Assembly (NCBI GenBank): GCA_032622095.1
Contig: CP136064.1
Location: forward strand, 2,480,001 to 2,544,000
Length of the DNA: 64,000 bases
Direction of reading: 5' to 3'
DNA from: Siphonodentalium dalli
Taxonomy: Eukaryota > Mollusca > Scaphopoda > Gadilida > Siphonodentaliidae
Positions 1-64,000 of this stretch are shown piece by piece. Under the pieces are notes generated by a model. It had not been told where the DNA came from. It ran no database searches and saw only the letters and a list, made by a program, of their open reading frames with translations. Numbering within the stretch: position 1 is the stretch's first letter; the number at the start of each line of letters is the position of its first letter. Both the position numbers and the translations under genes were made by a program.

Positions 1-596
1 AATTTTTAAAAGACGAGTGAATGTTACTGTTGGTCATGAACTTCCCTTGATGACTTGGCGAGGCACATCCTCAAGAGTATAGTTGACTTTTAACTGGTAC
101 GAAATATCATAGTACATTTAATTATTCTACCGGAAATAAAAAATAAATCTAAATTTAGTCTCAGTTAAAAGTTTGTTTTTATTTCACTCAGTTCAACCAC
201 AATAATGTGGTTAATCAACTTAATTGACTGACTGTTGTATCACATAAATTGTTACATTTCTTGTTTTAATTTTGAGAATGTATACATACCAGAATTATAA
301 TCGTAATTCGCGTTCTGCTGGACAATGCATTTCTAGTGTTGCACTTTTCTAAATTTTCGAAGCAGGTGTTCTTGTTTTCCCCTATCTACAAACCGGCCCC
401 ATTCCCCTACCCCCTAGCGGAAACACTGCCTTACACTACCATATTCTTGAAATTGAGAAGAATCAGGCTCTGAGATTGGCCAGAGGTAACTTTGATGTTA
501 TACATTTATCCCATTCTGCAAAGGCTGAATTGAATTATTGGCTAGAAAATGCCAACTCAAACACAAGGCAGATATGCCAGGCCAACTGATAGATAT

Positions 597-1044
597 GGAT
601 CCAAGTCTGCATATAGTGTGTCTGCAGAATGAGGTCCCCAGAGGGTGAATTTAGTGATGCTATCCTGCACAGTGGGCTAGCATCACCATATTCACCCTCT
701 GGAGACCTCATTTTGCTTAGGCCTCATCTTATGGGAAGAATCTACAGTATCAAATTACCATTGTTTTTAGTTTTCCCTTCTGGGAAGTTTCTATATCCCC
801 TAATTTGCAGCAGATAAAATGCATAATCGAGGTGCCCAATGGGTGAACATCACCAACTTCAATTGAGGAACTTCAATCTAATCCTAGGTCTACCATAGCA
901 GTTGAGGGCCTAAGCAGAATGAGGTAACCAGAGGGTAAATTTAGTGATGCAAGCCCGCTGTGCGGGATAGCATCACTAAATTCACCCTCTGGGCACCTCA
1001 ATCTGTAAATTACAGACACGCTATTTGCAGGCTTGTATGGATCA
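597..1044. mobile_element. Composite double-hairpin MITE, copy A
   Basis: Two imperfect hairpins (about 623-716 and 917-1002) share the arm CAGAATGAGGTCCCCAGAGG, then GTGAATTTAGTGATGCTA and its reverse complement, separated by about 200 bp of unique spacer. The outer ends are inverted relative to each other: GGATCCAAGTCTGC at the left, and its diverged complement near 1029-1044. The same unit, in opposite orientation, lies at 52549-52994, and a single hairpin lies at 40670. No ORF of its own is convincing; the 62-codon frame at 629 simply reads through hairpin 1. Confidence 0.7.
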
Positions 1045-1046
1045 GG

Positions 1047-3859
1047 TTATGGTTGTACATGTATAGGTGGAATTTCTTGATTCTAAGCACCCACCAGATT
1101 GCTCCCACCCTGTTAAGAGGGAAAACATGATCATTACATTATAGACCCTTGTTCTAAAAGGCGTCACCCCTTGATTAAGGAAGTGTTGTTCGCACATACA
1201 CTCTCCGCTTAGTCTCTATGCCTTCATGAGTTCAGGAGAATTACAATCAAACTTAACCAAGGTTAGTTTAATTTTAAAATTATGACCATAAAAGCCGACC
1301 AATCCCGGCAAGTGTGGGCGTAAAGTCAGCTACAGGATACCAATGGGAGCGGTCTGGGACATAAACACAGCATCTGTCCCAATATCTTAGGCGGTTTACG
1401 TACCAGCAGACTGGGACTATAGAAAGGGTTCAAACTTTTATGTTAGACCTACCTTTGAAGAAATTCCCAAGTGCATAAATTTCTGCCTCACAGAAATTTG
1501 TCATGAAGTGAGTTGGAGACCAGGCCTCATTCCATTGTTTCAGTTTCTGTACAGCCTCTTCTATCACTGTAGTCGATTCTTACTCCAAGATGAATGTCCC
1601 AATCACCAGGTACCGTATATTAGTTTTTATGGCCATAAAAATAGACGTATAGCATATTTTGTTGTTTTGTATGTGGCATCGAGTAAGCATACATTTCAGT
1701 CATATTTCTTCAACATCTGTTGCTGCCATGCTGATGAGATCTGTAAAAATATATCAGTTTTTATACAAATTTGTGCAAAGTGAAATATGGGAAAAGCCAG
1801 AGATATAACTTTAAAAAAAAACAGCCTCCTGCATTCATGTTCCATAACACGAATGCATGTGTGATTGTAAATATTTTAGATTTTAACTCAATTAAAATTT
1901 TGTTTTTGAAACCTGTTAAAACATTTTTTTTAAACTAAACCCATTATACATGTAACATCCCCAGACTGAGTTATTTCTCTTGTACAATAATGATGTATCA
2001 TCATTCTGCAAGAACCATAAGGCCTACTAAGCTTTGATGGTTTTAGCTCAAATTGTTAATGTCACAGCTAGAATTATATACCTGAAAAAGATGTGATAAT
2101 CACATCTGTCCTTGTTCCATTTTTCAATTTTGAGTTAAAACTCCTCCTGGTCAATCATGGATGTTCTCAGTCGATTCAGTTCCTTGTTTTTTGTGATTTC
2201 GGATCGTCTCATTTGACAGAAAAAATCTTCTATTGAGCTGATATGGCATGTTTTTGTATTGCACCTTGTATTGGCATTGCCTGCAATTGAGAGATGAGGT
2301 TCTAACAAACGATTTATTCCTGAAAAGTTGACCGCGGTTTATTTAAACAACTGGTCAACAGTTTTCATCATTTAAAAAAAAATTGGTATATGAGTTAACA
2401 AGGGGAATATCGTAAAGAATTCGCAAACTAGGCCCAGCCATAATTTTTTTACCAGAGTTAAGGCCCTTTTATTGTTTCAAACAATTATCAATGGATTTCA
2501 AAGATAAAACATCGCTAACTTATATAGTTGAATACGTTTTGTCAGTCACACATTTTCAATGTAGAGCATTGAAACTTTCGCATATTGTTACCTCTTGTGC
2601 AAACAAAAAAAACAGTTTATTCCCTTTCTGAACTTTTTCCATTATAATTTTCACTTTTTTGATGATTTTTAGCAACTGAAAAATCCAACCTCTTTAGAAA
2701 ACCATATTTTTTTGGTGGAACGTGTTGTCAGTAATCTTTTCTTTTTGGAATCTTCCCATTTATCTATTTAGAGGAAAAAAAAAATAATCATTGCTACCCA
2801 TTTATTAAACATGGTGTCCAATGCAATAACTGGCTGTTACCTGTATGACCGATGTCCTCCGCTGTCCACTCTGGAATACTCCTTTAACTGCCCGCACAGT
2901 TCTGGGTCTGATGGTCGCAACAGTAAATTTGCCTATAATGCAAAATAAATTAATTATTCCTGTTTCTTTTCCAAATAAAATAGATCACAAGGCAACAAGT
3001 TTTGTGATTAGCTGTCATCAAACCATTATTTCCCAGAAATAGTTTGAAATACAGAAATGAGGATACATATGTGACAAAATAGTTAAGTATGTGCATTATA
3101 ACGAACCAAAGCCGGACGCTTTGGGTCGTATATAGACTATATCTGATTTAATGACATCACCAATTATTATCTAATACGACGCTGCTCTTTTGAATTTGTG
3201 CGAGCACTTATGTCGCATAGTAGATTGGTGGGCTTAAAGCATTAATGTCGTTATCGGAAAATCTTGTTACTTTCGATTACTGGAATTGCAAATGAGAATT
3301 ATGTAATTGAATTACAATTTAAGTTCATTCATAGCAGTGGTAACGGGTAGTTTACATTTTATTGAGACGATAAGACACAATAAATAATGACACTATAACT
3401 ATGGTCTACACTCTGCGGGGCGAGTGAAAAGTGATAGAAATTTGTGATGTGAAATATGATAAGATTTAGATAAAAAATTTACCGATCTTCTGTGCTAAAG
3501 TGGGCCTTTAATGTACAGCACTTGGTACTCTTGGTCCTGTGCGAAACGAAATGACATATATTTAATATGGAATTAATTGTTATCATAAGACTATTTAGTA
3601 CAAACATGTATGTGATAATCCATAAATATCATACTATTTTCTCGAAGGGAAACAAATTAATTTGAACAAAACAGAACATACATTCATGCAGGTTCAGACG
3701 AACTCGGTCAATGGGGAAAGTTACACGATGACGTTGTTCATCGATTTTCGTTGAAATTGACACGGTGTCTATTTTCTATTGTTCTCCCTTGCACAATATC
3801 CAGCTGATTACCCGCTGGTAACAATAACTGTGCATTATTTAAACAATAACTGTGGAATA
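1047..3859. other. No gene recognised
   Basis: AT-rich sequence with short A or T runs. The 91-codon frame at 1508-1783 and the 65-codon frame at 2845-3042 show no recognisable domain and no coding-like composition. TTGACCGCGGTTTATTTAAA near 2330 and GGCCCAGCCATAA near 2452 resemble MITE end fragments, but I could not pair them. Confidence 0.5.
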
Positions 3860-4159
3860 TTAAAATATTCCCCAGGTATTATCATAACAATCACAAGTCA
3901 TTGTTTGGTGTGCTCTCCACTTGCTGACACACCGGAATGTCAAATTGGTGTGACTAATCCATAATACATCAGACTCCATTGTGTTGCCATAATCCGGTAA
4001 TACATTGTGAATGTTAAAATCCTCTTCCAAACATAATACGTCCGAAAGTATATCCAGTGTCGAAATTCCGACAAACGAAACAGGATCCTCGTCTGATGAC
4101 GATTCCACTCTATATGTTGACTGGGTCATAGTACTTTTACATTCATCATCTGAGTCCAT
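3860..4159 (-). CDS. Candidate first coding exon, acidic Ser/Asp-rich, unrecognised
   Basis: A 99-codon minus-strand frame begins with ATG in a fair initiation context (CATCCATGG). Its first 75 or so residues have coding-like composition, rich in Asp, Glu and Ser (start MDSDDECKSTMTQS, later ESSSDEDP and CLEEDF). A possible splice donor, CCG then GTGTGT, falls at 3932-3931 and would end the exon at 3933; the tail beyond it (MTCDCYDNTWGIF) looks non-coding. No domain is recognised and no neighbouring exon was found. It could equally be part of a decayed mobile-element gene. Confidence 0.3.
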   Translation of the reverse strand: MDSDDECKSTMTQSTYRVESSSDEDPVSFVGISTLDILSDVLCLEEDFNIHNVLPDYGNTMESDVLWISHTNLTFRCVSKWRAHQTMTCDCYDNTWGIF

Positions 4160-5667
4160 GGATGGTTATGTGTAGATCTTAGAATACCACCACTTTGTGG
4201 GTGCATTTATTCTCGTGAACACAAAATAGGTAGCGCACGTTAATTCGTTAACACATTTAAGGTGAACTAAGGTCGCTGGTGATGTGTTTGATTAGAAAAT
4301 AGGGGAACATTGTGTGAAGTTCATGCAAGCATCATCAACACTGAGACTGAGAACAATTTATTGTTGTTATGAGAGTTCCGTTTTCCAAACAATACTCAAT
4401 GTCAAATATGTCATTTTAGAATAAATTTCTATATTCTGTCAAATTTTGAACTATATAGGGTTCGTCAAACACTTGTAAAATTCCATGCGAAAGGGCCAAG
4501 TCGAATGAAGTTTCCCATAGTTGGTATGTGTTACAATATTCAACAAAACTCCGAATAAATACTGGTTGGAAATGAAACTATGGCGTCCAGCATGGTTGTC
4601 TGTATCACATCAGTTCTCATAAGTTATTATACGATATGTTGTGGCAAAGGAATTACGCAGTTATACCAGTTTGTGTGAAATTAAAGTTAGGGATCGTATA
4701 GTGACATGGGTTGAAAATAATACAACCATGACAATGCAATGGTTGTTAAAATGGCCACCACTTCAAGACATGTTCGATAACCACCTAGGATTGAAAATAC
4801 ACATTGGCAATATAAAAGTCTGTTGTTAAAAGTATCCTTAAAGATACACAGAAAATTGAAAAAGATCCATCTGAGTGATTTATCTGTCACTGCAATGCAG
4901 GTCAAAGCCAATAATTTCAGTCTTTCAAGTTCGGATTTTCTGCATATCCAACACCCAACTGTCGGGTCAAAATATAATCATTTGGGCATGCAATACACAA
5001 AGTAATGTTTCGCCACACAGTGCATGATAGTTTCATTTGGCATTGTGATTAATTATTGAATGTAAGACAGAAACTGAAGTGCATACCCGTGTGGAAATAA
5101 AGACTAGTTACTTGTCAGGAATTTTCTGCAATATGTCCCAATGCTTATTATACTGCAAAGAAACAATCATCTCTTCAAAAGAGTGGTGCCATATCTCACC
5201 AGATCAAAGAGATGGCACGTCTGACTTTGTGTAAGACAATTTTCATGCCGATACCAAACCGGTTTATTAGTAGACCATTTTACAACTGGAATAAACTAGC
5301 AGGCAATACACAGTATTAGTTTTCATTTTGCTTTAAAATATCATGCCAATACCACCCGCGTACTTGTGCTAAATTTCAGGTGATCATCATTTAAAGTTGT
5401 TATTTCAGCGTTGAACATTCATGAAATGTTGCTAATTGTGGTTTTGCATGTGCACAATACATAACATTAGAGAGAAGGGGTAAACGCGGTGATGCGAAAT
5501 GTTCTATATGGTACCTCTTTGTGTTTTGATAAACTGCGTTCTTAATATACCACCAATCATTCTTGTGATAAAAGTTAAATATTTGTGTTTCCCCTGATCG
5601 GAGGCAACAATGACTACTCTGAGACATGGTAATGGGATTTTCACATTTTACACAGTATTGACAGTAA
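4160..5667. other. No gene recognised
   Basis: Overlapping short frames on both strands at 4641-5005 and 5400-5627 lack domain signals and overlap each other. I see no inverted or tandem repeat of note. Confidence 0.5.
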
Positions 5668-5832
5668 TATATAGAGGTTCTCTAACGAGTTATGTTGGGA
5701 TATAAGATTTTATGAAAAGAGTTCGATAAATTTGATTCACAACGAGTCGTAGACGAGTTGTGAATAAAATCTATCTAAAGAGTTTCATAAAATCTTATAT
5801 CCCAACATAACCAGTTGAAGATCTGGTATATA
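5668..5832. mobile_element. Foldback element with about 55-bp arms
   Basis: Left arm starts GTTATGTTGGGATATAAGAT at 5689; right arm ends with its reverse complement at 5812. The loop holds AACGAGTCGTAGACGAGTT. The left flank, ATATATAGAGGTTCTC, resembles the terminal motif of the foldbacks at 7347, 34421, 43887, 49768, 57046 and 57356, though the stem sequence differs. The right flank reads GATCTGGTATATAAC. Confidence 0.75.
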
Positions 5833-6119
5833 ACATGAAAAACACTGAAGCTTTATGCCTTTTTAACAACATCAGCTCTGCAGAGAACACGCAAACTATA
5901 TACAAGTCTTGTGTTGGCTCAGACGCTTCACCACTATACGTCAGTACTGCGCTACACTCGCAACGAAATAGTCCCTTTCAGTTTCGTCTTTATTTGACGT
6001 CTATTGGGTTATTTATTGGTAACATTTGTCAATAATATAATTTTAATAAAAAGAATAATCAGTTTTCAATAGTAATTCAGTTTCTCGTTATGTCACGCGC
6101 GCAGGTATACAATGCAAGT

Positions 6120-6182
6120 GATTACCGCTTGGACTATTAGCCACTTGGACTAATTGATTACCGCTTGGACTATTAGCCACTA
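6120..6182. repeat. 36-bp direct repeat, about 1.8 copies
   Basis: GATTACCGCTTGGACTATTA begins at 6120 and again at 6156, each followed by GCCACT. Confidence 0.85.
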
Positions 6183-6244
6183 GAAGATATGTAAAAATTA
6201 ATTAATTATATTTATATGTTTCCTCCTTTCAATCTGATTGGGAG

Positions 6245-7084
6245 ATGTGTTCAAAAAATCCAAGTGAACGAGACCGTTTATTGATTGCATCAATTTGGTC
6301 CACTCAGGCATGGTTTTCGCCTCTGTTTGAGATGCTAGTGCGCCCTCCTCTTATGTTACCTCAGTCCGAGACTTTACTAACGATGCCGAACACACATCAG
6401 CTTCACCCTCTTCAGACTTATATGGTGTTGATGGCATGTCGACTATCAGGGAGTCTTACACGCGTCAGGGATTTTCTCCAGACACAACCTCTATACTCAT
6501 GTCATCCTGGAGACCGAGAAAGCAGTACGATACTTTCCAGAAGAGATGGTTTCACTTCTGTGGTGAAAGGGCATGTGATCCATTTTCAACAACTGTAAAC
6601 CTTGTGTTGGTTTTCTTGACTGGTCTTTATAATTTAGGCCTTAAATTTTGTGCCATAAACACTGCCAGATCATCTCTTGGTGCATTAAGTTTGATTCCTT
6701 TTGAGTCAACATCCGTTGGTGACCAGATTTCTTAAGGGTGTTTTCAACACAAGGCCACCAGTCGCTAGATACATTCATACATGGAACATTTCAATTGTGC
6801 TTTCTTATCTGCGACATCTTGTGCCTTTGGAAAAACTGAGATTCAAATGCTTATCATATACGCTGGTGATGCTTATAACTTTAACGTGTGCTTCACGGAT
6901 GCAGACTGTTTGTTCTTTAAGCCTTTATAATAATATGTCACAGAATGACTCCGAATATATTTTCAATTTTGTATCAGTGCTTAAAACTAGTCGACCAGGC
7001 TGTCTTTCGAAGCCTCTGCGTCTTGTTAAATATGACGAGGTGAAGTTATATGTATATAGGACATTACGGGAATATTTGCTATGA
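6245..7084 (+). pseudogene. Degenerate DIRS-type retrotransposon (RT/RNase H end plus tyrosine recombinase)
   Basis: Three plus-strand pieces in alternating frames resemble the end of a DIRS polyprotein. The first (6245-about 6436) carries LLIASIWSTQAWFSPL, typical of the region just after reverse transcriptase/RNase H. The second (6436-6720) matches the N-terminal core-binding part of a tyrosine recombinase (QYDTFQKRWFHFC). The third (6701-7084) carries HPLVTRFLKGVFNTRPP and the catalytic-Arg region TCASRMQTVCSL, then LLKTSRPG-like VLKTSRPGCLSKPLRL. The frame shifts near 6436 and 6710 break the gene. The frame stops at 7084, before the expected His-x-x-Arg and the Tyr nucleophile, so it cannot encode an active recombinase. 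No split direct repeats of a complete DIRS element were found nearby. Family assignment is from recalled DIRS/Ngaro patterns. Confidence 0.75.
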
Positions 7085-7346
7085 ACTCAAAAATTTGAGT
7101 GAGCAAAAGCAGAAAACACTATTGAAAAAATTTATGATGAGAAACAAACATATCCCCATATCATATACATGTACATGAAAATGTATGCCAATAAATACGC
7201 CAGAGTCTTTAGTTATCTGGGACTATTTCTTTACGCGGGCAAATAACGTATAGTTACGTGGAATGTCATCGCCTGCCTTATAGAAGCCGATGTTGGTTTC
7301 ATGTCCCATTTGTTGATTTAAGTATGCTTTGTCGAGGGTATGAATC

Positions 7347-7508
7347 ATATAATAAATAGAATCTACAACTTGTCCCCAGTTTATAGCGGAAATTACAAAA
7401 ATTTGTTGGTAAATTTGTTGCTTTGGCAAGATCCAGACCTAATTTACTGGACTCGTTTTGTAAATTCCACTATAAATGGGGACTCGTCGTAGATCCTCTA
7501 TTTATTTT
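7347..7508. mobile_element. Foldback element, ATAATAAATAGA-ended
   Basis: ATATAATAAATAGAATCTAC at the left pairs with GTAGATCCTCTATTTATT at the right (7479-7498). Inside, CCCAGTTTATAGCGGAAATT pairs imperfectly with the region before GGGACTCG. It is closely related to the element at 43887-44062 and shares the end motif of the other foldbacks. Confidence 0.7.
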
Positions 7509-7668
7509 TCCCCAACCTCATCATTTCCAGTGCTTTTTACAATGAAAATCCGAAAGCATTCTGTGGAGCATGTGCTCAATTTTACTATAATCTTCAGCCT
7601 ATTGTCATCTTGGTATTGTTTTTAATATTGCTGATCAAAATCATTGTCATGTGGGGATCGTAAGTTTG

Positions 7669-8072
7669 TTAACCCTTTACCCAACAGAACGGCCCTGTGC
7701 CAATGCATTCTCTTATATATGCGAGTCGACCATAGGTCGCCTCGCATTATATATAAGAGAATGCATTGGCTTAACACATATTAAAAATGATAAAATTGTC
7801 AAAGAATGTAGAAACATATTATAAAATTTGTTAAAAAATGTAAGAAAAAATGGTAAAAAGTGTTAAAAAAAGATTTTTTTTAGGCCAATGCATTCTCTTA
7901 TATATGTATTTGCACAGGGCATAACTGTAACCATCACAATGTGGTCAATGAACCGGTTCCAATGATATCCATATTTGTATTGTGTTATTGTTATTGAGAC
8001 AGACCCAAGATATTTTAGGCTGTTGAAGCTTTATTTGTACGTTTTTGGCCATTTTGTTGGGTAAAGGGTTAA
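7669..8072. mobile_element. TTAA-flanked (piggyBac-like) MITE with 14-bp perfect TIR
   Basis: TTAA target duplications flank both ends (7669-7672 and 8069-8072). Perfect terminal inverted repeats CCCTTTACCCAACA / TGTTGGGTAAAGGG bound a 396-bp interior without a transposase. Two inverted copies of the AATGCATTCTCTTATATATG motif family lie inside (7699-7774 and 7884-7920). A TTAA target and a CCC-start TIR are the piggyBac signature; mobilisation by a piggyBac transposase elsewhere is inferred. Confidence 0.85.
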
Positions 8073-8400
8073 TACAAGGTTCATAAAATATCACAAAATG
8101 CGACAAGCTACACGACAGGTGCACATTCGGCGAAAGTGCACCAGTCCAAAATCGTCACCTCAGTGTGCTTTCAATTTTATTTCAATGCTTCTCGGTTTCC
8201 ATGCAGCTATTTTTGGCTAATATGAAGAGTCGAGGCACCGGGATATTATCATAGGGCTGTATTCCACCCAGGGATGTGGCGATGGGGAATTTGAGAGGGG
8301 TCTTACTCTCACCCTCCAACTTATATATTACACCACTTATAGGTTGAAATTCTGAGTTGGTTGATTATCCAACAACTAATTAGTGGGACATTTGTTGTTT
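8073..8400. other. No gene recognised
   Basis: Unique-looking sequence between the TTAA element and the 430-bp repeat; nothing supported. Confidence 0.4.
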
Positions 8401-8829
8401 TATTCCACACCCATTGACGTGAGTCACATGTATTCAATGGAATCCCAGCCATTGTATACATATTAGTGTATACCTCTAGTGGAATACAAGCCACGACGTT
8501 GTCGCCAAGAAAGATGACGTACATTACATCGATCATCCGCTTCCGGTGACCCCCCTCCATAATTACTGGATATTTGTCAGACTTAAATCATAAAGGTAGC
8601 TATAGTAACAATGAAGGTGACATTCATGGATTGAACTTATCTGTCTAAATGGTGTAGAATAAATACTGAACACATCTTGCATCATAATCTCGAATCCTTT
8701 ATCGAACTCGGACGGCGCAAAGTTATATTTCGCTCGGGCTACGCACTCACAAAATATATCCTTGCGCCATCCGCAACTCATTCGATAAAAGAGTCTCGAT
8801 TAAGATGCATGTTGTGTTCTGTCTATTTA
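8401..8829. repeat. 430-bp interspersed repeat, copy 1, with terminal hairpin
   Basis: Matches 20071-20508 nearly throughout, starting TATTCCACACCCATTGACGT and ending CTGTCTATTTA. Its right half (about 8651-8829) is an inverted repeat: AGAATAAATACTGAACACA with GAACTCGGACGGCGCAAAG pairs with CTTGCGCCATCCGCAACTC and TGTTGTGTTCTGTCTATTT. The AATAAATA / CTATTTA ends resemble those of the foldback set. The frames on the minus strand (8321-8781) are read-through of the repeat. Confidence 0.8.
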
Positions 8830-9041
8830 GACCAACTCTAGCCAATCTTTTCCATATATAGTCCAAAGTTTTGGTCTGAGATTGCTATCAATTGGAAATA
8901 TACCAACATTATAGATAGTGTCTAGGTTGGTTGGAAATTTCCAAAAGTTGGAAAGTTCAAACCCAGTGGTCCCCAATTTGGACCCCTCTGGACAGCAGCC
9001 ATTTTGAATCAGATGTGTTTGGTGAATATGTGGGGTGTCTT

Positions 9042-9066
9042 GGGGGGGGGGGGGGGGGGGGGGGGG
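9042..9066 (+). repeat. 25-bp G run
   Basis: Uninterrupted G tract, directly abutting the MITE that starts at 9069. Length may be affected by sequencing error. Confidence 0.8.
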
Positions 9067-9068
9067 CC

Positions 9069-9232
9069 TACTCTCAGGTGCTTAATAAACGTGATGGATG
9101 GTGATTTATGCTGAAAATAATAATAGTGATGGCAATTTCACTCTATGACTCAATGCCAAATAATAGCGATCATTGGAAATATTCTCCAAAATTACTAATC
9201 GTGCTGACAGTATTATTAGGCACCTGAGAGTA
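9069..9232. mobile_element. Short MITE, TACTCTCAGG-type TIR
   Basis: TACTCTCAGGTGCTTAATAA at the left and the complement of TACTCTCAGGTGCCTAATAA at the right bound 164 bp. Related ends occur at 21060-21489, 56811-58909 and 59416-59809. Confidence 0.75.
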
Positions 9233-9732
9233 CACCACTCTTTTTTCAACCTAAATCGATAAAGGGCCAAGAACTGGCATGGGTTTCCTATTTTAATCCC
9301 TCTCGACGACAGCCATGTTGGATTGTGGTGGGGGGTGTGTGTGTGGAAATAGAGTTTTGCGGCCATCCTAAAACACCCTTTATTTGAGTGAAATATTAGA
9401 ATAGAAGTCACATTCGTAGTATATGTTGAGTAAAAGCTGAAAACGGTGGCCATTTCTTAAGTGGTGGCCATTTTGAATATGTCGACCATTGCGATTGGTT
9501 TGCCGAAAAAAATCAGTCTTAATAATTGACATACACTGGCCGTTCATGCCAAATGTCAGGTTTGTATCAAGTGAATGATTCTGTTACTTTTTAATATTGA
9601 CACTTAGGCGCCTTTTATATTTTACAATGGTAACATCTACATTTGCAGCTGCCATGCAAAGCACAGAGACAAATTTGTGCATAAATATTAGATAAAATAT
9701 CATCATGCTCAGTCTTTTGATGTGCCACCTGT
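9233..9732. other. No gene recognised
   Basis: Contains two or three GTGGCCATTTTGAAT-like phrases but no supported feature. Confidence 0.4.
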
Positions 9733-9962
9733 TGTCTGGAAGTACGGATAAGTATCGGGAAGATTGAATAAATCGGACAAGCGAAGTACTGCATATAACA
9801 CACCTTTACTCTGAACTACATAATCACAATCTGACTTCAATAACACAAGTACATATTATCACATTCACAGTTCACTCAGGCGCATATAATAGCATCACTG
9901 AGCCATAGTCGTTACCACAGTTGACTGTCCGATATATACAGGGGCGTACCTAATCCCCGACA
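9733..9962 (-). repeat. LTR (left copy)
   Basis: 230-bp LTR ending CCCCGACA at 9962. The element reads on the minus strand, so this is probably its 3' LTR. Confidence 0.85.
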
Positions 9963-10337
9963 TCCTCTGGGGGCACTGAACAGAAGTCCAAATTCACAAG
10001 CAGAGAAGAGGTCAGTTTTGCGTTGAAATATCCATTAAATGTTAGAGACGATGTGGATTTCTTGAAAGTACGTCCAAAAGATAACTTAGTCGGGATTGCC
10101 AAGGATCTGAGATCAGGAATGCACGGTACATGTAATTCCAGCCTTCATAATTGGCTACGGCAATCAGCATTGCCGAAGCAATTTGCTGAAGTAAACTGGG
10201 CCACGGCATACTGTTGCCGTAGCGGATTGCCGAAGCCAAACAATCTGAATTAAGAGGGTTGCAATTCACACTCAAATACAGAACACACATCTGGAAGACC
10301 CAAAGCAACATACATGTATGCAAATACGTCACACAAT

Positions 10338-11021
10338 TCAGCTTTTGAGATCGAATATCCAGGAGACAGAAGACTGTCCAGTTGCTGTGAACCGTGAGCA
10401 CACCAATCGCATATTCACATGCATCGCTCCCGTGTGGTTCAACCATTCAGAAGAATTGCGAGTATTAAGATCGGTCGAGTTCTCTCCGACGAGGTGAATA
10501 CATGTAGCAGCTGCCATCAATATACCTGGTGTAGTCGGCGTGTACATGGGTGAAGTTGGTTGGTCATCTGAAGATATCGACCTACTAGTATGTGCACCAG
10601 AAGCAAGTACATTCGACTGAGGATCCATCTGACAAGGAATCGAATTGCCGGGAGTTTTCGAACCTGAAACCGAAGCGTCTATAGAGATTAGAGTGTCACT
10701 ATCAGCTGTAACTGGCTCTGTCCTGACTGAATTCATACCATTGGGCACCGGAACGTCGGCAGAATTTCTGTCACCAAACGAAGCTGGTACAGTACATTCC
10801 TGGTGGTCTGCTTCTGTAGACGGGAAATATTGAACTAGCTGTGTTGTGGACGTGTCTCTTATATCAAGATATTGCCCAATCATGGAACACATGTCTCGCA
10901 CACCTAGCATAGCATCCTCTATAAGGTCAGCTTCTCTGATATAAGCATCAAAATTCTCTATGTGTTCTATTAGATCCCAAGATGATCGACCTACAGATTT
11001 AACATTAGTTCTGATCAGCAC
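10338..11021 (-). CDS. Internal ORF of the LTR element, unrecognised, possibly gag-derived
   Basis: A 227-codon frame fills most of the interior of the LTR element. The same frame stays open a few codons upstream of the first ATG (AEEHLDIQVLIRTN), so translation may start earlier. The N-terminal 60 residues look helical and acidic (SSWDLIEHIENFDAYIREAD, then DMCSMIGQYL). The middle is a low-complexity Ser/Thr/Pro region (QPTSPMYTPTTPG). I see no CCHC zinc knuckle, DSG protease or polymerase motif. A gag-like role is an inference from position only. Codons continue to 10338, about 375 bp before the left LTR. Confidence 0.5.
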   Translation of the reverse strand: MLIRTNVKSVGRSSWDLIEHIENFDAYIREADLIEDAMLGVRDMCSMIGQYLDIRDTSTTQLVQYFPSTEADHQECTVPASFGDRNSADVPVPNGMNSVRTEPVTADSDTLISIDASVSGSKTPGNSIPCQMDPQSNVLASGAHTSRSISSDDQPTSPMYTPTTPGILMAAATCIHLVGENSTDLNTRNSSEWLNHTGAMHVNMRLVCSRFTATGQSSVSWIFDLKS

Positions 11022-11190
11022 TTGAATGTCTAAGTGTTCCTCGGCGCATTCCAGGGATTATAAGTCCATTCCATGAGAGCATCGGTCTTGCGAACTAGAT
11101 ATAGCGTGTCACCGAAGAGATGTGTCCATGTCGTTATGTTCATGCGTTCCTTTGTCGAATTCATGTTGTGTCCAGGATCGAGTGACCAAA

Positions 11191-11447
11191 TGTCGGGAAG
11201 TACGGATAAGTATCGGGAAGATCGAATAAATCGGACAAGCGAAGTACTGCATATAACACACCTTTACTCTGAACTACATAATCACAATCTGACTTCAATA
11301 ACACAAGTACATATTGCCACATTCACAGTTCACCAGGCGCATATAATAGCGCGTGCGTAATCACATGCATTGTCTGTTGATCACTGAGCCATAGTCGTTA
11401 CCACAGTTGACCATCGATATATACAGGGGCGTACCTAATCCCCGACA
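11191..11447 (-). repeat. LTR (right copy)
   Basis: 257-bp LTR beginning TGTCGGGAAGTACGG. It carries an extra segment (GCGTGCGTAATCACATGCAT region) absent from the left copy. Probably the 5' LTR of this minus-strand element. Confidence 0.85.
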
Positions 11448-11780
11448 TCTGTAGTCCTGTTCAGAATTTTCCTGTACATATTTACATTTTCGTGTCACAG
11501 AGATAACAAACTTACTAGAAAACTATGGTTTGCCCATCGGAATGTCCCATTTCTGATCTAAAAGCATACTTATCACCGAAGGTTATGGTAACATGTCAAA
11601 AACGAAGTGAAAAACTCCTGGTTGTTTAATCTTCTGCGAGTGCTACAAATCAAATTCAACACACGCTGATACAGCTGATATTGAAAAATCACAATTCAAT
11701 TTTGGAAGAATAATTTGGATTTTGAAGAAAATACTTACCGTTTATTGATGCGCACTGAACAATTATGGATTTAGCAGGAG

Positions 11781-12005
11781 CTTCCGGAAATTTTTCAAAA
11801 TCCCTGTCCCAATGCATTCTCTTATATATGCGTGCATCCCATAGGGAGCCTCGCATAGATAAGAGAATGTATTGGCCTAACAATATTTACCTTGACACTG
11901 TAAGCCAGTACATTCTCTTATCTATGTGAGGCTCCCTATTGGCGACTTGCATATTTAAGAGAATGCGATGGCACATAATCTTTAATGCTGGACCATCAAG
12001 TAAGG
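11781..12005. mobile_element. AATGCATTCTCTTATATATG family MITE (double hairpin)
   Basis: Two successive hairpins built from CCAATGCATTCTCTTATATA / TATATAAGAGAATGCATTGG with GGGAGCCTCGC / GCGAGGCTCCC arms (11810-11876 and 11904-11972). The flanks (AGGAGCTTCCGGAAATTTTT at left, CTTTAATGCTGGACCATC at right) match the copies at 19679 and 56195. The end flanks are partly decayed, so no target duplication is visible. Confidence 0.7.
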
Positions 12006-12221
12006 GATAAGTGTCTTATTTCTCTGAAATTATAACATATATGTAAACAGAACTCCCCTGATGGGACCCCTGCAAAAGAAAACATATATAATCAGAACTC
12101 CCCTGATGGGACCCCCAAGTTGTGTTCACATCACAGAGCTTGGTTAACAGACAAGACGGCAGATTGTGAAATACAGAGATGTCATGATGGGGAAAACACA
12201 AGTGTAAACTACTTCACATTA

Positions 12222-12930
12222 TTACCACTTTAGAGGGCGTTCTCTAGCAGATTAACAGTATTTTACCCTAACAGTAAAAAGCCATAACGCCCGGCATCAA
12301 ACTGGAAGTTATGTGTTAGCGATATTAATGGCCCGCAACGCCCGACATCAAACCAGAAGTTTATGTGTTAACGATATTAATGGCCCGCTTCCGGGTTGCG
12401 ATTTTCTAGGAATCGAATCGGACGCAACCTAATTTCGGAATTTCTGTTAAAACAAGATTATAGTATATTATTAAGAATAAAACTGATATTTTACTGTAGT
12501 AGATGTAATAACAGACCGACAACACATTCAAGGTGAGTAAGTGTTATCTAACAAATGGAATAAATTAGATTTCTGACTGAATTTTCCTTAGATATGGCCT
12601 TATTTTCGTGGTAAATAATATTAATTAGTCATGTGACAATTTGTTTGCAACAAACAGACGACACATGTTTTGAATTATTAAAAGAGTTATTATTTCAGTT
12701 GACATATTGCTGCTTACTCACTCATCTAATCTATGTTCTAGTTTGGGTTTCATTTCAGAGAGTGGTAATAATAGTAATAACATGATTTTGTCGGGCGTTA
12801 GGTTTATTAACGGCCCTCCAGAAATAATTAACAGCCCTCGGGCCATTAAAGGCCCGATACGAAGTCTGTTAATCATTTCTGTTGAGCCGTTAATAAACCA
12901 TTACGCCCTCCAAAATCAAGTTATTGGTAT
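12222..12930. repeat. GGGCGTT/AACGCCC repeat cluster with hairpin and 52-bp duplication
   Basis: ACGCCCGGCATCAAACTGGA (12286) is repeated in diverged form at 12337, giving two 52-bp units that end TATTAATGGCCCGC. At 12789-12918, GGGCGTTAGGTTTATTAACG pairs with CGTTAATAAACCATTACGCC as a foldback with GGGCCATTAAAGGCCCG at the apex. The outer AGAGGGCGTT (12230) and ACGCCCTCCA (12902) may be the ends of one element. A donor-like AAGGTGAGTAAG sits at 12535, but no exon is supported. Confidence 0.55.
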
Positions 12931-12944
12931 ATTAATTTATACAA

Positions 12945-13370
12945 GTCATCATTAATGAAGGATTCAGCTTTATACGTGTCGTCATTAATAAAGAATTCGG
13001 TAATTAAATTTATAAGAGTCATCATTAATAAAGGATTCAGAATTAAATTTATACAAACCTCTATAAAGAATTCATAATTAAAATGAATTTATATGAGTCG
13101 TCATTAAAGGATTCAGAATTAAATTTATACGAGTTGTAAAGAATAAAATATTCAGATTTAAATTTAGATGAGCCATCATTGGAGGATTCAGAATTTAATC
13201 TATATAAGTTGCAATTAATGAAGGATTCACAATTAAATTTATATGAGCCTTCATAAAGTATTCATAATTAAAGTTATACGAGTTGTATTTAAAGGCATCG
13301 TAAATAAATTTATATGATTGTAATAAATAAAGTATTAAGAAGAGTCGTTATTAAAGGACTCGGAATTAAA
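12945..13370. repeat. Degenerate AT-rich tandem array, about 45-bp unit
   Basis: GTCATCATTAATGAAGGATT, then CAGAATTAAATTTATACGAG-like phrases, recur about nine times with variable length and many substitutions. Confidence 0.75.
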
Positions 13371-13596
13371 ATGAAATCCAATGTATCAATATTTTGACAA
13401 TTATACTATGAATTTTAGCATTAGTAATAAAATCTGCATGAACTGCAATATCGAGAAGAGTGAGTAAATCGAATGACCCATACTGACGAGTGAGTAAATA
13501 AGTTATTGGTATTTTGAACATATTTAAAAAAAAATTCCAATATTCCAACCATATAATTACAACTACTTTCGTTTTCGTCGAAATGCGGGCATTTGA

Positions 13597-14013
13597 TTGG
13601 TCGAGAGGCTACCGCGTGACCTGCGTCTATCAGTGCATAGACTTTGCAGTAGACGAGTCACATCGCGTAGTGACACTTTAAGAAAATTGGGCGAGTCTAT
13701 AACCGTCGCCCCACACGACGTCCCCGATGACGCGAAAGCGCGGAATGAGAATTTCATTAGAATTTCAGTGAAAAAACAACTCGAAAACTCAATGTTAGAA
13801 ACATTTGAACAAGTAGTCAATGTCTATATTCCATGTTTCTGCTTCTTATCTACACTATACTATACTTATGTCTGTTCATTTCAGCCGTATTCATGTTTTT
13901 GTAAAGCTCGATTGAACACTCGAAGTTCGTGCCGCGTTTTTTATTTGTCCAATTTTAGAAAAAGCGTCTATGACAACGTGTATAGTTACTGCTGTGAACA
14001 CAGCTTATCATAA
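13597..14013 (+). CDS. Unrecognised ORF, low confidence
   Basis: A 138-codon frame with a more coding-like first half (TVAPHDVPDDAKARNENFIR, then KKQLENSMLETFEQVVN) and a Cys/Tyr/Phe-rich second half that looks random. No domain is recognised. An 80-codon hydrophobic frame follows 28 bp downstream. The pair is followed by a 170-bp tandem duplication and a foldback, so both may belong to a decayed mobile element. Confidence 0.2.
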   Translation: MVERLPRDLRLSVHRLCSRRVTSRSDTLRKLGESITVAPHDVPDDAKARNENFIRISVKKQLENSMLETFEQVVNVYIPCFCFLSTLYYTYVCSFQPYSCFCKARLNTRSSCRVFYLSNFRKSVYDNVYSYCCEHSLS

Positions 14014-14041
14014 ATCAGGCTGATCAACATGGCAAAATTTA

Positions 14042-14284
14042 TTGGAAATAAATAAAATGTGTTACCCGATTACAACCGTTTTAACATTTTTCAGCTTTAT
14101 TACAATGCTAATGACATTTGTCACGAGCACATTATATATGATCAGGGCATTTGTTTACAAATTACATCGGACTGGAGTCTGGACTGGTCTGGAGTTAATA
14201 ATTTTAGCGGAGATCGCGGATTCGACTCTGTGTGTGTTGATAATTATTGGGTTGTTGTTGAGTCATTTTAAACGTAAATCGTAG
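14042..14284 (+). CDS. Small two-helix hydrophobic ORF, unrecognised
   Basis: 80 codons with two predicted membrane segments, roughly residues 8-34 (from PITTVLTFFSFITMLMTF) and 48-72 (LELIILAEI to CVLIIIGLLL), and a basic C-terminus HFKRKS. The start context, AATAAAATGTG, is unremarkable. AT-rich DNA yields such frames by chance, so this remains tentative. Confidence 0.2.
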   Translation: MEINKMCYPITTVLTFFSFITMLMTFVTSTLYMIRAFVYKLHRTGVWTGLELIILAEIADSTLCVLIIIGLLLSHFKRKS

Positions 14285-14348
14285 CCAAACAAGTAATTAT
14301 TTTTATCATGGATTGTTTATTGCTGAAAATTGAAGTTGAAGCGTAAAT

Positions 14349-14688
14349 ATTTATTTTCTGAAAGTTTGCTTGACGAAGATGCTCGTTGACAATTGATTGA
14401 TTGATAGTAGATAGCTGAAAATAAAGTGTTATATTTGTAATTATAAGCCATCAACGTCGTTTTTCGGTTGATCTATGAGCGTATAGACCGATCAGTAGAC
14501 GAATAACATACTTAGTATATTTATTTTCTGAAAGTTTGCTTGACGAAGATGCTCGTTGACAATTGATTGATTGATAGTAGATAGCTGAAAATAAAGTGTT
14601 ATATTTGTAATTATAAGCCATCAACGTCGTTTTTCGGTTGATCTATGAGCGTATAGACCGATCAGTAGACGAATAACATACTTAGTAT
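14349..14688. repeat. Exact 170-bp tandem duplication
   Basis: TTATTTTCTGAAAGTTTGCT at 14351 recurs at 14521, and I found no difference between the two 170-bp units by eye. The duplicated unit includes the left arm of the foldback at 14605-14790. Confidence 0.9.
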
Positions 14689-14790
14689 AATCCGCTTCGC
14701 GGAATTATACAGTATGTTATTCGTCTACTGATCGGTCTATACGCTCATAGATCAACCGAAAAACGACGTTGATGACATATATATTGCAAA
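14605..14790. repeat. Foldback with about 80-bp arms
   Basis: ATCAACGTCGTTTTTCGGTT through AATAACATACT pairs with AGTATGTTATTCGTCTACTG through AACGACGTTGATG. The apex is TAATCCGCTTCGCGGAATTA, itself palindromic. A second copy of the left arm, from the tandem duplication, lies 170 bp upstream. Confidence 0.9.
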
Positions 14791-14989
14791 AGTTGTTAAC
14801 CCTCTAGATTGTGAAGTTCAGACAAATGTGAATGGCTAGTGGCAGGACTGCCCTTGACCATAATCACTGTCCCATCAAGACTACTCTGTAAGCCGCTCAA
14901 CATAGGCATATGTTATTAACCATCAGGCATTGCCCAGCGGTTGATTAAGGTCTGAAAGGTCAATAGAAGCCGATACTTAAATAAAATAT

Positions 14990-15200
14990 ATCTAAGTCTA
15001 AAAGGCAAATAACTCTACTATTATTAGGCTCATAATAAGAAAGTTCCAAGTCTAAAAGATAGATAGGCTATAACGAAATATGTTAAGTCTAAAAAGGAAA
15101 ACAGTTCTCTTTTAAAATTAGGCCATGGTGAAATATTTTTAAGCTTGAAAAGAGAAACAACTTTAAACTTAGGTCTTAATAAATTATTTCTAAGTTCAAT
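14990..15200. repeat. Degenerate AAGTCTAAAAG repeats
   Basis: AAGTCTAAAAGGCAAATAAC-like phrases recur about every 55-60 bp five times with heavy divergence. Confidence 0.5.
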
Positions 15201-15423
15201 AAATAGTCTAATTTGAAAACTAATGGAAAGACAGGAAAGCTGAGAAATATATTTGGTCCTCAGGAATGTCTATGGGTTCTGTGATGTTTCAGCTGCTCTA
15301 TGAATGTGCCAACTATTGAAAACTTACTCCATAACAGAATCTAAAGACATCCCAAAGGATAAAATATAAAAGCTAAAGTCACCAGAAACTAACTCTAGTC
15401 ATCCTGAAACAAATAGCATGATA

Positions 15424-16401
15424 AATGAAAGTATCAATTACACTGTATCTCAACTTGGAAAGGGACTAATTTCATGTGTTACAATGTTGCCGAATGACCC
15501 CAAAAAGACTCGTTCCCATTTACATGTCATTGTTAACATCCAGTACAAATTTCATGATGATCTGACAAAAGATACGACCTGTAGCTTGAGTCAAAGGATT
15601 TGAATGACCCCAAAAGGACTCATTCCCATCTACATGTCATTGTTAACACCCATGACAAATTTCATGAAGATTTGACCAAAGCTACGACCTGTAGCCCGCG
15701 CCAAAGGATTTAGTCAGGCAAAGAGCAAAATCCAAGATGGCTGCTGGTGGCCATGTTTTATGGCTGAATTACCCCAAGATGACTCGTTCCCATCTACGTG
15801 TCATTGTTAACATCCATGACATTTCATGGAGATCTGACCAAAACTATGACCTGTAGCCCATGCCAAAGGATTCAGTCATGCAAAGAGTAAAATCCAAGAT
15901 GGCTGCTAGCGGCCATGTTTTTTGGCCGAACGACCCCAAAATGACTTGTTCTAGTCTACATATCAATATTAACATCCATGACAAATTTCATGATCATCAG
16001 ACGATCAGTACGACCTGTAGCCCGTGCCAATGGATTGAATTTTGAAATCCAAGATGGCTGCTGGTGGCCATGTATTTTTGCCAAATTACCTCAAAATTAC
16101 TTTTTCCCATCTATATGTCAATGACAAATTTCATAAAGATCAGACCAAAGGTACGATCTGTAGCCCGTGCCTAAGATCCAAGATGGCTGCTGGCAGCCAT
16201 GTTCTTTGGACGAACGACCCCAAAATGACTCATTACCATCTTCATGTCAATATGAACATCCATGACAAATTCCATAATGATCAGACAAGCAGTACGACCT
16301 GTAGCCAGCGCCAAAGGAAATTGTTGACAGACACACACACACAGACACGACAGACGCCAACCCATGGCAATAGCTTAAACTTACAAAGTAAGTTGAGCTA
16401 A
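15424..16401. mobile_element. TIR-bounded minisatellite element, copy A
   Basis: Left end AATGAAAGTATCAATTACAC then TATCTCAACTT; right end GTAAGTTGAGCTAA. The interior is a series of diverged units of about 164 bp, each with AAATCCAAGATGGCTGC, GGCCATGTTTTTTGGCCGAA, TGACCCCAAAATGACTCGTT and CGACCTGTAGCCCGCGCCAA in that order. The tail is ACACACACACAGACACG then CCATGGCAATAGC. Long frames inside (for example 16042-16401) are read-through of the repeat; 164 is not a multiple of 3, so the unit is not coding. Confidence 0.85.
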
Positions 16402-16454
16402 ATATATGGAAAATACAAGTAAAACTGTGCAGAAGCATATCAAATACCTAGACT

Positions 16455-16740
16455 GCCCAGGTCGCTAACCACTTAACTAAGCTAGGGAGCATGTTTCATT
16501 CGGTATAGCATTCTAAACTCCCAACAAATAAGTATCGCAGTCAGGGTACAAAAAGTGCAAGGCCTCCAATGCACAATAAAATAAACTCCCATTCTGAATA
16601 TCAACCATTGTTAAAGCGCGACTACGTCCATCTCTGACCCTAGACTGCCCAGGACGCTAACCACTGAACTAAGCTGGGGAGCATGCTTCATCCGACATAG
16701 CATACAGGGCTCCCAACAAATTAATACGGCAGTCAGGGTA
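16455..16740 (-). repeat. Two tRNA-like SINE pieces
   Basis: On the minus strand both copies (about 16455-16550 and 16640-16740) contain AGCTTAGTTCAGTGGTTAGC, close to a tRNA A box, followed by CCTGGGCAGTCTAGGGTC; a B box is not clear. They are diverged direct repeats separated by about 185 bp. Confidence 0.4.
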
Positions 16741-16899
16741 AAACAGAGCAAAATACCTCTCAGACAGGGAAAGCTTCAAGTACATCAAGGGCTTCATCAG
16801 GGTTTCTGCTTGGGGGAGAAAGGGACCCATACATTTACACTCTGGGGAGGTGGATTCCAGTCCATGAAACAAACTGCCAATATCTAGTAAATCAGATAG

Positions 16900-17215
16900 T
16901 TTAAAAAGGTCAATAACACAGATACCTTTCTTAAAAGGTCTCAAATAAAATTCTATAAGACAATGAAATGTATCCCACCACCAGATTATCACCCGATTAA
17001 GTTCATTGATTTATAAAGGTCAGTAACTCAGATAAAACCTTTCTTAAAAGGTCTCAAATAAAACGCCAAAAGACAATGAAATGTGTCCCACCACTGGATT
17101 ATCACCCGATTAAGTTCACGGATTTATAAAGGCCATTAACTCAGAAACCTTTCTTAAAAGGTCTCATTAAAACACCAGAAGACAATGAAATGTATCCCAC
17201 CACCAGATTATTTAA
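16900..17215. repeat. About 110-bp tandem repeat, three copies
   Basis: GACAATGAAATGTATCCCAC occurs at 16959, 17072 and 17181 with the intervening AACCTTTCTTAAAAGGTCTC also repeated; the periods are 113 and 109 bp. Confidence 0.85.
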
Positions 17216-18204
17216 AGGGAAATAAACAAACAAAGTAGGCATGATTAGGGGAGGGGAGGGTGAGGACCCCCTTCTGGTTTACAGTAGCAGAAACCCTGTT
17301 CCATGATAGCTGTTAACAGATATACCTCCACCGAGTCAGAATACCCCAAAAACACTCTCATCCACACTGATTATCCTATCCCGCTCCAGTGACGAGATGC
17401 CAGCAATTCTAGAATCATTCATATCTTATACTCAATTCATTTATATTCATCATGTGTCATCAAGATTGAAGACTCAATATTTGACACTAATACAATCTAG
17501 GCAACATATCCTGTTTACAACAATATATAACACACATATATAATATATACTACTTTATGAAAGTTTGGCCACAGCTGCCCTGGTGTGATACCACCACTAT
17601 GATTATAATACTATATACTCATAGTGGTGACATCACACCAGGGAACCTGTGAGTTCGACTCTACAGCTGAGTAGGAGAGACCCCTTTCTGACTACCATTT
17701 AGTTGAACATAATATTATTTGTCCATCCATCATGCGGCTTTGTTCAGTTTGATGGGTTCATTGAGAGTGAATACATGTTTACTGATAAATCATTGGTTTA
17801 CTGGAGCATCAGTGTTTATAAACAATGATTCTAGAGTTGCTGGAATCCTCTAACTGGGGAATTGCAGATAATCAATATAAGATACTCGACTTCTATGACC
17901 CGACCCCGGTGATGGTACTGCAGATGTATGCAGAGATGCTCTGACTTCTGTGAAATTGCGATGGTACTGCATGTATATCTGTCATGGATGCCTTGATGTC
18001 AACGTGCCCTGAAAATAAACAAGTACATAGTATCAACTAATTATGGGATAAACATACTCTAAAACACTTTTTATCGGAATTACATGGCTTGAATTAATCA
18101 TACTTTAAGTTTACAATACCTAATAATTTAGTGATGTATTGTCCTTGAACGTGTTGCTGTAGTTTGCAAAAATAAATGCCTGACATCAAGGTGTGGAATA
18201 AAAT
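17216..18204. other. Intergenic or intronic; one 30-bp foldback
   Basis: CCCTGGTGTGATACCACCAC at 17578 pairs with its complement ending at 17643 around an AT-rich loop. On the minus strand, TTTATTTTCAG near 18013 is acceptor-like and is followed by about 40 open codons, but no coding content is recognised. Confidence 0.45.
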
Positions 18205-18350
18205 AGAAACTAACCTTTTAATTCAGATCGTAAACGGTGTATGGTAAAATGTTAGAAACTAACCTTTTAATTCATATCGTAAACGGCGTATGATAAAATG
18301 TTAGAAACTAACCTTTTAATCCATATTGTAAATGCTTCTGCATCAATTTG
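18205..18350. repeat. 49-bp tandem repeat, three copies
   Basis: AGAAACTAACCTTTTAATTC starts at 18205, 18254 and 18303, and once more, isolated, at 18557. Confidence 0.85.
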
Positions 18351-18569
18351 GTTCACCAAATATGATTAAAACACACATAATTAATGCATGAAAGTCCCAA
18401 TGTGGAGAATGATCAACCATAGAAAATTCAGTCTAGATCAGTAAGCGACGTAATGTCAATGACGTCATGGGAAATGACATAATTCACTAGTGACATTATC
18501 ATTAATTAACAGCATTTTCAATGAAAATGCATGAAAATGCATAGCAGTGTAATAATAGAAACTAACCTT

Positions 18570-18631
18570 TTAATTCAAATCATAATCGGGGATCCTCCCT
18601 GTCAGAGAATTCCGCACTTTCTTCACGACTC
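18570..18631 (-). CDS. Candidate terminal exon end, very tentative
   Basis: On the minus strand a strong acceptor (TGATTTTTTTGTCTTATCCAG) is followed by one frame with 19 open codons (VVKKVRNSLTGRIPDYDLN) and a TAA at 18572-18570; an AAAAGGTTAGT donor-like site follows. The other two frames close sooner. The polypyrimidine tract lies about 25 bp from the end of the TTAA-flanked element. No homologue is recognised. Confidence 0.2.
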
Positions 18632-18671
18632 CTGGATAAGACAAAAAAATCAATGATTGATTGATTGGGGT

Positions 18672-19532
18672 TTAACACGTTCGCTGCCACTACGTAGTAA
18701 ACGGTTCCGTGGGGACTGCTATTACGAGTTAACTCGTAGTAATGTTCATACCACATAAATAATAACACAATCCGCAAGCAATGTTGGTGCATGTGCCAAT
18801 ACATGCCCAACGATCCCATTGATCAATTTTATATGTATAATTTACGATGGCTTGAGATACAACGATTCACACAGCGTGAACAGGGGGTGGGGTCCAGATA
18901 GCAATCTTGGTAGGATACTCCAATTCACCAGGACCTCTTCTGTACGTCCCTGAACCATGAGGTACATGTGCAACTAGACCATTCCCGGACACATTGTGTA
19001 TATATAAATGAATTGTCTATCAAATCTGGGTCAAATGAAAGATTAAACGTGTTATAAAGCTCCTACGAGATAACTCGTAGTCGGCACCTGGGATGAAACT
19101 CACCAGTGGTCATCGCTGGTGCCAGCTATGAGTTATCTCGTAGGTAAATACATATTATGTTTTTGACGCCTTATTCGACGTAGTCTGTACCAATTATCAT
19201 ATATAAATTCATTTACCATGTCTTACATACGATATGCTTGTGCATGTATAGCACTCTTCGTCATCTAAGACACTGACAACGTAATTGTAGTTACCTACGA
19301 GATAACTCGTAGCTGGCACCAGGAATGAAACGTTAATAAATTCCGTCCCAGGTGCTGACTACGAGTTATCTCGTAGTAGTCTTATAACATGTTTCAGCAT
19401 CATATGACCCGATATTGGTCGAACCATTACTCATACATACGAAAAATATCATCTACTATCGACAAAACATCAAATCCCATGGTGGCATATGGGATGGAAT
19501 TACCCATTGGTTTTCGGCAGTGAACGTGTTAA
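18672..19532. mobile_element. TTAA-flanked (piggyBac-like) MITE with internal palindromes
   Basis: TTAA at 18672-18675 and 19529-19532 flanks TIRs CACGTTCGCTGCC and GGCAGTGAACGTG (12 of 13 matched). The 853-bp interior has no transposase. It contains perfect palindromes CTACGAGATAACTCGTAG at about 19064 and 19292, each paired with TACGAGTTATCTCGTAG downstream to make a larger foldback around GGCACC.../...GGTGC. A related CTACGTAGT / ACGAGTTAACTCGT pair lies at 18690-18742. Confidence 0.85.
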
Positions 19533-19678
19533 CTTCGTTTTAGCAACAAAGCCATATCACGACGAGAAAAAATCAATGAAGAATTCACAAAACCATTGAT
19601 TAATTGAAGAAGACTCGGTATTTGTAAATATAGTGCATCTTAGAGGATGTTGATAGATTATATTAAAACTAAATATTA

Positions 19679-19943
19679 TTAACCATTCCATGACAGCAGT
19701 TTCCTGAAATTTTGCGAAAACCCTGTGCTAATGCATTCTCTTATAATTATGCGAGTCCCCCATAGGGAGCCTCACTTATATAAGAGAATATATTGACCTA
19801 AAAATATTTACCTCAACTTTGTAAGCCAGTGCATTCTCTTATATATGCGAGGCTCCATATGGGAGACTGACATATGTAAGAGAATACACTGGCACAGTTT
19901 CTTTAATGCTGAACCAGCATAGCTCCCATCATGAAAGGGTAAA
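19679..19943. mobile_element. AATGCATTCTCTTATATATG family MITE, most complete copy
   Basis: Begins TTAACCATTCCATGACAGC and ends TCATGAAAGGGTAAA, inverted ends with a degraded TTAA/TAAA target. Between them are two hairpins of the AATGCATTCTCTTATATATG / GGGAGCCTCGC type, then CTTTAATGCTGAACCAGC. This copy defines the ends of the family seen at 11781, 43213, 46545 and 56195. Confidence 0.75.
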
Positions 19944-20070
19944 CCATTTCGATACTAAATGGATTTCCCCATCCAATTATAACTGTATACATTGAAGTAG
20001 TCTATTATTGGGGTGTTCACAAACATTGAGCAGATGACAAACAGATAACAAGTGATTAAGGATACCTATT

Positions 20071-20508
20071 TATTCCACACCCATTGACGTGAGTCACATG
20101 TATTCAATGGAATCCCAGCCATTGAATACATAGTAGTGTATACCTCTAGTGGAATACAAGCCGGAACTATTCTTGTTGACGTTGTTGCCAAGAAAGATGA
20201 CGTACATTACGTCGATCATCCGCTTCCGGTGATCCCCCCATAATTACTGGTTATTTGTCACAATATAGGTAGCTATAGTAACAATGGAGGTGCTATTCAT
20301 GGATTGAACTTATCTGACTGAACAGTGTAGAATAAATACAGAACACAACTTGCATCATAATCTCGAATCTTTTATCGAACTCGTTGCGGACGGCGCAAAG
20401 TTATATTTCGCTTGAGCTACGCTCTCGCGAAATATATCCTTGCGCCATCCGCAACTCATTCGATAAAAGAGTCTCGATTAAGATGCGCATTGTGTTTTGT
20501 CTATTTAT
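20071..20508. repeat. 430-bp interspersed repeat, copy 2
   Basis: Direct copy of 8401-8829, with the same terminal hairpin (about 20328-20508; apex GCTTGAGCTACGCTCTCGCG). It ends CTATTTATTATACGCTCAAC, a phrase also found at the end of the foldback at 43887-44062. Confidence 0.8.
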
Positions 20509-20698
20509 TATACGCTCAACAGTGAATTATAGAAAAAAACGCGTTTCTATAAACATGTTATCACCCAGAAGGGGATATAGAAGAATATGCTTTCACACTA
20601 GCTCATGCTTGCGACCGATTCACTTGCGTGTACCGATACTGTTTTCGGTTTGTACTGTTGAAGAAGGACAAAGTGAAAGAACCCATTGTGATATTCTA

Positions 20699-22019
20699 AG
20701 GCCAAAAAAAAAAGATTCTATGTTTCCGTACATCGACCGACCCTAAAAATAACCCGCCGACCCTAATCTTTTTATTGATATTTTGAGAAAAAGTCAAAAT
20801 ATTCTAAAAAAAAAAAAAACATTTTTTTTTTCACTGTTTTTACCACTGATGCTCATAAATATTGATGAACATTAGTGTGCAAAACACATGATTTCTAACA
20901 TATGCCTGTGAAAAGTGACCATGAAGTGACAGTTGTCTCAAAAGCCCCACGTGTGTGATGGGTTGTTGATTGATGGGCATTAATTTTTCAATTTGAATTT
21001 CATGAGAGTGGATCTCATGCCTGCTTTACCTGTATGCCTTGCTTGGGACTTATGGAACATACTCATGGGTTCCAAATAAACATGCACGCACATTTAATAT
21101 TTTCTTGGGAAATTTCCTCCCTGCACAGTGCTTATTTGAGTCTGCAAGTTTATTAATTTTGAGGCTATGAAAATTGAAATCAGCACAAACTCAAGATTTC
21201 TATATGATTCTGATACTAAATTGAGGAGCTTGTAACTGTATGCATGTACATATTCAAATATATGGCATACATGTGAACATTTAAATATTGAATAAAACAC
21301 TACATGACACATACTATGTTGATTCCTATGCTTGATCTACATTTACTATAAATTTTTTAACTATAGTTGATGTTTTGCTCAGAGTTTCCACTGTGCTATT
21401 ATAAACTTTCAATGGAATTTTTCCCCTGCACTATTATTTGGGCCTGCACTTTTATTTGGGCCTGCACTTTTATTTGGAGCCCGAGAGTACTGGTAGGAGC
21501 ACTATCAACAGACATGGTGTGTGTATCTGTATATATACATGTATATACAGGTTATCACCACATATGTTAGGGGTACAGCTACTGTTTCCAAAAAACAGGC
21601 ATGCTAGGTTGGGTGTACTGGCTACCTCCAGACAATGGGATGTAGTCGTCCCAATACAAGTAAGGTATAATGGCGGTATTATGGGTAAAATTCTTATAAA
21701 AGTTAGTGACATCAATTTCGTACCAAGTTTATAGCCAAATTTATGAAAATGTGGTATGTGAATAATAAATAACATACTTAAGCATGAAGTAAGTTTGATC
21801 TTTCATCAATCTTAATGTCTATTTCCACTGTGTTTATCAAGTAATACTTTCCCCACAACACAAGTTGGCATTTTATGTCACTTCGGTCGAGGTAATTCAA
21901 TATTTCTGCAGCTGGATACAAAATATCAAAATAAAATAAAAAAAATAAAATTTCCCTACCTACCTACCCTAATTTTTTCACTCCGTTATCGGAAACATAC
22001 AATCTTTTTTTTTTGGCCT
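20699..22019. mobile_element. AGGCCAAAAAAAAAAGATT-ended element containing a nested MITE
   Basis: Left end AGGCCAAAAAAAAAAGATTC then TATGTTTCCG; the right end is its complement (CGGAAACATACAATC then GGCCT). Subterminal GACCGACCCT and ACCTACCTACCCT also mirror each other. A second element (21060-21489) is nested inside. No transposase frame is seen. The right end stops 2 bp before the Helitron-like element at 22022. Confidence 0.7.
21060..21489. mobile_element. Nested MITE, TACTC-type TIR
   Basis: TACTCATGGGTTCCAAATAA at the left, complement of TACTCTCGGGCTCCAAATAA at the right. CCTGCACTTTTATTTGGG is repeated next to the right end. Same family as 9069, 56811 and 59416. Confidence 0.75.
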
Positions 22020-22021
22020 AA

Positions 22022-23710
22022 TCTATATATATAAAACCCGTCGTCTGTGTGTGTGTTTGTGTATCTGTGTGTGTGTAACTCGGTCATGCTTTTGGCGCGT
22101 TTATAACTTTTCAACCATGCGTCCAATGTGGCCCAAATTTGTACCACGACATATAGTGTGCCATAAAAGGTGACTCACCAAATTTCACGCCGATTGGTAA
22201 AAGCAAACCTGAGATCTAGCATGGTCCCCAAATGCAGCATTTGCACTCAAGTAGACACTATTTCTTATGACGTTTGTCCAAATGACGTCATTGAAGTCGA
22301 ACGCAAACCAACACTTGCTTTGCTATTGTAGGCGACACTTCCATGCGCTTTACCAAAGCGTTGTTGGAAATAGGCGCTAAATTGATGTGTCAGTTCAGGT
22401 TCAGTGTGAATTTAGGTAACGAATGTTGATTTTGTTGCGGAAGTGCATGTATAGCGGGGTGTAGATTCAAGACTCGAACGTTCTATCGTCGTTGGGAATT
22501 GGTGCTAATATGGTATTTTAATTTGCCAGTTGGGTTTGAACATAAGTAAAGAATGCTGTCTTTGATATGAAAGTTGTGCATTGAGTGTGGAATCGAAGGA
22601 GTACCGGTATACACGGAAGATGGCGAATGGACACAGTCTGACCTCCCGCCAGTGGGTACCGTGAACTCAGTAAATTCGCCGGAACTCAGTTGGAAAAAGC
22701 ACATTCCCGGGACAGGCCTAATAATAGGCCCTACAGTGTAAACAATACTGCCGACGCTAATTAATGCTCTTTTAATCTTTCGGTTGAGTGCAAATCTGAT
22801 ACAAGAATAATTGTTTAAAAGATCACAGTTTTAAATTCATATAATGAATTTAAACTCACAAAGGGGCTGCAGACCCCTCCCCCGCTCAATAAAGGTTCCG
22901 AATTGAGCCTGTTTCAATTAGTATAGATTAAGTAAAATATCTTGATTGTTGCGTTCCATATATGTGCATGCATATACGTGGGTTGGGGAGATGATGGTGG
23001 GGGCAAAAATACAGTTTTATTGAAATAAAGTGTTCATACAAATGGGCCACGCAGTGCAGGGCGTGTGATCAATAGGCTGCATGTTGAATACAGGGTCTGT
23101 TTAAAATGTGCTGCAAGCTCCCTATATACATGTGCGCGAAACTCACGCAGTTTAAGATCATATAATGTGCGCTAAGTGCAGAAAGGGGCTGTACATAGGC
23201 CCCCTCTAAATAAAGATTCCGAATTGAGCCTGTTTCAGTTAGCATAGATAAAGTAAAATATTTTGATTGTTGCGTTCCATATGTGCATGCATATACATGG
23301 GTTGGGGAGATGGGGTGTGGGTAAAAATACAGTTTTATTGAAATAAAGTGTTCATACAAACGGGCCACGCAGTGCAGGCGTGTGATCATTAGGAGGCATG
23401 CTGAATACAGGTTCCAAAGGGGGTTCGTTCAAAATGTTCAGCAAGCTCCCGAATGTAGGCTCCTGAATTGAGTATGTTTCAGTTGGTGCATAGTATTTAA
23501 ATAATATACTGATTTTGTTTCGTTCAATATGTGCATGCGCATATGTGGACTGGGTGTGTAGAAATACAGTTTTAGTGAAATAAAGTGTTTTAACACGCAT
23601 CCAGTAACAAAAAGAGAAGCATGACCATTCCATGTGTCCATGAACGCGTACACTAGAAAATAACAAAGAAAATTTATATACCCGTCATTTTGTGACGGGC
23701 AACCCCCTAG
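22022..23710 (+). mobile_element. Non-autonomous Helitron-like element
   Basis: Begins TCTATATATATAAAACCCG after an A, and ends with the hairpin CCCGTCATTTTGTGACGGG followed by CAACCCCCTAG before T, matching the Helitron 3' form (stem-loop then CTRR, insertion between A and T). The 5' region has a GTCTGTGTGTGTG tract. The interior includes three diverged tandem units of about 320-230 bp (22862, 23170, 23400) sharing AATAAAGGTTCCGAATTGAG and TTCCATATATGTGCATGCAT. No Rep/helicase frame is present. Confidence 0.75.
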
Positions 23711-23879
23711 TTTATATTATATTCACTGATATTACAGTTATAATTAAAATCTATTTTATGTTGAAATTCAACATACTTAATTATATTCTGTGGATGGTGA
23801 GGTAGCATTGCGTGAACAGGCATCGATCAGCTGATGGCTTCAAAAAGGATGCATCGATTGAAGACGATTGTGAGATCAT

Positions 23880-24495
23880 ATGGCAGAAAACGACTCGTTT
23901 ACATATCAACATTAACATCCATGATAAATTTCATGATGATTCAAAGGCAGGATCTGTAGCCTGTGCCAAAGGATTTAGTCATGCAAATTAAAATCCAAGA
24001 TGGCTCCTGGCAGCCATAAAACATGTCCGATTTACCCCAAACTGACTCGTTCCCATCTACATGTCAATATTAACATCCACGACAAACTTCATGATGATGG
24101 ACCTGTAGCCTGCGTGACCCCAAAATGACTCAAATGTTCCCATCTGCATGCCAATTTTAACAACCACGACAAATTTCATCATGATCAGATGGACACTGCG
24201 ACCTGTAGCCATGCTAATGAATTGAATTGAATTTTTAAATGGCAACGGCCCTGTTTTTATGCTGAATGACCCCAAAATGGCTCGTTCCCGTCAATGTCAA
24301 CAGCCACAACAAATTTCATGATGATCCGACCGAAATTACTGCAGCCCGTGCCAAAGGATTTAGTCATGCACAGAGTATAATCCAAGATGGCGGCCATGTT
24401 TTATGGCCAGATGACGCCAAAATGACTCGTGCTAATGGAAATTGCTGATGGATGTCTCCACGCACACATGGATGATGGCCATGGCAATAGCTAAT
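23880..24495. mobile_element. Minisatellite element, partial copy D
   Basis: Diverged units of the 164-bp repeat (CAAGATGGCTCCTGGCAGCC, ACGACTCGTTTACATATC and others), ending GCCATGGCAATAGCTAATAA. The last unit has CAAGATGGCGGCCATG. It abuts the end of the RhoGAP exon, so it lies in or beside that gene's downstream intron. Confidence 0.7.
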
Positions 24496-24513
24496 AAGGA
24501 ATATACTACTCAC

Positions 24514-24955
24514 TGGAGATGGACGAGCTGCGTCTGCGTTTCTTCGGCGTAACGCAAACATTAAAGGCCTCAAACGTTTTGACTTCTTCTAATAATCCTG
24601 CTGAAACAACCCCAATCTTGTCACAATCCACTATCAACGATGTAATAAATTGAATGTCCCTATCCGTATGTTTAAAATCTGGGTCTTGAATGAGACAAGG
24701 AGCCATTACCACAGCCAAACTGCGGTATGACATTCCATTATTTTCATAATTGTTGCCTACTCTCTTCAATAATGACATTAGAAATTTTAATGTCGCCAAA
24801 TGATTGTAGGTGAAAAGTAAAGTTAAAAGCATAGGTTTCTCATGTGAGGAGAAACAGAGTCTCCTCGCTTTTGTTAGGATTTGCTTCAGGAGATTCGCTG
24901 CATCGTGAACAGATGTCCCAAACGGCAATTGCCTGCCTCCGGCTATGATTTCTTT
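24514..24955 (-). CDS. RhoGAP-domain exon, ARHGAP11-like (internal exon, partial gene)
   Basis: The minus-strand exon starts after a clean acceptor (TTTTTTTTTACAG, AG at 24957-24956), in phase 0, and runs 147 codons plus one base to a strong donor GTGAGT at 24513. If unspliced, a TAG follows within two codons. It encodes the C-terminal part of a RhoGAP domain: AANLLKQ, then MLLTLLFTYNHLATLKFLMS, NNGMSYRSLAVVMAPCLI and FITSLIVDCDKIG. A basic Ser-rich stretch (TPKKRRRSSSIS) follows. RhoGAPs stimulate GTP hydrolysis by Rho-family GTPases in the cytosol. The domain order and the KKRRRSSS tail resemble ARHGAP11A. The arginine-finger exon is not in this piece. The usual L-P-x-P segment after LLKQ appears deleted, and the usual Asn after Ala-Pro is Cys, so the protein may be divergent or inactive. 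Confidence 0.75.
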
Positions 24956-25037
24956 CTGTAAAAAAAAATTAAACAAATAAATAACAAAGACATACATAAA
25001 TTAACCCGATGATCCATATGAAGTGATGAGCGGATCA

Positions 25038-25121
25038 GAGATGTGGTCTGTAGGATGTGTCAAAGGATTTAGTGATGCAAAGAGTAAAATCCAAGATGGC
25101 CACCAGTGGCCATGTTTTTTC
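25038..25121. repeat. Fragment of the 164-bp minisatellite unit
   Basis: CAAAGGATTTAGTGATGCAA, then AAATCCAAGATGGCCACCAG and GGCCATGTTTTTT. A short hairpin (CACCCACTGA / TCAGTGGGTG) follows at 25121-25160. Confidence 0.75.
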
Positions 25122-25317
25122 ACCCACTGACTGACACGGCACAGCCGCCTTCAGTGGGTGTACTATAATCGTAGGACTCGATGTGTTTCTGCTGAACTGA
25201 ACTAGTGCCCATGGGTTTCTGATGAGCTGCACTGACGTTTGATCGCAAAATAAAATTAATATCATTATCAAAGCACACGCCTGGATAACACCGCCAAACA
25301 GTTTCATATTATGATGT

Positions 25318-25518
25318 TCAGCTCATACTGTCAATAAAATTATAGTTATAACTGTTAAAACTAAAAGGTACTGCTAAAGTATTTCTGCCAACTGGGTAAC
25401 TAGATTCAGGTTGAGCTGAAACTTGAGAAATTTTTAATTTCAACCAATTGAAATGCCGTTGAAACACGAAGGGTTGGGGAGCAACGCAAATGACGTCATC
25501 ATAAACAAGGCACCTCAA
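25318..25518 (-). CDS. Possible upstream exon of the RhoGAP gene, tentative
   Basis: A minus-strand frame of 66 codons is preceded by acceptor-like TTATCATTGCAG. The phrase GRNTLAVPFSFNSYNY loosely resembles the G-x-x-x-F-G-V-P-F segment just before the RhoGAP domain in ARHGAP11-type proteins, and RHFNWLKLKI might match the preceding helix. The match is weak and the frame ends in a stop rather than an obvious donor. Order and strand are right for an upstream exon of the 24514-24955 gene, but no arginine-finger exon lies between. Confidence 0.2.
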   Translation of the reverse strand: MRCLVYDDVICVAPQPFVFQRHFNWLKLKISQVSAQPESSYPVGRNTLAVPFSFNSYNYNFIDSMS

Positions 25519-26377
25519 ATCGTACGGTCACTGCAATGATAATTGAAGCGAAGGCAATGGGAATTTAAATTCATTCATTTCGACTGTTTCTGCGTCCTAA
25601 TCTATGAAACTTTGTGGGATATCTTACAAACCGACACAATACCGTCTTGGTTTGATAAGAGTCATGTTTATTCCGGAGTATGCACATGCAGTCCATGAGT
25701 CTCATGAAAATTAAATGGGCTCTGTACTAGTAACATCTGGGCTCCTGGGACCCATTACTATTGACAAATGCAACACAAATGAAAAATACATGGTAACTTT
25801 CCTCAAACATAGATTATGACCTGATAGGCCATGGGCCGAACCCCAAAAAGTGCTCTAGAAAATGAGTTTTTTTGTAACAGATAGGCAACTACAAAGTTTT
25901 TATTTTTTAATGTGTAGATAACCATCAACTTCCAAAATGATGAATGTTCAGACCTAGAAAGTTGCACATTGTTTCAGAAATGAGTGTTTTGTGGCACATT
26001 TTTCAGTGATTTCTCTATAAAATTTTGATATTTTCCTATGTAAATAATTTCATGCGTTAAAGTGTAATTTTCATGCCCAATGCGACCACTAATTAATAGA
26101 GATTCGATACCATCAATAAAACACCCATCGATTGAGAATTCGAGCATTATGACGACATTTAAAAATAAAAATATTCAACGATATGACAATAGTGTTAGAA
26201 TCAGTGTAAATGTATATGTAGGCATGGCCATAGCATGTTTTTTTAAATATTGCTGAGTGCAAACCATAAATTTCACTAGAATATAGTTACTGCATGTACA
26301 TCACACACCTAAAGTGACTGACACACATACATGTACATGCAGGGTGCACAATATTTGATATGTAAAGTATACATATC
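25519..26377. other. No gene recognised
   Basis: AT-rich, unique-looking sequence with no repeat or coding frame that I can support. Confidence 0.45.
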
Positions 26378-26902
26378 TCATATATATTTTGAAGACCTCT
26401 GTTTGTCTGTCTGTCTGTCTGTCTGCATTTATAAAAATCTACGATTCTCGACCGATCGGGACGAAACTTGGTACGTGTGTGTAGTTTGACCAGACGGTCG
26501 CCGTTGTCGTATTGGCGACCCCATGTGATGCCCGTGCAGCGCTGCGCAACAATATCTCGGAAACGGGTGGAGCTATCGACTTGAAATTTGCTATGTGAAT
26601 GTATCTTGCCCCGGATACGAATTTTATTGGGTCGCCGAGCCCGTGCGCTGTCAGCTTCGCGGATGCGCAGACCAGATCTCGGAAACGGGTGGAGCTATCG
26701 ACTTGAAATTTGGTATGTGTATCTTGCCCCGGATACAAATTTTATCAGGTCGCCGAGCCCGTGCGCTGTCAGCTTCGTGGATGCGCAGACCAGATCTCGG
26801 AAACGGGTGGAGCTATCGACTTGAAATTTGGTTTTTGAATGGCTATCGACTTGAGAAATTTGGTTTTTGAATAGCGCGGACAACGTCGGGCTCATCGGCT
26901 AG
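26378..26902 (+). mobile_element. Helitron-like element with 121-bp tandem units
   Basis: Starts TCATATATATTTTGAAGACC with (GTCT)n and ends CGTCGGGCTCATCGGCTAG before T. The interior holds three near-identical units of about 121 bp containing ATCTCGGAAACGGGTGGAGC and GGGTCGCCGAGCCCGTGCGC. The frames on both strands are read-through of these units. A 3' stem-loop is not obvious here. Confidence 0.6.
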
Positions 26903-27275
26903 TCTATTATATATTTTTGGAAGATCTGTCTGTGTGTGTGTGTGTGTGTGTGTCTGTCTGTCTGTAATCGATGGACTCGTGCGACGTGACCTTGACAACG
27001 TGACCTTGACATCGGGTAATTTCAAGGTCAAACGCCCGAATATCACGGGATTTCGATGAAAATTAGTGTCTAGGGATACTTTCGTATGGGGAGTCTCATA
27101 AGCCTATTCGTTTGGCCGTGCGACCAGACCTTGACCTTGAAATCGGGTCAATTCAAGGTAAAATCACCAATTTTGATGGGATTTTCACGAAATTTGATAA
27201 ATTTGATCGTGACCCCACTTGACATTGACCTTCAAAATGGACAATTCAAGATCAAAGCCCGGACGAAGTTAGTTA
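26903..27275 (+). mobile_element. Helitron-like element, 3'-truncated, abutting the previous one
   Basis: TCTATTATATATTTTTGGAA with a TGTGTG/TCTG tract begins at the very base after the preceding CTAG. The body repeats GACCTTGACATCGGGTAAT and GGTCAA phrases. It stops after GCCCGGACGAAGTTAGTTAG without a canonical end. Confidence 0.5.
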
Positions 27276-27335
27276 GTTTTGAACAGGACAATATTATAAA
27301 GTTATTATACTATGTTGTGTACAGTATGTGTTTTT

Positions 27336-27431
27336 CTTGTACGAGTCCAGGTTGTGGTGAAAAGTCATATTGGACGAAACACGCAGTGTCAAGTCCAATA
27401 TTACTTTTCACCACAACCTGGATGAGCACAA
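27336..27431. repeat. Short foldback with about 38-bp arms
   Basis: CTTGTACGAGTCCAGGTTGT, then GGTGAAAAGTCATATTGGAC, pairs with its complement ending GAGCACAAG. It lies immediately before minisatellite element B. Confidence 0.8.
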
Positions 27432-27432
27432 G

Positions 27433-28330
27433 AATGAAAGTGTCAATGATACTGTAGCTCAACTTAGGTAGGGGAATAATTTAATGGTTGACAGTAAATG
27501 GAGGAATAGGAAAGGTGCTACATGTAATTGAAATGTCTAACCTGTGCCAAAGGATTTAGTCATGCAAAGAGTGAAATCCAAGATGGCTGCTGGCGGCCAT
27601 ATTTTTTTGCCGAATGACCCCAAAAGGACTCGTTCCCATCTACATTCCAATTTCAACAGCGATGACAAATTTCATGATGATCAGACTAAAGGTACAACCT
27701 GTAGCCCGTGCTAAAGGATTTAGTCATACAAAGAGTAAAATCCAAGATGGCTGCTGGCGGCCATGTTTTTCGTCCGAATGACCCCCAAAATGACTCGTTC
27801 CCATCTACATTCCAATTTCAACAGCCATGACACATTTTATGATGATCAGACTAAAGGTAGAACCTGTAGCCTGTGCTAAAGATTTAGTCATACAAAGAGT
27901 AAAATCCAAGATGGCTGCTGGTGGCCATGTTTTTTGGCAGAATGAACCCAAAATGACTCGTTCCCATCTACATGTCATTATTAACATTCTTGACAAATTT
28001 TATGATGATCAGGCTAAAAGTATGACCTGTAGCCCGTGCTAAAGAATTTAGTCACACAAAGAGTAAAATCCAAGATGGCTGCTGGCGGCCATGTTTTTGG
28101 GCCGAATGACCCCAAAATGACTTGTTCCCATCTACATGCCAATATTAACATTCATGACAAAATTCATGACGATCAGACAAACAATTTCATAATGATCCAA
28201 CCAAAGGTACGACCAAATGTTGACATTAACATTTAGATCAGAATGATTAATTTTGGGGTCATTCGAAAAAAAAACATGGCCACCAGCGGCCATCTTGGAT
28301 TTCAAAATTCAATCCATTAGTTGAGCTATA
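27433..28330. mobile_element. TIR-bounded minisatellite element, copy B
   Basis: Left end AATGAAAGTGTCAATGATAC then TAGCTCAACTTAGG. CAAAGGATTTAGTCATGCAA-type phrases start at 27548, 27711, 27875 and 28039, giving a regular period of about 164 bp. The last unit (28243-28320) is inverted, and the element ends TTAGTTGAGCTA. Confidence 0.85.
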
Positions 28331-29837
28331 AAGTGATATTGCACACTTGGGAGTCCAATATGACATTCGGGAGTACAATATGACTTTTTCCCGGACCATC
28401 ACGTGGCGGCTTTTGCCCAATCGGAAATGGTGTTAGTTAAGGGATGGTTAATAATATAAGTTACAGGGCGAGCTGTTGCCGCATACGGTGCATCTACCAG
28501 TGTATGTTATCGTTTTGTGTTTTTTTGGCGATCACGGCAAAGTGGTAACTTCATAATCGACCAGGAGTTGATTGTATGTATTTGTTATCACCATCGGTAC
28601 TCAACACGATATATTTTATGTTTTAATCCCGACTTGTTGAAAACTGTATAATTTTGACGTATATGTTTTAGTATACGTCCGTTGATCGGCTTGTGAAAAA
28701 ATACATGCTTATGTTTGAAGCAAAGTAAAGTGCTGAATTTAATACTATTAATAGTACATAGGCAATTCGTGAATCTATCTGGCGTGTCACGTTTGTAGTT
28801 AATTATGTATAATATTGTATATTTTTGATGTACTAGTAAACAACATTATAATAAAAAGAAATCCAAAAATAAATAAAACACAAAAACACTTTTATTTTTT
28901 CACACCATACATCACAATCTTCCGTTTACCCAAAACATAAAATATTGGTATATGAATGTCTGTTCTATTTATCCAAAATAAATAAAAGATCCATAACAAA
29001 AAATATTGATATTGAAAGGGACACTGGCATGTTATTTGTGCTAACTTGTCTAACGAGCATGGCAACTAAAACATGACACACCATATACGCCATATGGTAT
29101 CGGTTCCATTAAGAGCGACATACCGGTATACCGGTTTAACCACGACATATCCATTTTAACCACACAATTTATTCGGTTCTCTTGCGTTTTAAATGCATCT
29201 TATAACCGCGGTTATGTTAAAACGGAATGCAGTTAAACTGGAGTGCCACTTCAGTTAGATGGGCCATTTACTTAGGGCATAACAGTAGATATTGTAGCCA
29301 TGCAATGATGCAATCTCTTATTCTTTTCAAAAGCGGTGCGACGGCCTGCGTGTAAATGATCAAAGAGATGTCTGAATATCACCTAATTGAATAATTGTGT
29401 AGGTCATTGTGTTGCCTCATTTAGCTGTTGTCGCGAATGTAGTAAATCAGTGGGCATATTTTCATGTACATTGTTCAGTTAAAAACTTGAGTTACCGCAA
29501 TTTACCTGGAATTTCTGCTCTGGTTTTGTTATTTAATAGCAATACCGATTACCGTACCGATACCGCGGTAAATCGATGGAAATATACCGATACCGAGCTT
29601 AAAATTTCAATACCACCCATCTCTACCGATAATGGTACAGAAAATATCAGAAATGATACCTGTATGTGGTACTAATACCTATAGGTCAATACAGTTTTAA
29701 GTGGGGGCTCAAAATTGAGAAAAAATTGGGGTTCAGGCCCTTAAAATTGGAATTTGGCCCCCTTTTATCAAAAATCGGTCAGCACAACTAAATTCCTCAA
29801 AGAAAAGTACTCTAGAATCAGTATCAAACAGAAAGTG
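28331..29837. other. No gene recognised
   Basis: AT-rich. TGCACACTTGGGAGTCCAAT and ATTCGGGAGTACAATATGAC form a short direct repeat near 28340. ACCGATACCG phrases cluster at 29540-29600 and ACCGGTATACCGG near 29120, like the interiors of the hAT-like elements, but no ends were found. Confidence 0.45.
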
Positions 29838-30094
29838 GTTGGATATTCCCTAAAGAGCCCAGTTGTGAGACCGACTATACCTGTTTCATCAAAAAACCTA
29901 TAAGTACAGGAAAACACTTTGTAGATTGAGCCCGATAAGCGCTCACTCTCTGCACATTGAAACTGGCAGACATACTTGTCCGAAAAAAAGAATGACATTA
30001 ATGACAGAATATGTAACATTTGTAATAGCATTGAAGATGAGGTCCACCTCATATTGTATTGTAAGAAGTTCAGCAAGAACAGTTATATTTGATG
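29838..30094 (+). pseudogene. LINE-type C-terminal fragment (frameshifted)
   Basis: One frame gives KYRKTLCRLSPISAHSLHIE then TGRHTCPKK; after a frame change it continues RICNICNSIEDEVHLILYC. This C-x-x-C ... E-D-E-x-H-x-x-x-x-C pattern after a [K/R]-L-x-x-S-x-H-x-L-x-I-E phrase is familiar from the C-terminus of metazoan LINE (jockey/RTE-like) proteins. The fragment is short, frameshifted and lacks the polymerase. Confidence 0.6.
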
Positions 30095-30143
30095 CTCTAA
30101 ATAGTTTTATTTACAGGAAAAACGAGAAACATAAGAAAATTCA

Positions 30144-30873
30144 GGGTATCTGCCCTTTTTTAGTGAATGAATTCAAGGACTGACCTTACAATTTTCAAGG
30201 AGTTTCCAGGAACCAACTGTTGAACATTACATGTGATACCACGTTTTCCACCATAATTTTTAGCATTTTGGGCTTTTTAGGCCTTTATGCGTAAATGCGT
30301 TACCATAATTTAATGGGAACATTTAAATAATACATCGGAAGTGGATGTGATTTTTTCGTTTCGTTTTTGTTAATTTGTACGTTTTGATGTAAAACACGGG
30401 TTTCTAATGTCGAATGTCTATATAATATACAAAATACCTCGATCCGATACAATAAAAATACACTAATTATGGTACCTGAGTTTGAAAAGCTCGGAACTAT
30501 TTTTTTTTGTCGTGTTCAATTTTATGATACTTCATAGGGGATCATATAATTGAAATAGACTCGAGAGAATTGGTATTGGCGGGAAATGGAGTTACGTTCC
30601 AACAACAATACCACGCTTCATTGGTGGGGGGGGGGGGTCACACAATTACAATTGACTCAAGAGAATTGCTGCCAGCGGAAAAACGCGTTCGGAAAAAAAC
30701 TATCTATATTTATTGACTCCTGATGAATCGATATACCTGGGTTTTAGGGCTACACGGGATTCCAGGGTTTTCAAGGGGTGGGCATTCAATTCAAGGGTTT
30801 CAAGGGCCCTGGAAAATTGATTTTCCAAATCAAGGAGTTTCAAGGAATTCAAGGAGTCGCGGATACCCTGAAA
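30144..30873. mobile_element. CAGGGTATC-ended MITE
   Basis: Left end CAGGGTATCTGCCC, right end complement of CAGGGTATCCGCGACTCC. TTCAAGGA / TCCTTGAA phrases recur next to both ends. No clear target duplication or transposase. Confidence 0.6.
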
Positions 30874-31091
30874 TTCTAAGTTGTAATGAGTATGATATAT
30901 GCACAGTTGTAACTAAGTTTCTAGATGTAATATTAAAGGACAAATATAAGTTCTGAAAGTGGTAATATACACAAGAATGTATTTACTGAGTATGTTGTTC
31001 ATTATCATTCCTACATAATTATATTTTTCCTGGTGCTGCTGACATGATTCATTCATCAGATTGCATCGTTCCATTTGACCCATCACTACCA

Positions 31092-32365
31092 TTAACTCTT
31101 TAACACTCAAATAGTTTTATAGCGTAACCCTCAATGACGTGATTTGACGTGGCTACCTATTCCTCAATGACGTGATTTGACGTGTTGGTTTGCATGATCT
31201 TGCATGGCAAGTTTTTCGTTTATATAAACGGTGTATATTCAGTTTTTTATGCTTTATTGTTATATGAATACTGTGACATAACTGTTCAGACCAACACCTT
31301 GTCGATTTATGGTCAAGTAGCGGGTTTATATCGCTATTATTTAAAGTGCAGTTTAATATGGAATAATCCATTTCAATCCCGGCTGGGGTGCAAATAATTA
31401 TTCCATTTTCAATGACATACCGATACCCAGGTATTACAACATACTGGTATCAGTAGTGAAATTGTCTTCTAATGTTTCCAAATCCGCCTGAACAAACCAA
31501 AGATCTATTTCTTGTTGCCATTTTCTGAATAATTATATCGTTTGAACCAACTTTGCGATTCTAATTCAACTTCGGTCGAGTTAAAACCACGTGTGTGTGT
31601 TGTGTTGCAAACCGGAAGAGTGGATCAATCGGGAGGTTATTGGAAGAGCCTGTATAATTGATGAAAGAGCCGGACCAATCAAGTGACGGCAGAATCAAGC
31701 CTCACCCAAATAAGGAAGTTGGATTTATTTTTATTTTTTATTGATGTTGGGAATCGTAGGGATTATTCATATTTAAGAGACGAGTAATACCATCGCACCA
31801 GATAAATAAACAACGTGTTTTGCGAAAGCGACAAACTGAAAATGACGCATCCAACAATCACGTCATAAAATGTTATGATTTACTCGATATTAAAGCTAGA
31901 TTTTTCCAGTTTTCTCCGCAAAAGTTTAAATTATAATCGGAGATGGGATGTGTATTCCCTTCATCACAAGGATTTCCCCCTAAACGAACCGTCTGTTCAA
32001 CTTTTTCTGGTGACTTTCTCAACTTTTCCGAGGAAGTTTGGCATAAATAAAAATGAAATTGTATCCATTCCTGTATGATTTAGACCGACCAGTTCCGTTG
32101 TATAGGCGTGATTCTCACAATGACAATTTAGCTGGTAATAAGTTGTAGAATAACGGATACAATTTGCATTGAAATGTAACTTTCGGTGGTGTTCAAGAAA
32201 TTCGCGGTAACAACATGTCTAATAAAATTATCAATAAGCGCAATAAATTCGCTGCTAATTACGCCCTGTTGTCTACCTTGACGTTACATTTGAGGGCTGT
32301 CCCGGGCAACGTCACAGGTACCCGCTAGACACGTCAAATCACGTCATTGAGGGTTAAAGAGTTAA
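31092..32365. mobile_element. TTAA-flanked (piggyBac-like) element, 1.27 kb
   Basis: TTAA at 31092-31095 and 32362-32365 flanks inverted ends CTCTTTAACACTCAA and TTGAGGGTTAAAGAG (14 of 15 match). The subterminal CAATGACGTGATTTGACGTG occurs twice in the left part (31132 and 31164) and once inverted at the right (about 32335). There is no transposase frame; the 67-codon frame at 31875 is not recognised. Confidence 0.85.
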
Positions 32366-33162
32366 ACCAGATCATATACCAACTTCATTAGCATCATCAT
32401 TTTGAGGAAAGAACATTTCCCCTCTCACTTTCCTTTTAATGACTATTGAACTGAAATTTAGTACAAAATAATATTCAATTAATGAATTTAATTTAACCAT
32501 TTCCTTTCATTAACTATTTAACTGAAATCCAGTGCAAAAATATTCAATCATTAACCCTTTGAACCCTGGCTCCCTACAGAGAACTGTACCCTGACCCGGG
32601 GCCCCCGGGGTATTTTAACCTATTGTAGACACGTGTTTATGCGCATGCCGTTGGTTATGTTCAAGTAGCTCCGCGGCTCTGAAACTTGATGTTTATGTTC
32701 CCCATGGACCACTGAGTATTTTAAAATCGGGATACTTTGCCACATGATCACTCCCTAGTAACGGAATTGAAGGTTAAATGCAATTACAACATTTATAGTC
32801 GTAAATAAGAGCTAGGAAATGGTGTTTTCGATTCAGTGAGCGCCTTATTGTGAAATGTTAGACATATTTAGCCAGAAGAGTGAATCTAGTGCACATACTT
32901 TGTGTGTAATTATATGGAGTTTCTTCTCCGTCGTTTCAAATACTCAAACGCAACCTAATCTACGTTGAACGCATGTGCTCATATATAGGCTCAAATATAC
33001 ATGCGCATATATATGGACCATATATATTTAAGTACCGGACCGGTATGTCACATCTGCACATGTGCTACCTGTACTATAGCGTGTTGTGAAACGTGTCACA
33101 TATTATTTCAGCGAGACAGTCTATTCCAGTCCCAATATACATGTACATTATCTATACTATAT
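32366..33162. other. No gene; possible TTAA-ended fragment
   Basis: TTAACCCTTTGAACCCTGG at 32552 and GAATTGAAGGTTAA near 32764 could bound another TTAA element, but the ends match poorly. CCCGGGGCCCCCGGGG at about 32595 is a GC palindrome. Confidence 0.35.
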
Positions 33163-33175
33163 ATTTTGAGACTTC

Positions 33176-33216
<41 letters not shown>

Positions 33217-33320
33217 ATAGAATCCAAAACGACTGGTCCGATCGAGCTCAAACTTCGTATATAAGGGTAAAAAGCCACGGGGGTCGTCCGCGTAGCATTT
33301 TGGAGACGCTCAGAGCACTA
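33163..33320 (+). mobile_element. Helitron-like 5' fragment with (TG)n
   Basis: CTATACTATATATTTTGAGA, then a 30-bp (GT)n at 33181-33210, then GACTGGTCCGATCGAGCTCA. This is the same opening as the elements at 26378 and 36642, without an identified 3' end. Confidence 0.5.
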
Positions 33321-33574
33321 TTACTCCACTCCCAATCATTTTATTGATCCGTAAACACGGAAGGGGTTAATCCAAGAAGAGTAACTCTACATCTGTATAT
33401 GTATATTTTTTATAGCACAAAGATGCCTTAAAGCGCCAAATAATTCACCACCTGCGTGTATTCAAGAATATGAATCACACCAAAATTAAGCGAATTGTAT
33501 ATGGAATGTGTATGTATAAGCTGCGATGTGTATATCATTCCCAGAATCCTACTATATCATGACATTCTATTACC

Positions 33575-34156
33575 GTGGGGTTACTTTGGCCCGCAGGGGT
33601 AACTTTGGCCCAAAAACAAAAAAGTTTTCTCAAACCGTGATACAATTAACAGTATACTCCAATTCTGAGAGTATACATCTTATTAACTTTATTCCAGTAT
33701 TTTATTTACCAAGAAAAATGTTTTCTGAAGAATTTTGAGACAAAATGGATTCCAGGTAAGCTAAAATACTAGATGTAAACAAGTATTTCATAAGCGCTAA
33801 AAATAGAACCTTCCCAAAATCCTTATGGTGTGGTCACATGACCAAGGTCAAAAAAGTTGTTGTGGTAGCAATTGTTTAAAAACATACATATGTAGGCAAA
33901 AATGGGGTAACTTTGGCCCACTATTTTAGCTATTTTGAGTTATTTACAGAAAGTCATATTTCTTGGAAAACAATGTCAATCATTAAATTATCACTTTAAT
34001 TTGCACCCTGTTAAATTCTTGTTTTATTGATAGTAGATTATAACATGATTGTATATTATAATGATACCCTTTGTGCTATTGTTTATATTTGAGTAATTAG
34101 TGAGATTAACATGTGTTTAAATACATGGAGAAGGGGGTGGTCAAAGTTACCCCACC
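33575..34156. mobile_element. GTGGGGTTACTTTGGCC-ended element
   Basis: Left GTGGGGTTACTTTGGCCC, immediately repeated as GGGGTAACTTTGGCCCA; right complement of GGTGGGGTAACTTTGACC. A third internal copy lies at 33906. About 580 bp without a transposase. Confidence 0.65.
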
Positions 34157-34257
34157 ACTCTTGATAATGCCAGTTTTAAGTTGTAATAGTATTAGGACTA
34201 GGGGGCATTGATTGTTTATATAATATTACTCAATCAAACATGAGATCTGCCAAATCT

Positions 34258-34321
34258 GGGGGGGGGGGGGGGGGGGGGGGGGGGACAAAAATCTGTAGAC
34301 ACAAGGCTGGGGGGGGGGGGG
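34258..34321 (+). repeat. Two G runs (27 and 13 bp)
   Basis: G tracts at 34258-34284 and 34309-34321 separated by a 24-bp spacer; potential quadruplex-forming DNA. Confidence 0.8.
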
Positions 34322-34420
34322 TCCCCAGGCCAGATCGTTTTTTTTCAATTCCAATTTTTCACATTTTATGACTTCTGAGCATTGTTATGACATTAACAGC
34401 TGCTTAAGGATATGATAGGC

Positions 34421-34611
34421 ATAATATATAGAGAATACCTACGAGTTTTGGTTGAATACCCGAATTATCTCATGAGTGGGTGCAAGGAAGTACAGAATTT
34501 CCACGAGCGGCTGCAAGCCGCGAGTGGAAATTCTGTACTTCCTTGCACCCACGAATGAGATAATCCGGGTATTCAACCAAAACCCGTAGGTTTTCTTTTT
34601 ATTATATGCGC
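34421..34611. mobile_element. Foldback element with about 75-bp arms
   Basis: ATAATATATAGAGAATACCT at the left; the arms run from CCTACGAGTTTTGGTTGAAT to the apex CCACGAGCGGCTGCAAGCCG and back to ATTCAACCAAAACCCGTAGG; the right end is TTCTTTTTATTATATGCGC. Its apex (CACGAGYGGCT / AGCC...) and TCATGAGTG segment resemble the foldback at 57046-57222 although the outer stems differ. Confidence 0.9.
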
Positions 34612-34990
34612 TATAAACCGCACCAAAACTGCTAATTTTGTCCTACAGTTCACTTCAAATTGTGTTTAGAAAGCTTCGACATTTGCATTTTGTTTACATT
34701 CCATCAATTGATTTGCTCACCACCGAATGACAAATATCGAGCATAGCTGCCATAAGAAATAGTCCCCATTGTTTTATTCTGAAATGATGCGAGAAAATTA
34801 ATGTATACATAATTTAGTGATAAGAATATATTAAAACAAATGAGTTAATATTATAACAATTAAATAACAGTTTATGAACCGTGAAAATCAACAATTAAAA
34901 CAATAGTCCGGCTGTTATTTATACGCTTTGAAACTTAATGTTATTCGCCGCTATAAACCGGAAGTAATCTCCGAAAAAGTAATACTATTG

Positions 34991-35055
34991 TGTTATCCAT
35001 CGAGTCGGTCAGTGTTATCCATCGAGTCGGTCAGTGTTATCCATCGAGTCGGTCC
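34991..35055. repeat. 22-bp tandem repeat, three copies
   Basis: TGTTATCCATCGAGTCGGTC plus AG, three times with no difference until the last base. Confidence 0.95.
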
Positions 35056-35236
35056 AGGCGATGGATATAACGCTCTACGCCACGGCAATTTCCCACTATT
35101 TAATGGGGAAGCATATAATAAATCAGTTTTACTTGCTTTAGAGTTAATGATTTGAGGTTTCAATTCAGTAGGCATGGCATCTAACATGCATCATTGTAAT
35201 TCTGTCCATGATGTATCTACATTTAGAAGGGTAATG

Positions 35237-35309
35237 GTATGTGTTGTTTGGTACATGCATACAAACACATAAGCGGTGATGCTGTAATGTTATCACTTTT
35301 TTATTTCAG
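35237..35309 (+). other. Predicted small intron before the pogo-like ORF
   Basis: A GTATGT donor at 35237 and a TTTTTTATTTCAG acceptor ending at 35309 would remove 73 bp just upstream of the ATG, leaving it in the downstream exon. Confidence 0.4.
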
Positions 35310-35328
35310 GATTCTTCTCCATTCAATC

Positions 35329-36033
35329 ATGACACGGGTCTATCGCAGAACACCCGGTGCTCGCCGATACCAAGATTACACATCTGAGAGTTTGAGCAAG
35401 GCCCTCGAATGTATAAACAGTGGTGTGATGTCACAGAAGGAGGCAGCTGCCTCCTTCCACATACCCAGGAGTACACTAAAAAACAAACTCAGCAAGATGC
35501 ACAGTAACAATGTCGGCAGGCCGGGTGTGTTAACCGTAGATGAAGAAAAGACAGTTGTTGATCATATTATCGCTATGAGCGATTACGGATTCCCGCTTGA
35601 CAGCTATGATTTGAGGGTATGTGTGAAAAACTTTCTGGACAGGAAAGGAACAACCGAGCCCAGATTTCAACAAAACTTTCCTGGTAAGGAATGGTGCTTT
35701 TCGTTTCTAAGACGAAACAGATCCCTAACTAAGCGATTCGCATCAAACATCAAGAAAAAAAGAGCAGCCATATCGCCAGAAACAATAGAAGGGTACATCA
35801 GCAATCTCGAAGTTGAGTTAGAAAACGTGGAACCTCATAATATCTACAATTACGATGAGACTAACCTGACTGATGATCCCGGAAATAAGAAGATTATCAC
35901 AAAAAGGGGCTGTAAATACCCCGAACGCGTGCTTAATACTTCGAAAGCCAGTATCTCCTTAATGTACTGTGGATCTGCTGAAGGAGAGTTGCTACCACCT
36001 TATGTGGTATACAAAGCGGAGAACCTGTGGTAG
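35329..36033 (+). CDS. Pogo/Tigger-like transposase, C-terminally truncated (234 aa)
   Basis: Start chosen at ATGACACGG, where similarity to the family begins; the frame is also open upstream to 35239. Residues about 12-58 form an HTH_psq DNA-binding domain (SQKEAAASFHIPRSTLKNKL), 64-140 a CENP-B-type HTH (LTVDEEKTVVDHI, then PGKEWCFSFLRRNRSLTKRF), and 170 onward the start of a DDE_1 domain with the first catalytic Asp at D176 (NYDETNLTDDPGNKK) and YVVYKAENLW at the end. Family members continue about 200 more residues with the other two acidic residues; here a TAG follows Trp234, so cleavage activity is not expected. AATAAA lies about 9 bp after the stop. The preserved frame over all of 234 codons suggests either a young truncation or retention as a DNA-binding protein. 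Confidence 0.9.
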   Translation: MTRVYRRTPGARRYQDYTSESLSKALECINSGVMSQKEAAASFHIPRSTLKNKLSKMHSNNVGRPGVLTVDEEKTVVDHIIAMSDYGFPLDSYDLRVCVKNFLDRKGTTEPRFQQNFPGKEWCFSFLRRNRSLTKRFASNIKKKRAAISPETIEGYISNLEVELENVEPHNIYNYDETNLTDDPGNKKIITKRGCKYPERVLNTSKASISLMYCGSAEGELLPPYVVYKAENLW

Positions 36034-36641
36034 TTAAAATAAAACACCTTTAAATGTTGGGGGCATCACGATATAGGCAAGCGAGCAAAGAGAGTTTTTG
36101 TCATCATAGGCTATTTCGCTATTGCGAAATGGGTGATCGTTACATGTAGCATAATTACATTGAACGACATATTTAATTATGTTTGTGTGTGAATAACTAT
36201 GCTGAAGACTTCCAATAACATATTAAATGGTCAAATACGCGCGTTCTTATCCGAATCTCGACATGCCATGTTTGTGTATATGGTACACTACCGTTCCAAC
36301 AAATCTTGCTGATACTTCCGTTCCAACACATCTTGCTATTTATCATTTTGCTGGTGAGAAAGTTTATGTTCATGTTGGTGCTATTTATATGCACAGAAAA
36401 AGGTACCATTACTCGGGAAAGCAACCTACTGAAATGCATATTGATGTACGCGAATCATGTTGCGTTCTCACACAATGCAGTTATCCCAAATCCGCGCTCT
36501 TTAAAATAGAATTGGCTGCATGGCTGGCCTACTTCTGATGGCACAGTATGTTACGCACCTGTCCGACTAAGTCACTTTGAACCCAAAATGTATACAAAAT
36601 TCGCGCAAGCTCTTCACATTGAAACGGGGTACCCACAAGTG
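36034..36641. other. No gene recognised
   Basis: I could not find the missing pogo C-terminus (second Asp region, L-P-P-N-x-T-x-x-x-Q-P-L-D) in any frame. ACTTCCGTTCCAACACATCT-like phrases form a 25-bp direct repeat at 36290-36335. Confidence 0.5.
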
Positions 36642-37093
36642 ATATATATGTGTGTGTTCTTTATAGACTCGGACCGATTGAGCTCAAACTTGGTGTCTAC
36701 GGGAAGTGTCATGGACGGGTTCAAAACTTGGTATCTACGGGAAGTGTAATGGACGGGTTAAATTGTGACCCCGACCTGACCTTGACCTTGAAAATGATCA
36801 ATTCAGGGTCAAATCGGGTAAAATTGAAAAACAAAAAATTAAATTAAAAAATTAAAAAGGCACAATTAACTCATTGAACAAAAAAATTAAATTAAAAAAT
36901 TAATTAAAAGCATTAAGTAAAAAAGCCAGTAAATTAAAAAGGCACAATTAACTCATTGAAAAACAAAATAATTTAAATAAAAAATTAATTAAAAAAATAA
37001 AAAATTGTCATAAATTAATTAAAAACATTAATTTAAAAAATTAAAATTGTCATGTTTCTGACGATTGCCGCCAGTGGCGGGCTAACCTGCTAG
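36642..37093 (+). mobile_element. Non-autonomous Helitron-like element
   Basis: Starts with TGATATATATGTGTGTGTTC and the shared GACCGATTGAGCTCAAACTT. It ends with the stem-loop GCCGCCAGTGGCGGGC, then TAACCTGCTAG before T. The middle is an A-rich stretch of AAATTAAAAAATTAA repeats (36830-37060). Confidence 0.75.
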
Positions 37094-38754
37094 TATTATT
37101 ATATATTGTGGCTCCCTGTTCAAAATCCGACTCTGCGCATGCGCGAAACAACAGACCCCCCCCCCCCCTTCACAAATTTAGCTGCTAAAATCATGGTAAC
37201 GAAATTGTGACTTATTACAAGCAAAAATATATTTAATGTGTGCTTTGTTCACAATATTAAATATTGAAATTGATCTCCTTAGCCAACGATAAAAACGATA
37301 AAAAAAAATAATTCTTTTATTTTAATATGCCTCTGCGCATGCGCGAAGAAACAGACCCTCTGTAGCCAGTTCGACAGCCAAAGTCACGGTGGTAAACCGG
37401 GGACTCGTGTGTGCAAAATAGAAGTACAATTCTTATGGATATGTGCGTTTATTATGCTGTATTTCCGTGTCAAAAATCGTATGGTTTCCGGACCGGTATT
37501 CCGGTCTCCCGGGATATAGGAAAATAAGGATCGGACCGGTATTCCGTTCTCCCGGGTTGAAAGGATTAATGCATTTCTATGAACCTGCCTTTTGCTATTT
37601 AATTATTTAAGTTGATTTAACCATTTACATGTACTTCATATGTGACAAATATTTGATATCTTCTTCTGACCATACCTTATATAAGTCATAAATACTAATT
37701 ATTGGTGCACGCAATACTCTATTAGTAGGCTGCTAATGTTTATCCTTTCCAACCTTTATAAAAAAATCTTTCACCCATCTATACTATTCTTCACTGTTAC
37801 TTGTGTTTGTTTCTCATTCTCATCTAATCAACTATATATAGCTAAATATAATGATTATTATTATGAGCTAATAAACAAATTCAAACACAAAATTCATACC
37901 GAGTCAGAAAAGGATACCATAGTACAGAGCACTTTTAGTTTTGCCATAGACGAAATAATGGTTTTACCAATTACCGGTATAAACCAGAATTTGTCAAGTC
38001 ACCGGAACAAAATTGTCCGAATAGCAGAATTTAACCAGTTAATTTACTTTTCATTCCGAATATCGATCGAGCATGAGGTTGTCACTGGTTGAGTGGTTGT
38101 GTAAATTATTCCAGACGTCAACTTGGCAAAATTAATGCCAGTGATGTGATTCTATCGAACAGTAAGAAATGGTTTTCAGTCTCTAGTATCTGTTTAAAAA
38201 AAACGTGATAATATCGTTAACCGCGGTTTTATTTTTAAAAAATCACTGTTTTTATTTTCGTTAATATGGCCCAGCCCTAATAATGGGTGTGTAACAATTC
38301 ACACACAGTATTATGTGGAATTTATCAACAGACCATGAAGGATGCTACAATACAAGATCGTTGGCAGTTAACATGTTGATCTATTCACACACTAGTGTCA
38401 TTCTATCTATTATATATATCTATATTAGTTACCTCGAGCAGGTCAATCCTCCGCTGAACTCCGGACTTCCGGAAAACGAATGGTACATCTATATTCTTGA
38501 CTATCATTGCCGCCAATATGACTAAAATTCTGTAAAGAGAAATGATTTACTCATTAGAATACAGCCCTCAATATATCAACCCTGGGAATGAGGGTCTATT
38601 GCCAAGACGACTAAAATAATGCCTATTGCCTAGGCAAAATTTTATATATTCTTTTGTTATACTCTTTTGACTAATGCACATTATGTGCAGAAGATTATAC
38701 CCATACCTGGTTATACGAGCACCTATACGACAATTATAGTCCTGCCATATAGAA
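37094..38754. other. No gene; two NRF1-like sites and a MITE end
   Basis: CTCTGCGCATGCGCGAA occurs at about 37132 and 37331, each followed by ACAGACC; this matches the NRF1 palindrome. GACCGGTATTCCGGTCTCCC recurs at about 37493 and 37535. A 118-codon frame (37736-38092) with a hydrophobic start has no recognised domain. TTATTTTCGTTAATATGGCC then CAGCCCTAA near 38265 looks like one end of an unpaired DNA element. Confidence 0.45.
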
Positions 38755-39852
38755 AATGAAAGTGTCAATGACACTGTAGCTCAACTTAGGTAGGGGGAAT
38801 AATTTAATGGTTGACAGTAAATGGAGGAATAGGAAAGGTGCTAATTGAAATGTCTAACCTGCGCCAAAGGATTTAGTGATGCAAAGAGTAAGATACAAGA
38901 TGGCTGCTGGTGGCCATTTTTTTTTACCAATTGACCCCAAAAGGACTCGTTCCCATCTACGTATAATTGTTAACATCCATGACAAATTTTATGAAGATCT
39001 GACCAAAGCTACGACCTACAAATTTCATGATGATCAGATGAACAGTACGACCTGTAGACCGCGCCAATGGATTGAATTTTGAAATCCAAGATGGCCGCTG
39101 GCAGCCATGTTATTCGGTCGAATGACCCCACAATGATTTGTTCCCATCTACATGTCAATGTCAACATTCATGACAAATTTCATAAAGATTAGACCAAAGG
39201 TACAACTCGTTCCCATATACATGTCAGTGTTAACATCCATGACAAATTTAATAAAGATCAGACCAAAGGTATGACCTGTAGCCCATGCCAAAGGATTTAG
39301 TCATGCAAAGAGTAAAATGCTGGTGGCCATGTTTTTTGACCGAATGAACCCAAAACGACTCGTTCCCATCTACATGTCATTGTTATAATTCATGACAAAT
39401 TTCATGACCATCTGACCAAAGCTATGACCTGTAGCCCACACCATAGGATTTAGTCATGCAAAGAGTAAAATCCAAGATGGCTGCTGGTGGCCATGTTTTT
39501 TGACCGAATGACCCCAAAACGACTCGATCCCATCTACATGTCATTATTAACATTAATGACAAATTTCATGATGATCAGACAAACAGTACGACCTGTAGCC
39601 CGCGCCAATGGATTGAATCTTGAAATCCAAGATGGCTGCCAGCAGCCATGTTTTTTGGCCGAATGACCCCAAAATGACTCGTTCCCATCTACATGTCAAT
39701 GTCAACGTTCATGACAAATTTCATGAAGATCAGACCAAAGGTACAACCTGTAGCCCGCGCCAAAGGAAATTGTTGACGGACACACGCACACACGGACGAC
39801 GGACGCCAAACCATGGCAATAGCTCAAACTTACAAAAGTAAGTTGAGCTAAT
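38755..39852. mobile_element. TIR-bounded minisatellite element, copy C (complete)
   Basis: Left end AATGAAAGTGTCAATGACAC then TAGCTCAACTTAGGTAGG; right end GTAAGTTGAGCTAA. At least five diverged 164-bp-type units lie inside. The tail is CACACGCACACACGGACGAC then GCCAAACCATGGCAATAGC. The terminal 12-bp TAGCTCAACTTA / TAAGTTGAGCTA is perfect. The last 35 bp also form a hairpin, TAGCTCAAACTTAC / GTAAGTTGAGCTA. Confidence 0.85.
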
Positions 39853-39950
39853 AAAGGACACGGGATAGGGGTGTAATTTAAAGATTTTAATTACAAAGGA
39901 ATAAGAGTCAAGTCAAGCCTGTCAAAACACAGAACCAGGTCACAAATGGA

Positions 39951-40041
39951 CCACATGACATGATGACCAGTTATTATCTTCACCACATGACATGATGACC
40001 AGTTATTATCTTCACCACATGACATGATGACCAGTTGTTAT
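39951..40041. repeat. 32-bp tandem repeat, about 2.8 copies
   Basis: CCACATGACATGATGACCAG repeated at 39951, 39983 and 40015. Confidence 0.95.
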
Positions 40042-40669
40042 ATTAAACAAATTGCGTTCAGTGCAAAACTTGTTTTTTTATTTCGCTCATCTTGACTTCT
40101 TGTTATTCTGTACTCCAACTAAATGCACCAAACAGATAATGTTAGCGACCATATGCGCATGAAAAGCTGATGTACACACATGGTCAAAAAAGTTTTAAAA
40201 CAATAGAGCACGTGCTTGTCAAGGCTATACTCTGTCAGACACAATTGGCTACATTTGTCATTGTGAGATGATTGGTATGTTGCAAGCATGTAACTGGCAC
40301 AATGACCTCCTTTCCAGTTGGTGCAGCTTGCTCGACATTAAATGGTTGTTTGGAGATTGATTACCATATTACTGTTAGGATTTTATATTGACCCCACTAG
40401 CCGAGTGTGTCAAATTGTCAATGTCTGCAAGTCGCATGTAAAATGATATTGTGGACATGTGCCATGTGGCTCAATTGTGGAATTAATACAAAATTCCAGT
40501 GTAAACTGGATCATGGCATTGCTAGCTTCAACAAACGTCCATTTCACTTCTTATTTGAACATGTCTTCATTAATTTGCCTCTTGGCTAAAGACAATGCCG
40601 ACGCAAATTGCCGTTTGACGACGCTAATTCCCAGGGCGGATATATGGTGCTGCACACTTACAGAACAAG
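40042..40669. other. No gene recognised
   Basis: Frames at 40407-40713 overlap one another and have no domain signal. Confidence 0.4.
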
Positions 40670-40795
40670 GTCACCAGAATGAGGATGAATTTAGTGATGC
40701 TAGCCCGCTGTAATTTAGTGACGCTACCCTGCACAGCGGGCTAGCATCACTAACTTCATCCTCTGTGGACCTCATTCTGCTTGGTCTCATCTATT
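40670..40795. mobile_element. Single GAATGAGG hairpin, rearranged copy
   Basis: AGAATGAGGATGAATTTAGT starts the left arm, with an internal duplication of AATTTAGTGATGCTA; the right arm ends TGTGGACCTCATTCTGCTTG. Same family as 597-1044. Confidence 0.75.
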
Positions 40796-40956
40796 ATGGG
40801 AGAAACAATTCTTGCAAAACCAATCTGAGAACGTTGGATTGATGACATATTTACATCGGAGATGACGCTGTAAGCAGTGGCAGTGCTATGAAGTTTGATG
40901 CCTTGACCATTGGCACTGATGCAATTCAATGAAATTGGCCACGGAACTTAAATTTA

Positions 40957-41074
40957 TTAGTATAATTTATACATATCCGAAATTAGTTAGTATAATTTAT
41001 ACATATCCGAAATTAGTTAGTATAATTTATACATATCCGAAATTAGTTAGTATAATTTATACATATCCGATATT
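40957..41074. repeat. 30-bp tandem repeat, four copies
   Basis: TTAGTATAATTTATACATAT then CCGAAATTAG, four near-perfect copies. Confidence 0.95.
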
Positions 41075-41303
41075 AAATTGACGTGATTTATAATTTGAGT
41101 TGACGGATTTCATGGATTTCATTGGATTTCTCAATTAATTTATATCAAAAATATCGAACTATATATGCATGGAGCAGAGTACAATTTCTAGGAGGAAGTA
41201 AATAGAAATATGGATTTTTGGTAAACTGTCAATCATTTCCAGTTCAGCTAATTTTCGTCAGATTCTCACGGCTATAGCATGATTGGTCAGTGTGAATTAG
41301 AAT

Positions 41304-41444
41304 GGGGATAAACATGCTGTCTGGTGTGATTTTGGGACGTTTATTGCTGGGTATTCTGTTTTACTGGCTCCTCGCAACACCAGTAAAACTGCATTTTCCA
41401 TCGTAAACCCGCCCCCAATCACACCACATAGCATGTTTATCCCC
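41304..41444. repeat. Imperfect foldback
   Basis: GGGGATAAACATGCTGTCTG then GTGTGATT pairs with AATCACACCACATAGCATGT then TTATCCCC; inner TTTTACTGG / CCAGTAAAA closes the loop. Confidence 0.8.
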
Positions 41445-41639
41445 TAAATTATGTGTCAATCATCAGTATAAATCCCATTCGGGACAAGACACTAGACCTC
41501 TATGTAAGTGTACCGGTGCTTCAGGAGTAACAGAGTGGATTTAGATTTCCAGTTGCGTCACCACTCAATTGTCATCATTCCACACAAGATAGTCCGTTCA
41601 GGAGCTTTGTTGTTTTGTAACTGTTTCAAAGATCCATAT

Positions 41640-41734
41640 GAAGTTTGGTAATGATTGGATGAGGGATGTGGCCTGTATGGTGTGCCAAAGGAAATTGTGG
41701 ACAGATGGATGCTCGGATGTCAAACCATGACAAT
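41640..41734. repeat. Minisatellite-element tail (left part, interrupted)
   Basis: TGTGCCAAAGGAAATTGTGG, then CAAACCATGACAAT. It resumes after the hAT-like insertion at 42929 with ATCTCAACTTAAGAGTTGAG then CTAA, the usual end of this element. Confidence 0.75.
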
Positions 41735-42920
41735 TAGTGATGAGCCGATAATCGGGAACGACAATCGGAATCGGCCGATTGTGGCCCATCGGATGACAAT
41801 CGGTACTTGGGTTTGAACATTAGGATTTCCGATTGTCTAAATAATAAATGAGTGCTCGCTTTTCTTCAATAAACTGTTTTAAATATGACGATGTTTTGTT
41901 GAATAAATGACCAGTAAACATGGGAAAGTGATACCAAACACAAACTTGATATACATACATGTCTTCTGCAATACCTCGGCCGCACCTGTGTCTATGTTTG
42001 AACAATATATTAGTGGGGATCGCCGGGTAGCACGTGACATTTTGGGTTGGAGTGAGGCAGCGAGCATGACGCCGTGATCGCGCATAGTAATTAATTATTG
42101 GCATACCGGAACAGTCGATTGATTTCTTTAGCATTGTGATGTACACAACGTACATATCATGGGACTCATGTACGCCCATAGGTAACTTTATTGTTCGTCA
42201 ACATGTAGACATTTTGATTTATGTATGTCAAACTATCAAAATTCAAAATGTATGCATACGCAGTACAACAAAGCTATCTATATAGTACATACAACGTAAC
42301 AGGTATAAACACTACTATAGAAACCGAAAGTGCATGTCACGTGACTTTAAATAATTGAAGACAATGTCATTCCATCCAGTCAGCCTCGCATGACGTCACG
42401 TATATGTCACCACAAATGATTATTATGATGACCACGCCGAAATCGAATCGTGTCTGTGAAATTGACATGAACATGGTGTAACTTGCAACTAGTTCAGGCG
42501 GCTCATTTCCTAATTTTTTTTCCTTTGATGTGATGTCTTTGAATTGGGATCAAAGAAAAATGCCGTTTGATGAATTGTTATCAAAAACGGACCATGGACA
42601 TGTCGTCATGCACGTGGCTACATCAAACTTTCAAAAAATTTGTTGTGGAATAGCCTAGAATACATGGGTATGTTGCTGTATTCGATCACTAGTCTGCCCA
42701 TACCCACCTATCTCCTTACCCAAACATATACTTATGTATACAGTGTACTGGCATATTACTACGTGTGTTGCTTGGTGCTAATTCTAGATATTATATAACA
42801 CATATAACATATTCTGCTATAATTATTCAATAATCGGAATCAGCACCTGAATCGGCCGATTGTGATCTCAAATAATCGGCAATCGGCGCACGGCTCTATT
42901 TGACAATCGGCTCATCACTA
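41735..42920. mobile_element. hAT-like non-autonomous element with 8-bp TSD
   Basis: Exact target duplication ATGACAAT at 41727-41734 and 42921-42928. The TIRs match over 15 bp, TAGTGATGAGCCGAT, and further CGGCCGATTGTG / AATCGGCCGATTGTGA phrases sit near both ends. YARNG-type ends with an 8-bp duplication are the hAT signature. No BED finger or transposase frame was recognised; the frames at 41820-42179 (minus) are unassigned. Confidence 0.9.
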
Positions 42921-43212
42921 ATGACAATATCTCAACTTAAGAGTTGAGCTAAAAATTTCACTAAAACAAAATTACTCTCTGGCAATATTACAATCCTGTT
43001 GGAAGAAAATTTCCCACGTTTACAGTGTGACGTTTAGGCAAGGAGACAAAGTACTCTGGAGTGCCTAATAGTCATACAATGATTTGTTTTTTTCCTGGTG
43101 AAATTCGCACATGTACAATCCTATTTTTGTTCATGTACTTTTATTAATATGTGTACCTGCCTAATTCTTTGATTATTAGACTTTCAGTATGAATATTTAG
43201 TACATGCTGCAG

Positions 43213-43395
43213 TCAACCCTTCGATGACTGGAGCTGTGCTGGTGCAGTATTAAAGGTCCTCTGCCAGTGCATTCTCTTATATATGCAAGTCTCCCATAGG
43301 GAGCTTCGCATATATAAAATAAATGCACTGGCTTACAAAGTCAACATAAATATTGTTAGGCCAATCTATTCTCTTATATATGAGGCTCCACAAAG
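43213..43395. mobile_element. AATGCATTCTCTTATATATG family MITE, 3'-truncated
   Basis: Opens TCAACCCTTCGATGACTGGA, matching the complement of the right end at 19939, then GTATTAAAGGTCCTCTGCCA and a TGCATTCTCTTATATATGCA hairpin. The second hairpin is broken after about 43390. Confidence 0.7.
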
Positions 43396-43614
43396 GTGGA
43401 TCTACCATCCGAAAGAGAAAGGAATTTTTAGGACGTGTCTGGGTGCCATTTGTCACTGAGCACCCTAAGTTTCTGCACTTAATTTTAATATTACTAACAT
43501 ACATGCAATGTTTTACATTAATCTGACAATTATTTCAACTGTGGATGGATGTATATCCATGCAAAGGTGAAACCAACATCCCGCGATGTGGGCCGCCCCA
43601 CATGGACTATAATA

Positions 43615-43690
43615 AGATGCTCATTAATTAATTATCAAATAGCATCATTATTAATTATCAAATAGCATCATTATTAATTATTGTTTTTCA
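43615..43690. repeat. About 27-bp AT-rich direct repeat
   Basis: ATTAATTATCAAATAGCATC occurs twice, followed by ATTATTAATTATTG. Confidence 0.8.
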
Positions 43691-43886
43691 TTATGAATAT
43701 CCAATTATAAGCTTTGTTAATTCCATTACCCAAATAAAATTGATTTTAAACTATAAATTTTATACTTTTTATTGAAAAAGCAAGGTCCCAATCGTCCAAA
43801 CCCAAAAAACATTGCATGTCTTTTTAAAGCCGATGTTAATTTCACTTCCCATTTGTTGATTTAAGTATATTTTATCTAGGTTTTAG

Positions 43887-44062
43887 ATCATATAATAAAT
43901 AGAATCTACCCAGTTTACAGTGAATTTACAATACTTGTCCAGTAAATTTAAGTCTGAACCTCATCAAAGGCTCGGTCTGGACTTAATTTACTGGACTCGT
44001 TTTGTAAATTCTGCTATAAACTGTGGACTCATTGTAGATCCTCCATTTATTATATGCTCAAC
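43887..44062. mobile_element. Foldback element, ATAATAAATAGA-ended
   Basis: ATATAATAAATAGAATCTAC pairs with GTAGATCCTCCATTTATTAT. The inner arms, TTACTGGAC and GTCCAGTAAA, flank an apex near AAAGGCTCGGTC. Diverged copy of 7347-7508; the right flank ATGCTCAACA is shared with the repeat ending at 20508. Confidence 0.8.
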
Positions 44063-44118
44063 AATAGATTGTAGAAGAAAACGCCAACAGATAATACAGT
44101 AATTGTTATCCACACCCA

Positions 44119-45475
44119 TAGTGATGTAACGATACGGGGGTTATCGGTAAAAGCCGATAGCCGATATTTTCAGTAGAATTATCGGCCGATCCGATACAGA
44201 TACCGATAAGTCTTGTACGTGAACCAAACTCCATATCAATTTGTCTTTTAAATTACAAAATATTGTCGGCAAAGAACCGATATTGCGATAACCTGGTTGC
44301 AAAAAAGTTTAGTTTACGTTCCCCAAAAACCATGGCAAAACGATTTAATATTTCGTTGCATTCATAAGATTTCCTCAATATTTGTTTGATTCCGTTACCG
44401 TGCCTTACGGAATCAGTTCATACTAGTAATCCATTTGAGTCAATGACGGCAATTTCAATTTCCATTTGCCGAACTCAATCTTGAACTTGCGTTTAATAAC
44501 ATCTACAATGTCCCGCATAAATTGTTGACATTTTCTCTGCCCATGACATCAGATATAAATCCCGCCCATAGAGCACTCTGATTGGTTCGGATGTTTCTAT
44601 CAAACAAGTTAGTCACCTCCTCCATCTTCAGTCATCGTATACCAGAATGTCAATCAATTTGAATCAAAAGCACTTTAAACACACACACTTAACTGTTGTT
44701 AACACGTGATGTTTCTATATATTGAGGAATAGCGAGTCACGACTGCGGCGACTTTAATGCAAACTGGTCAAGTGTAACTCATCTATTTATAAACACTATG
44801 ATTTTTAGTTGACTGTGTCATCTGTCAACACGTGGCTTGTTAGTGATTCCTACTCGATGACATCAAATGCATGCAAATAATCGTTTGATCTTACCGCCCG
44901 GCATTCGCCTTGGGAAGATCATAACAATGTGACAATTTACTGTCGCACGTGGTGCAGAATTAATTCCACACCCCCATGAATACATCACTAAATAAATACA
45001 GTACATCAGTCTGATTCACTCACAGGAAGATTCCATTCTCACGCTAATGCCAGGGGCGTCAGTTATTCGCTTTCAACATGTGCTACTCGGCACTCACAAG
45101 TAATTTTAATTGTATACAGTTTATGTTTTAACTTTAATTATTAAGCGTACCGAACTATGGTACCTTTGGAAATGTTTATATGGGTCATGAGTGTACAAAC
45201 AGTCCCATGTCGATGTTGTCATCATGATCATGGTATATCACTGTATGTGATGGAGGGCTGACCAGTGTGTAAAATAGTCGCTATTTTTTCTGGAAATTCC
45301 CGTCTTTTATTTAATATTAAAGTCGGAATTGGTGTAACAACGTTCACAAAGGACGCGACATGTATCGGTTAACGATATCGGTCGGGAGACTAAATTTTAC
45401 CGATACCGATATCTTGCCGATACCACATATATCGGCCCGATCCAATAGCCGATACCGATAATCGGTACATCACTA
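44119..45475. mobile_element. hAT-like non-autonomous element with 8-bp TSD
   Basis: Exact target duplication CACACCCA at 44111-44118 and 45476-45483. The TIRs are TAGTGATGTAACGATACGG and the complement of TAGTGATGTACCGATTATCG. CCGATA-rich subterminal motifs fill both ends (AAAGCCGATAGCCGATATTT; CCAATAGCCGATACCGATAA). 1357 bp, no transposase recognised. Related in end sequence to 41735-42920. Confidence 0.9.
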
Positions 45476-46544
45476 CACACCCAGCAGTGAAGATATAGAA
45501 AATTACATTTTCATTGTTGTTTTGATCTTAGATGTTTATGTTATAACTGAATTTCTTGAATAACTATAAACGAATTGTAAAATGTTAACTATATACAGGT
45601 AGAGTGGCATAAGTATAATTATATTATGAAGTATTATATTTAGGGGATAACAATGTGGTGTTTTGTGATTTCAGAAAGGTACAGGGCGAATATACTGTGA
45701 AAAATTGCCACCTCAAATAGAAATAAATATGCACAACAATTAGTTTCTACATGTACCTGATGTCTTTTTCAGATGTTTACCACTTAGGAATTACGGTTTT
45801 CATTTTACCATGAACTTGAAGTTGAATTGAAACAATGGAAAATTGTTTACTCAATGAGATATATTTACATACACCTAATATCTCCTCCGATTCCCCCATA
45901 GCGTTACGGTAGACACGCCCCCATATTCAATGCGTTCATAAACCTATGAACGCAATGTGACGTCACTTCCAATGTCGTTCATAGGTTTATGAACACATTG
46001 GTCCCGGAAATGACCGGGAATTGTCGGACATTGCCGACTGCTTGAGTATCTATATAGTACGTCCGAATTTGGCAATAAATTTATTTTGGTCTATAATCAG
46101 TGTTACTGAACGTTGATGTTCAATAATCCCGTTACTTATCATTTTCCTTACCGCTACAAATATTCCCCCAACCTCACAAATATATCATAAGGTAGAGCGG
46201 CGGGTTGTCGATTTCTTATCCACAGCCGAAACTTAATTGTTAGTTTCAGTTATCATTCTTGAAATCAACACGTCTACATTAGTTACTAGCTAAACAAGAC
46301 AGTTTGTCATATGTGTATACTAAACTGTGAAATTGCGTTTTTTTCCGTTCTTCAAGAACGGATTCTCAAAATGTTTGGTTTTCCAAACGAGAGGCCGATC
46401 ACGATTGGCAGATGTTAACCCATCCCTTGGCGATAAAAATTTAATATGATCGGATAAATGAGAGTTTTGGTGTTCAATTATAGAGTATACTGTTATGTAC
46501 TATTATAGACAAATGTACATAACACAAATTATTGGAATTTATGG
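45476..46544. other. No gene; nested hairpin at 45927-45999
   Basis: GCGTTCATAAACCTATGAAC pairs with GTTCATAGGTTTATGAACAC; the first arm is itself a palindrome, GTTCATAAACCTATGAAC, and the middle holds TGACGTCA. Confidence 0.7.
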
Positions 46545-46625
46545 GTCACTGGCATTTATATAAGAGAATGCACTGGTACAGAATCTGTAATGCTAAACCG
46601 CCACAGCCAGCAAGCCCATGGGTTA
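46545..46625. mobile_element. Fragment of the AATGCATTCTCTTATATATG family
   Basis: GGCATTTATATAAGAGAATG then CACTGGTACAGAATCTGTAA and TGCTAAACC; only the right half remains. Confidence 0.65.
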
Positions 46626-46879
46626 AATGTGTAGGTGTGACCTGGACATGGAATACTTGGGTTAAGAGAGTCCAATTTAAGTTTACAATAATAATGTGTC
46701 CTAGTATACAGATAAGCAACCTCACCACTGACCCATTAATATCAATTATATAGCAGCACAGATGTCCATGTCTACTGTTAATAGCATGTGATGTTTATTG
46801 TTGAATCTTTATTTTAAATTAGATGCCATAGCCTTATGTATCAGATTATTTGCACATGAATTGGATTTAATGTTGCTCC

Positions 46880-47560
46880 AAACAGATTTACCAGTACATA
46901 ACACAAGATTTTGGACCGATTTAATCAAATTTGGTGTGGTGATTCGGGGTACCCTTGGCAGAGTTATAATGGTGTTAATTTTTCAATTTTTTTTAACTTA
47001 TTTAAAAAAATTAAAGGGACACATTGGAAATCTTTTTATCATAATCATCAATATCTAAATGAAAACAAATGACAATGTCAATGACATTTTTTTTATTATT
47101 ATTATAAAAGTTAAAAAAAAATTAAAAAAAAAATCAATTCAATTTTTCAATTTTTTTTCGAAAAAGGGTCATAACTCCTTTAAAATTAATCGGATCAAAC
47201 CCATATTTGAACTCGATCTGTATTTTGGGCCGAGAAACTCACATACCAAATTTGGTTCCGATCAGATAAAAAATGTTTGAGTTATGGCAGAATGCGTGAA
47301 TTCTAAGTCGAAAAAGGGCCATAACTCTGTACAAAAAAGTTGGATCAAACCCATATTCGAACTCGATCTGTATTTTGGGCTGAAAACCCCATATACAAAA
47401 TTTGGTTTTGATCAGGTAAAAAATGTTTGAGTTATCGCATTACACGTAAAGTGTCTACGGACGGACGGACAGACGGACGGACAGACGGACGGACAGACGG
47501 ACGGACGGACGGACGAACGACGAGTGGTCAATCCGGACAACGACACTATGTTTACCATAC
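46880..47560 (+). repeat. Interspersed repeat with two 150-bp units and a (GGAC)n tail
   Basis: AAAAAGGGTCATAACTCCTT and AAAAAGGGCCATAACTCTGT start two diverged units, each with GAACTCGATCTGTATTTTGG and AAAATGTTTGAGTTAT. A (GGAC/GGACA) tract lies at 47458-47515. Similar repeats are common in marine invertebrate genomes, as I recall. Confidence 0.7.
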
Positions 47561-47863
47561 ATGGTATGGGTAAACATAAAAACGAGGATTCGCACTTTCT
47601 GAACTGAACTCCATGCGTTCATTTAAATAGATGAATAAATAGTGGGAAAGATAGACGATTCTAGTTCATAATGAATTTAAGTATATAAATATAAATAATT
47701 TTCTCGCGGTCAAAATCCCATGACCACATTGAAACCGCCGTTTATTTCTTATATATTTCACGCCGTGTCTGTCGCGATTTCTTGTCAATAAATTTGGTCA
47801 AATATCGAGACAATGACATTGATGGGATATAACGGTGCACATAGTGTTTTGTGTTTTCTGAAA

Positions 47864-47932
47864 GTACATGTATACAGGGCGAATATACGGTACATGTATA
47901 CAGGGCGAATATACGGTACATGTATACAGGGT
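47864..47932. repeat. 26-bp tandem repeat, about 2.6 copies
   Basis: GTACATGTATACAGGGCGAA then TATACG. Confidence 0.95.
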
Positions 47933-48239
47933 ACTGACTGTAAAATTTCAACAAAAGCGACGCCGCTGGTTTGTTTATATAGCAACGAGCTAGTAACGGA
48001 AGTCAGTAGACTGGGCGCCAACAGTTACTCTATACATCTACTCCGTAAGGTCCCGGCATGTACTGCGTAAGGGTGACATCATGGAGAGATACGGAACAGT
48101 GAACTGAGCTGGATTGTGCATGGACGAGATTAGGAATTAAGCTGATGGCAATATTGGCTTGTAGGAATATCTAACATTGAAGCGGTGAACCGGACTATAC
48201 ATTGCGACGACATGAGTCAGTAGCAAATTTATATATAGA

Positions 48240-48760
48240 ATAACGAGTGTCAGGCCCACTGATTTATATTTAAATGGACCCCACATATGTCAGCTGCGCC
48301 CAAGGTGCGTATGGAATGGTTGGCCACTCGTATCGGGTAGAAATGTATGCGCATGAGCATACCGGTAGCATATAATCTACAAAAACATACGATATTTTAA
48401 GCAAACTGTGCCGCTATATATACGACATATCCCGTGTTCCCCGTGTACAGAACAGACATAATTTAGACACACAATTTCAGCTTAATTTACCCTCGCGTAT
48501 ATTCAATGTTCTGCTATACATATGGGGAAGGGTCTAATAAATGGTTTATAACGTACTTATAATGTACTTATAAATGACATACCCACTAATATCTATTTTT
48601 AAATGGGCCTATTGAAGTCAGCGCTGGCAAAGATGTGTATGTGGATTGGATGCCCGCTAGAAATGGGTCGGAAAATATATAATTCATTTAAAAAATGTGT
48701 TTAAGTGAAATGTGGCGCTATATATGCGACTAGACACCGTCTAAATAAAGGCAAAATGGT
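48240..48760. repeat. Diverged ~310-bp duplication
   Basis: TTTATATTTAAATGGACCCC with GTCAGCTGCGCCCAAGGTGC and GCCGCTATATATACGAC (48266-48425) reappears as TCTATTTTTAAATGGGCC with GTCAGCGCTGGCAAAGATG and GGCGCTATATATGCGAC (48590-48730). TAGCAACCGTTGCTA-like palindromes occur at about 48799 and 48970. Confidence 0.6.
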
Positions 48761-49202
48761 TAGTTCAATGATGACATTCAATCATTTGTGGTATTTGCTT
48801 AGCAACCGTTGCTACCCTTAAATGGGATATTTGGTGCACTATTCAGGTCTGGTATATCTCAAATTTGACGTTAGGGTATCACCTGCATAAAAAAACGCAA
48901 TCACCGGGGTTGAATTACAATGCTATAAGCTATATTTCCATTTTCCAGTCAATTCCAGGTATTTGCCTAGCAACCGTTACCAAGGAGTTGCTGCGAGGCA
49001 AATTTTTCGCAATCTTATAATAATCGATGATCCACGGGGGACAAACCTGTAAAGTTTCAGACCTGTGTCACAATTTGAGCATAATCAACACCATGCGACT
49101 AGATACTGTCTAATTTAAGCGGAAATACCACTGGGAGCCCTGGGTCAGGGTGTCGATCACTGTGGGGCATCAGGGTTCAATGGGTTAAGTGCATTAGAAT
49201 TG

Positions 49203-49282
49203 AATGTGACGTGCTTATAATGGGTATATGCTTATAATGGGTATATGCTTATAATGGGTATATGCTTATAATGGGTACTAGT
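49203..49282. repeat. 17-bp tandem repeat, four copies
   Basis: CTTATAATGGGTATATG repeated. Confidence 0.95.
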
Positions 49283-49767
49283 ATATGCACAGCACGTATA
49301 ATACAAAGGAAATCTAGTGTTTTTGAGTGGATAAGAAATTACCTCATTTGTGAACACGTCAAAGTTTATTTTTTTGCTCATGGCAAGCCATTAGCGAAAA
49401 ATAAACTATTGTCTCAGTCTGAGATCATTTTCGGTATCCACTAAAAAGACTAGATATTCTCTATTTATATTCACTTGTCAGTGTCTATCTCCAACTTTTA
49501 CAATTAACTACTGTACATGTATGTGCTACCGGTAGTCAATAGCGGCTATCTGGTACTATTATATGGAGATTTTCCACCCTGTAAAAGGCTGTAATTCTGA
49601 CCTGTTTTATAATGCATAGTACTATTACTCAAGAGTAAATCTATCTTAAAAGTTAGGACCTTACCTTGGAACATACCCGAAGGTTGTTCTTTCTGCTTTT
49701 AACACCCATAAATCAGCCTTCGACCGCTGGAATTGAAAAATATGTAATATTTGAATAAAAGTTGCTG

Positions 49768-49930
49768 TAAATAGAGGATCTCACATGAGTTACTATTTTA
49801 TACGGAATTTATCAACCGAGTTCACTAAATTCGATTTGAGCCGAGGTTTACCGAGGCTCAAATAGAATTTAGAGGACGAGGTTGATAAATTACGTATAAA
49901 ATAGGACGAGTGTGAGATACCTTTTATCAC
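49768..49930. mobile_element. Foldback element
   Basis: AAATAGAGGATCTCACATGA at the left; arms CTATTTTATACGGAATTTAT and CAACC pair with the region ending CGTATAAAATAG; the apex is GAGCCGAGGTTTACCGAGGC. The left terminal motif matches other foldbacks, but the stem is unrelated. Confidence 0.8.
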
Positions 49931-51987
49931 ATGATCAAATAAACCCGAAGCAACGCGAAATATTCATCGAAAACAACAATCATAAACTACAGCGATCGCA
50001 AGTTATTTGAAGAACGCTGTGACGTCATCGCACGCGCTGATATTAAACGTGTCTATTACCGATAATTATGAAACTGCTTTTATGGCCAAATTATGTGATA
50101 AATTATAATAATACAGATTATATTCAGCTGCCAGATCGAAGGCCATTTTTTTAATGGAGCATTGTATCATTTAAAACTCGTAAAATTTGTCATTATGCTG
50201 CCATCAAGTCAACCTGAATGTCATTTTTTATAGATACGGTTAACAGGAAGTTGTTCTGGCACTTTTTCAAGTAATGGTATGGAATATAACAAGAGATTTT
50301 ATCACCGCTAAATATTCAACTGAACAGAGTATGTTTCCCTCAATTAAAATTTTAAATATAGCAATTTAGTCAAGGTTCCATAGGCATAAACCAACTTGTG
50401 ATGTATGGTAGAATCTATTAAGAAAGTAAGAATAATTGTTACCACCATGCAGTCCTTCCCAGGAGATGGGAGTAATTGCTCTCTCACATGTACGCACTCA
50501 TAAATTAAAATCAAAGTTAAGTTTCAATTAATATGGATGCAATATTACACCTGTCTTCCGAATTATGACAGCAAATAAATGCTGTCGCTGTGATTTCTCA
50601 TGGAAAGGATTGCATGATAATGTATCCATAGTTTCATGTACATGTACATGTAAGTGAAAACAAACTGTCACAAGCTAGGAATCTTTGCAATAAAAATATA
50701 AATTAAAATGTCAATGTAAGAATTACTTACCATAGTGAATGTCATATCTTAGTCGTGTTCAGCTCTCCACTGATTTGGAGTGTGGATAAATGGATGGATG
50801 AAGTATGGATGGATTGATGGGTGAGTGGATGGACAAACCAATAACTGTGGGTCGCTCACCAGACTGTAAAGACTGAGACTATGAAGACTACAGCAGTCAG
50901 TACTCGACAAAATCACCTAAGACAAGTAGTTCTAAACATATGGACATAGCGCTGGAGGGCTCTTCACCTTGAGATTTCTAATTGCACACCACTGACAAAC
51001 CACAAACCCCTTTACCCTTTTTAAAGGACAACCATACCACAGTACTAAGTTCACAAAAATACTTTAAATAGCACATCCCTCTTAGGTTTAATTTGATAAC
51101 TGGTACCGGTACTTCAAGCTCTCAAACTTTTGAAAATTACCAACCTGACATCCCATTAGGAAAATCAAATCAAATTATGAGAACAATTCTAGCCTAATTT
51201 TGGTGTGAAAATCTAATTTACAGCTAATGTTGTATCAGATAATATGTAAACGGTCAGCAAGGTCGCTAGATTCCTCTTTCGGGGTAAATATTTTAATAAT
51301 TTTATGAAAGATGTAAACAAAACTTTTTCATGCAATTTAACTTTTTTGTTAACCAGAGCTTTTGTTCAATTTACATTAACTTTTTGAAAATATATTTGGC
51401 TTTAGGAGCATGATGTTCCTAAATATGATTAAGTATAGCTAACCATTTCTAGATCAAAGTTTTTTATTTTTGCCCAATTACACATTTCGAGGTGGCATTA
51501 ATCAATAAAAAATGGCGGCCTTCGCCAACAATAATTTTTGAATAACGAATAAATTAGTCTACATTAGGTAATTTAATCTAATTTTAGAGTGGGTTGAAAC
51601 AGTTGATTAGTATATCTCATATTCGCGTATGTATACCCTAGGATGCTTTGCTTCTGCGGCTTTGCTTCACTGTTGAAAATTTGATCAAAGTCAAAAATCC
51701 AGCCCCACTACATTCCCTCCCCACCAAGGCAGCCTGGAAATCAATATTATTATACCAGTACCAAACGGCATAGATAAGGGTAGGGAAGGTGGGGGAGAGT
51801 TAAATCCCTGTTCTCTGCCCGTATTTGAACAAATATGAATCCCCATCTATGAGATCCATTCAACTAGTAATTTCAAAGGGTAGATTTAAGAGTTGAAGTG
51901 AATTGATTTCACTCAAAAGTTTCCTAAAAAATTACACTATTTGAACAAATCTGAACCCAAGGACCCTGTTAAGATCTCACCAAGACA
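49931..51987. other. No gene recognised; one donor-like site
   Basis: On the minus strand, CATTCACTATGGTAAGTAAT at about 50730-50750 has an ATG directly before a consensus donor, which could end a 5' UTR exon. Upstream are short GATGGATGGA-type repeats (50785-50835). Nothing else is supported. Confidence 0.35.
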
Positions 51988-52436
51988 TGTGTTACTGTGT
52001 ATTATGTACCCCGCTGGACAAAACAAGTGTCCATTGGCACCGCAGTGTATTTGCCGTTCGGCCGCGGTGTCAGAGTTTGTAACTGCAGTTGAGCACCGCG
52101 GCCGAACGGCAAGTACACCGTGGCCCAACAGCAAGTACACTGCGGCCGAAAGGCAACTACACCGCAGCCGAACGGCATGTACACCGTGGTTAGATTTCTG
52201 GTTAGTATCGTCTTTTTTCAGTTTAATGAACGTACACAGCGGCAATTACACCATGGCCGAACGGCAAGTACACCGCGGCCCAATTGTAGTTAGCCGGTGG
52301 AGCCGCGGTGTAGTTGCATTTCAGCCACGGTGGCAACGCTAACTGCACCGCGGTTAGGTGGACACTTGTTTTGTCAAGCAGGGTATTGTTCTAGCGTTCT
52401 GTATCAGTCGCATAATACATAATACACAGTAACACA
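51988..52436. mobile_element. MITE with internal 22-bp CCGCGGCCG array
   Basis: Perfect 21-bp inverted ends begin TGTGTTACTGTGTATTATGT (51988-52008 and 52416-52436). A second inverted pair, GACAAAACAAGTGTCCA, sits just inside. The centre is an irregular array of GCGGCCGAACGGCAAGTACA-type units (about ten, in both orientations), strikingly GC- and CpG-rich for this window. Long frames on both strands are read-through. Confidence 0.85.
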
Positions 52437-52548
52437 GACCCTCCGTACAGACAAACAAATTAAATCCAATATACCGGTACCCCCCAATTTTTCTTTGAAA
52501 ATCAGGGTATAATTTCACCTGGATAAGTGGTGGTTAAGAAAATAATAT

Positions 52549-52994
52549 TGGAACAGCCAAGTCTGAATTTAGTGTGTCTGACATTTTGTAGAGTGAGGTC
52601 CCCAAAAGGTGAATTTAATGATGCTATGCCAAAAGGCGGGGTAGCATCACCGAATTCACCCTCTGGGGACTGCATTCTAATTAGGCCTCAACTGCCATGG
52701 GAAACCTAGGAACAGATTGAAGTTATCCATATGAAATTGGTGATGTACCCCCATTGAGCACCTGGATCAGGCATTTTATCTTCTGCAAATTAGGGGATAT
52801 AGAAACTGAACAGAAGGGGAAAAGTAACTAAAAAATGTCAATGATGATGCCTAAGCCTAAGCAGAATGAGGTCCCTGGAGGGTGTATTTGGTGATGCTAG
52901 CCTGCTGTATGGGGTAGCATCACTAAATTTACCCTCTGGGGACCTCATTCTGCAAATTTCAGACTCACTAAATTCAGGCTTGGGAACAGAATTT
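52549..52994. mobile_element. Composite double-hairpin MITE, copy B (inverted relative to copy A)
   Basis: Hairpins at about 52588-52680 and 52862-52955 with the spacer being the reverse complement of the copy A spacer (CTCAACTGCCATGGGAAACC against GGTCTACCATAGCAGTTGAG). The outer inverted ends are GGAACAGCCAAGTCTGAATT and the complement of TGTTCCCAAGCCTGAATTTA. Confidence 0.75.
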
Positions 52995-53083
52995 TGTTTT
53001 AATTTGATAAAGGCAACAAACAGGAGTGCTAGTGTAGTTTACACAAGCATGTCCCATAACATCTGTTATTCTAATCTGAATCA

Positions 53084-53167
53084 ATGATAACGACTATGTC
53101 TGTCTCTCTGGAGCCAATACCTGTGAGTTCTCTGGTAGATAATACATCTCTGCTTCTGGTGAGCGAG
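53084..53167 (+). CDS. Candidate first coding exon, unrecognised
   Basis: ATG at 53084 opens 28 codons (begins MITTMSVSLEPIPVSS, ends SLLLVSE) that run in phase 0 into a perfect donor, GAG then GTAAGTTG. No domain can be recognised in so short a piece, and no downstream exon was found; the following DNA is a G-rich repeat. Confidence 0.25.
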
Positions 53168-53179
53168 GTAAGTTGTGAT

Positions 53180-55258
53180 ATGATATGGGGTGGAGGGCTG
53201 TTGGTTGGGGCAGGGTGGGAATCTGAGTCATGTGGGGGGGTGATGGAAAGTTTGCATGATTTCATTAAAGATTAAAAGTTCATAACTCTGCGGATGTCAA
53301 AATGGTGTTAGTTTTCAAATGTTATAACATGTTTGATTTGGGGTGGAGGGGCTGTTGGTTAGGCCATCCTTAATAATATGTTTGTTTGCCCTCGCCTGAC
53401 CGACCCTCGTTTTTCCTGCCGACCGGAATTTTTTTATTGGTGATTGTAAAAAATGTTTTTTTGTGTTGTTATCGCCGCCGGACGTATAATGAGTCCGCAA
53501 ATTTTCTAATTTTCCGTGACAACATGCTTGCATTTGAAACTGGGAATATATTTGTCTTTGGTTCACACTTCATCCGAAGTTCCCTAGCAATAACCCCCTC
53601 CCAATCTTCCCTCCACCCCCCCCCCCTGTGGTTAGCGTCGAACGAAGGAGATCTGTGTCATTCAGTTCAGTTTATTTAGGAAATTGCGGCGATAATTTTG
53701 TGCCGCACCCACAATACTCTGGGGTAGAGAAAACTGTTTCTGAATGTCCTCGCGCACACTATCTGTCTATCTATATATTCAAGTGCCGTACAGCTCCCCT
53801 TTCGGGTGTTATACATGTATGCGCAAATTGTCCAAAGACTAAAATGTCATTTGAATATATTATCAGAAACACATGCTTCGGTTAGTGGTCAGATTTAGAA
53901 TTACTCCCCTTGCACTAGTCATCAACTGATGAGAGTTTGAATTCAATAAACATAAATATTATAACACAACACTGGTGCAGTCACGCCTGGAATATGGCGA
54001 TGATTATTGTACTATCATAATAGTTTTACACATTTTCTTCGACTGGGATATGGCACTTTTTAGTGTGTCTCACTGACAATATTCCGCCGTTTTCCATAGC
54101 GCATTCAGCAAACTCCGTCAGATGTTATGATCGATGTGAAGGTTGTTTCAAATATGTCGACTGCAAACAATTTCTTAATTGGGCCCGCTAAAAAATAGCT
54201 AATTTAGATGCTCTGACTGCGCAAACAGATGTCTCGGCTTCGGACAATGTGGAAATAAAATTTACGCTCTGCGTGAAGGTTGTCAAAACTGGTGTTGAAG
54301 ATAGGAAACCAGTACAGGGTGATCCTGCCTGTGTGTGGTGACTGGCAAGGAAATCCCAAAAAGAAACTCTAAAACTAAATAAACATTTGAATCTTTCAGT
54401 ATATTGAGGCTTTCAATATAAAAGTTTAATACATGTCTAATATATTTGACGATTGAAAGGGGGCTGTCGGCTTCCATTGGGTCATGAAGCCATGGCATCA
54501 GAAGCAAATCCGATGAACCACAAAGTGCCGGGTCCTGGGTAGATTTGCGACTGACCAAATCATGACTCCATGACCCAATGTACATGTATGTCAAACAATC
54601 ATCAGTCAATCCTTATATCTCCATGCATCATACTAGTATTCAAATAAAGGCATTATATAAATAAACATTTTGCATGACAACTCTGTTGTCTTCTGAAGTA
54701 CGAAAATGCAAAACTCAGTTTGGTTTATACTTGTCAGTTGACACTCAGCAACATCACTCGTAATGAAGTCAACTCAGTGCACACCAGTAGATTTCTGAGA
54801 TCATATTGATTTCAGAGGTCAATACTAAGCAGTGGATATATAATCCTTTCAAGGATGTTTGTTTACTTTGTTAGTTGTTGCATTGTTTGTTTAATTTTTC
54901 AATTATTAAATTTATAATAAAATTTTATCTTTCATTGAACATTCTTCGATATCTTCAAACGATCCATATATATTAAGTTTTTTGAAGAAAAAAAAAGGAT
55001 TTTGCCTACCTATAGCTACCTACCCACTCTGAAAATGTTGGGTAGGGAGAGGGCAAACACAAAATCTTTTAAGGATGGCCTTGCAGCAGGATGGGGTTCT
55101 GGGGTCATGTGGGTGGGGGGGGTGGAAAGTTTCTCTGTGATTTCATGAAAGATTAAAGTTTCATAACTCTGCGGATGTCAAAATGATGTTAGTTTTCAAT
55201 TTTATAACATGTTCGAAACAAAAAATGGTAAGGGGGGCAGGGTGTTGGTTTGGGTCAT
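53180..55258. repeat. G-rich ~170-bp repeat, split by an inserted element
   Basis: GATTAAAAGTTCATAACTCT, then GCGGATGTCAAAATGGTGTT at 53270-53310, recurs at 55151-55192, with GGGGGTGATGGAAAGTTT before both. The copies lie on either side of the element at 53361-55081. Confidence 0.7.
53361..55081. mobile_element. AGGCCATCCTTAA-ended element, 1.7 kb
   Basis: Left AGGCCATCCTTAATAATATG then TTTGCCCTC; right complement of AGGCCATCCTTAAAAGATTT then TGTTTGCCCTC. Subterminal GACCGACCCTC and GGTAGGTAGC echo the element at 20699-22019, so the two are probably related. No transposase frame is recognised. Confidence 0.65.
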
Positions 55259-55259
55259 G

Positions 55260-55260
<1 letters not shown>

Positions 55261-55306
<46 letters not shown>
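55261..55306 (+). repeat. 46-bp G run
   Basis: Longest homopolymer in the window, embedded in the G-rich repeat; its length may be unreliable. Confidence 0.8.
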
Positions 55307-55307
<1 letters not shown>

Positions 55308-55955
55308 GAGGAGGTGATGGAAAGTTTCCGCTGATGTCATCCCAGAAGCCCGCCAACTGCCCCAAAACGTAGGTTGATTTATTGATAAAAAACACTCAAC
55401 TCAAAATTATGATTTAAATTTTTGTTCACTATTTCCAGAAATTTTCACTATAAATAGTGGATACATTGTACATGCATACAATACAACAGTCTCTAAACTC
55501 TTCATTATCTAGAGCCTAGAACTTGGCATTCAGCATTTCTTTAGATTGAATTGAAATTCAATATATTATTGGCTTCTGCAGCTTTTTTTCTTTTTTCTGC
55601 CTTTTGTCCTAGCTATTTTTGAGGGCTGACAATTATCTGAACACTGAGAAAAACTGATTCACATGCATTGTTGTTCAGTGTAGCAGTGAAGTATGTCTTT
55701 AAGTGATGTACATGTACGTTTCACTCAGACTATTCCAGTCCGAAAACAACGGTTCACATGAAGAATGAGTGTTTGTAATTTGATCACTGCTGTGTCCCGG
55801 TTACCGACCACCGTATCCAATTTTGTGATTGAAAGCTGGTTTCTCAACAATATTTTGTTTTATAATTGTCATCAGACATGTACATTGTATACTGGCAAAA
55901 TGCATGTAAATTACATTAAATTTAGCTCAATCAGGATAACCACCCCCAGTAACCG
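55307..55955. other. No gene recognised
   Basis: Nothing supported beyond short AT-rich phrases. Confidence 0.4.
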
Positions 55956-55956
55956 G

Positions 55957-56012
55957 AGTGTGTGATAGCAGAGGATTGAGTAATAGCAGAGGAGTGAGTA
56001 ATAGCAGAGGAG
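55957..56012. repeat. 18-bp tandem repeat, three copies
   Basis: GAGTAATAGCAGAGGAGT with minor changes. Confidence 0.9.
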
Positions 56013-56194
56013 TCAAAATATATTGTTTTCACACCCCTCTGGTAAACGACAAACATAATGGAGAAAGAAATAGCCCAGGCATCCAACAATGTGTTCCCCT
56101 CGGTAAAATGATCATCCATTGTGATATTTCCAGCTTCAATGAAATGCTGGTACCCATCATATTCAAATGAAATTATTTTGTAACACTGAGACCG

Positions 56195-56545
56195 CAGCAC
56201 TTGCAGCATTAAAGATACTGTGCCAGTGCTTTCTCTTATATACCGGTATGTAAGTCTCCTGTAGGGAGCCTCACATATAAGAGAACGCACTGGCTTACAA
56301 GGTCAATGTAAATATTGTTAGGCCAATGTACTCTCTTGTATGTGCAATGCTTCCTATGGGAGACTCGCATATATATTAGAGACTGCATTGACACACGTTT
56401 TTTTCTAAATTTCTGGCAGCTTCAGTCATAGAAAGGTTAAAGATCCTGTACCAGTGCATTCTCTTATATACAAATGTATAAGAAAATGCATTAGCACAGG
56501 ATTTTATCCAAAAAATCAGGAAGCTCAAGCATGGAAGGGTTAAAG
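56195..56545. mobile_element. Two adjacent AATGCATTCTCTTATATATG family units
   Basis: Unit 1 (56195-56440) has both hairpins and ends TTCAGTCATAGAAAGGTTAA. Unit 2 (56441-56543) has one short hairpin (TGCATTCTCTTATATACAAA and its complement) and ends AAGCATGGAAGGGTTAA. TTAA stands at 56209, 56437 and 56540. Confidence 0.75.
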
Positions 56546-56554
56546 CTGACCAAG

Positions 56555-56650
56555 CACAGCTTATACAGGGCTGTTCCTGGTATATTGTTTGGGTACAGCT
56601 TCTACAGGGGCTGTTCCTGGTATATTGTTTGGGTACAGCTTCTACAGGGG
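56555..56650. repeat. 41-bp tandem repeat, two copies
   Basis: GGCTGTTCCTGGTATATTGT then TTGGGTACAGCTTCTACAGG, twice in tandem. Confidence 0.9.
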
Positions 56651-57045
56651 CCATAGGCATATCCCGATGGCTGACATGAGGGTGGGCATGAAAGCGGGTA
56701 TCCTCACAATAGAGGGGGGCTGTGGGGGCTCTGGAGAGAAAAGAGTGAATCTAGGTCGTTGATAGCCTTATATTGCATTTCAGTAAAAAATACAACCCTT
56801 AGTGCACTATTACTCTTGGGCTCCAAATAAACATGCATGCACGTTTATTATTTTCTTGGGAAATTCCCCCCCCTGCACAGTGCTTATTTGGATCTGCTTA
56901 TCAATTTTAAAGGCTACCAGGGACATATCCAGGCCGTTTTTCATACCGTTTACTGGTTTGGGCGCCCAAACTACAGGTACCCAAAAAAAACCCATCTTTT
57001 TAATTTTTTTTTTTTTTAATTCAGGTCCCAATTCATATCATAACA

Positions 57046-57222
57046 AGATATATAGAGGATATCCACACTTTTTCAGTGGATATGGGTTATATCTCATGAA
57101 TGAAGACAAAACATTGAATTCCACGAGTGGCTTTAGCCACGAGTGGAAATTCAAATGTTTTGTCATCACGAATGAGATTTAACCCATATCCACTGAAAAA
57201 GTGTGGATATTCTGTTTATTAT
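57046..57222. mobile_element. Foldback element with about 75-bp arms
   Basis: GATATATAGAGGATATCCAC, arms through CAGTGGATATGGGTTATATC to the apex CCACGAGTGGCTTTAGCCAC, and back to GTGGATATTCTGTTTATTAT. Near-perfect stem. Confidence 0.9.
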
Positions 57223-57355
57223 ATACTTTAGTTACTCGTCTATGGCCCCCAATGAATGTCAATACATCAGAAATTTCACCAATGGGATATCACTTATATC
57301 TCACTAGTGGGATATCACTTATATCTCACTGCTAAAACCTTATAATTCATGGGCA

Positions 57356-57455
57356 AGTATATAATAAATAGAGGATATCCACACTTTTCAGTGGATATGG
57401 GTTATATCTCATGGGTGATGACAAAACATTGAATTTCCATGAGTGGCTTTAAGAC
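57356..57455. mobile_element. Foldback, left arm only
   Basis: TATATAATAAATAGAGGATA then TCCACACTTTTCAGTGG, a second copy of the left arm of 57046-57222, cut off just after GAGTGGCTTTA. Confidence 0.85.
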
Positions 57456-57484
57456 ATTATCCAGTTATCAGGTGTCACCACGAA

Positions 57485-57512
57485 CCCCCCCCCCCCCCCC
57501 CCCCCCCCCCCC
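57485..57512 (+). repeat. 28-bp C run
   Basis: Homopolymer at the junction between the truncated foldback and the Helitron fragment. Confidence 0.8.
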
Positions 57513-57514
57513 GC

Positions 57515-58078
57515 AAAATAAAGGCACCAGAATGGAGCCTGTGTCAGTAAGTATATATATATATATTAATAAATTAAAATATCTTGATCGTTGCATTCCA
57601 TATGTGCATGCATATATGTGGGTTTGGGGAGAGATATGGGGGGCAGGCGGGCAGTAGAAATAAAGTGTTCCTACGAATGGGCTGCAGTGCAGAGTCTGTG
57701 ATCATTATTATGCTGCATGCTGAATACAGACTCCGAATGGGGTCTGTTTATGATCAAAAATGTCCCGCAAGCTCCCTTCGTCGCTGAATAAAGGCTCCAG
57801 AATTGAGTATGTTTCAGTTAGTATGTAGTAATATTTAAAGTAATATGCTGATTTTGTTTCGCTCATTATGTGCATGTGCAAATGTGGGCCATGTGTGTAA
57901 AACTAACAGTTTTTAGTGAAATAAAGTGTTCCCTTGCGCATCAAGCGACAAAAAAGCGAGAATCACGACCATTCGATTTCTAATATACAAATGAAAATTT
58001 TTTTCATGACCGCTGACACTAGAAAGTAACAAAGAATATTTATATAGACCCGTCATTTTGAAACGGGCAACCCCCTAG
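57515..58078 (+). mobile_element. Helitron-like element, 5'-truncated
   Basis: Matches the internal units and 3' end of 22022-23710 (AATAAAGGCACCAGAATGGA; TTCCATATGTGCATGCATAT), ending with CCCGTCATTTTGAAACGGG then CAACCCCCTAG before T. Confidence 0.75.
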
Positions 58079-58371
58079 TATTGAATAAAACATCACATGA
58101 CACATACCAGTCTGAGTAAACTCATACCTAAATATTCATTACAACATTGAATATTAGGTCTGACGGATAACATCGCTATCTCATTTCCAAGTCCTCGGGA
58201 TTCCGTAATCCGATTGATTGCGTAAATTATTTTCCGTCCAATGAAACCGCATGGGGTTAATAAACAAGTGTTAGTGGGCGGAGACTCCCATAATGTCACC
58301 TCTAAATATAGTAACAGAGTCGGTATTTCTCCGATCGAAAGCGATGCTTGCAAATACAACAGACAGAAAAA

Positions 58372-58473
58372 ATGGCTTCGAAATTATATATTCGGATTAA
58401 TTTGAAGGATGTGCTTGACCTGATAGATAGGCCTGCGCATGGTACCAACTTGGCCTCCCATAAATATAAATAG
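58372..58473 (+). CDS. Candidate 33-aa ORF or first exon
   Basis: AAAAAATGGCT is a good initiation context. The frame (begins MASKLYIRINLKDVLDLIDR) ends in TAG after 33 codons. Upstream are an inverted CCAAT (ATTGG complement near 58219), GGGCGG at 58277 and CTAAATATAG at about 58302, a promoter-like arrangement in a CpG-richer patch. The peptide is unrecognised, and the region may belong to a mobile element. Confidence 0.2.
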   Translation: MASKLYIRINLKDVLDLIDRPAHGTNLASHKYK

Positions 58474-59143
58474 AACTCACTCATGTCCGTGTATTTGATT
58501 TACTTTATTGTAACATGTTTGCAAATCAAATTATTTGTCGTAAAAAAGTCATCTGAAAGTTAAACACCAAGGAAATGACTTAATTTTATGCTTTTAAATA
58601 GTTCTAAAGCATCATTTTATGACGACCTTATTTTTTGCTCTCGGATGCAGCTTTCCGGTTGATGCAGCGAGTTCATCTCCCGAAAAAGAATAGTCGCACA
58701 CACACTACAAATATTATCTTCTGTAAGTTTATGTCGCGACACGGGCCATATTGCGAAGCACAACAAATAACACGTGGGGACACCTGTCAATCATCGATGT
58801 ATTTTTAAAAAATCTGTGACGTCATTTTGGGTCACTATTATTAATTTCAGCCCAAAATACAGCCCTGCACTATAATTCAACCTGCACTATTATTCGGCAG
58901 GCGAGAGTACTGTACATGTACATGTATAGCGGTACATGAATAATGGTCATTGTTTATTCACACAAATTGTGTGAAACCAATTTCATTTGATTAAGATGGG
59001 TACCAGAAACTGGAAATACCATAATGGACTATCTGTGTACTGAGGAAATACATTGTAGGATGTTTGGGCTATTTCTTTCACCATAATTTTCATTGTTTAC
59101 CAAAGCTCCTTTGCTAGTATTACCCACGAAGTCCCGCTCATCT

Positions 59144-59163
59144 GGGGGGGGGGGGGGGGGGGG
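59144..59163 (+). repeat. 20-bp G run
   Basis: Homopolymer following CATCT. Confidence 0.8.
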
Positions 59164-59415
59164 ATGATAATATACATGTAGATGTCACTGAAAATGTTAT
59201 ATATGCGACCTGTCACTGTCTGACAGTGTCCGATAACCAAGAACTTGAGTCATGAAGTGAAATTTACACTGAGACAAATTCGAGAGTGGCTAAAATCCAA
59301 GCTTGTTGATTTTTGAGGGAGGTGACTAAAAGATAAGCTGGGCCGTTTCAAATTTTGAAAAGCCTAAATTTAATGCTCTTTTCGTGAGAATTCTGTTATA
59401 ATAACATCAGTCAAT

Positions 59416-59809
59416 TACTCTTGAGTGCCTAATAAACATACATGTACGATTATTAAAATTGAGGTAAAATTCCCACCTGTATGATCGTTATTTGGCCCTG
59501 TACGTTTATTAAATTAACCAAAGGAAATAATTCACCAATTTTAAATTGTGTTATTCATAAAGAAATGAACTCTGATTGTTGACAAACAGTTATCAGCACA
59601 CTGCATATTCAAAGACCTGGCTATCCATCGAAACTATTTCTGTCACATGGCATCAGTAAACCAGTCAGATAGTGCGTTTTGCGGGGATGTATGGTACTAA
59701 CATTTCCAGTCTGTACGTTTATTCCGCCCTGTACTATTATTCAGTTACGCGACATTTTCCAACCTATACTATTATTCCACCCTGTACTTTTATTAGGCAC
59801 TCAAGAGTA
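59416..59809. mobile_element. MITE, TACTCTTGAGTGCCTAATAA TIR
   Basis: Inverted ends TACTCTTGAGTGCCTAATAA and its perfect complement at 59790-59809. Next to the right end, CCCTGTACTATTATTC-type phrases repeat, as in 21060-21489. Confidence 0.85.
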
Positions 59810-60502
59810 CGTATATGGCCAATTTTTAGTTAAGTACATTAGTCCCCAATATTATCATTTATGTCCCCAATTGTCTTATTAATATGCCCTGTCACTAACT
59901 CGCGACCATATTGGATCCACCAGGTCCAGTTCCATGGTTTTAGTGCTGCAGGTCAAAGATTTGGAGTAGCAGTCCATATATGGAAGTCATGAATAGTTCA
60001 AAAGCTCCATATATGGAAATGCTACTCCAAAACTGACCAGTACTAGTAGCACTAAAACTACGGAACATGGGGTAAAAAAAATTCTGAAAACATGGGATGT
60101 CCAGAGATGGATTAATCCATTACGGCCGCAACCCAGTGATCTCACTTATAGGGGCATGGTCACTAAATGAAAATGATTTTAAACCTCAGATTTTTACGCT
60201 GATTTCTTGTAAATTTTTTGTCAATTTCTCGTTTTAAACAGTTTAACACTAGTTACAACTTGCAACTATAGTTTTTTATTCAAAACATATTAAATGAATA
60301 TCATTTATCACTCTCATACTTTCGGGATCCAAACATACGGTATTCTTATTAAATTTCAAGTAAAAAGTATACTGCTTATTTCAGTTATTTGACTCCCGGC
60401 CCGACTTTTAATTATTTTTTTATTTCATTTCCAAAAAAGCTTTTCATATCAAAACCACTTAAATGTAATGCAATATGATTTTTAAGAATCGAACAAGGAC
60501 TG
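59810..60502. other. No gene; one imperfect foldback
   Basis: GGTTTTAGTGCTGCAGGTCA with GGAGTAGCAGTCCATATATG (59936-59982) pairs with CATATATGGAAATGCTACTC and AGTAGCACTAAAAC (60008-60058). Confidence 0.65.
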
Positions 60503-60989
60503 AGGGGCTTGTTACATGAGACGGGACAACCCGGTCTGCCGGGACAACTTGATCACGCTGTTATATGAGACGGGACAACCCGGTTAGCCGGGACTACTCG
60601 GTTGACGTTCACACAACTACCGGTAGCTACCCATCTAGCTGTCAATCACGCGTCACAACGTCGGTCCATAATGTCGGCACGCCCATAACTGAGTGGCGTG
60701 GGTTGTCGCTAAACATCACTCACACGACGCGAGCATTTTATTGGATAACGTCATGTCAAGTTACAACGAATGGTGTTACGTTCCAGACTAGCCGGGATGA
60801 CTCGCTGTTACATGAGCCGAGTTGTCCCGGTTAGGCGGGGTGGGACAACTCGGTTTGCCGAGTTCACCCGGCTCATGTAACAGCACACCATTATTTTAGT
60901 GATAAAGCACATAAGACTGAGGCACCCGGCAGACCGGGTTGTCCCGGTTTACCGAGTTGTCCCGGCTCATGTACATGCAACAAGCCCCT
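60503..60989. mobile_element. MITE with GGGACAACCCGG subterminal repeats
   Basis: Inverted ends AGGGGCTTGTTACATGAG and complement of AGGGGCTTGTTGCATG. CGGGACAACCCGG / CCGAGTTGTCCCGG and GTTACATGAG motifs occur about ten times near the two ends, with unique sequence between. No transposase frame. Confidence 0.85.
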
Positions 60990-62597
60990 AACACAGCTTC
61001 TCTTGGTTCTTATAAAGGCTAAAAAAAATAGTTTTGGAAATGACCCCATTATTTCACCCCTGTACTAAATTTAATTTTGAGTAGTACGTCTCACTCCCCT
61101 CCTCAAGCAAGACTTCATGCTGTCAGCGAAAAAAATGGCTGCTCAATGGATATAAACTCAAACCATGATGTAAATTTGGCTAAGATGGTTTACAAATGAA
61201 ATAAAAATATGAAGCTAAATTTCCACCGATTTCTTGTTTCTAAAACATGTTTTGATTTAAAATTTGAGCTTGCAAATGGCTAATGTTCAGTGATCGGTTA
61301 TCTAAAAGTTGAAAAATCGGGGTACTGGATAAAACGTACCTAAGCAAGAAGTGAAATGAACCAAATTGGACAAAATGTACCATTATAACTAGGTACGTTT
61401 TGTCTAAACTTATTGGTCAGAAAGTACATATGAACCTGCTATCTGTTACTCCATTTACTCCAAAGAGAGATAACTCTAATCGGATATATAACTCTGCAAC
61501 CTGCCGGTACATGTGTATTTGCTTATCATGGAACTTTCCTTATATTCTTTTCACGTTTTGAACTATTTGACTGTGAGAATGACTCTAGGGTAGGCTACCA
61601 TTCTGAGAATGAAACTTACAAAAATTTCTCAGGCAAATTTTATGTTTTGATTAAGATATATGTGCTCTTTTCGTGACGTTGAGCGGGGTACCAAACAATT
61701 CCAAAAGTGAATAATTTTCAGAATTTATGTAAGTTATTTTCAATTTTATTTAGGCCATTTCTGGAGTGCTGTATAGAGAGCTTTATAGCCAGACTGCTAA
61801 ACTATAACTGTATACGGCACTTTAGCCGAACTGTTAGAGTACGTACGGCACTTTAGCCGAACTCTATTCAAACTGCTAAAGTAGGCCGGTCTACCGTATA
61901 TGGAACTTTATAAGCAATTTGACTAGAGTACTGTAGCTGGTCGATAATTTGATTCACATGCCACGCGATTACAGACATAATTGTGCTTTGAGTAATGATT
62001 CTTTATTTCGGCATATGTGATTCATGACTGATGGTCTGGACTGCCCTTGAGCCATGCACAAATCGTTTTGTAATGGTATTTCGACATGGAACTATATAGC
62101 CTCTTTCGAGTCTCTACTATAGTTGTACTGTAACCAGCCCCGTGATTTATATTTTGAAAATGGATCATCCTACGTGGATTCAAATCCCCAATAACCTCGT
62201 GTTGTCTGAAAGCACTCAAATTCCATTGAGCATGCATGTGCCCGTGGAATCGGCATTGAATAAATCAGCACTCGGGTGCCGCTATTGTTGTGACGAACAC
62301 GCATATTTGATGTAACAAATGACGTCATGCAAGCAATGCATACTAGTAGCTCCACAGTCTATGGTACTTTACTAGTCATAATTAGATTTTGAGAAAAAAT
62401 ACTCAAGATAAGACTGATATTGCATAATAAACTTCAAAACTAATAAATAAAACAGACTGGCTAGAGTGTCATATACAGTACTTTAGCCAAACTACTAAAT
62501 ACGAGTGCCGAATGTGAGACGGCATTGGTGTTCCAGAGCATGAAGCAGTGCAAAGGGATGCAACTGTAGTCTGTATGGAGATTGTGTCAAAGGGGAA
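60990..62597. other. No gene; repeated CACTTTAGCCGAACT motif
   Basis: TACGGCACTTTAGCCGAACT occurs at about 61813 and 61844, with a diverged TACAGTACTTTAGCCAAACT at 62474. Frames at 62022-62355 (minus) show no domain. Confidence 0.45.
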
Positions 62598-63405
62598 CGG
62601 GACTACCCGCCCCCGAGACAACCCGCCCCTATGCTATTTTGGGGGCGGGTTGTCCCGATAAATGAGGGCGGGTTGTCCCGAAATTGTTAATAGTGATTAT
62701 GTTCTTTTATGTTCTTTGATGATATATTATTAAAGATTTGATCGACAAAACATGTGTTTATTCATTAATTATGTCAATGCGTGGACTGAGATAAAGAATG
62801 ACACGATGTTTTGACAACTAAATTTAAGGCACTTAAGGAAGTGAATACTAATTAAAAGGGGTGCTTTCGAAACAAATGTTTGATGCAAATGGTTCATAAT
62901 ATCACAGTGTGTTATCACAACACATGTCCGATCCACCGAGGTTAACAACAGCCAGCTTTCTGAAGAAGTGCTCAAACGTCTACGGAACGAAGAAGAGACC
63001 GGCACAGTGCAGACAGACAACAGCAGCAGCAGCGACAGCGTCAAATTAATCATTGTTCGTTATAAAACTTATTAAATTGTGTTTTTAATCTTCGTTCATA
63101 TTCATTCGTTCCGTTTTTAAATTTCGTTCATTAAACTTCGTAATAAATAAACATATTATCGTTGATGCATTTTTGTGTTCATGACATAAGTTATATTATA
63201 TTACATGTGTATTTATTGTGGTCTATGTTAAATCAAATAAAAATCTATAAAAAAAACAACCCAGTTTCGTTAAACAAACATCTTATAATCCCCTCACACC
63301 TCCAAATTAGCCACTGATTACCGCTAATTGATTTTTGGGGGCGGGTTTCCGGGGGCGGGTTGTCTCAGAGTGAACGGGGGCTGGTTGTCTCGGGGGTGAT
63401 TTGTG
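62598..63405. mobile_element. Element edged by GGGCGGGTTGTCCCG repeats
   Basis: At the left, GACTACCCGCCCCCGAGACA and GGGGGCGGGTTGTCCCGA (twice); at the right, GGGGGCGGGTTTCCGG, then GGGGGCGGGTTGTCTCAG and GGGGGCTGGTTGTCTCGG. The arrangement resembles a transposon with iterated subterminal sites. Exact ends are not resolved. Confidence 0.5.
62908..63075 (+). CDS. Candidate terminal coding exon, unrecognised
   Basis: An acceptor-like ATAATATCACAG ends at 62907. The next 55 codons are open, hydrophilic and coding-like (STEVNNSQLSEEVLKRLRNE, ETGTVQTDNSSSSDSVKL), with TAA at 63073-63075. AATAAA signals lie at about 63142. No domain is recognised. Because it lies between the GGGCGGGTTGTC clusters, it may be the last exon of a gene carried by that element. 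The minus-strand frame over the same DNA (62769-63053) looks signal-peptide-like only because it mirrors the CAG-rich stretch. Confidence 0.3.
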   Translation, partial: CVITTHVRSTEVNNSQLSEEVLKRLRNEEETGTVQTDNSSSSDSVKLIIVRYKTY

Positions 63406-63456
63406 TTATCTTTTGGGTTATGGCAAAGATAAGGTTATTTATATAAGGTTCTCACC

Positions 63457-63688
63457 TGTTATTATCTCCGAGTCCTTCCAGCAATGTACTTGACTTACTT
63501 CCCTGGTGTGCTTCATCGATGGCGGTCTAGATCCAAGAGATCGCACACTTCCTTTTTAGCTCCGCCCTTCTCTCTCGTCTTTCTCCCTTGTTACCCAATC
63601 ACAGACCAGTTAGAGTTCAGATGCCAAAGGTTACAGCTATTGGTTTCTTAAGGGCCAGAGGTCATAGTTCACATTGACATATTCTACA
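63457..63688 (-). repeat. Possible LTR of an element extending off the right edge
   Basis: Read on the minus strand, the purine tract ACTGGAGAGGGAGGAG is followed by TGTAGAATATGTC, the usual PPT-to-LTR junction; the other end, at TGTTATTATC on the plus strand, would give a TGT...ACA repeat of 232 bp. The second LTR would lie outside the window. Confidence 0.35.
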
Positions 63689-63845
63689 CTCCTCCCTCTC
63701 CAGTTCTTGCAGAATGCATTGTGAGGACTTCTGCTATCCTATCTGGTCTGCGACTGGGTGGTTATTTAACAAATACATGTAGATAAATCCCGCTTTGTAC
63801 AATTCCCTCAACAGGATGTCGTCGTTCCTCGTCGACACCATGCAG

Positions 63846-64000
63846 CAGCTCAGCGTTCCTCGCTGTTCCCATATAGCCGCTCAGCGTTCCTCGCTGTTCC
63901 CATACAGCAGCTCAGCGTTCCTCGCTGTTCCCATATAGCCGCTCAGCGTTCCTCGCTGTTCCCATACAGCAGCTCAGCGTTCCTCGCTGTTCCCATGCCA
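63846..64000. repeat. 31-bp tandem array running off the window
   Basis: GCTCAGCGTTCCTCGCTGTT then CCCATA(T/C)AGC, about five copies, alternating slightly (CATATAGCC / CATACAGCA). Confidence 0.95.

Follow-up and report, generated by a model that had tools for sequence, protein, structure and literature searches.

Results

Hairpin family and its ends

The window, a 64,000-nucleotide stretch of the Siphonodentalium dalli genome, contains a family of long hairpins (Table 1). A systematic scan of this window recovered 39 foldbacks, which comprise ten members of the family and 29 others, one of which (57276-57418) overlaps half copy G. By census, the family consists of nine full hairpins placed by their ends, hairpin K at 27.3 kb, which lacks these ends, and half copy G, which we excluded from counts of the ten hairpins. 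The initial annotation listed long foldbacks at 5668, 7347, 34421, 43887, 49768 and 57046 and a half copy at 57356, all of which were recovered; we added the hairpins at 8.66-8.83, 20.33-20.51 and 49.29-49.47 kb. One end of a 430-bp repeat (20069-20507; second copy 8399-8829) bears a hairpin, in agreement with the earlier proposal that the ends of this repeat are related to the family. Hairpin I was placed in the family through its 20.4 kb relative, J, and the 27.31-27.46 kb hairpin has inner boxes, but not ends, in common with the family.

Allowing up to three mismatches, we found 17 matches to ATAATAAATAGAGGAT in the window where 1.93 were expected (0 of 100 shuffles reached 17), confirming a shared start motif. 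Eleven of these 17 sites coincide, by eye, with ends of the listed hairpins, and six are located elsewhere. The shared end motif reported for several copies was also found, as TTTATTATAYGC occurs at 34.6, 44.05 and 20.5 kb and in degenerate form at other hairpins. The consensus of both hairpin ends, drawn by eye, approximates YRTATAATAAATAG, and the 34.4 and 57.0 kb hairpins have the same apex, as previously noted. Beyond the hairpin, ~80 bp are common to B and D and ~250 bp to I and J; no common tail was seen in a BLAST comparison of the remaining members with their flanks. As in MITEs and foldback elements, these are short, non-coding units with inverted-repeat ends common to dispersed copies. 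Palindrome scores of the ten members range from 118 to 288. Each hairpin has 11-22 arm mismatches in 74-102 aligned pairs, which makes the earlier description of the arms as near-perfect a generous one. We found the stem mismatches to be the most informative part of the hairpins.

Table 1. Members of the hairpin family and a shared end-plus-flank segment in the window.
Feature	Stem group	Positions	Strand	Remarks
Hairpin A	1	5662..5838	+ (GA strand +)	ACGAGT boxes at 5685, 5742, 5753
Hairpin B	1	7341..7508	- (GA strand -)	7267-7506 repeated at 43.8-44.05 kb
Hairpin I	3	8658..8831	-	within 430-bp repeat 8399-8829; end motif partly lost
Hairpin J	3	20328..20515	-	within 430-bp repeat 20069-20507
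Hairpin K		27310..27458	+	one G·A/G·A box, one GA/AA box, no recognisable end motif; adjoins tandem array, shared sequence starting at 27433
Hairpin C	2	34416..34612	+	boxes at 34472, 34503, 34520, 34551
Hairpin D	1	43880..44059	-	43.8-44.05 kb repeats 7267-7506 at B
5' end and ~30 bp outer flank		44042..44084	-	common to D (group 1) and J (20500-20542, group 3); 83.7% over 43 bp, E 5.9e-7
Hairpin H	2	49290..49472	-	most decayed; no intact G·A box; orientation set by its end and by match to F
Hairpin E	1	49766..49931	+	three G·A/G·A tandems; boxes at 49785, 49816, 49841, 49851, 49876, 49906
Hairpin F	2	57045..57224	+	boxes at 57096, 57123, 57139, 57168
Half copy G		57361..57451	+	end motif and 5' arm of F (92% identical); ends at apex

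Stem groups and paired change

With the hairpins oriented on one strand, comparison of the stems (z values include the boxes) placed nine hairpins in three groups: 5.7, 7.3, 43.9 and 49.8 kb; 34.4, 49.3 and 57.0 kb; and 8.7 and 20.4 kb. All 26 cross-group pairs had z < 3 in both arms. Two within-group links were weak (A-B, z of 2.8 and 2.0; C-H, 0.9 and 2.4), and hairpin K matched H with z = 4.1 in arm 2, though K belongs to no group. A joint alignment (A1) was poor across groups, and the model derived from it (R2) was set aside. The earlier picture of one family by its ends is supported, with stems that differ from group to group, but the statement that most stems are unrelated is only partly right. 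Between groups the stems look unrelated, but the ends and a hidden box skeleton are shared; capture could be the source of the step between the three groups.

In group 1, 32 of 81 pairs had changed on both sides (12.5 in shuffles; at most 8 in slid controls), and the six of 81 pairs without a standard cell are exactly the three tandem boxes. Group 2 gave a similar picture, both partners having changed in 27 of 81 pairs (11.2 in shuffles; at most 8 in slid controls) and the only three pairs without a standard cell lying within boxes. Compensatory changes outnumbered single ones in A-E (19 vs 10) and C-F (20 vs 7), the reverse was found in D-B (2 vs 10) and I-J (0 vs 9), and A-D (13 compensatory, 14 single) and E-D (7 and 9) lacked an excess of paired change. 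Much compensatory change separates more distant copies, and mostly unpaired change the closest ones. Stems of one group are homologous, and most of their differences are paired changes rather than the exchange of a whole stem. Arm-to-arm correction, acting over tracts shorter than the distance between boxes, could be an alternative source of the paired changes.

Opposed tandem G·A boxes and strand polarity

Both arms carry YGAR boxes of the ACGAGT type that point the same way, so that opposed boxes form tandem G·A mismatches. We counted 14 G·A/G·A tandems in seven of the ten hairpins, compared to a null mean of 0.48 (maximum of 5 in 20,000 simulations). They sit at recurring positions, and within any hairpin all lie on one strand, the polarity never being mixed. 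Hairpins B and D have GA/AA boxes only, and H has none. In the systematic scan, G·A/G·A tandems were present in 7/10 members vs 1/29 other foldbacks; with members defined by the end motif alone, the counts were 6/9 vs 2/30 (Fisher p = 0.0006). The 12.8 kb control foldback, taken at full length, has one such tandem, in a G-GA-G / C-GA-C context; an earlier box comparison with 22 hand-picked control foldbacks had used a shortened version of it and omitted the A/T-run foldback 46979-47128. Among mismatch types, G·A outnumbered C·T by 60 to 8, in a count for which the boxes had partly determined the choice of strand. All eight exact 2-nt G·A/G·A boxes have the context Y-GA-R, and the bases flanking GA differ yet remain complementary (CCGAGG/CCGAGG, TCGAGA/TCGAGA, ACGAGT/ACGAGT).

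The ends agree with this polarity. The core ATAGAGGAT matched the 5' end of the GA strand better in eight of nine end-bearing hairpins, with one tie, the preference in hairpin I being slight (3 vs 4 mismatches). A model built from group 1 only favoured the predicted strand in all five hairpins of other groups (8.2-24.9 bits), compared to a mean of 3.6 and a maximum of 10.4 bits in 26 control foldbacks (p = 0.0004 without K, 0.0008 with K); the controls include pairs at 19.0-19.4, 42.16, 52.2 and 57.3 kb, and neither the four hairpins used for training nor weak hits reported for a single strand entered the test. GNA triloops form the apex in five of the ten members, all on the GA strand, vs 1/29 others (p = 0.002), a count in which I and J are relatives; the single non-member case is GAA on the minus strand at 14.6 kb. 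No GNRA- or UNCG-type apex was seen by eye in stem diagrams of the ten members.

Relatives, candidate partner and insertion sites

We observed no long hairpin among matches to window-derived patterns in viral_contigs and genome_contigs (mainly viruses and prokaryotes), a search by exact patterns that misses diverged relatives. Two end-motif matches (L001 and L002) were identical over the 50 bp shown, in which an ATG closely follows the motif. Nine others (L003-L011) matched an 18-mer; palindrome scores of these 11 loci were 20-36, as opposed to 118-288 for the members. We found no transposase with matching ends in the window. It contains 13 ORFs of at least 130 aa, and among the seven scanned for domains was one Psq-domain ORF, near which no inverted ends were found.

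No clear target-site duplication was detected at ten boundary pairs (the ends of eight hairpins, J among them, plus the boundaries of the 430-bp repeat for J and for I, the latter tested only in this way). The longest flanking repeats were 4-7 bp (null mean 4.3, 95th percentile 6; only the two J cases reach 7), and had no common length or sequence across boundary pairs. Old age of the copies is a possible cause of loss of target duplications.

Discussion

Comparison to known classes

REPINs are shorter than the window hairpins, and SINEs have a tRNA-, 5S- or 7SL-derived head and an A-rich or simple tail. We rejected a SINE, as neither a tRNA nor an Rfam match was found in the window and no tail was seen by eye. 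The features tested did not place the hairpins among FB-type elements. An attC/integron assignment was rejected because the conserved interruptions are 2x2 G·A steps instead of single extrahelical bases. The 5'-TC and CTRR-3' ends with a short 3' palindrome, described for Helitrons (PMC4778049), were not found by eye, the ends here approximating YRTATAATAAATAG.

Tm1 of root-knot nematodes (PMC3169594), the small class of which is MITE-like, and Drosophila Foldback4 (PMC2955051) are likewise short inverted-repeat units with shared ends and a variable interior. Tm1 differs in having 9-bp target duplications and ~14-bp repeated motifs within its inverted repeats (PMC3169594), whereas the window hairpins have no clear duplication and their boxes are same-orientation mismatches. 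The Helitron 3' hairpin likewise lies near one terminus of a eukaryotic element with a nuclease that cuts single strands, but it is described as a 19-bp palindrome beside 5'-TC/CTRR-3' ends, while the window hairpin is most of the unit and has other ends (PMC4778049). REPINs are also described as miniature mobile palindromic DNA, but are bacterial (PMC3116915). The titles and abstract openings listed, drawn from few subscription journals, did not mention G·A boxes conserved in transposon hairpins, which is weak evidence of absence.

A folded strand as the proposed substrate

In this family, the ends are conserved with polarity, the stems form three lineages, and opposed tandem G·A boxes lie on one strand. 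Retention of the ends and fixed G·A steps while the stem changes in matched pairs suggests that an enzyme recognises a folded single strand. We propose, with a probability of about one half and from few lineages in a single window, that the hairpins are old non-autonomous MITE-like foldback copies whose movement substrate would be one strand folded into a hairpin. A trans-acting protein would tell the correct strand by its ends and G·A boxes, read as structural marks; active (master) elements would have to stay paired and keep their boxes as the sequence of the stem drifts, and copies would decay once inserted. It counts against this reading that no transposase-bearing element with these ends, clear target-site duplication or relative turned up in the sequences searched, that B, D and H have no G·A/G·A box, and that A-D and E-D lack an excess of paired change.

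More tentatively, by analogy to attC, this may be a mobile element of eukaryotes that is active as a single folded DNA strand; a recombinase would read its structure, with ends and sheared G·A steps as strand mark and ruler, and the stem would drift by compensatory change. Integron attC also keeps structure with little sequence conservation and marks one strand by unpaired bases (PMC2727003), but it is a functional analogue only, being a bacterial recombination site with extrahelical bases, not tandem G·A, and no integrase is known for the window hairpins.

The best reading is that the folded single strand was under selection, with DNA somewhat likelier than RNA. It is possible, if unlikely, that the constraint is instead at the RNA level, with the GA strand transcribed into a long hairpin RNA (e.g. 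processed or protein-bound) that keeps sheared G·A tandems. The strong covariation in groups 1 and 2 fits such an RNA. The GA strand was more stable in 9/10 hairpins with RNA folding parameters and in 5/10 with DNA parameters, and thus folding does not favour DNA over RNA. Y-GA-R tandem G·A and GNA triloops are unusually stable in DNA, and GNRA/UNCG apices are expected of RNA hairpins. We favour single-stranded DNA because the 8/8 Y-GA-R boxes and 5/10 GNA apices are of the DNA-stable kinds; the presence of two inverted ends and the lack of any visible poly(A)-type tail also point this way. In addition, no Rfam match reached the gathering score in the window, and G·T mismatches (28) did not significantly exceed A·C (19).

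We doubt that this is an ordinary foldback MITE with subterminal direct repeats, in which ACGAGT would be a one-way double-stranded transposase site and the palindrome incidental; a compact hexamer that recurs along the arms roughly every 18-32 bp would suit such a site, but the boxes face each other, their flanks vary while staying complementary, and the remaining stem covaries. Least probable is the initial proposal of arm renewal, in which inverted duplication (template switching) would act on local or captured DNA and the ends would be retained: three mutually dissimilar stem groups do have ends in common, and D and J share outer flank across groups, but arm copying would make a paired ACGAGT/ACTCGT out of the tandem G·A of ACGAGT/ACGAGT, erasing same-orientation boxes that survive here, and members of a group have homologous stems that show many paired changes.

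Inverted duplication is a common explanation for foldback elements, in which case the arms are by-products. The arms in this window act like structured nucleic acid, in which pairs covary and fixed mismatches stay on one strand. If confirmed genome-wide, this would make the folded strand the functional substrate and, within a group, would account for different stems with the same ends without the need for capture of foreign DNA.

Hairpins with a common end fall into three stem groups

We analysed ten full hairpins (the foldbacks A to F and H to K) and one half copy, G, within the 64-kb window. Long foldbacks are present where the initial annotation had placed them, and the end motif that it described as common to them is borne out by 17 matches with at most three mismatches in the window, compared with 1.93 expected and a count that 0 of 100 shuffles reached. 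Hairpin I has partly lost the end motif but, being a copy of J, was placed among the end-bearing set. Many dispersed repeats are found in the window, and of its 13 listed ORFs, 7 were scanned, with one matching RhoGAP and one a Psq domain; these features suggest DNA of a eukaryote, probably an animal. All results come from this single window and three stem lineages.

Positions of hairpins and neighbouring features, with G·A/G·A tandems and their distances from the apex
Feature	Position	Stem group	Tandems	Distance from apex	Other boxes
A	5.7 kb	1	2	6, about 31	GA/CA (at 63)
B	7.3 kb	1	0		GA/AA
D	43.9 kb	1	0		GA/AA
E	49.8 kb	1	3	6, 31, 62	
C	34.4 kb	2	2	9, 40	
F	57.0 kb	2	2	9, 38	
H	49.3 kb	2	0		
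I	8.7 kb	3	2	7, 56	
J	20.4 kb	3	2	38, 56	GA/AA
K	27.3 kb	ungrouped	1	41	GA/AA
G (half copy)	57.4 kb				
Other foldback	12763-12938		1		
430-bp repeat	8399-8829; 20069-20507				
Tandem unit arrays	15.4-16.4, 23.9-24.4, 27.5-28.3, 38.8-39.9 kb				
Second palindrome family	7699-7770, 11804-11978, 19724-19894, 43263-43332, 56.2-56.5 kb		0		
170-bp tandem duplication	14347-14686				
Long palindrome	14604-14790				
Psq ORF	35227-36033 (+)				

For stem comparisons, hairpins were co-oriented and their 5' arms, minus the terminal 20 nt, were scored as z against dinucleotide shuffles. This gave 5.6 (A-E), 5.9 (A-D), 9.6 (E-D), 10.5 (E-B) and 22.7 (D-B) but merely 2.8 (A-B) in group 1, 10.3 (C-F) and 8.6 (F-H) but merely 0.9 (C-H) in group 2, and 26.6 (I-J) in group 3. 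Among the end-bearing hairpins, nine in number, none of the 26 cross-group pairs reached 3 on either arm. Judged by their sequences, the stems are homologous within each of the three groups, so the earlier proposal of mostly unrelated stems with conserved ends holds between groups and fails within them. On one side of the hairpin, B and D have ~80 bp in common and I and J ~250 bp; D and J, from different groups, share ~30 bp outside the end motif.

Recurring G·A boxes and strand polarity

In arm-to-arm alignments that gave G·A no bonus, pairing breaks at recurring ACGAGT-type boxes, which read in the same direction on both arms and are thus opposed as 5'-GA-3'/3'-AG-5'. The ten hairpins contain 14 such G·A/G·A tandems (8 as exact 2-nt interruptions, the remainder within runs of 3 or 4), compared with a mean of 0.48 and a maximum of 5 when equal numbers of mismatches were placed at random (20,000 simulations). 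Among mismatches of every kind, G·A outnumbered C·T by 60 to 8, the strands being partly chosen by the boxes. The variants ACAAGT and ATGAGT would be the two expected products of CpG decay of ACGAGT. A scan of the whole window recovered 39 foldbacks, none with mixed box polarity, and found tandems in 7/10 members versus 1/29 others. When members were defined by the end motif alone, which avoids circularity over K, the counts were 6/9 versus 2/30 (p = 0.0006).

The boxes set the orientation, except in the box-less H, which was oriented from its end and from its similarity to F. The core ATAGAGGAT fits better at the 5' than at the 3' end in 8/9 hairpins, with J tied and I weak. A covariance model of group 1 only, run unfiltered on both strands, placed the predicted strand ahead by 8.2-24.9 bits in C, F, J, I and H and by 4.8 bits in K, versus a mean difference of 3.6 (maximum 10.4) bits in 26 control foldbacks (p = 0.0004 without K, 0.0008 with K); the differences for H (8.2) and K lie within the control range. 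Since this model scores any long palindrome (95 bits for the foldback at 14.6 kb), the strand difference alone, and not the score, counts as evidence.

Neighbouring repeats and ORF

The foldback at 12.8 kb lacks the end motif, and the context of its tandem is another one; it may be a distant relative or a chance occurrence. In the 430-bp repeat, which has the hairpin on one side and a 250-bp tail on the other, the stretch directly past the hairpin (TTATTCTACAC) is similar, when inverted, to the far end of the tail (GTGTGGAATAA); the repeat is possibly a nested or composite element. Some members of the second palindrome family (TGCATTCTCTTATATATGCGAG...) are palindromes of palindromes. The perfect 170-bp duplication overlaps a long palindrome (arms 97%, GCGAAGC apex on the minus strand), and together they look like a recent rearrangement. 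The Psq-type helix-turn-helix ORF resembles a pogo/jerky-type transposase, and no inverted ends were found around it in 34620-38700. Hairpin K adjoins one of the dispersed arrays of a ~153-165 bp unit (AAATCCAAGATGGCTGCTGG...), which recall the satellite-like arrays carried by oyster Helentron elements, as described in PMC7492417.

Paired change and a proposed folded strand

Both sides changed in 32/81 pairs of group 1 (shuffles 12.5) and 27/81 pairs of group 2 (shuffles 11.2), with slid controls at most 8 in each. Only six pairs were never standard in group 1, all of them in the three tandem boxes, and only three positions never paired in group 2, in boxes 2 and 3. Because the same four and three sequences served to derive the structures, some of the percentage paired is inherent in the procedure; the paired-change counts are less affected.

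Constraint on a single folded strand would jointly account for the polarity of the boxes, the paired change and the polarity of the ends. Renewal of the arms by inverted duplication, as first proposed, is an unlikely source of their likeness, because repeated arm-to-arm copying would convert ACGAGT/ACGAGT to ACGAGT/ACTCGT. With moderate confidence, we prefer DNA over RNA as the folded strand, because 8/8 exact boxes have a Y-GA-R context, GNA triloops form the apex on the GA strand (that carrying the boxes) in 5/10 hairpins (A, I, J, K, C) versus 1/29 others (14.6 kb; p = 0.002), the ends of the family are inverted, and inspection of its elements showed no tail. Unusual stability in DNA would be expected of both Y-GA-R tandems and GNA triloops. 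Folding energy counts against DNA, favouring the GA strand in 5/10 hairpins with DNA parameters and 9/10 with RNA parameters. We found no transposase-bearing element with matching ends in the window (7 ORFs scanned), no clear target-site duplication at the hairpin boundaries examined, and no relatives by exact patterns in viral and genome contig collections (mainly viruses and prokaryotes).

Compensatory versus single changes numbered 19/10 (A-E), 14/10 (A-B), 13/14 (A-D), 7/7 (E-B) and 7/9 (E-D) in group 1, and 20/7 (C-F), 9/4 (C-H) and 5/4 (F-H) in group 2; the two closest pairs gave 2/10 (D-B) and 0/9 (I-J). Such a pattern would be expected if active elements were constrained and copies, once inserted, decayed freely.
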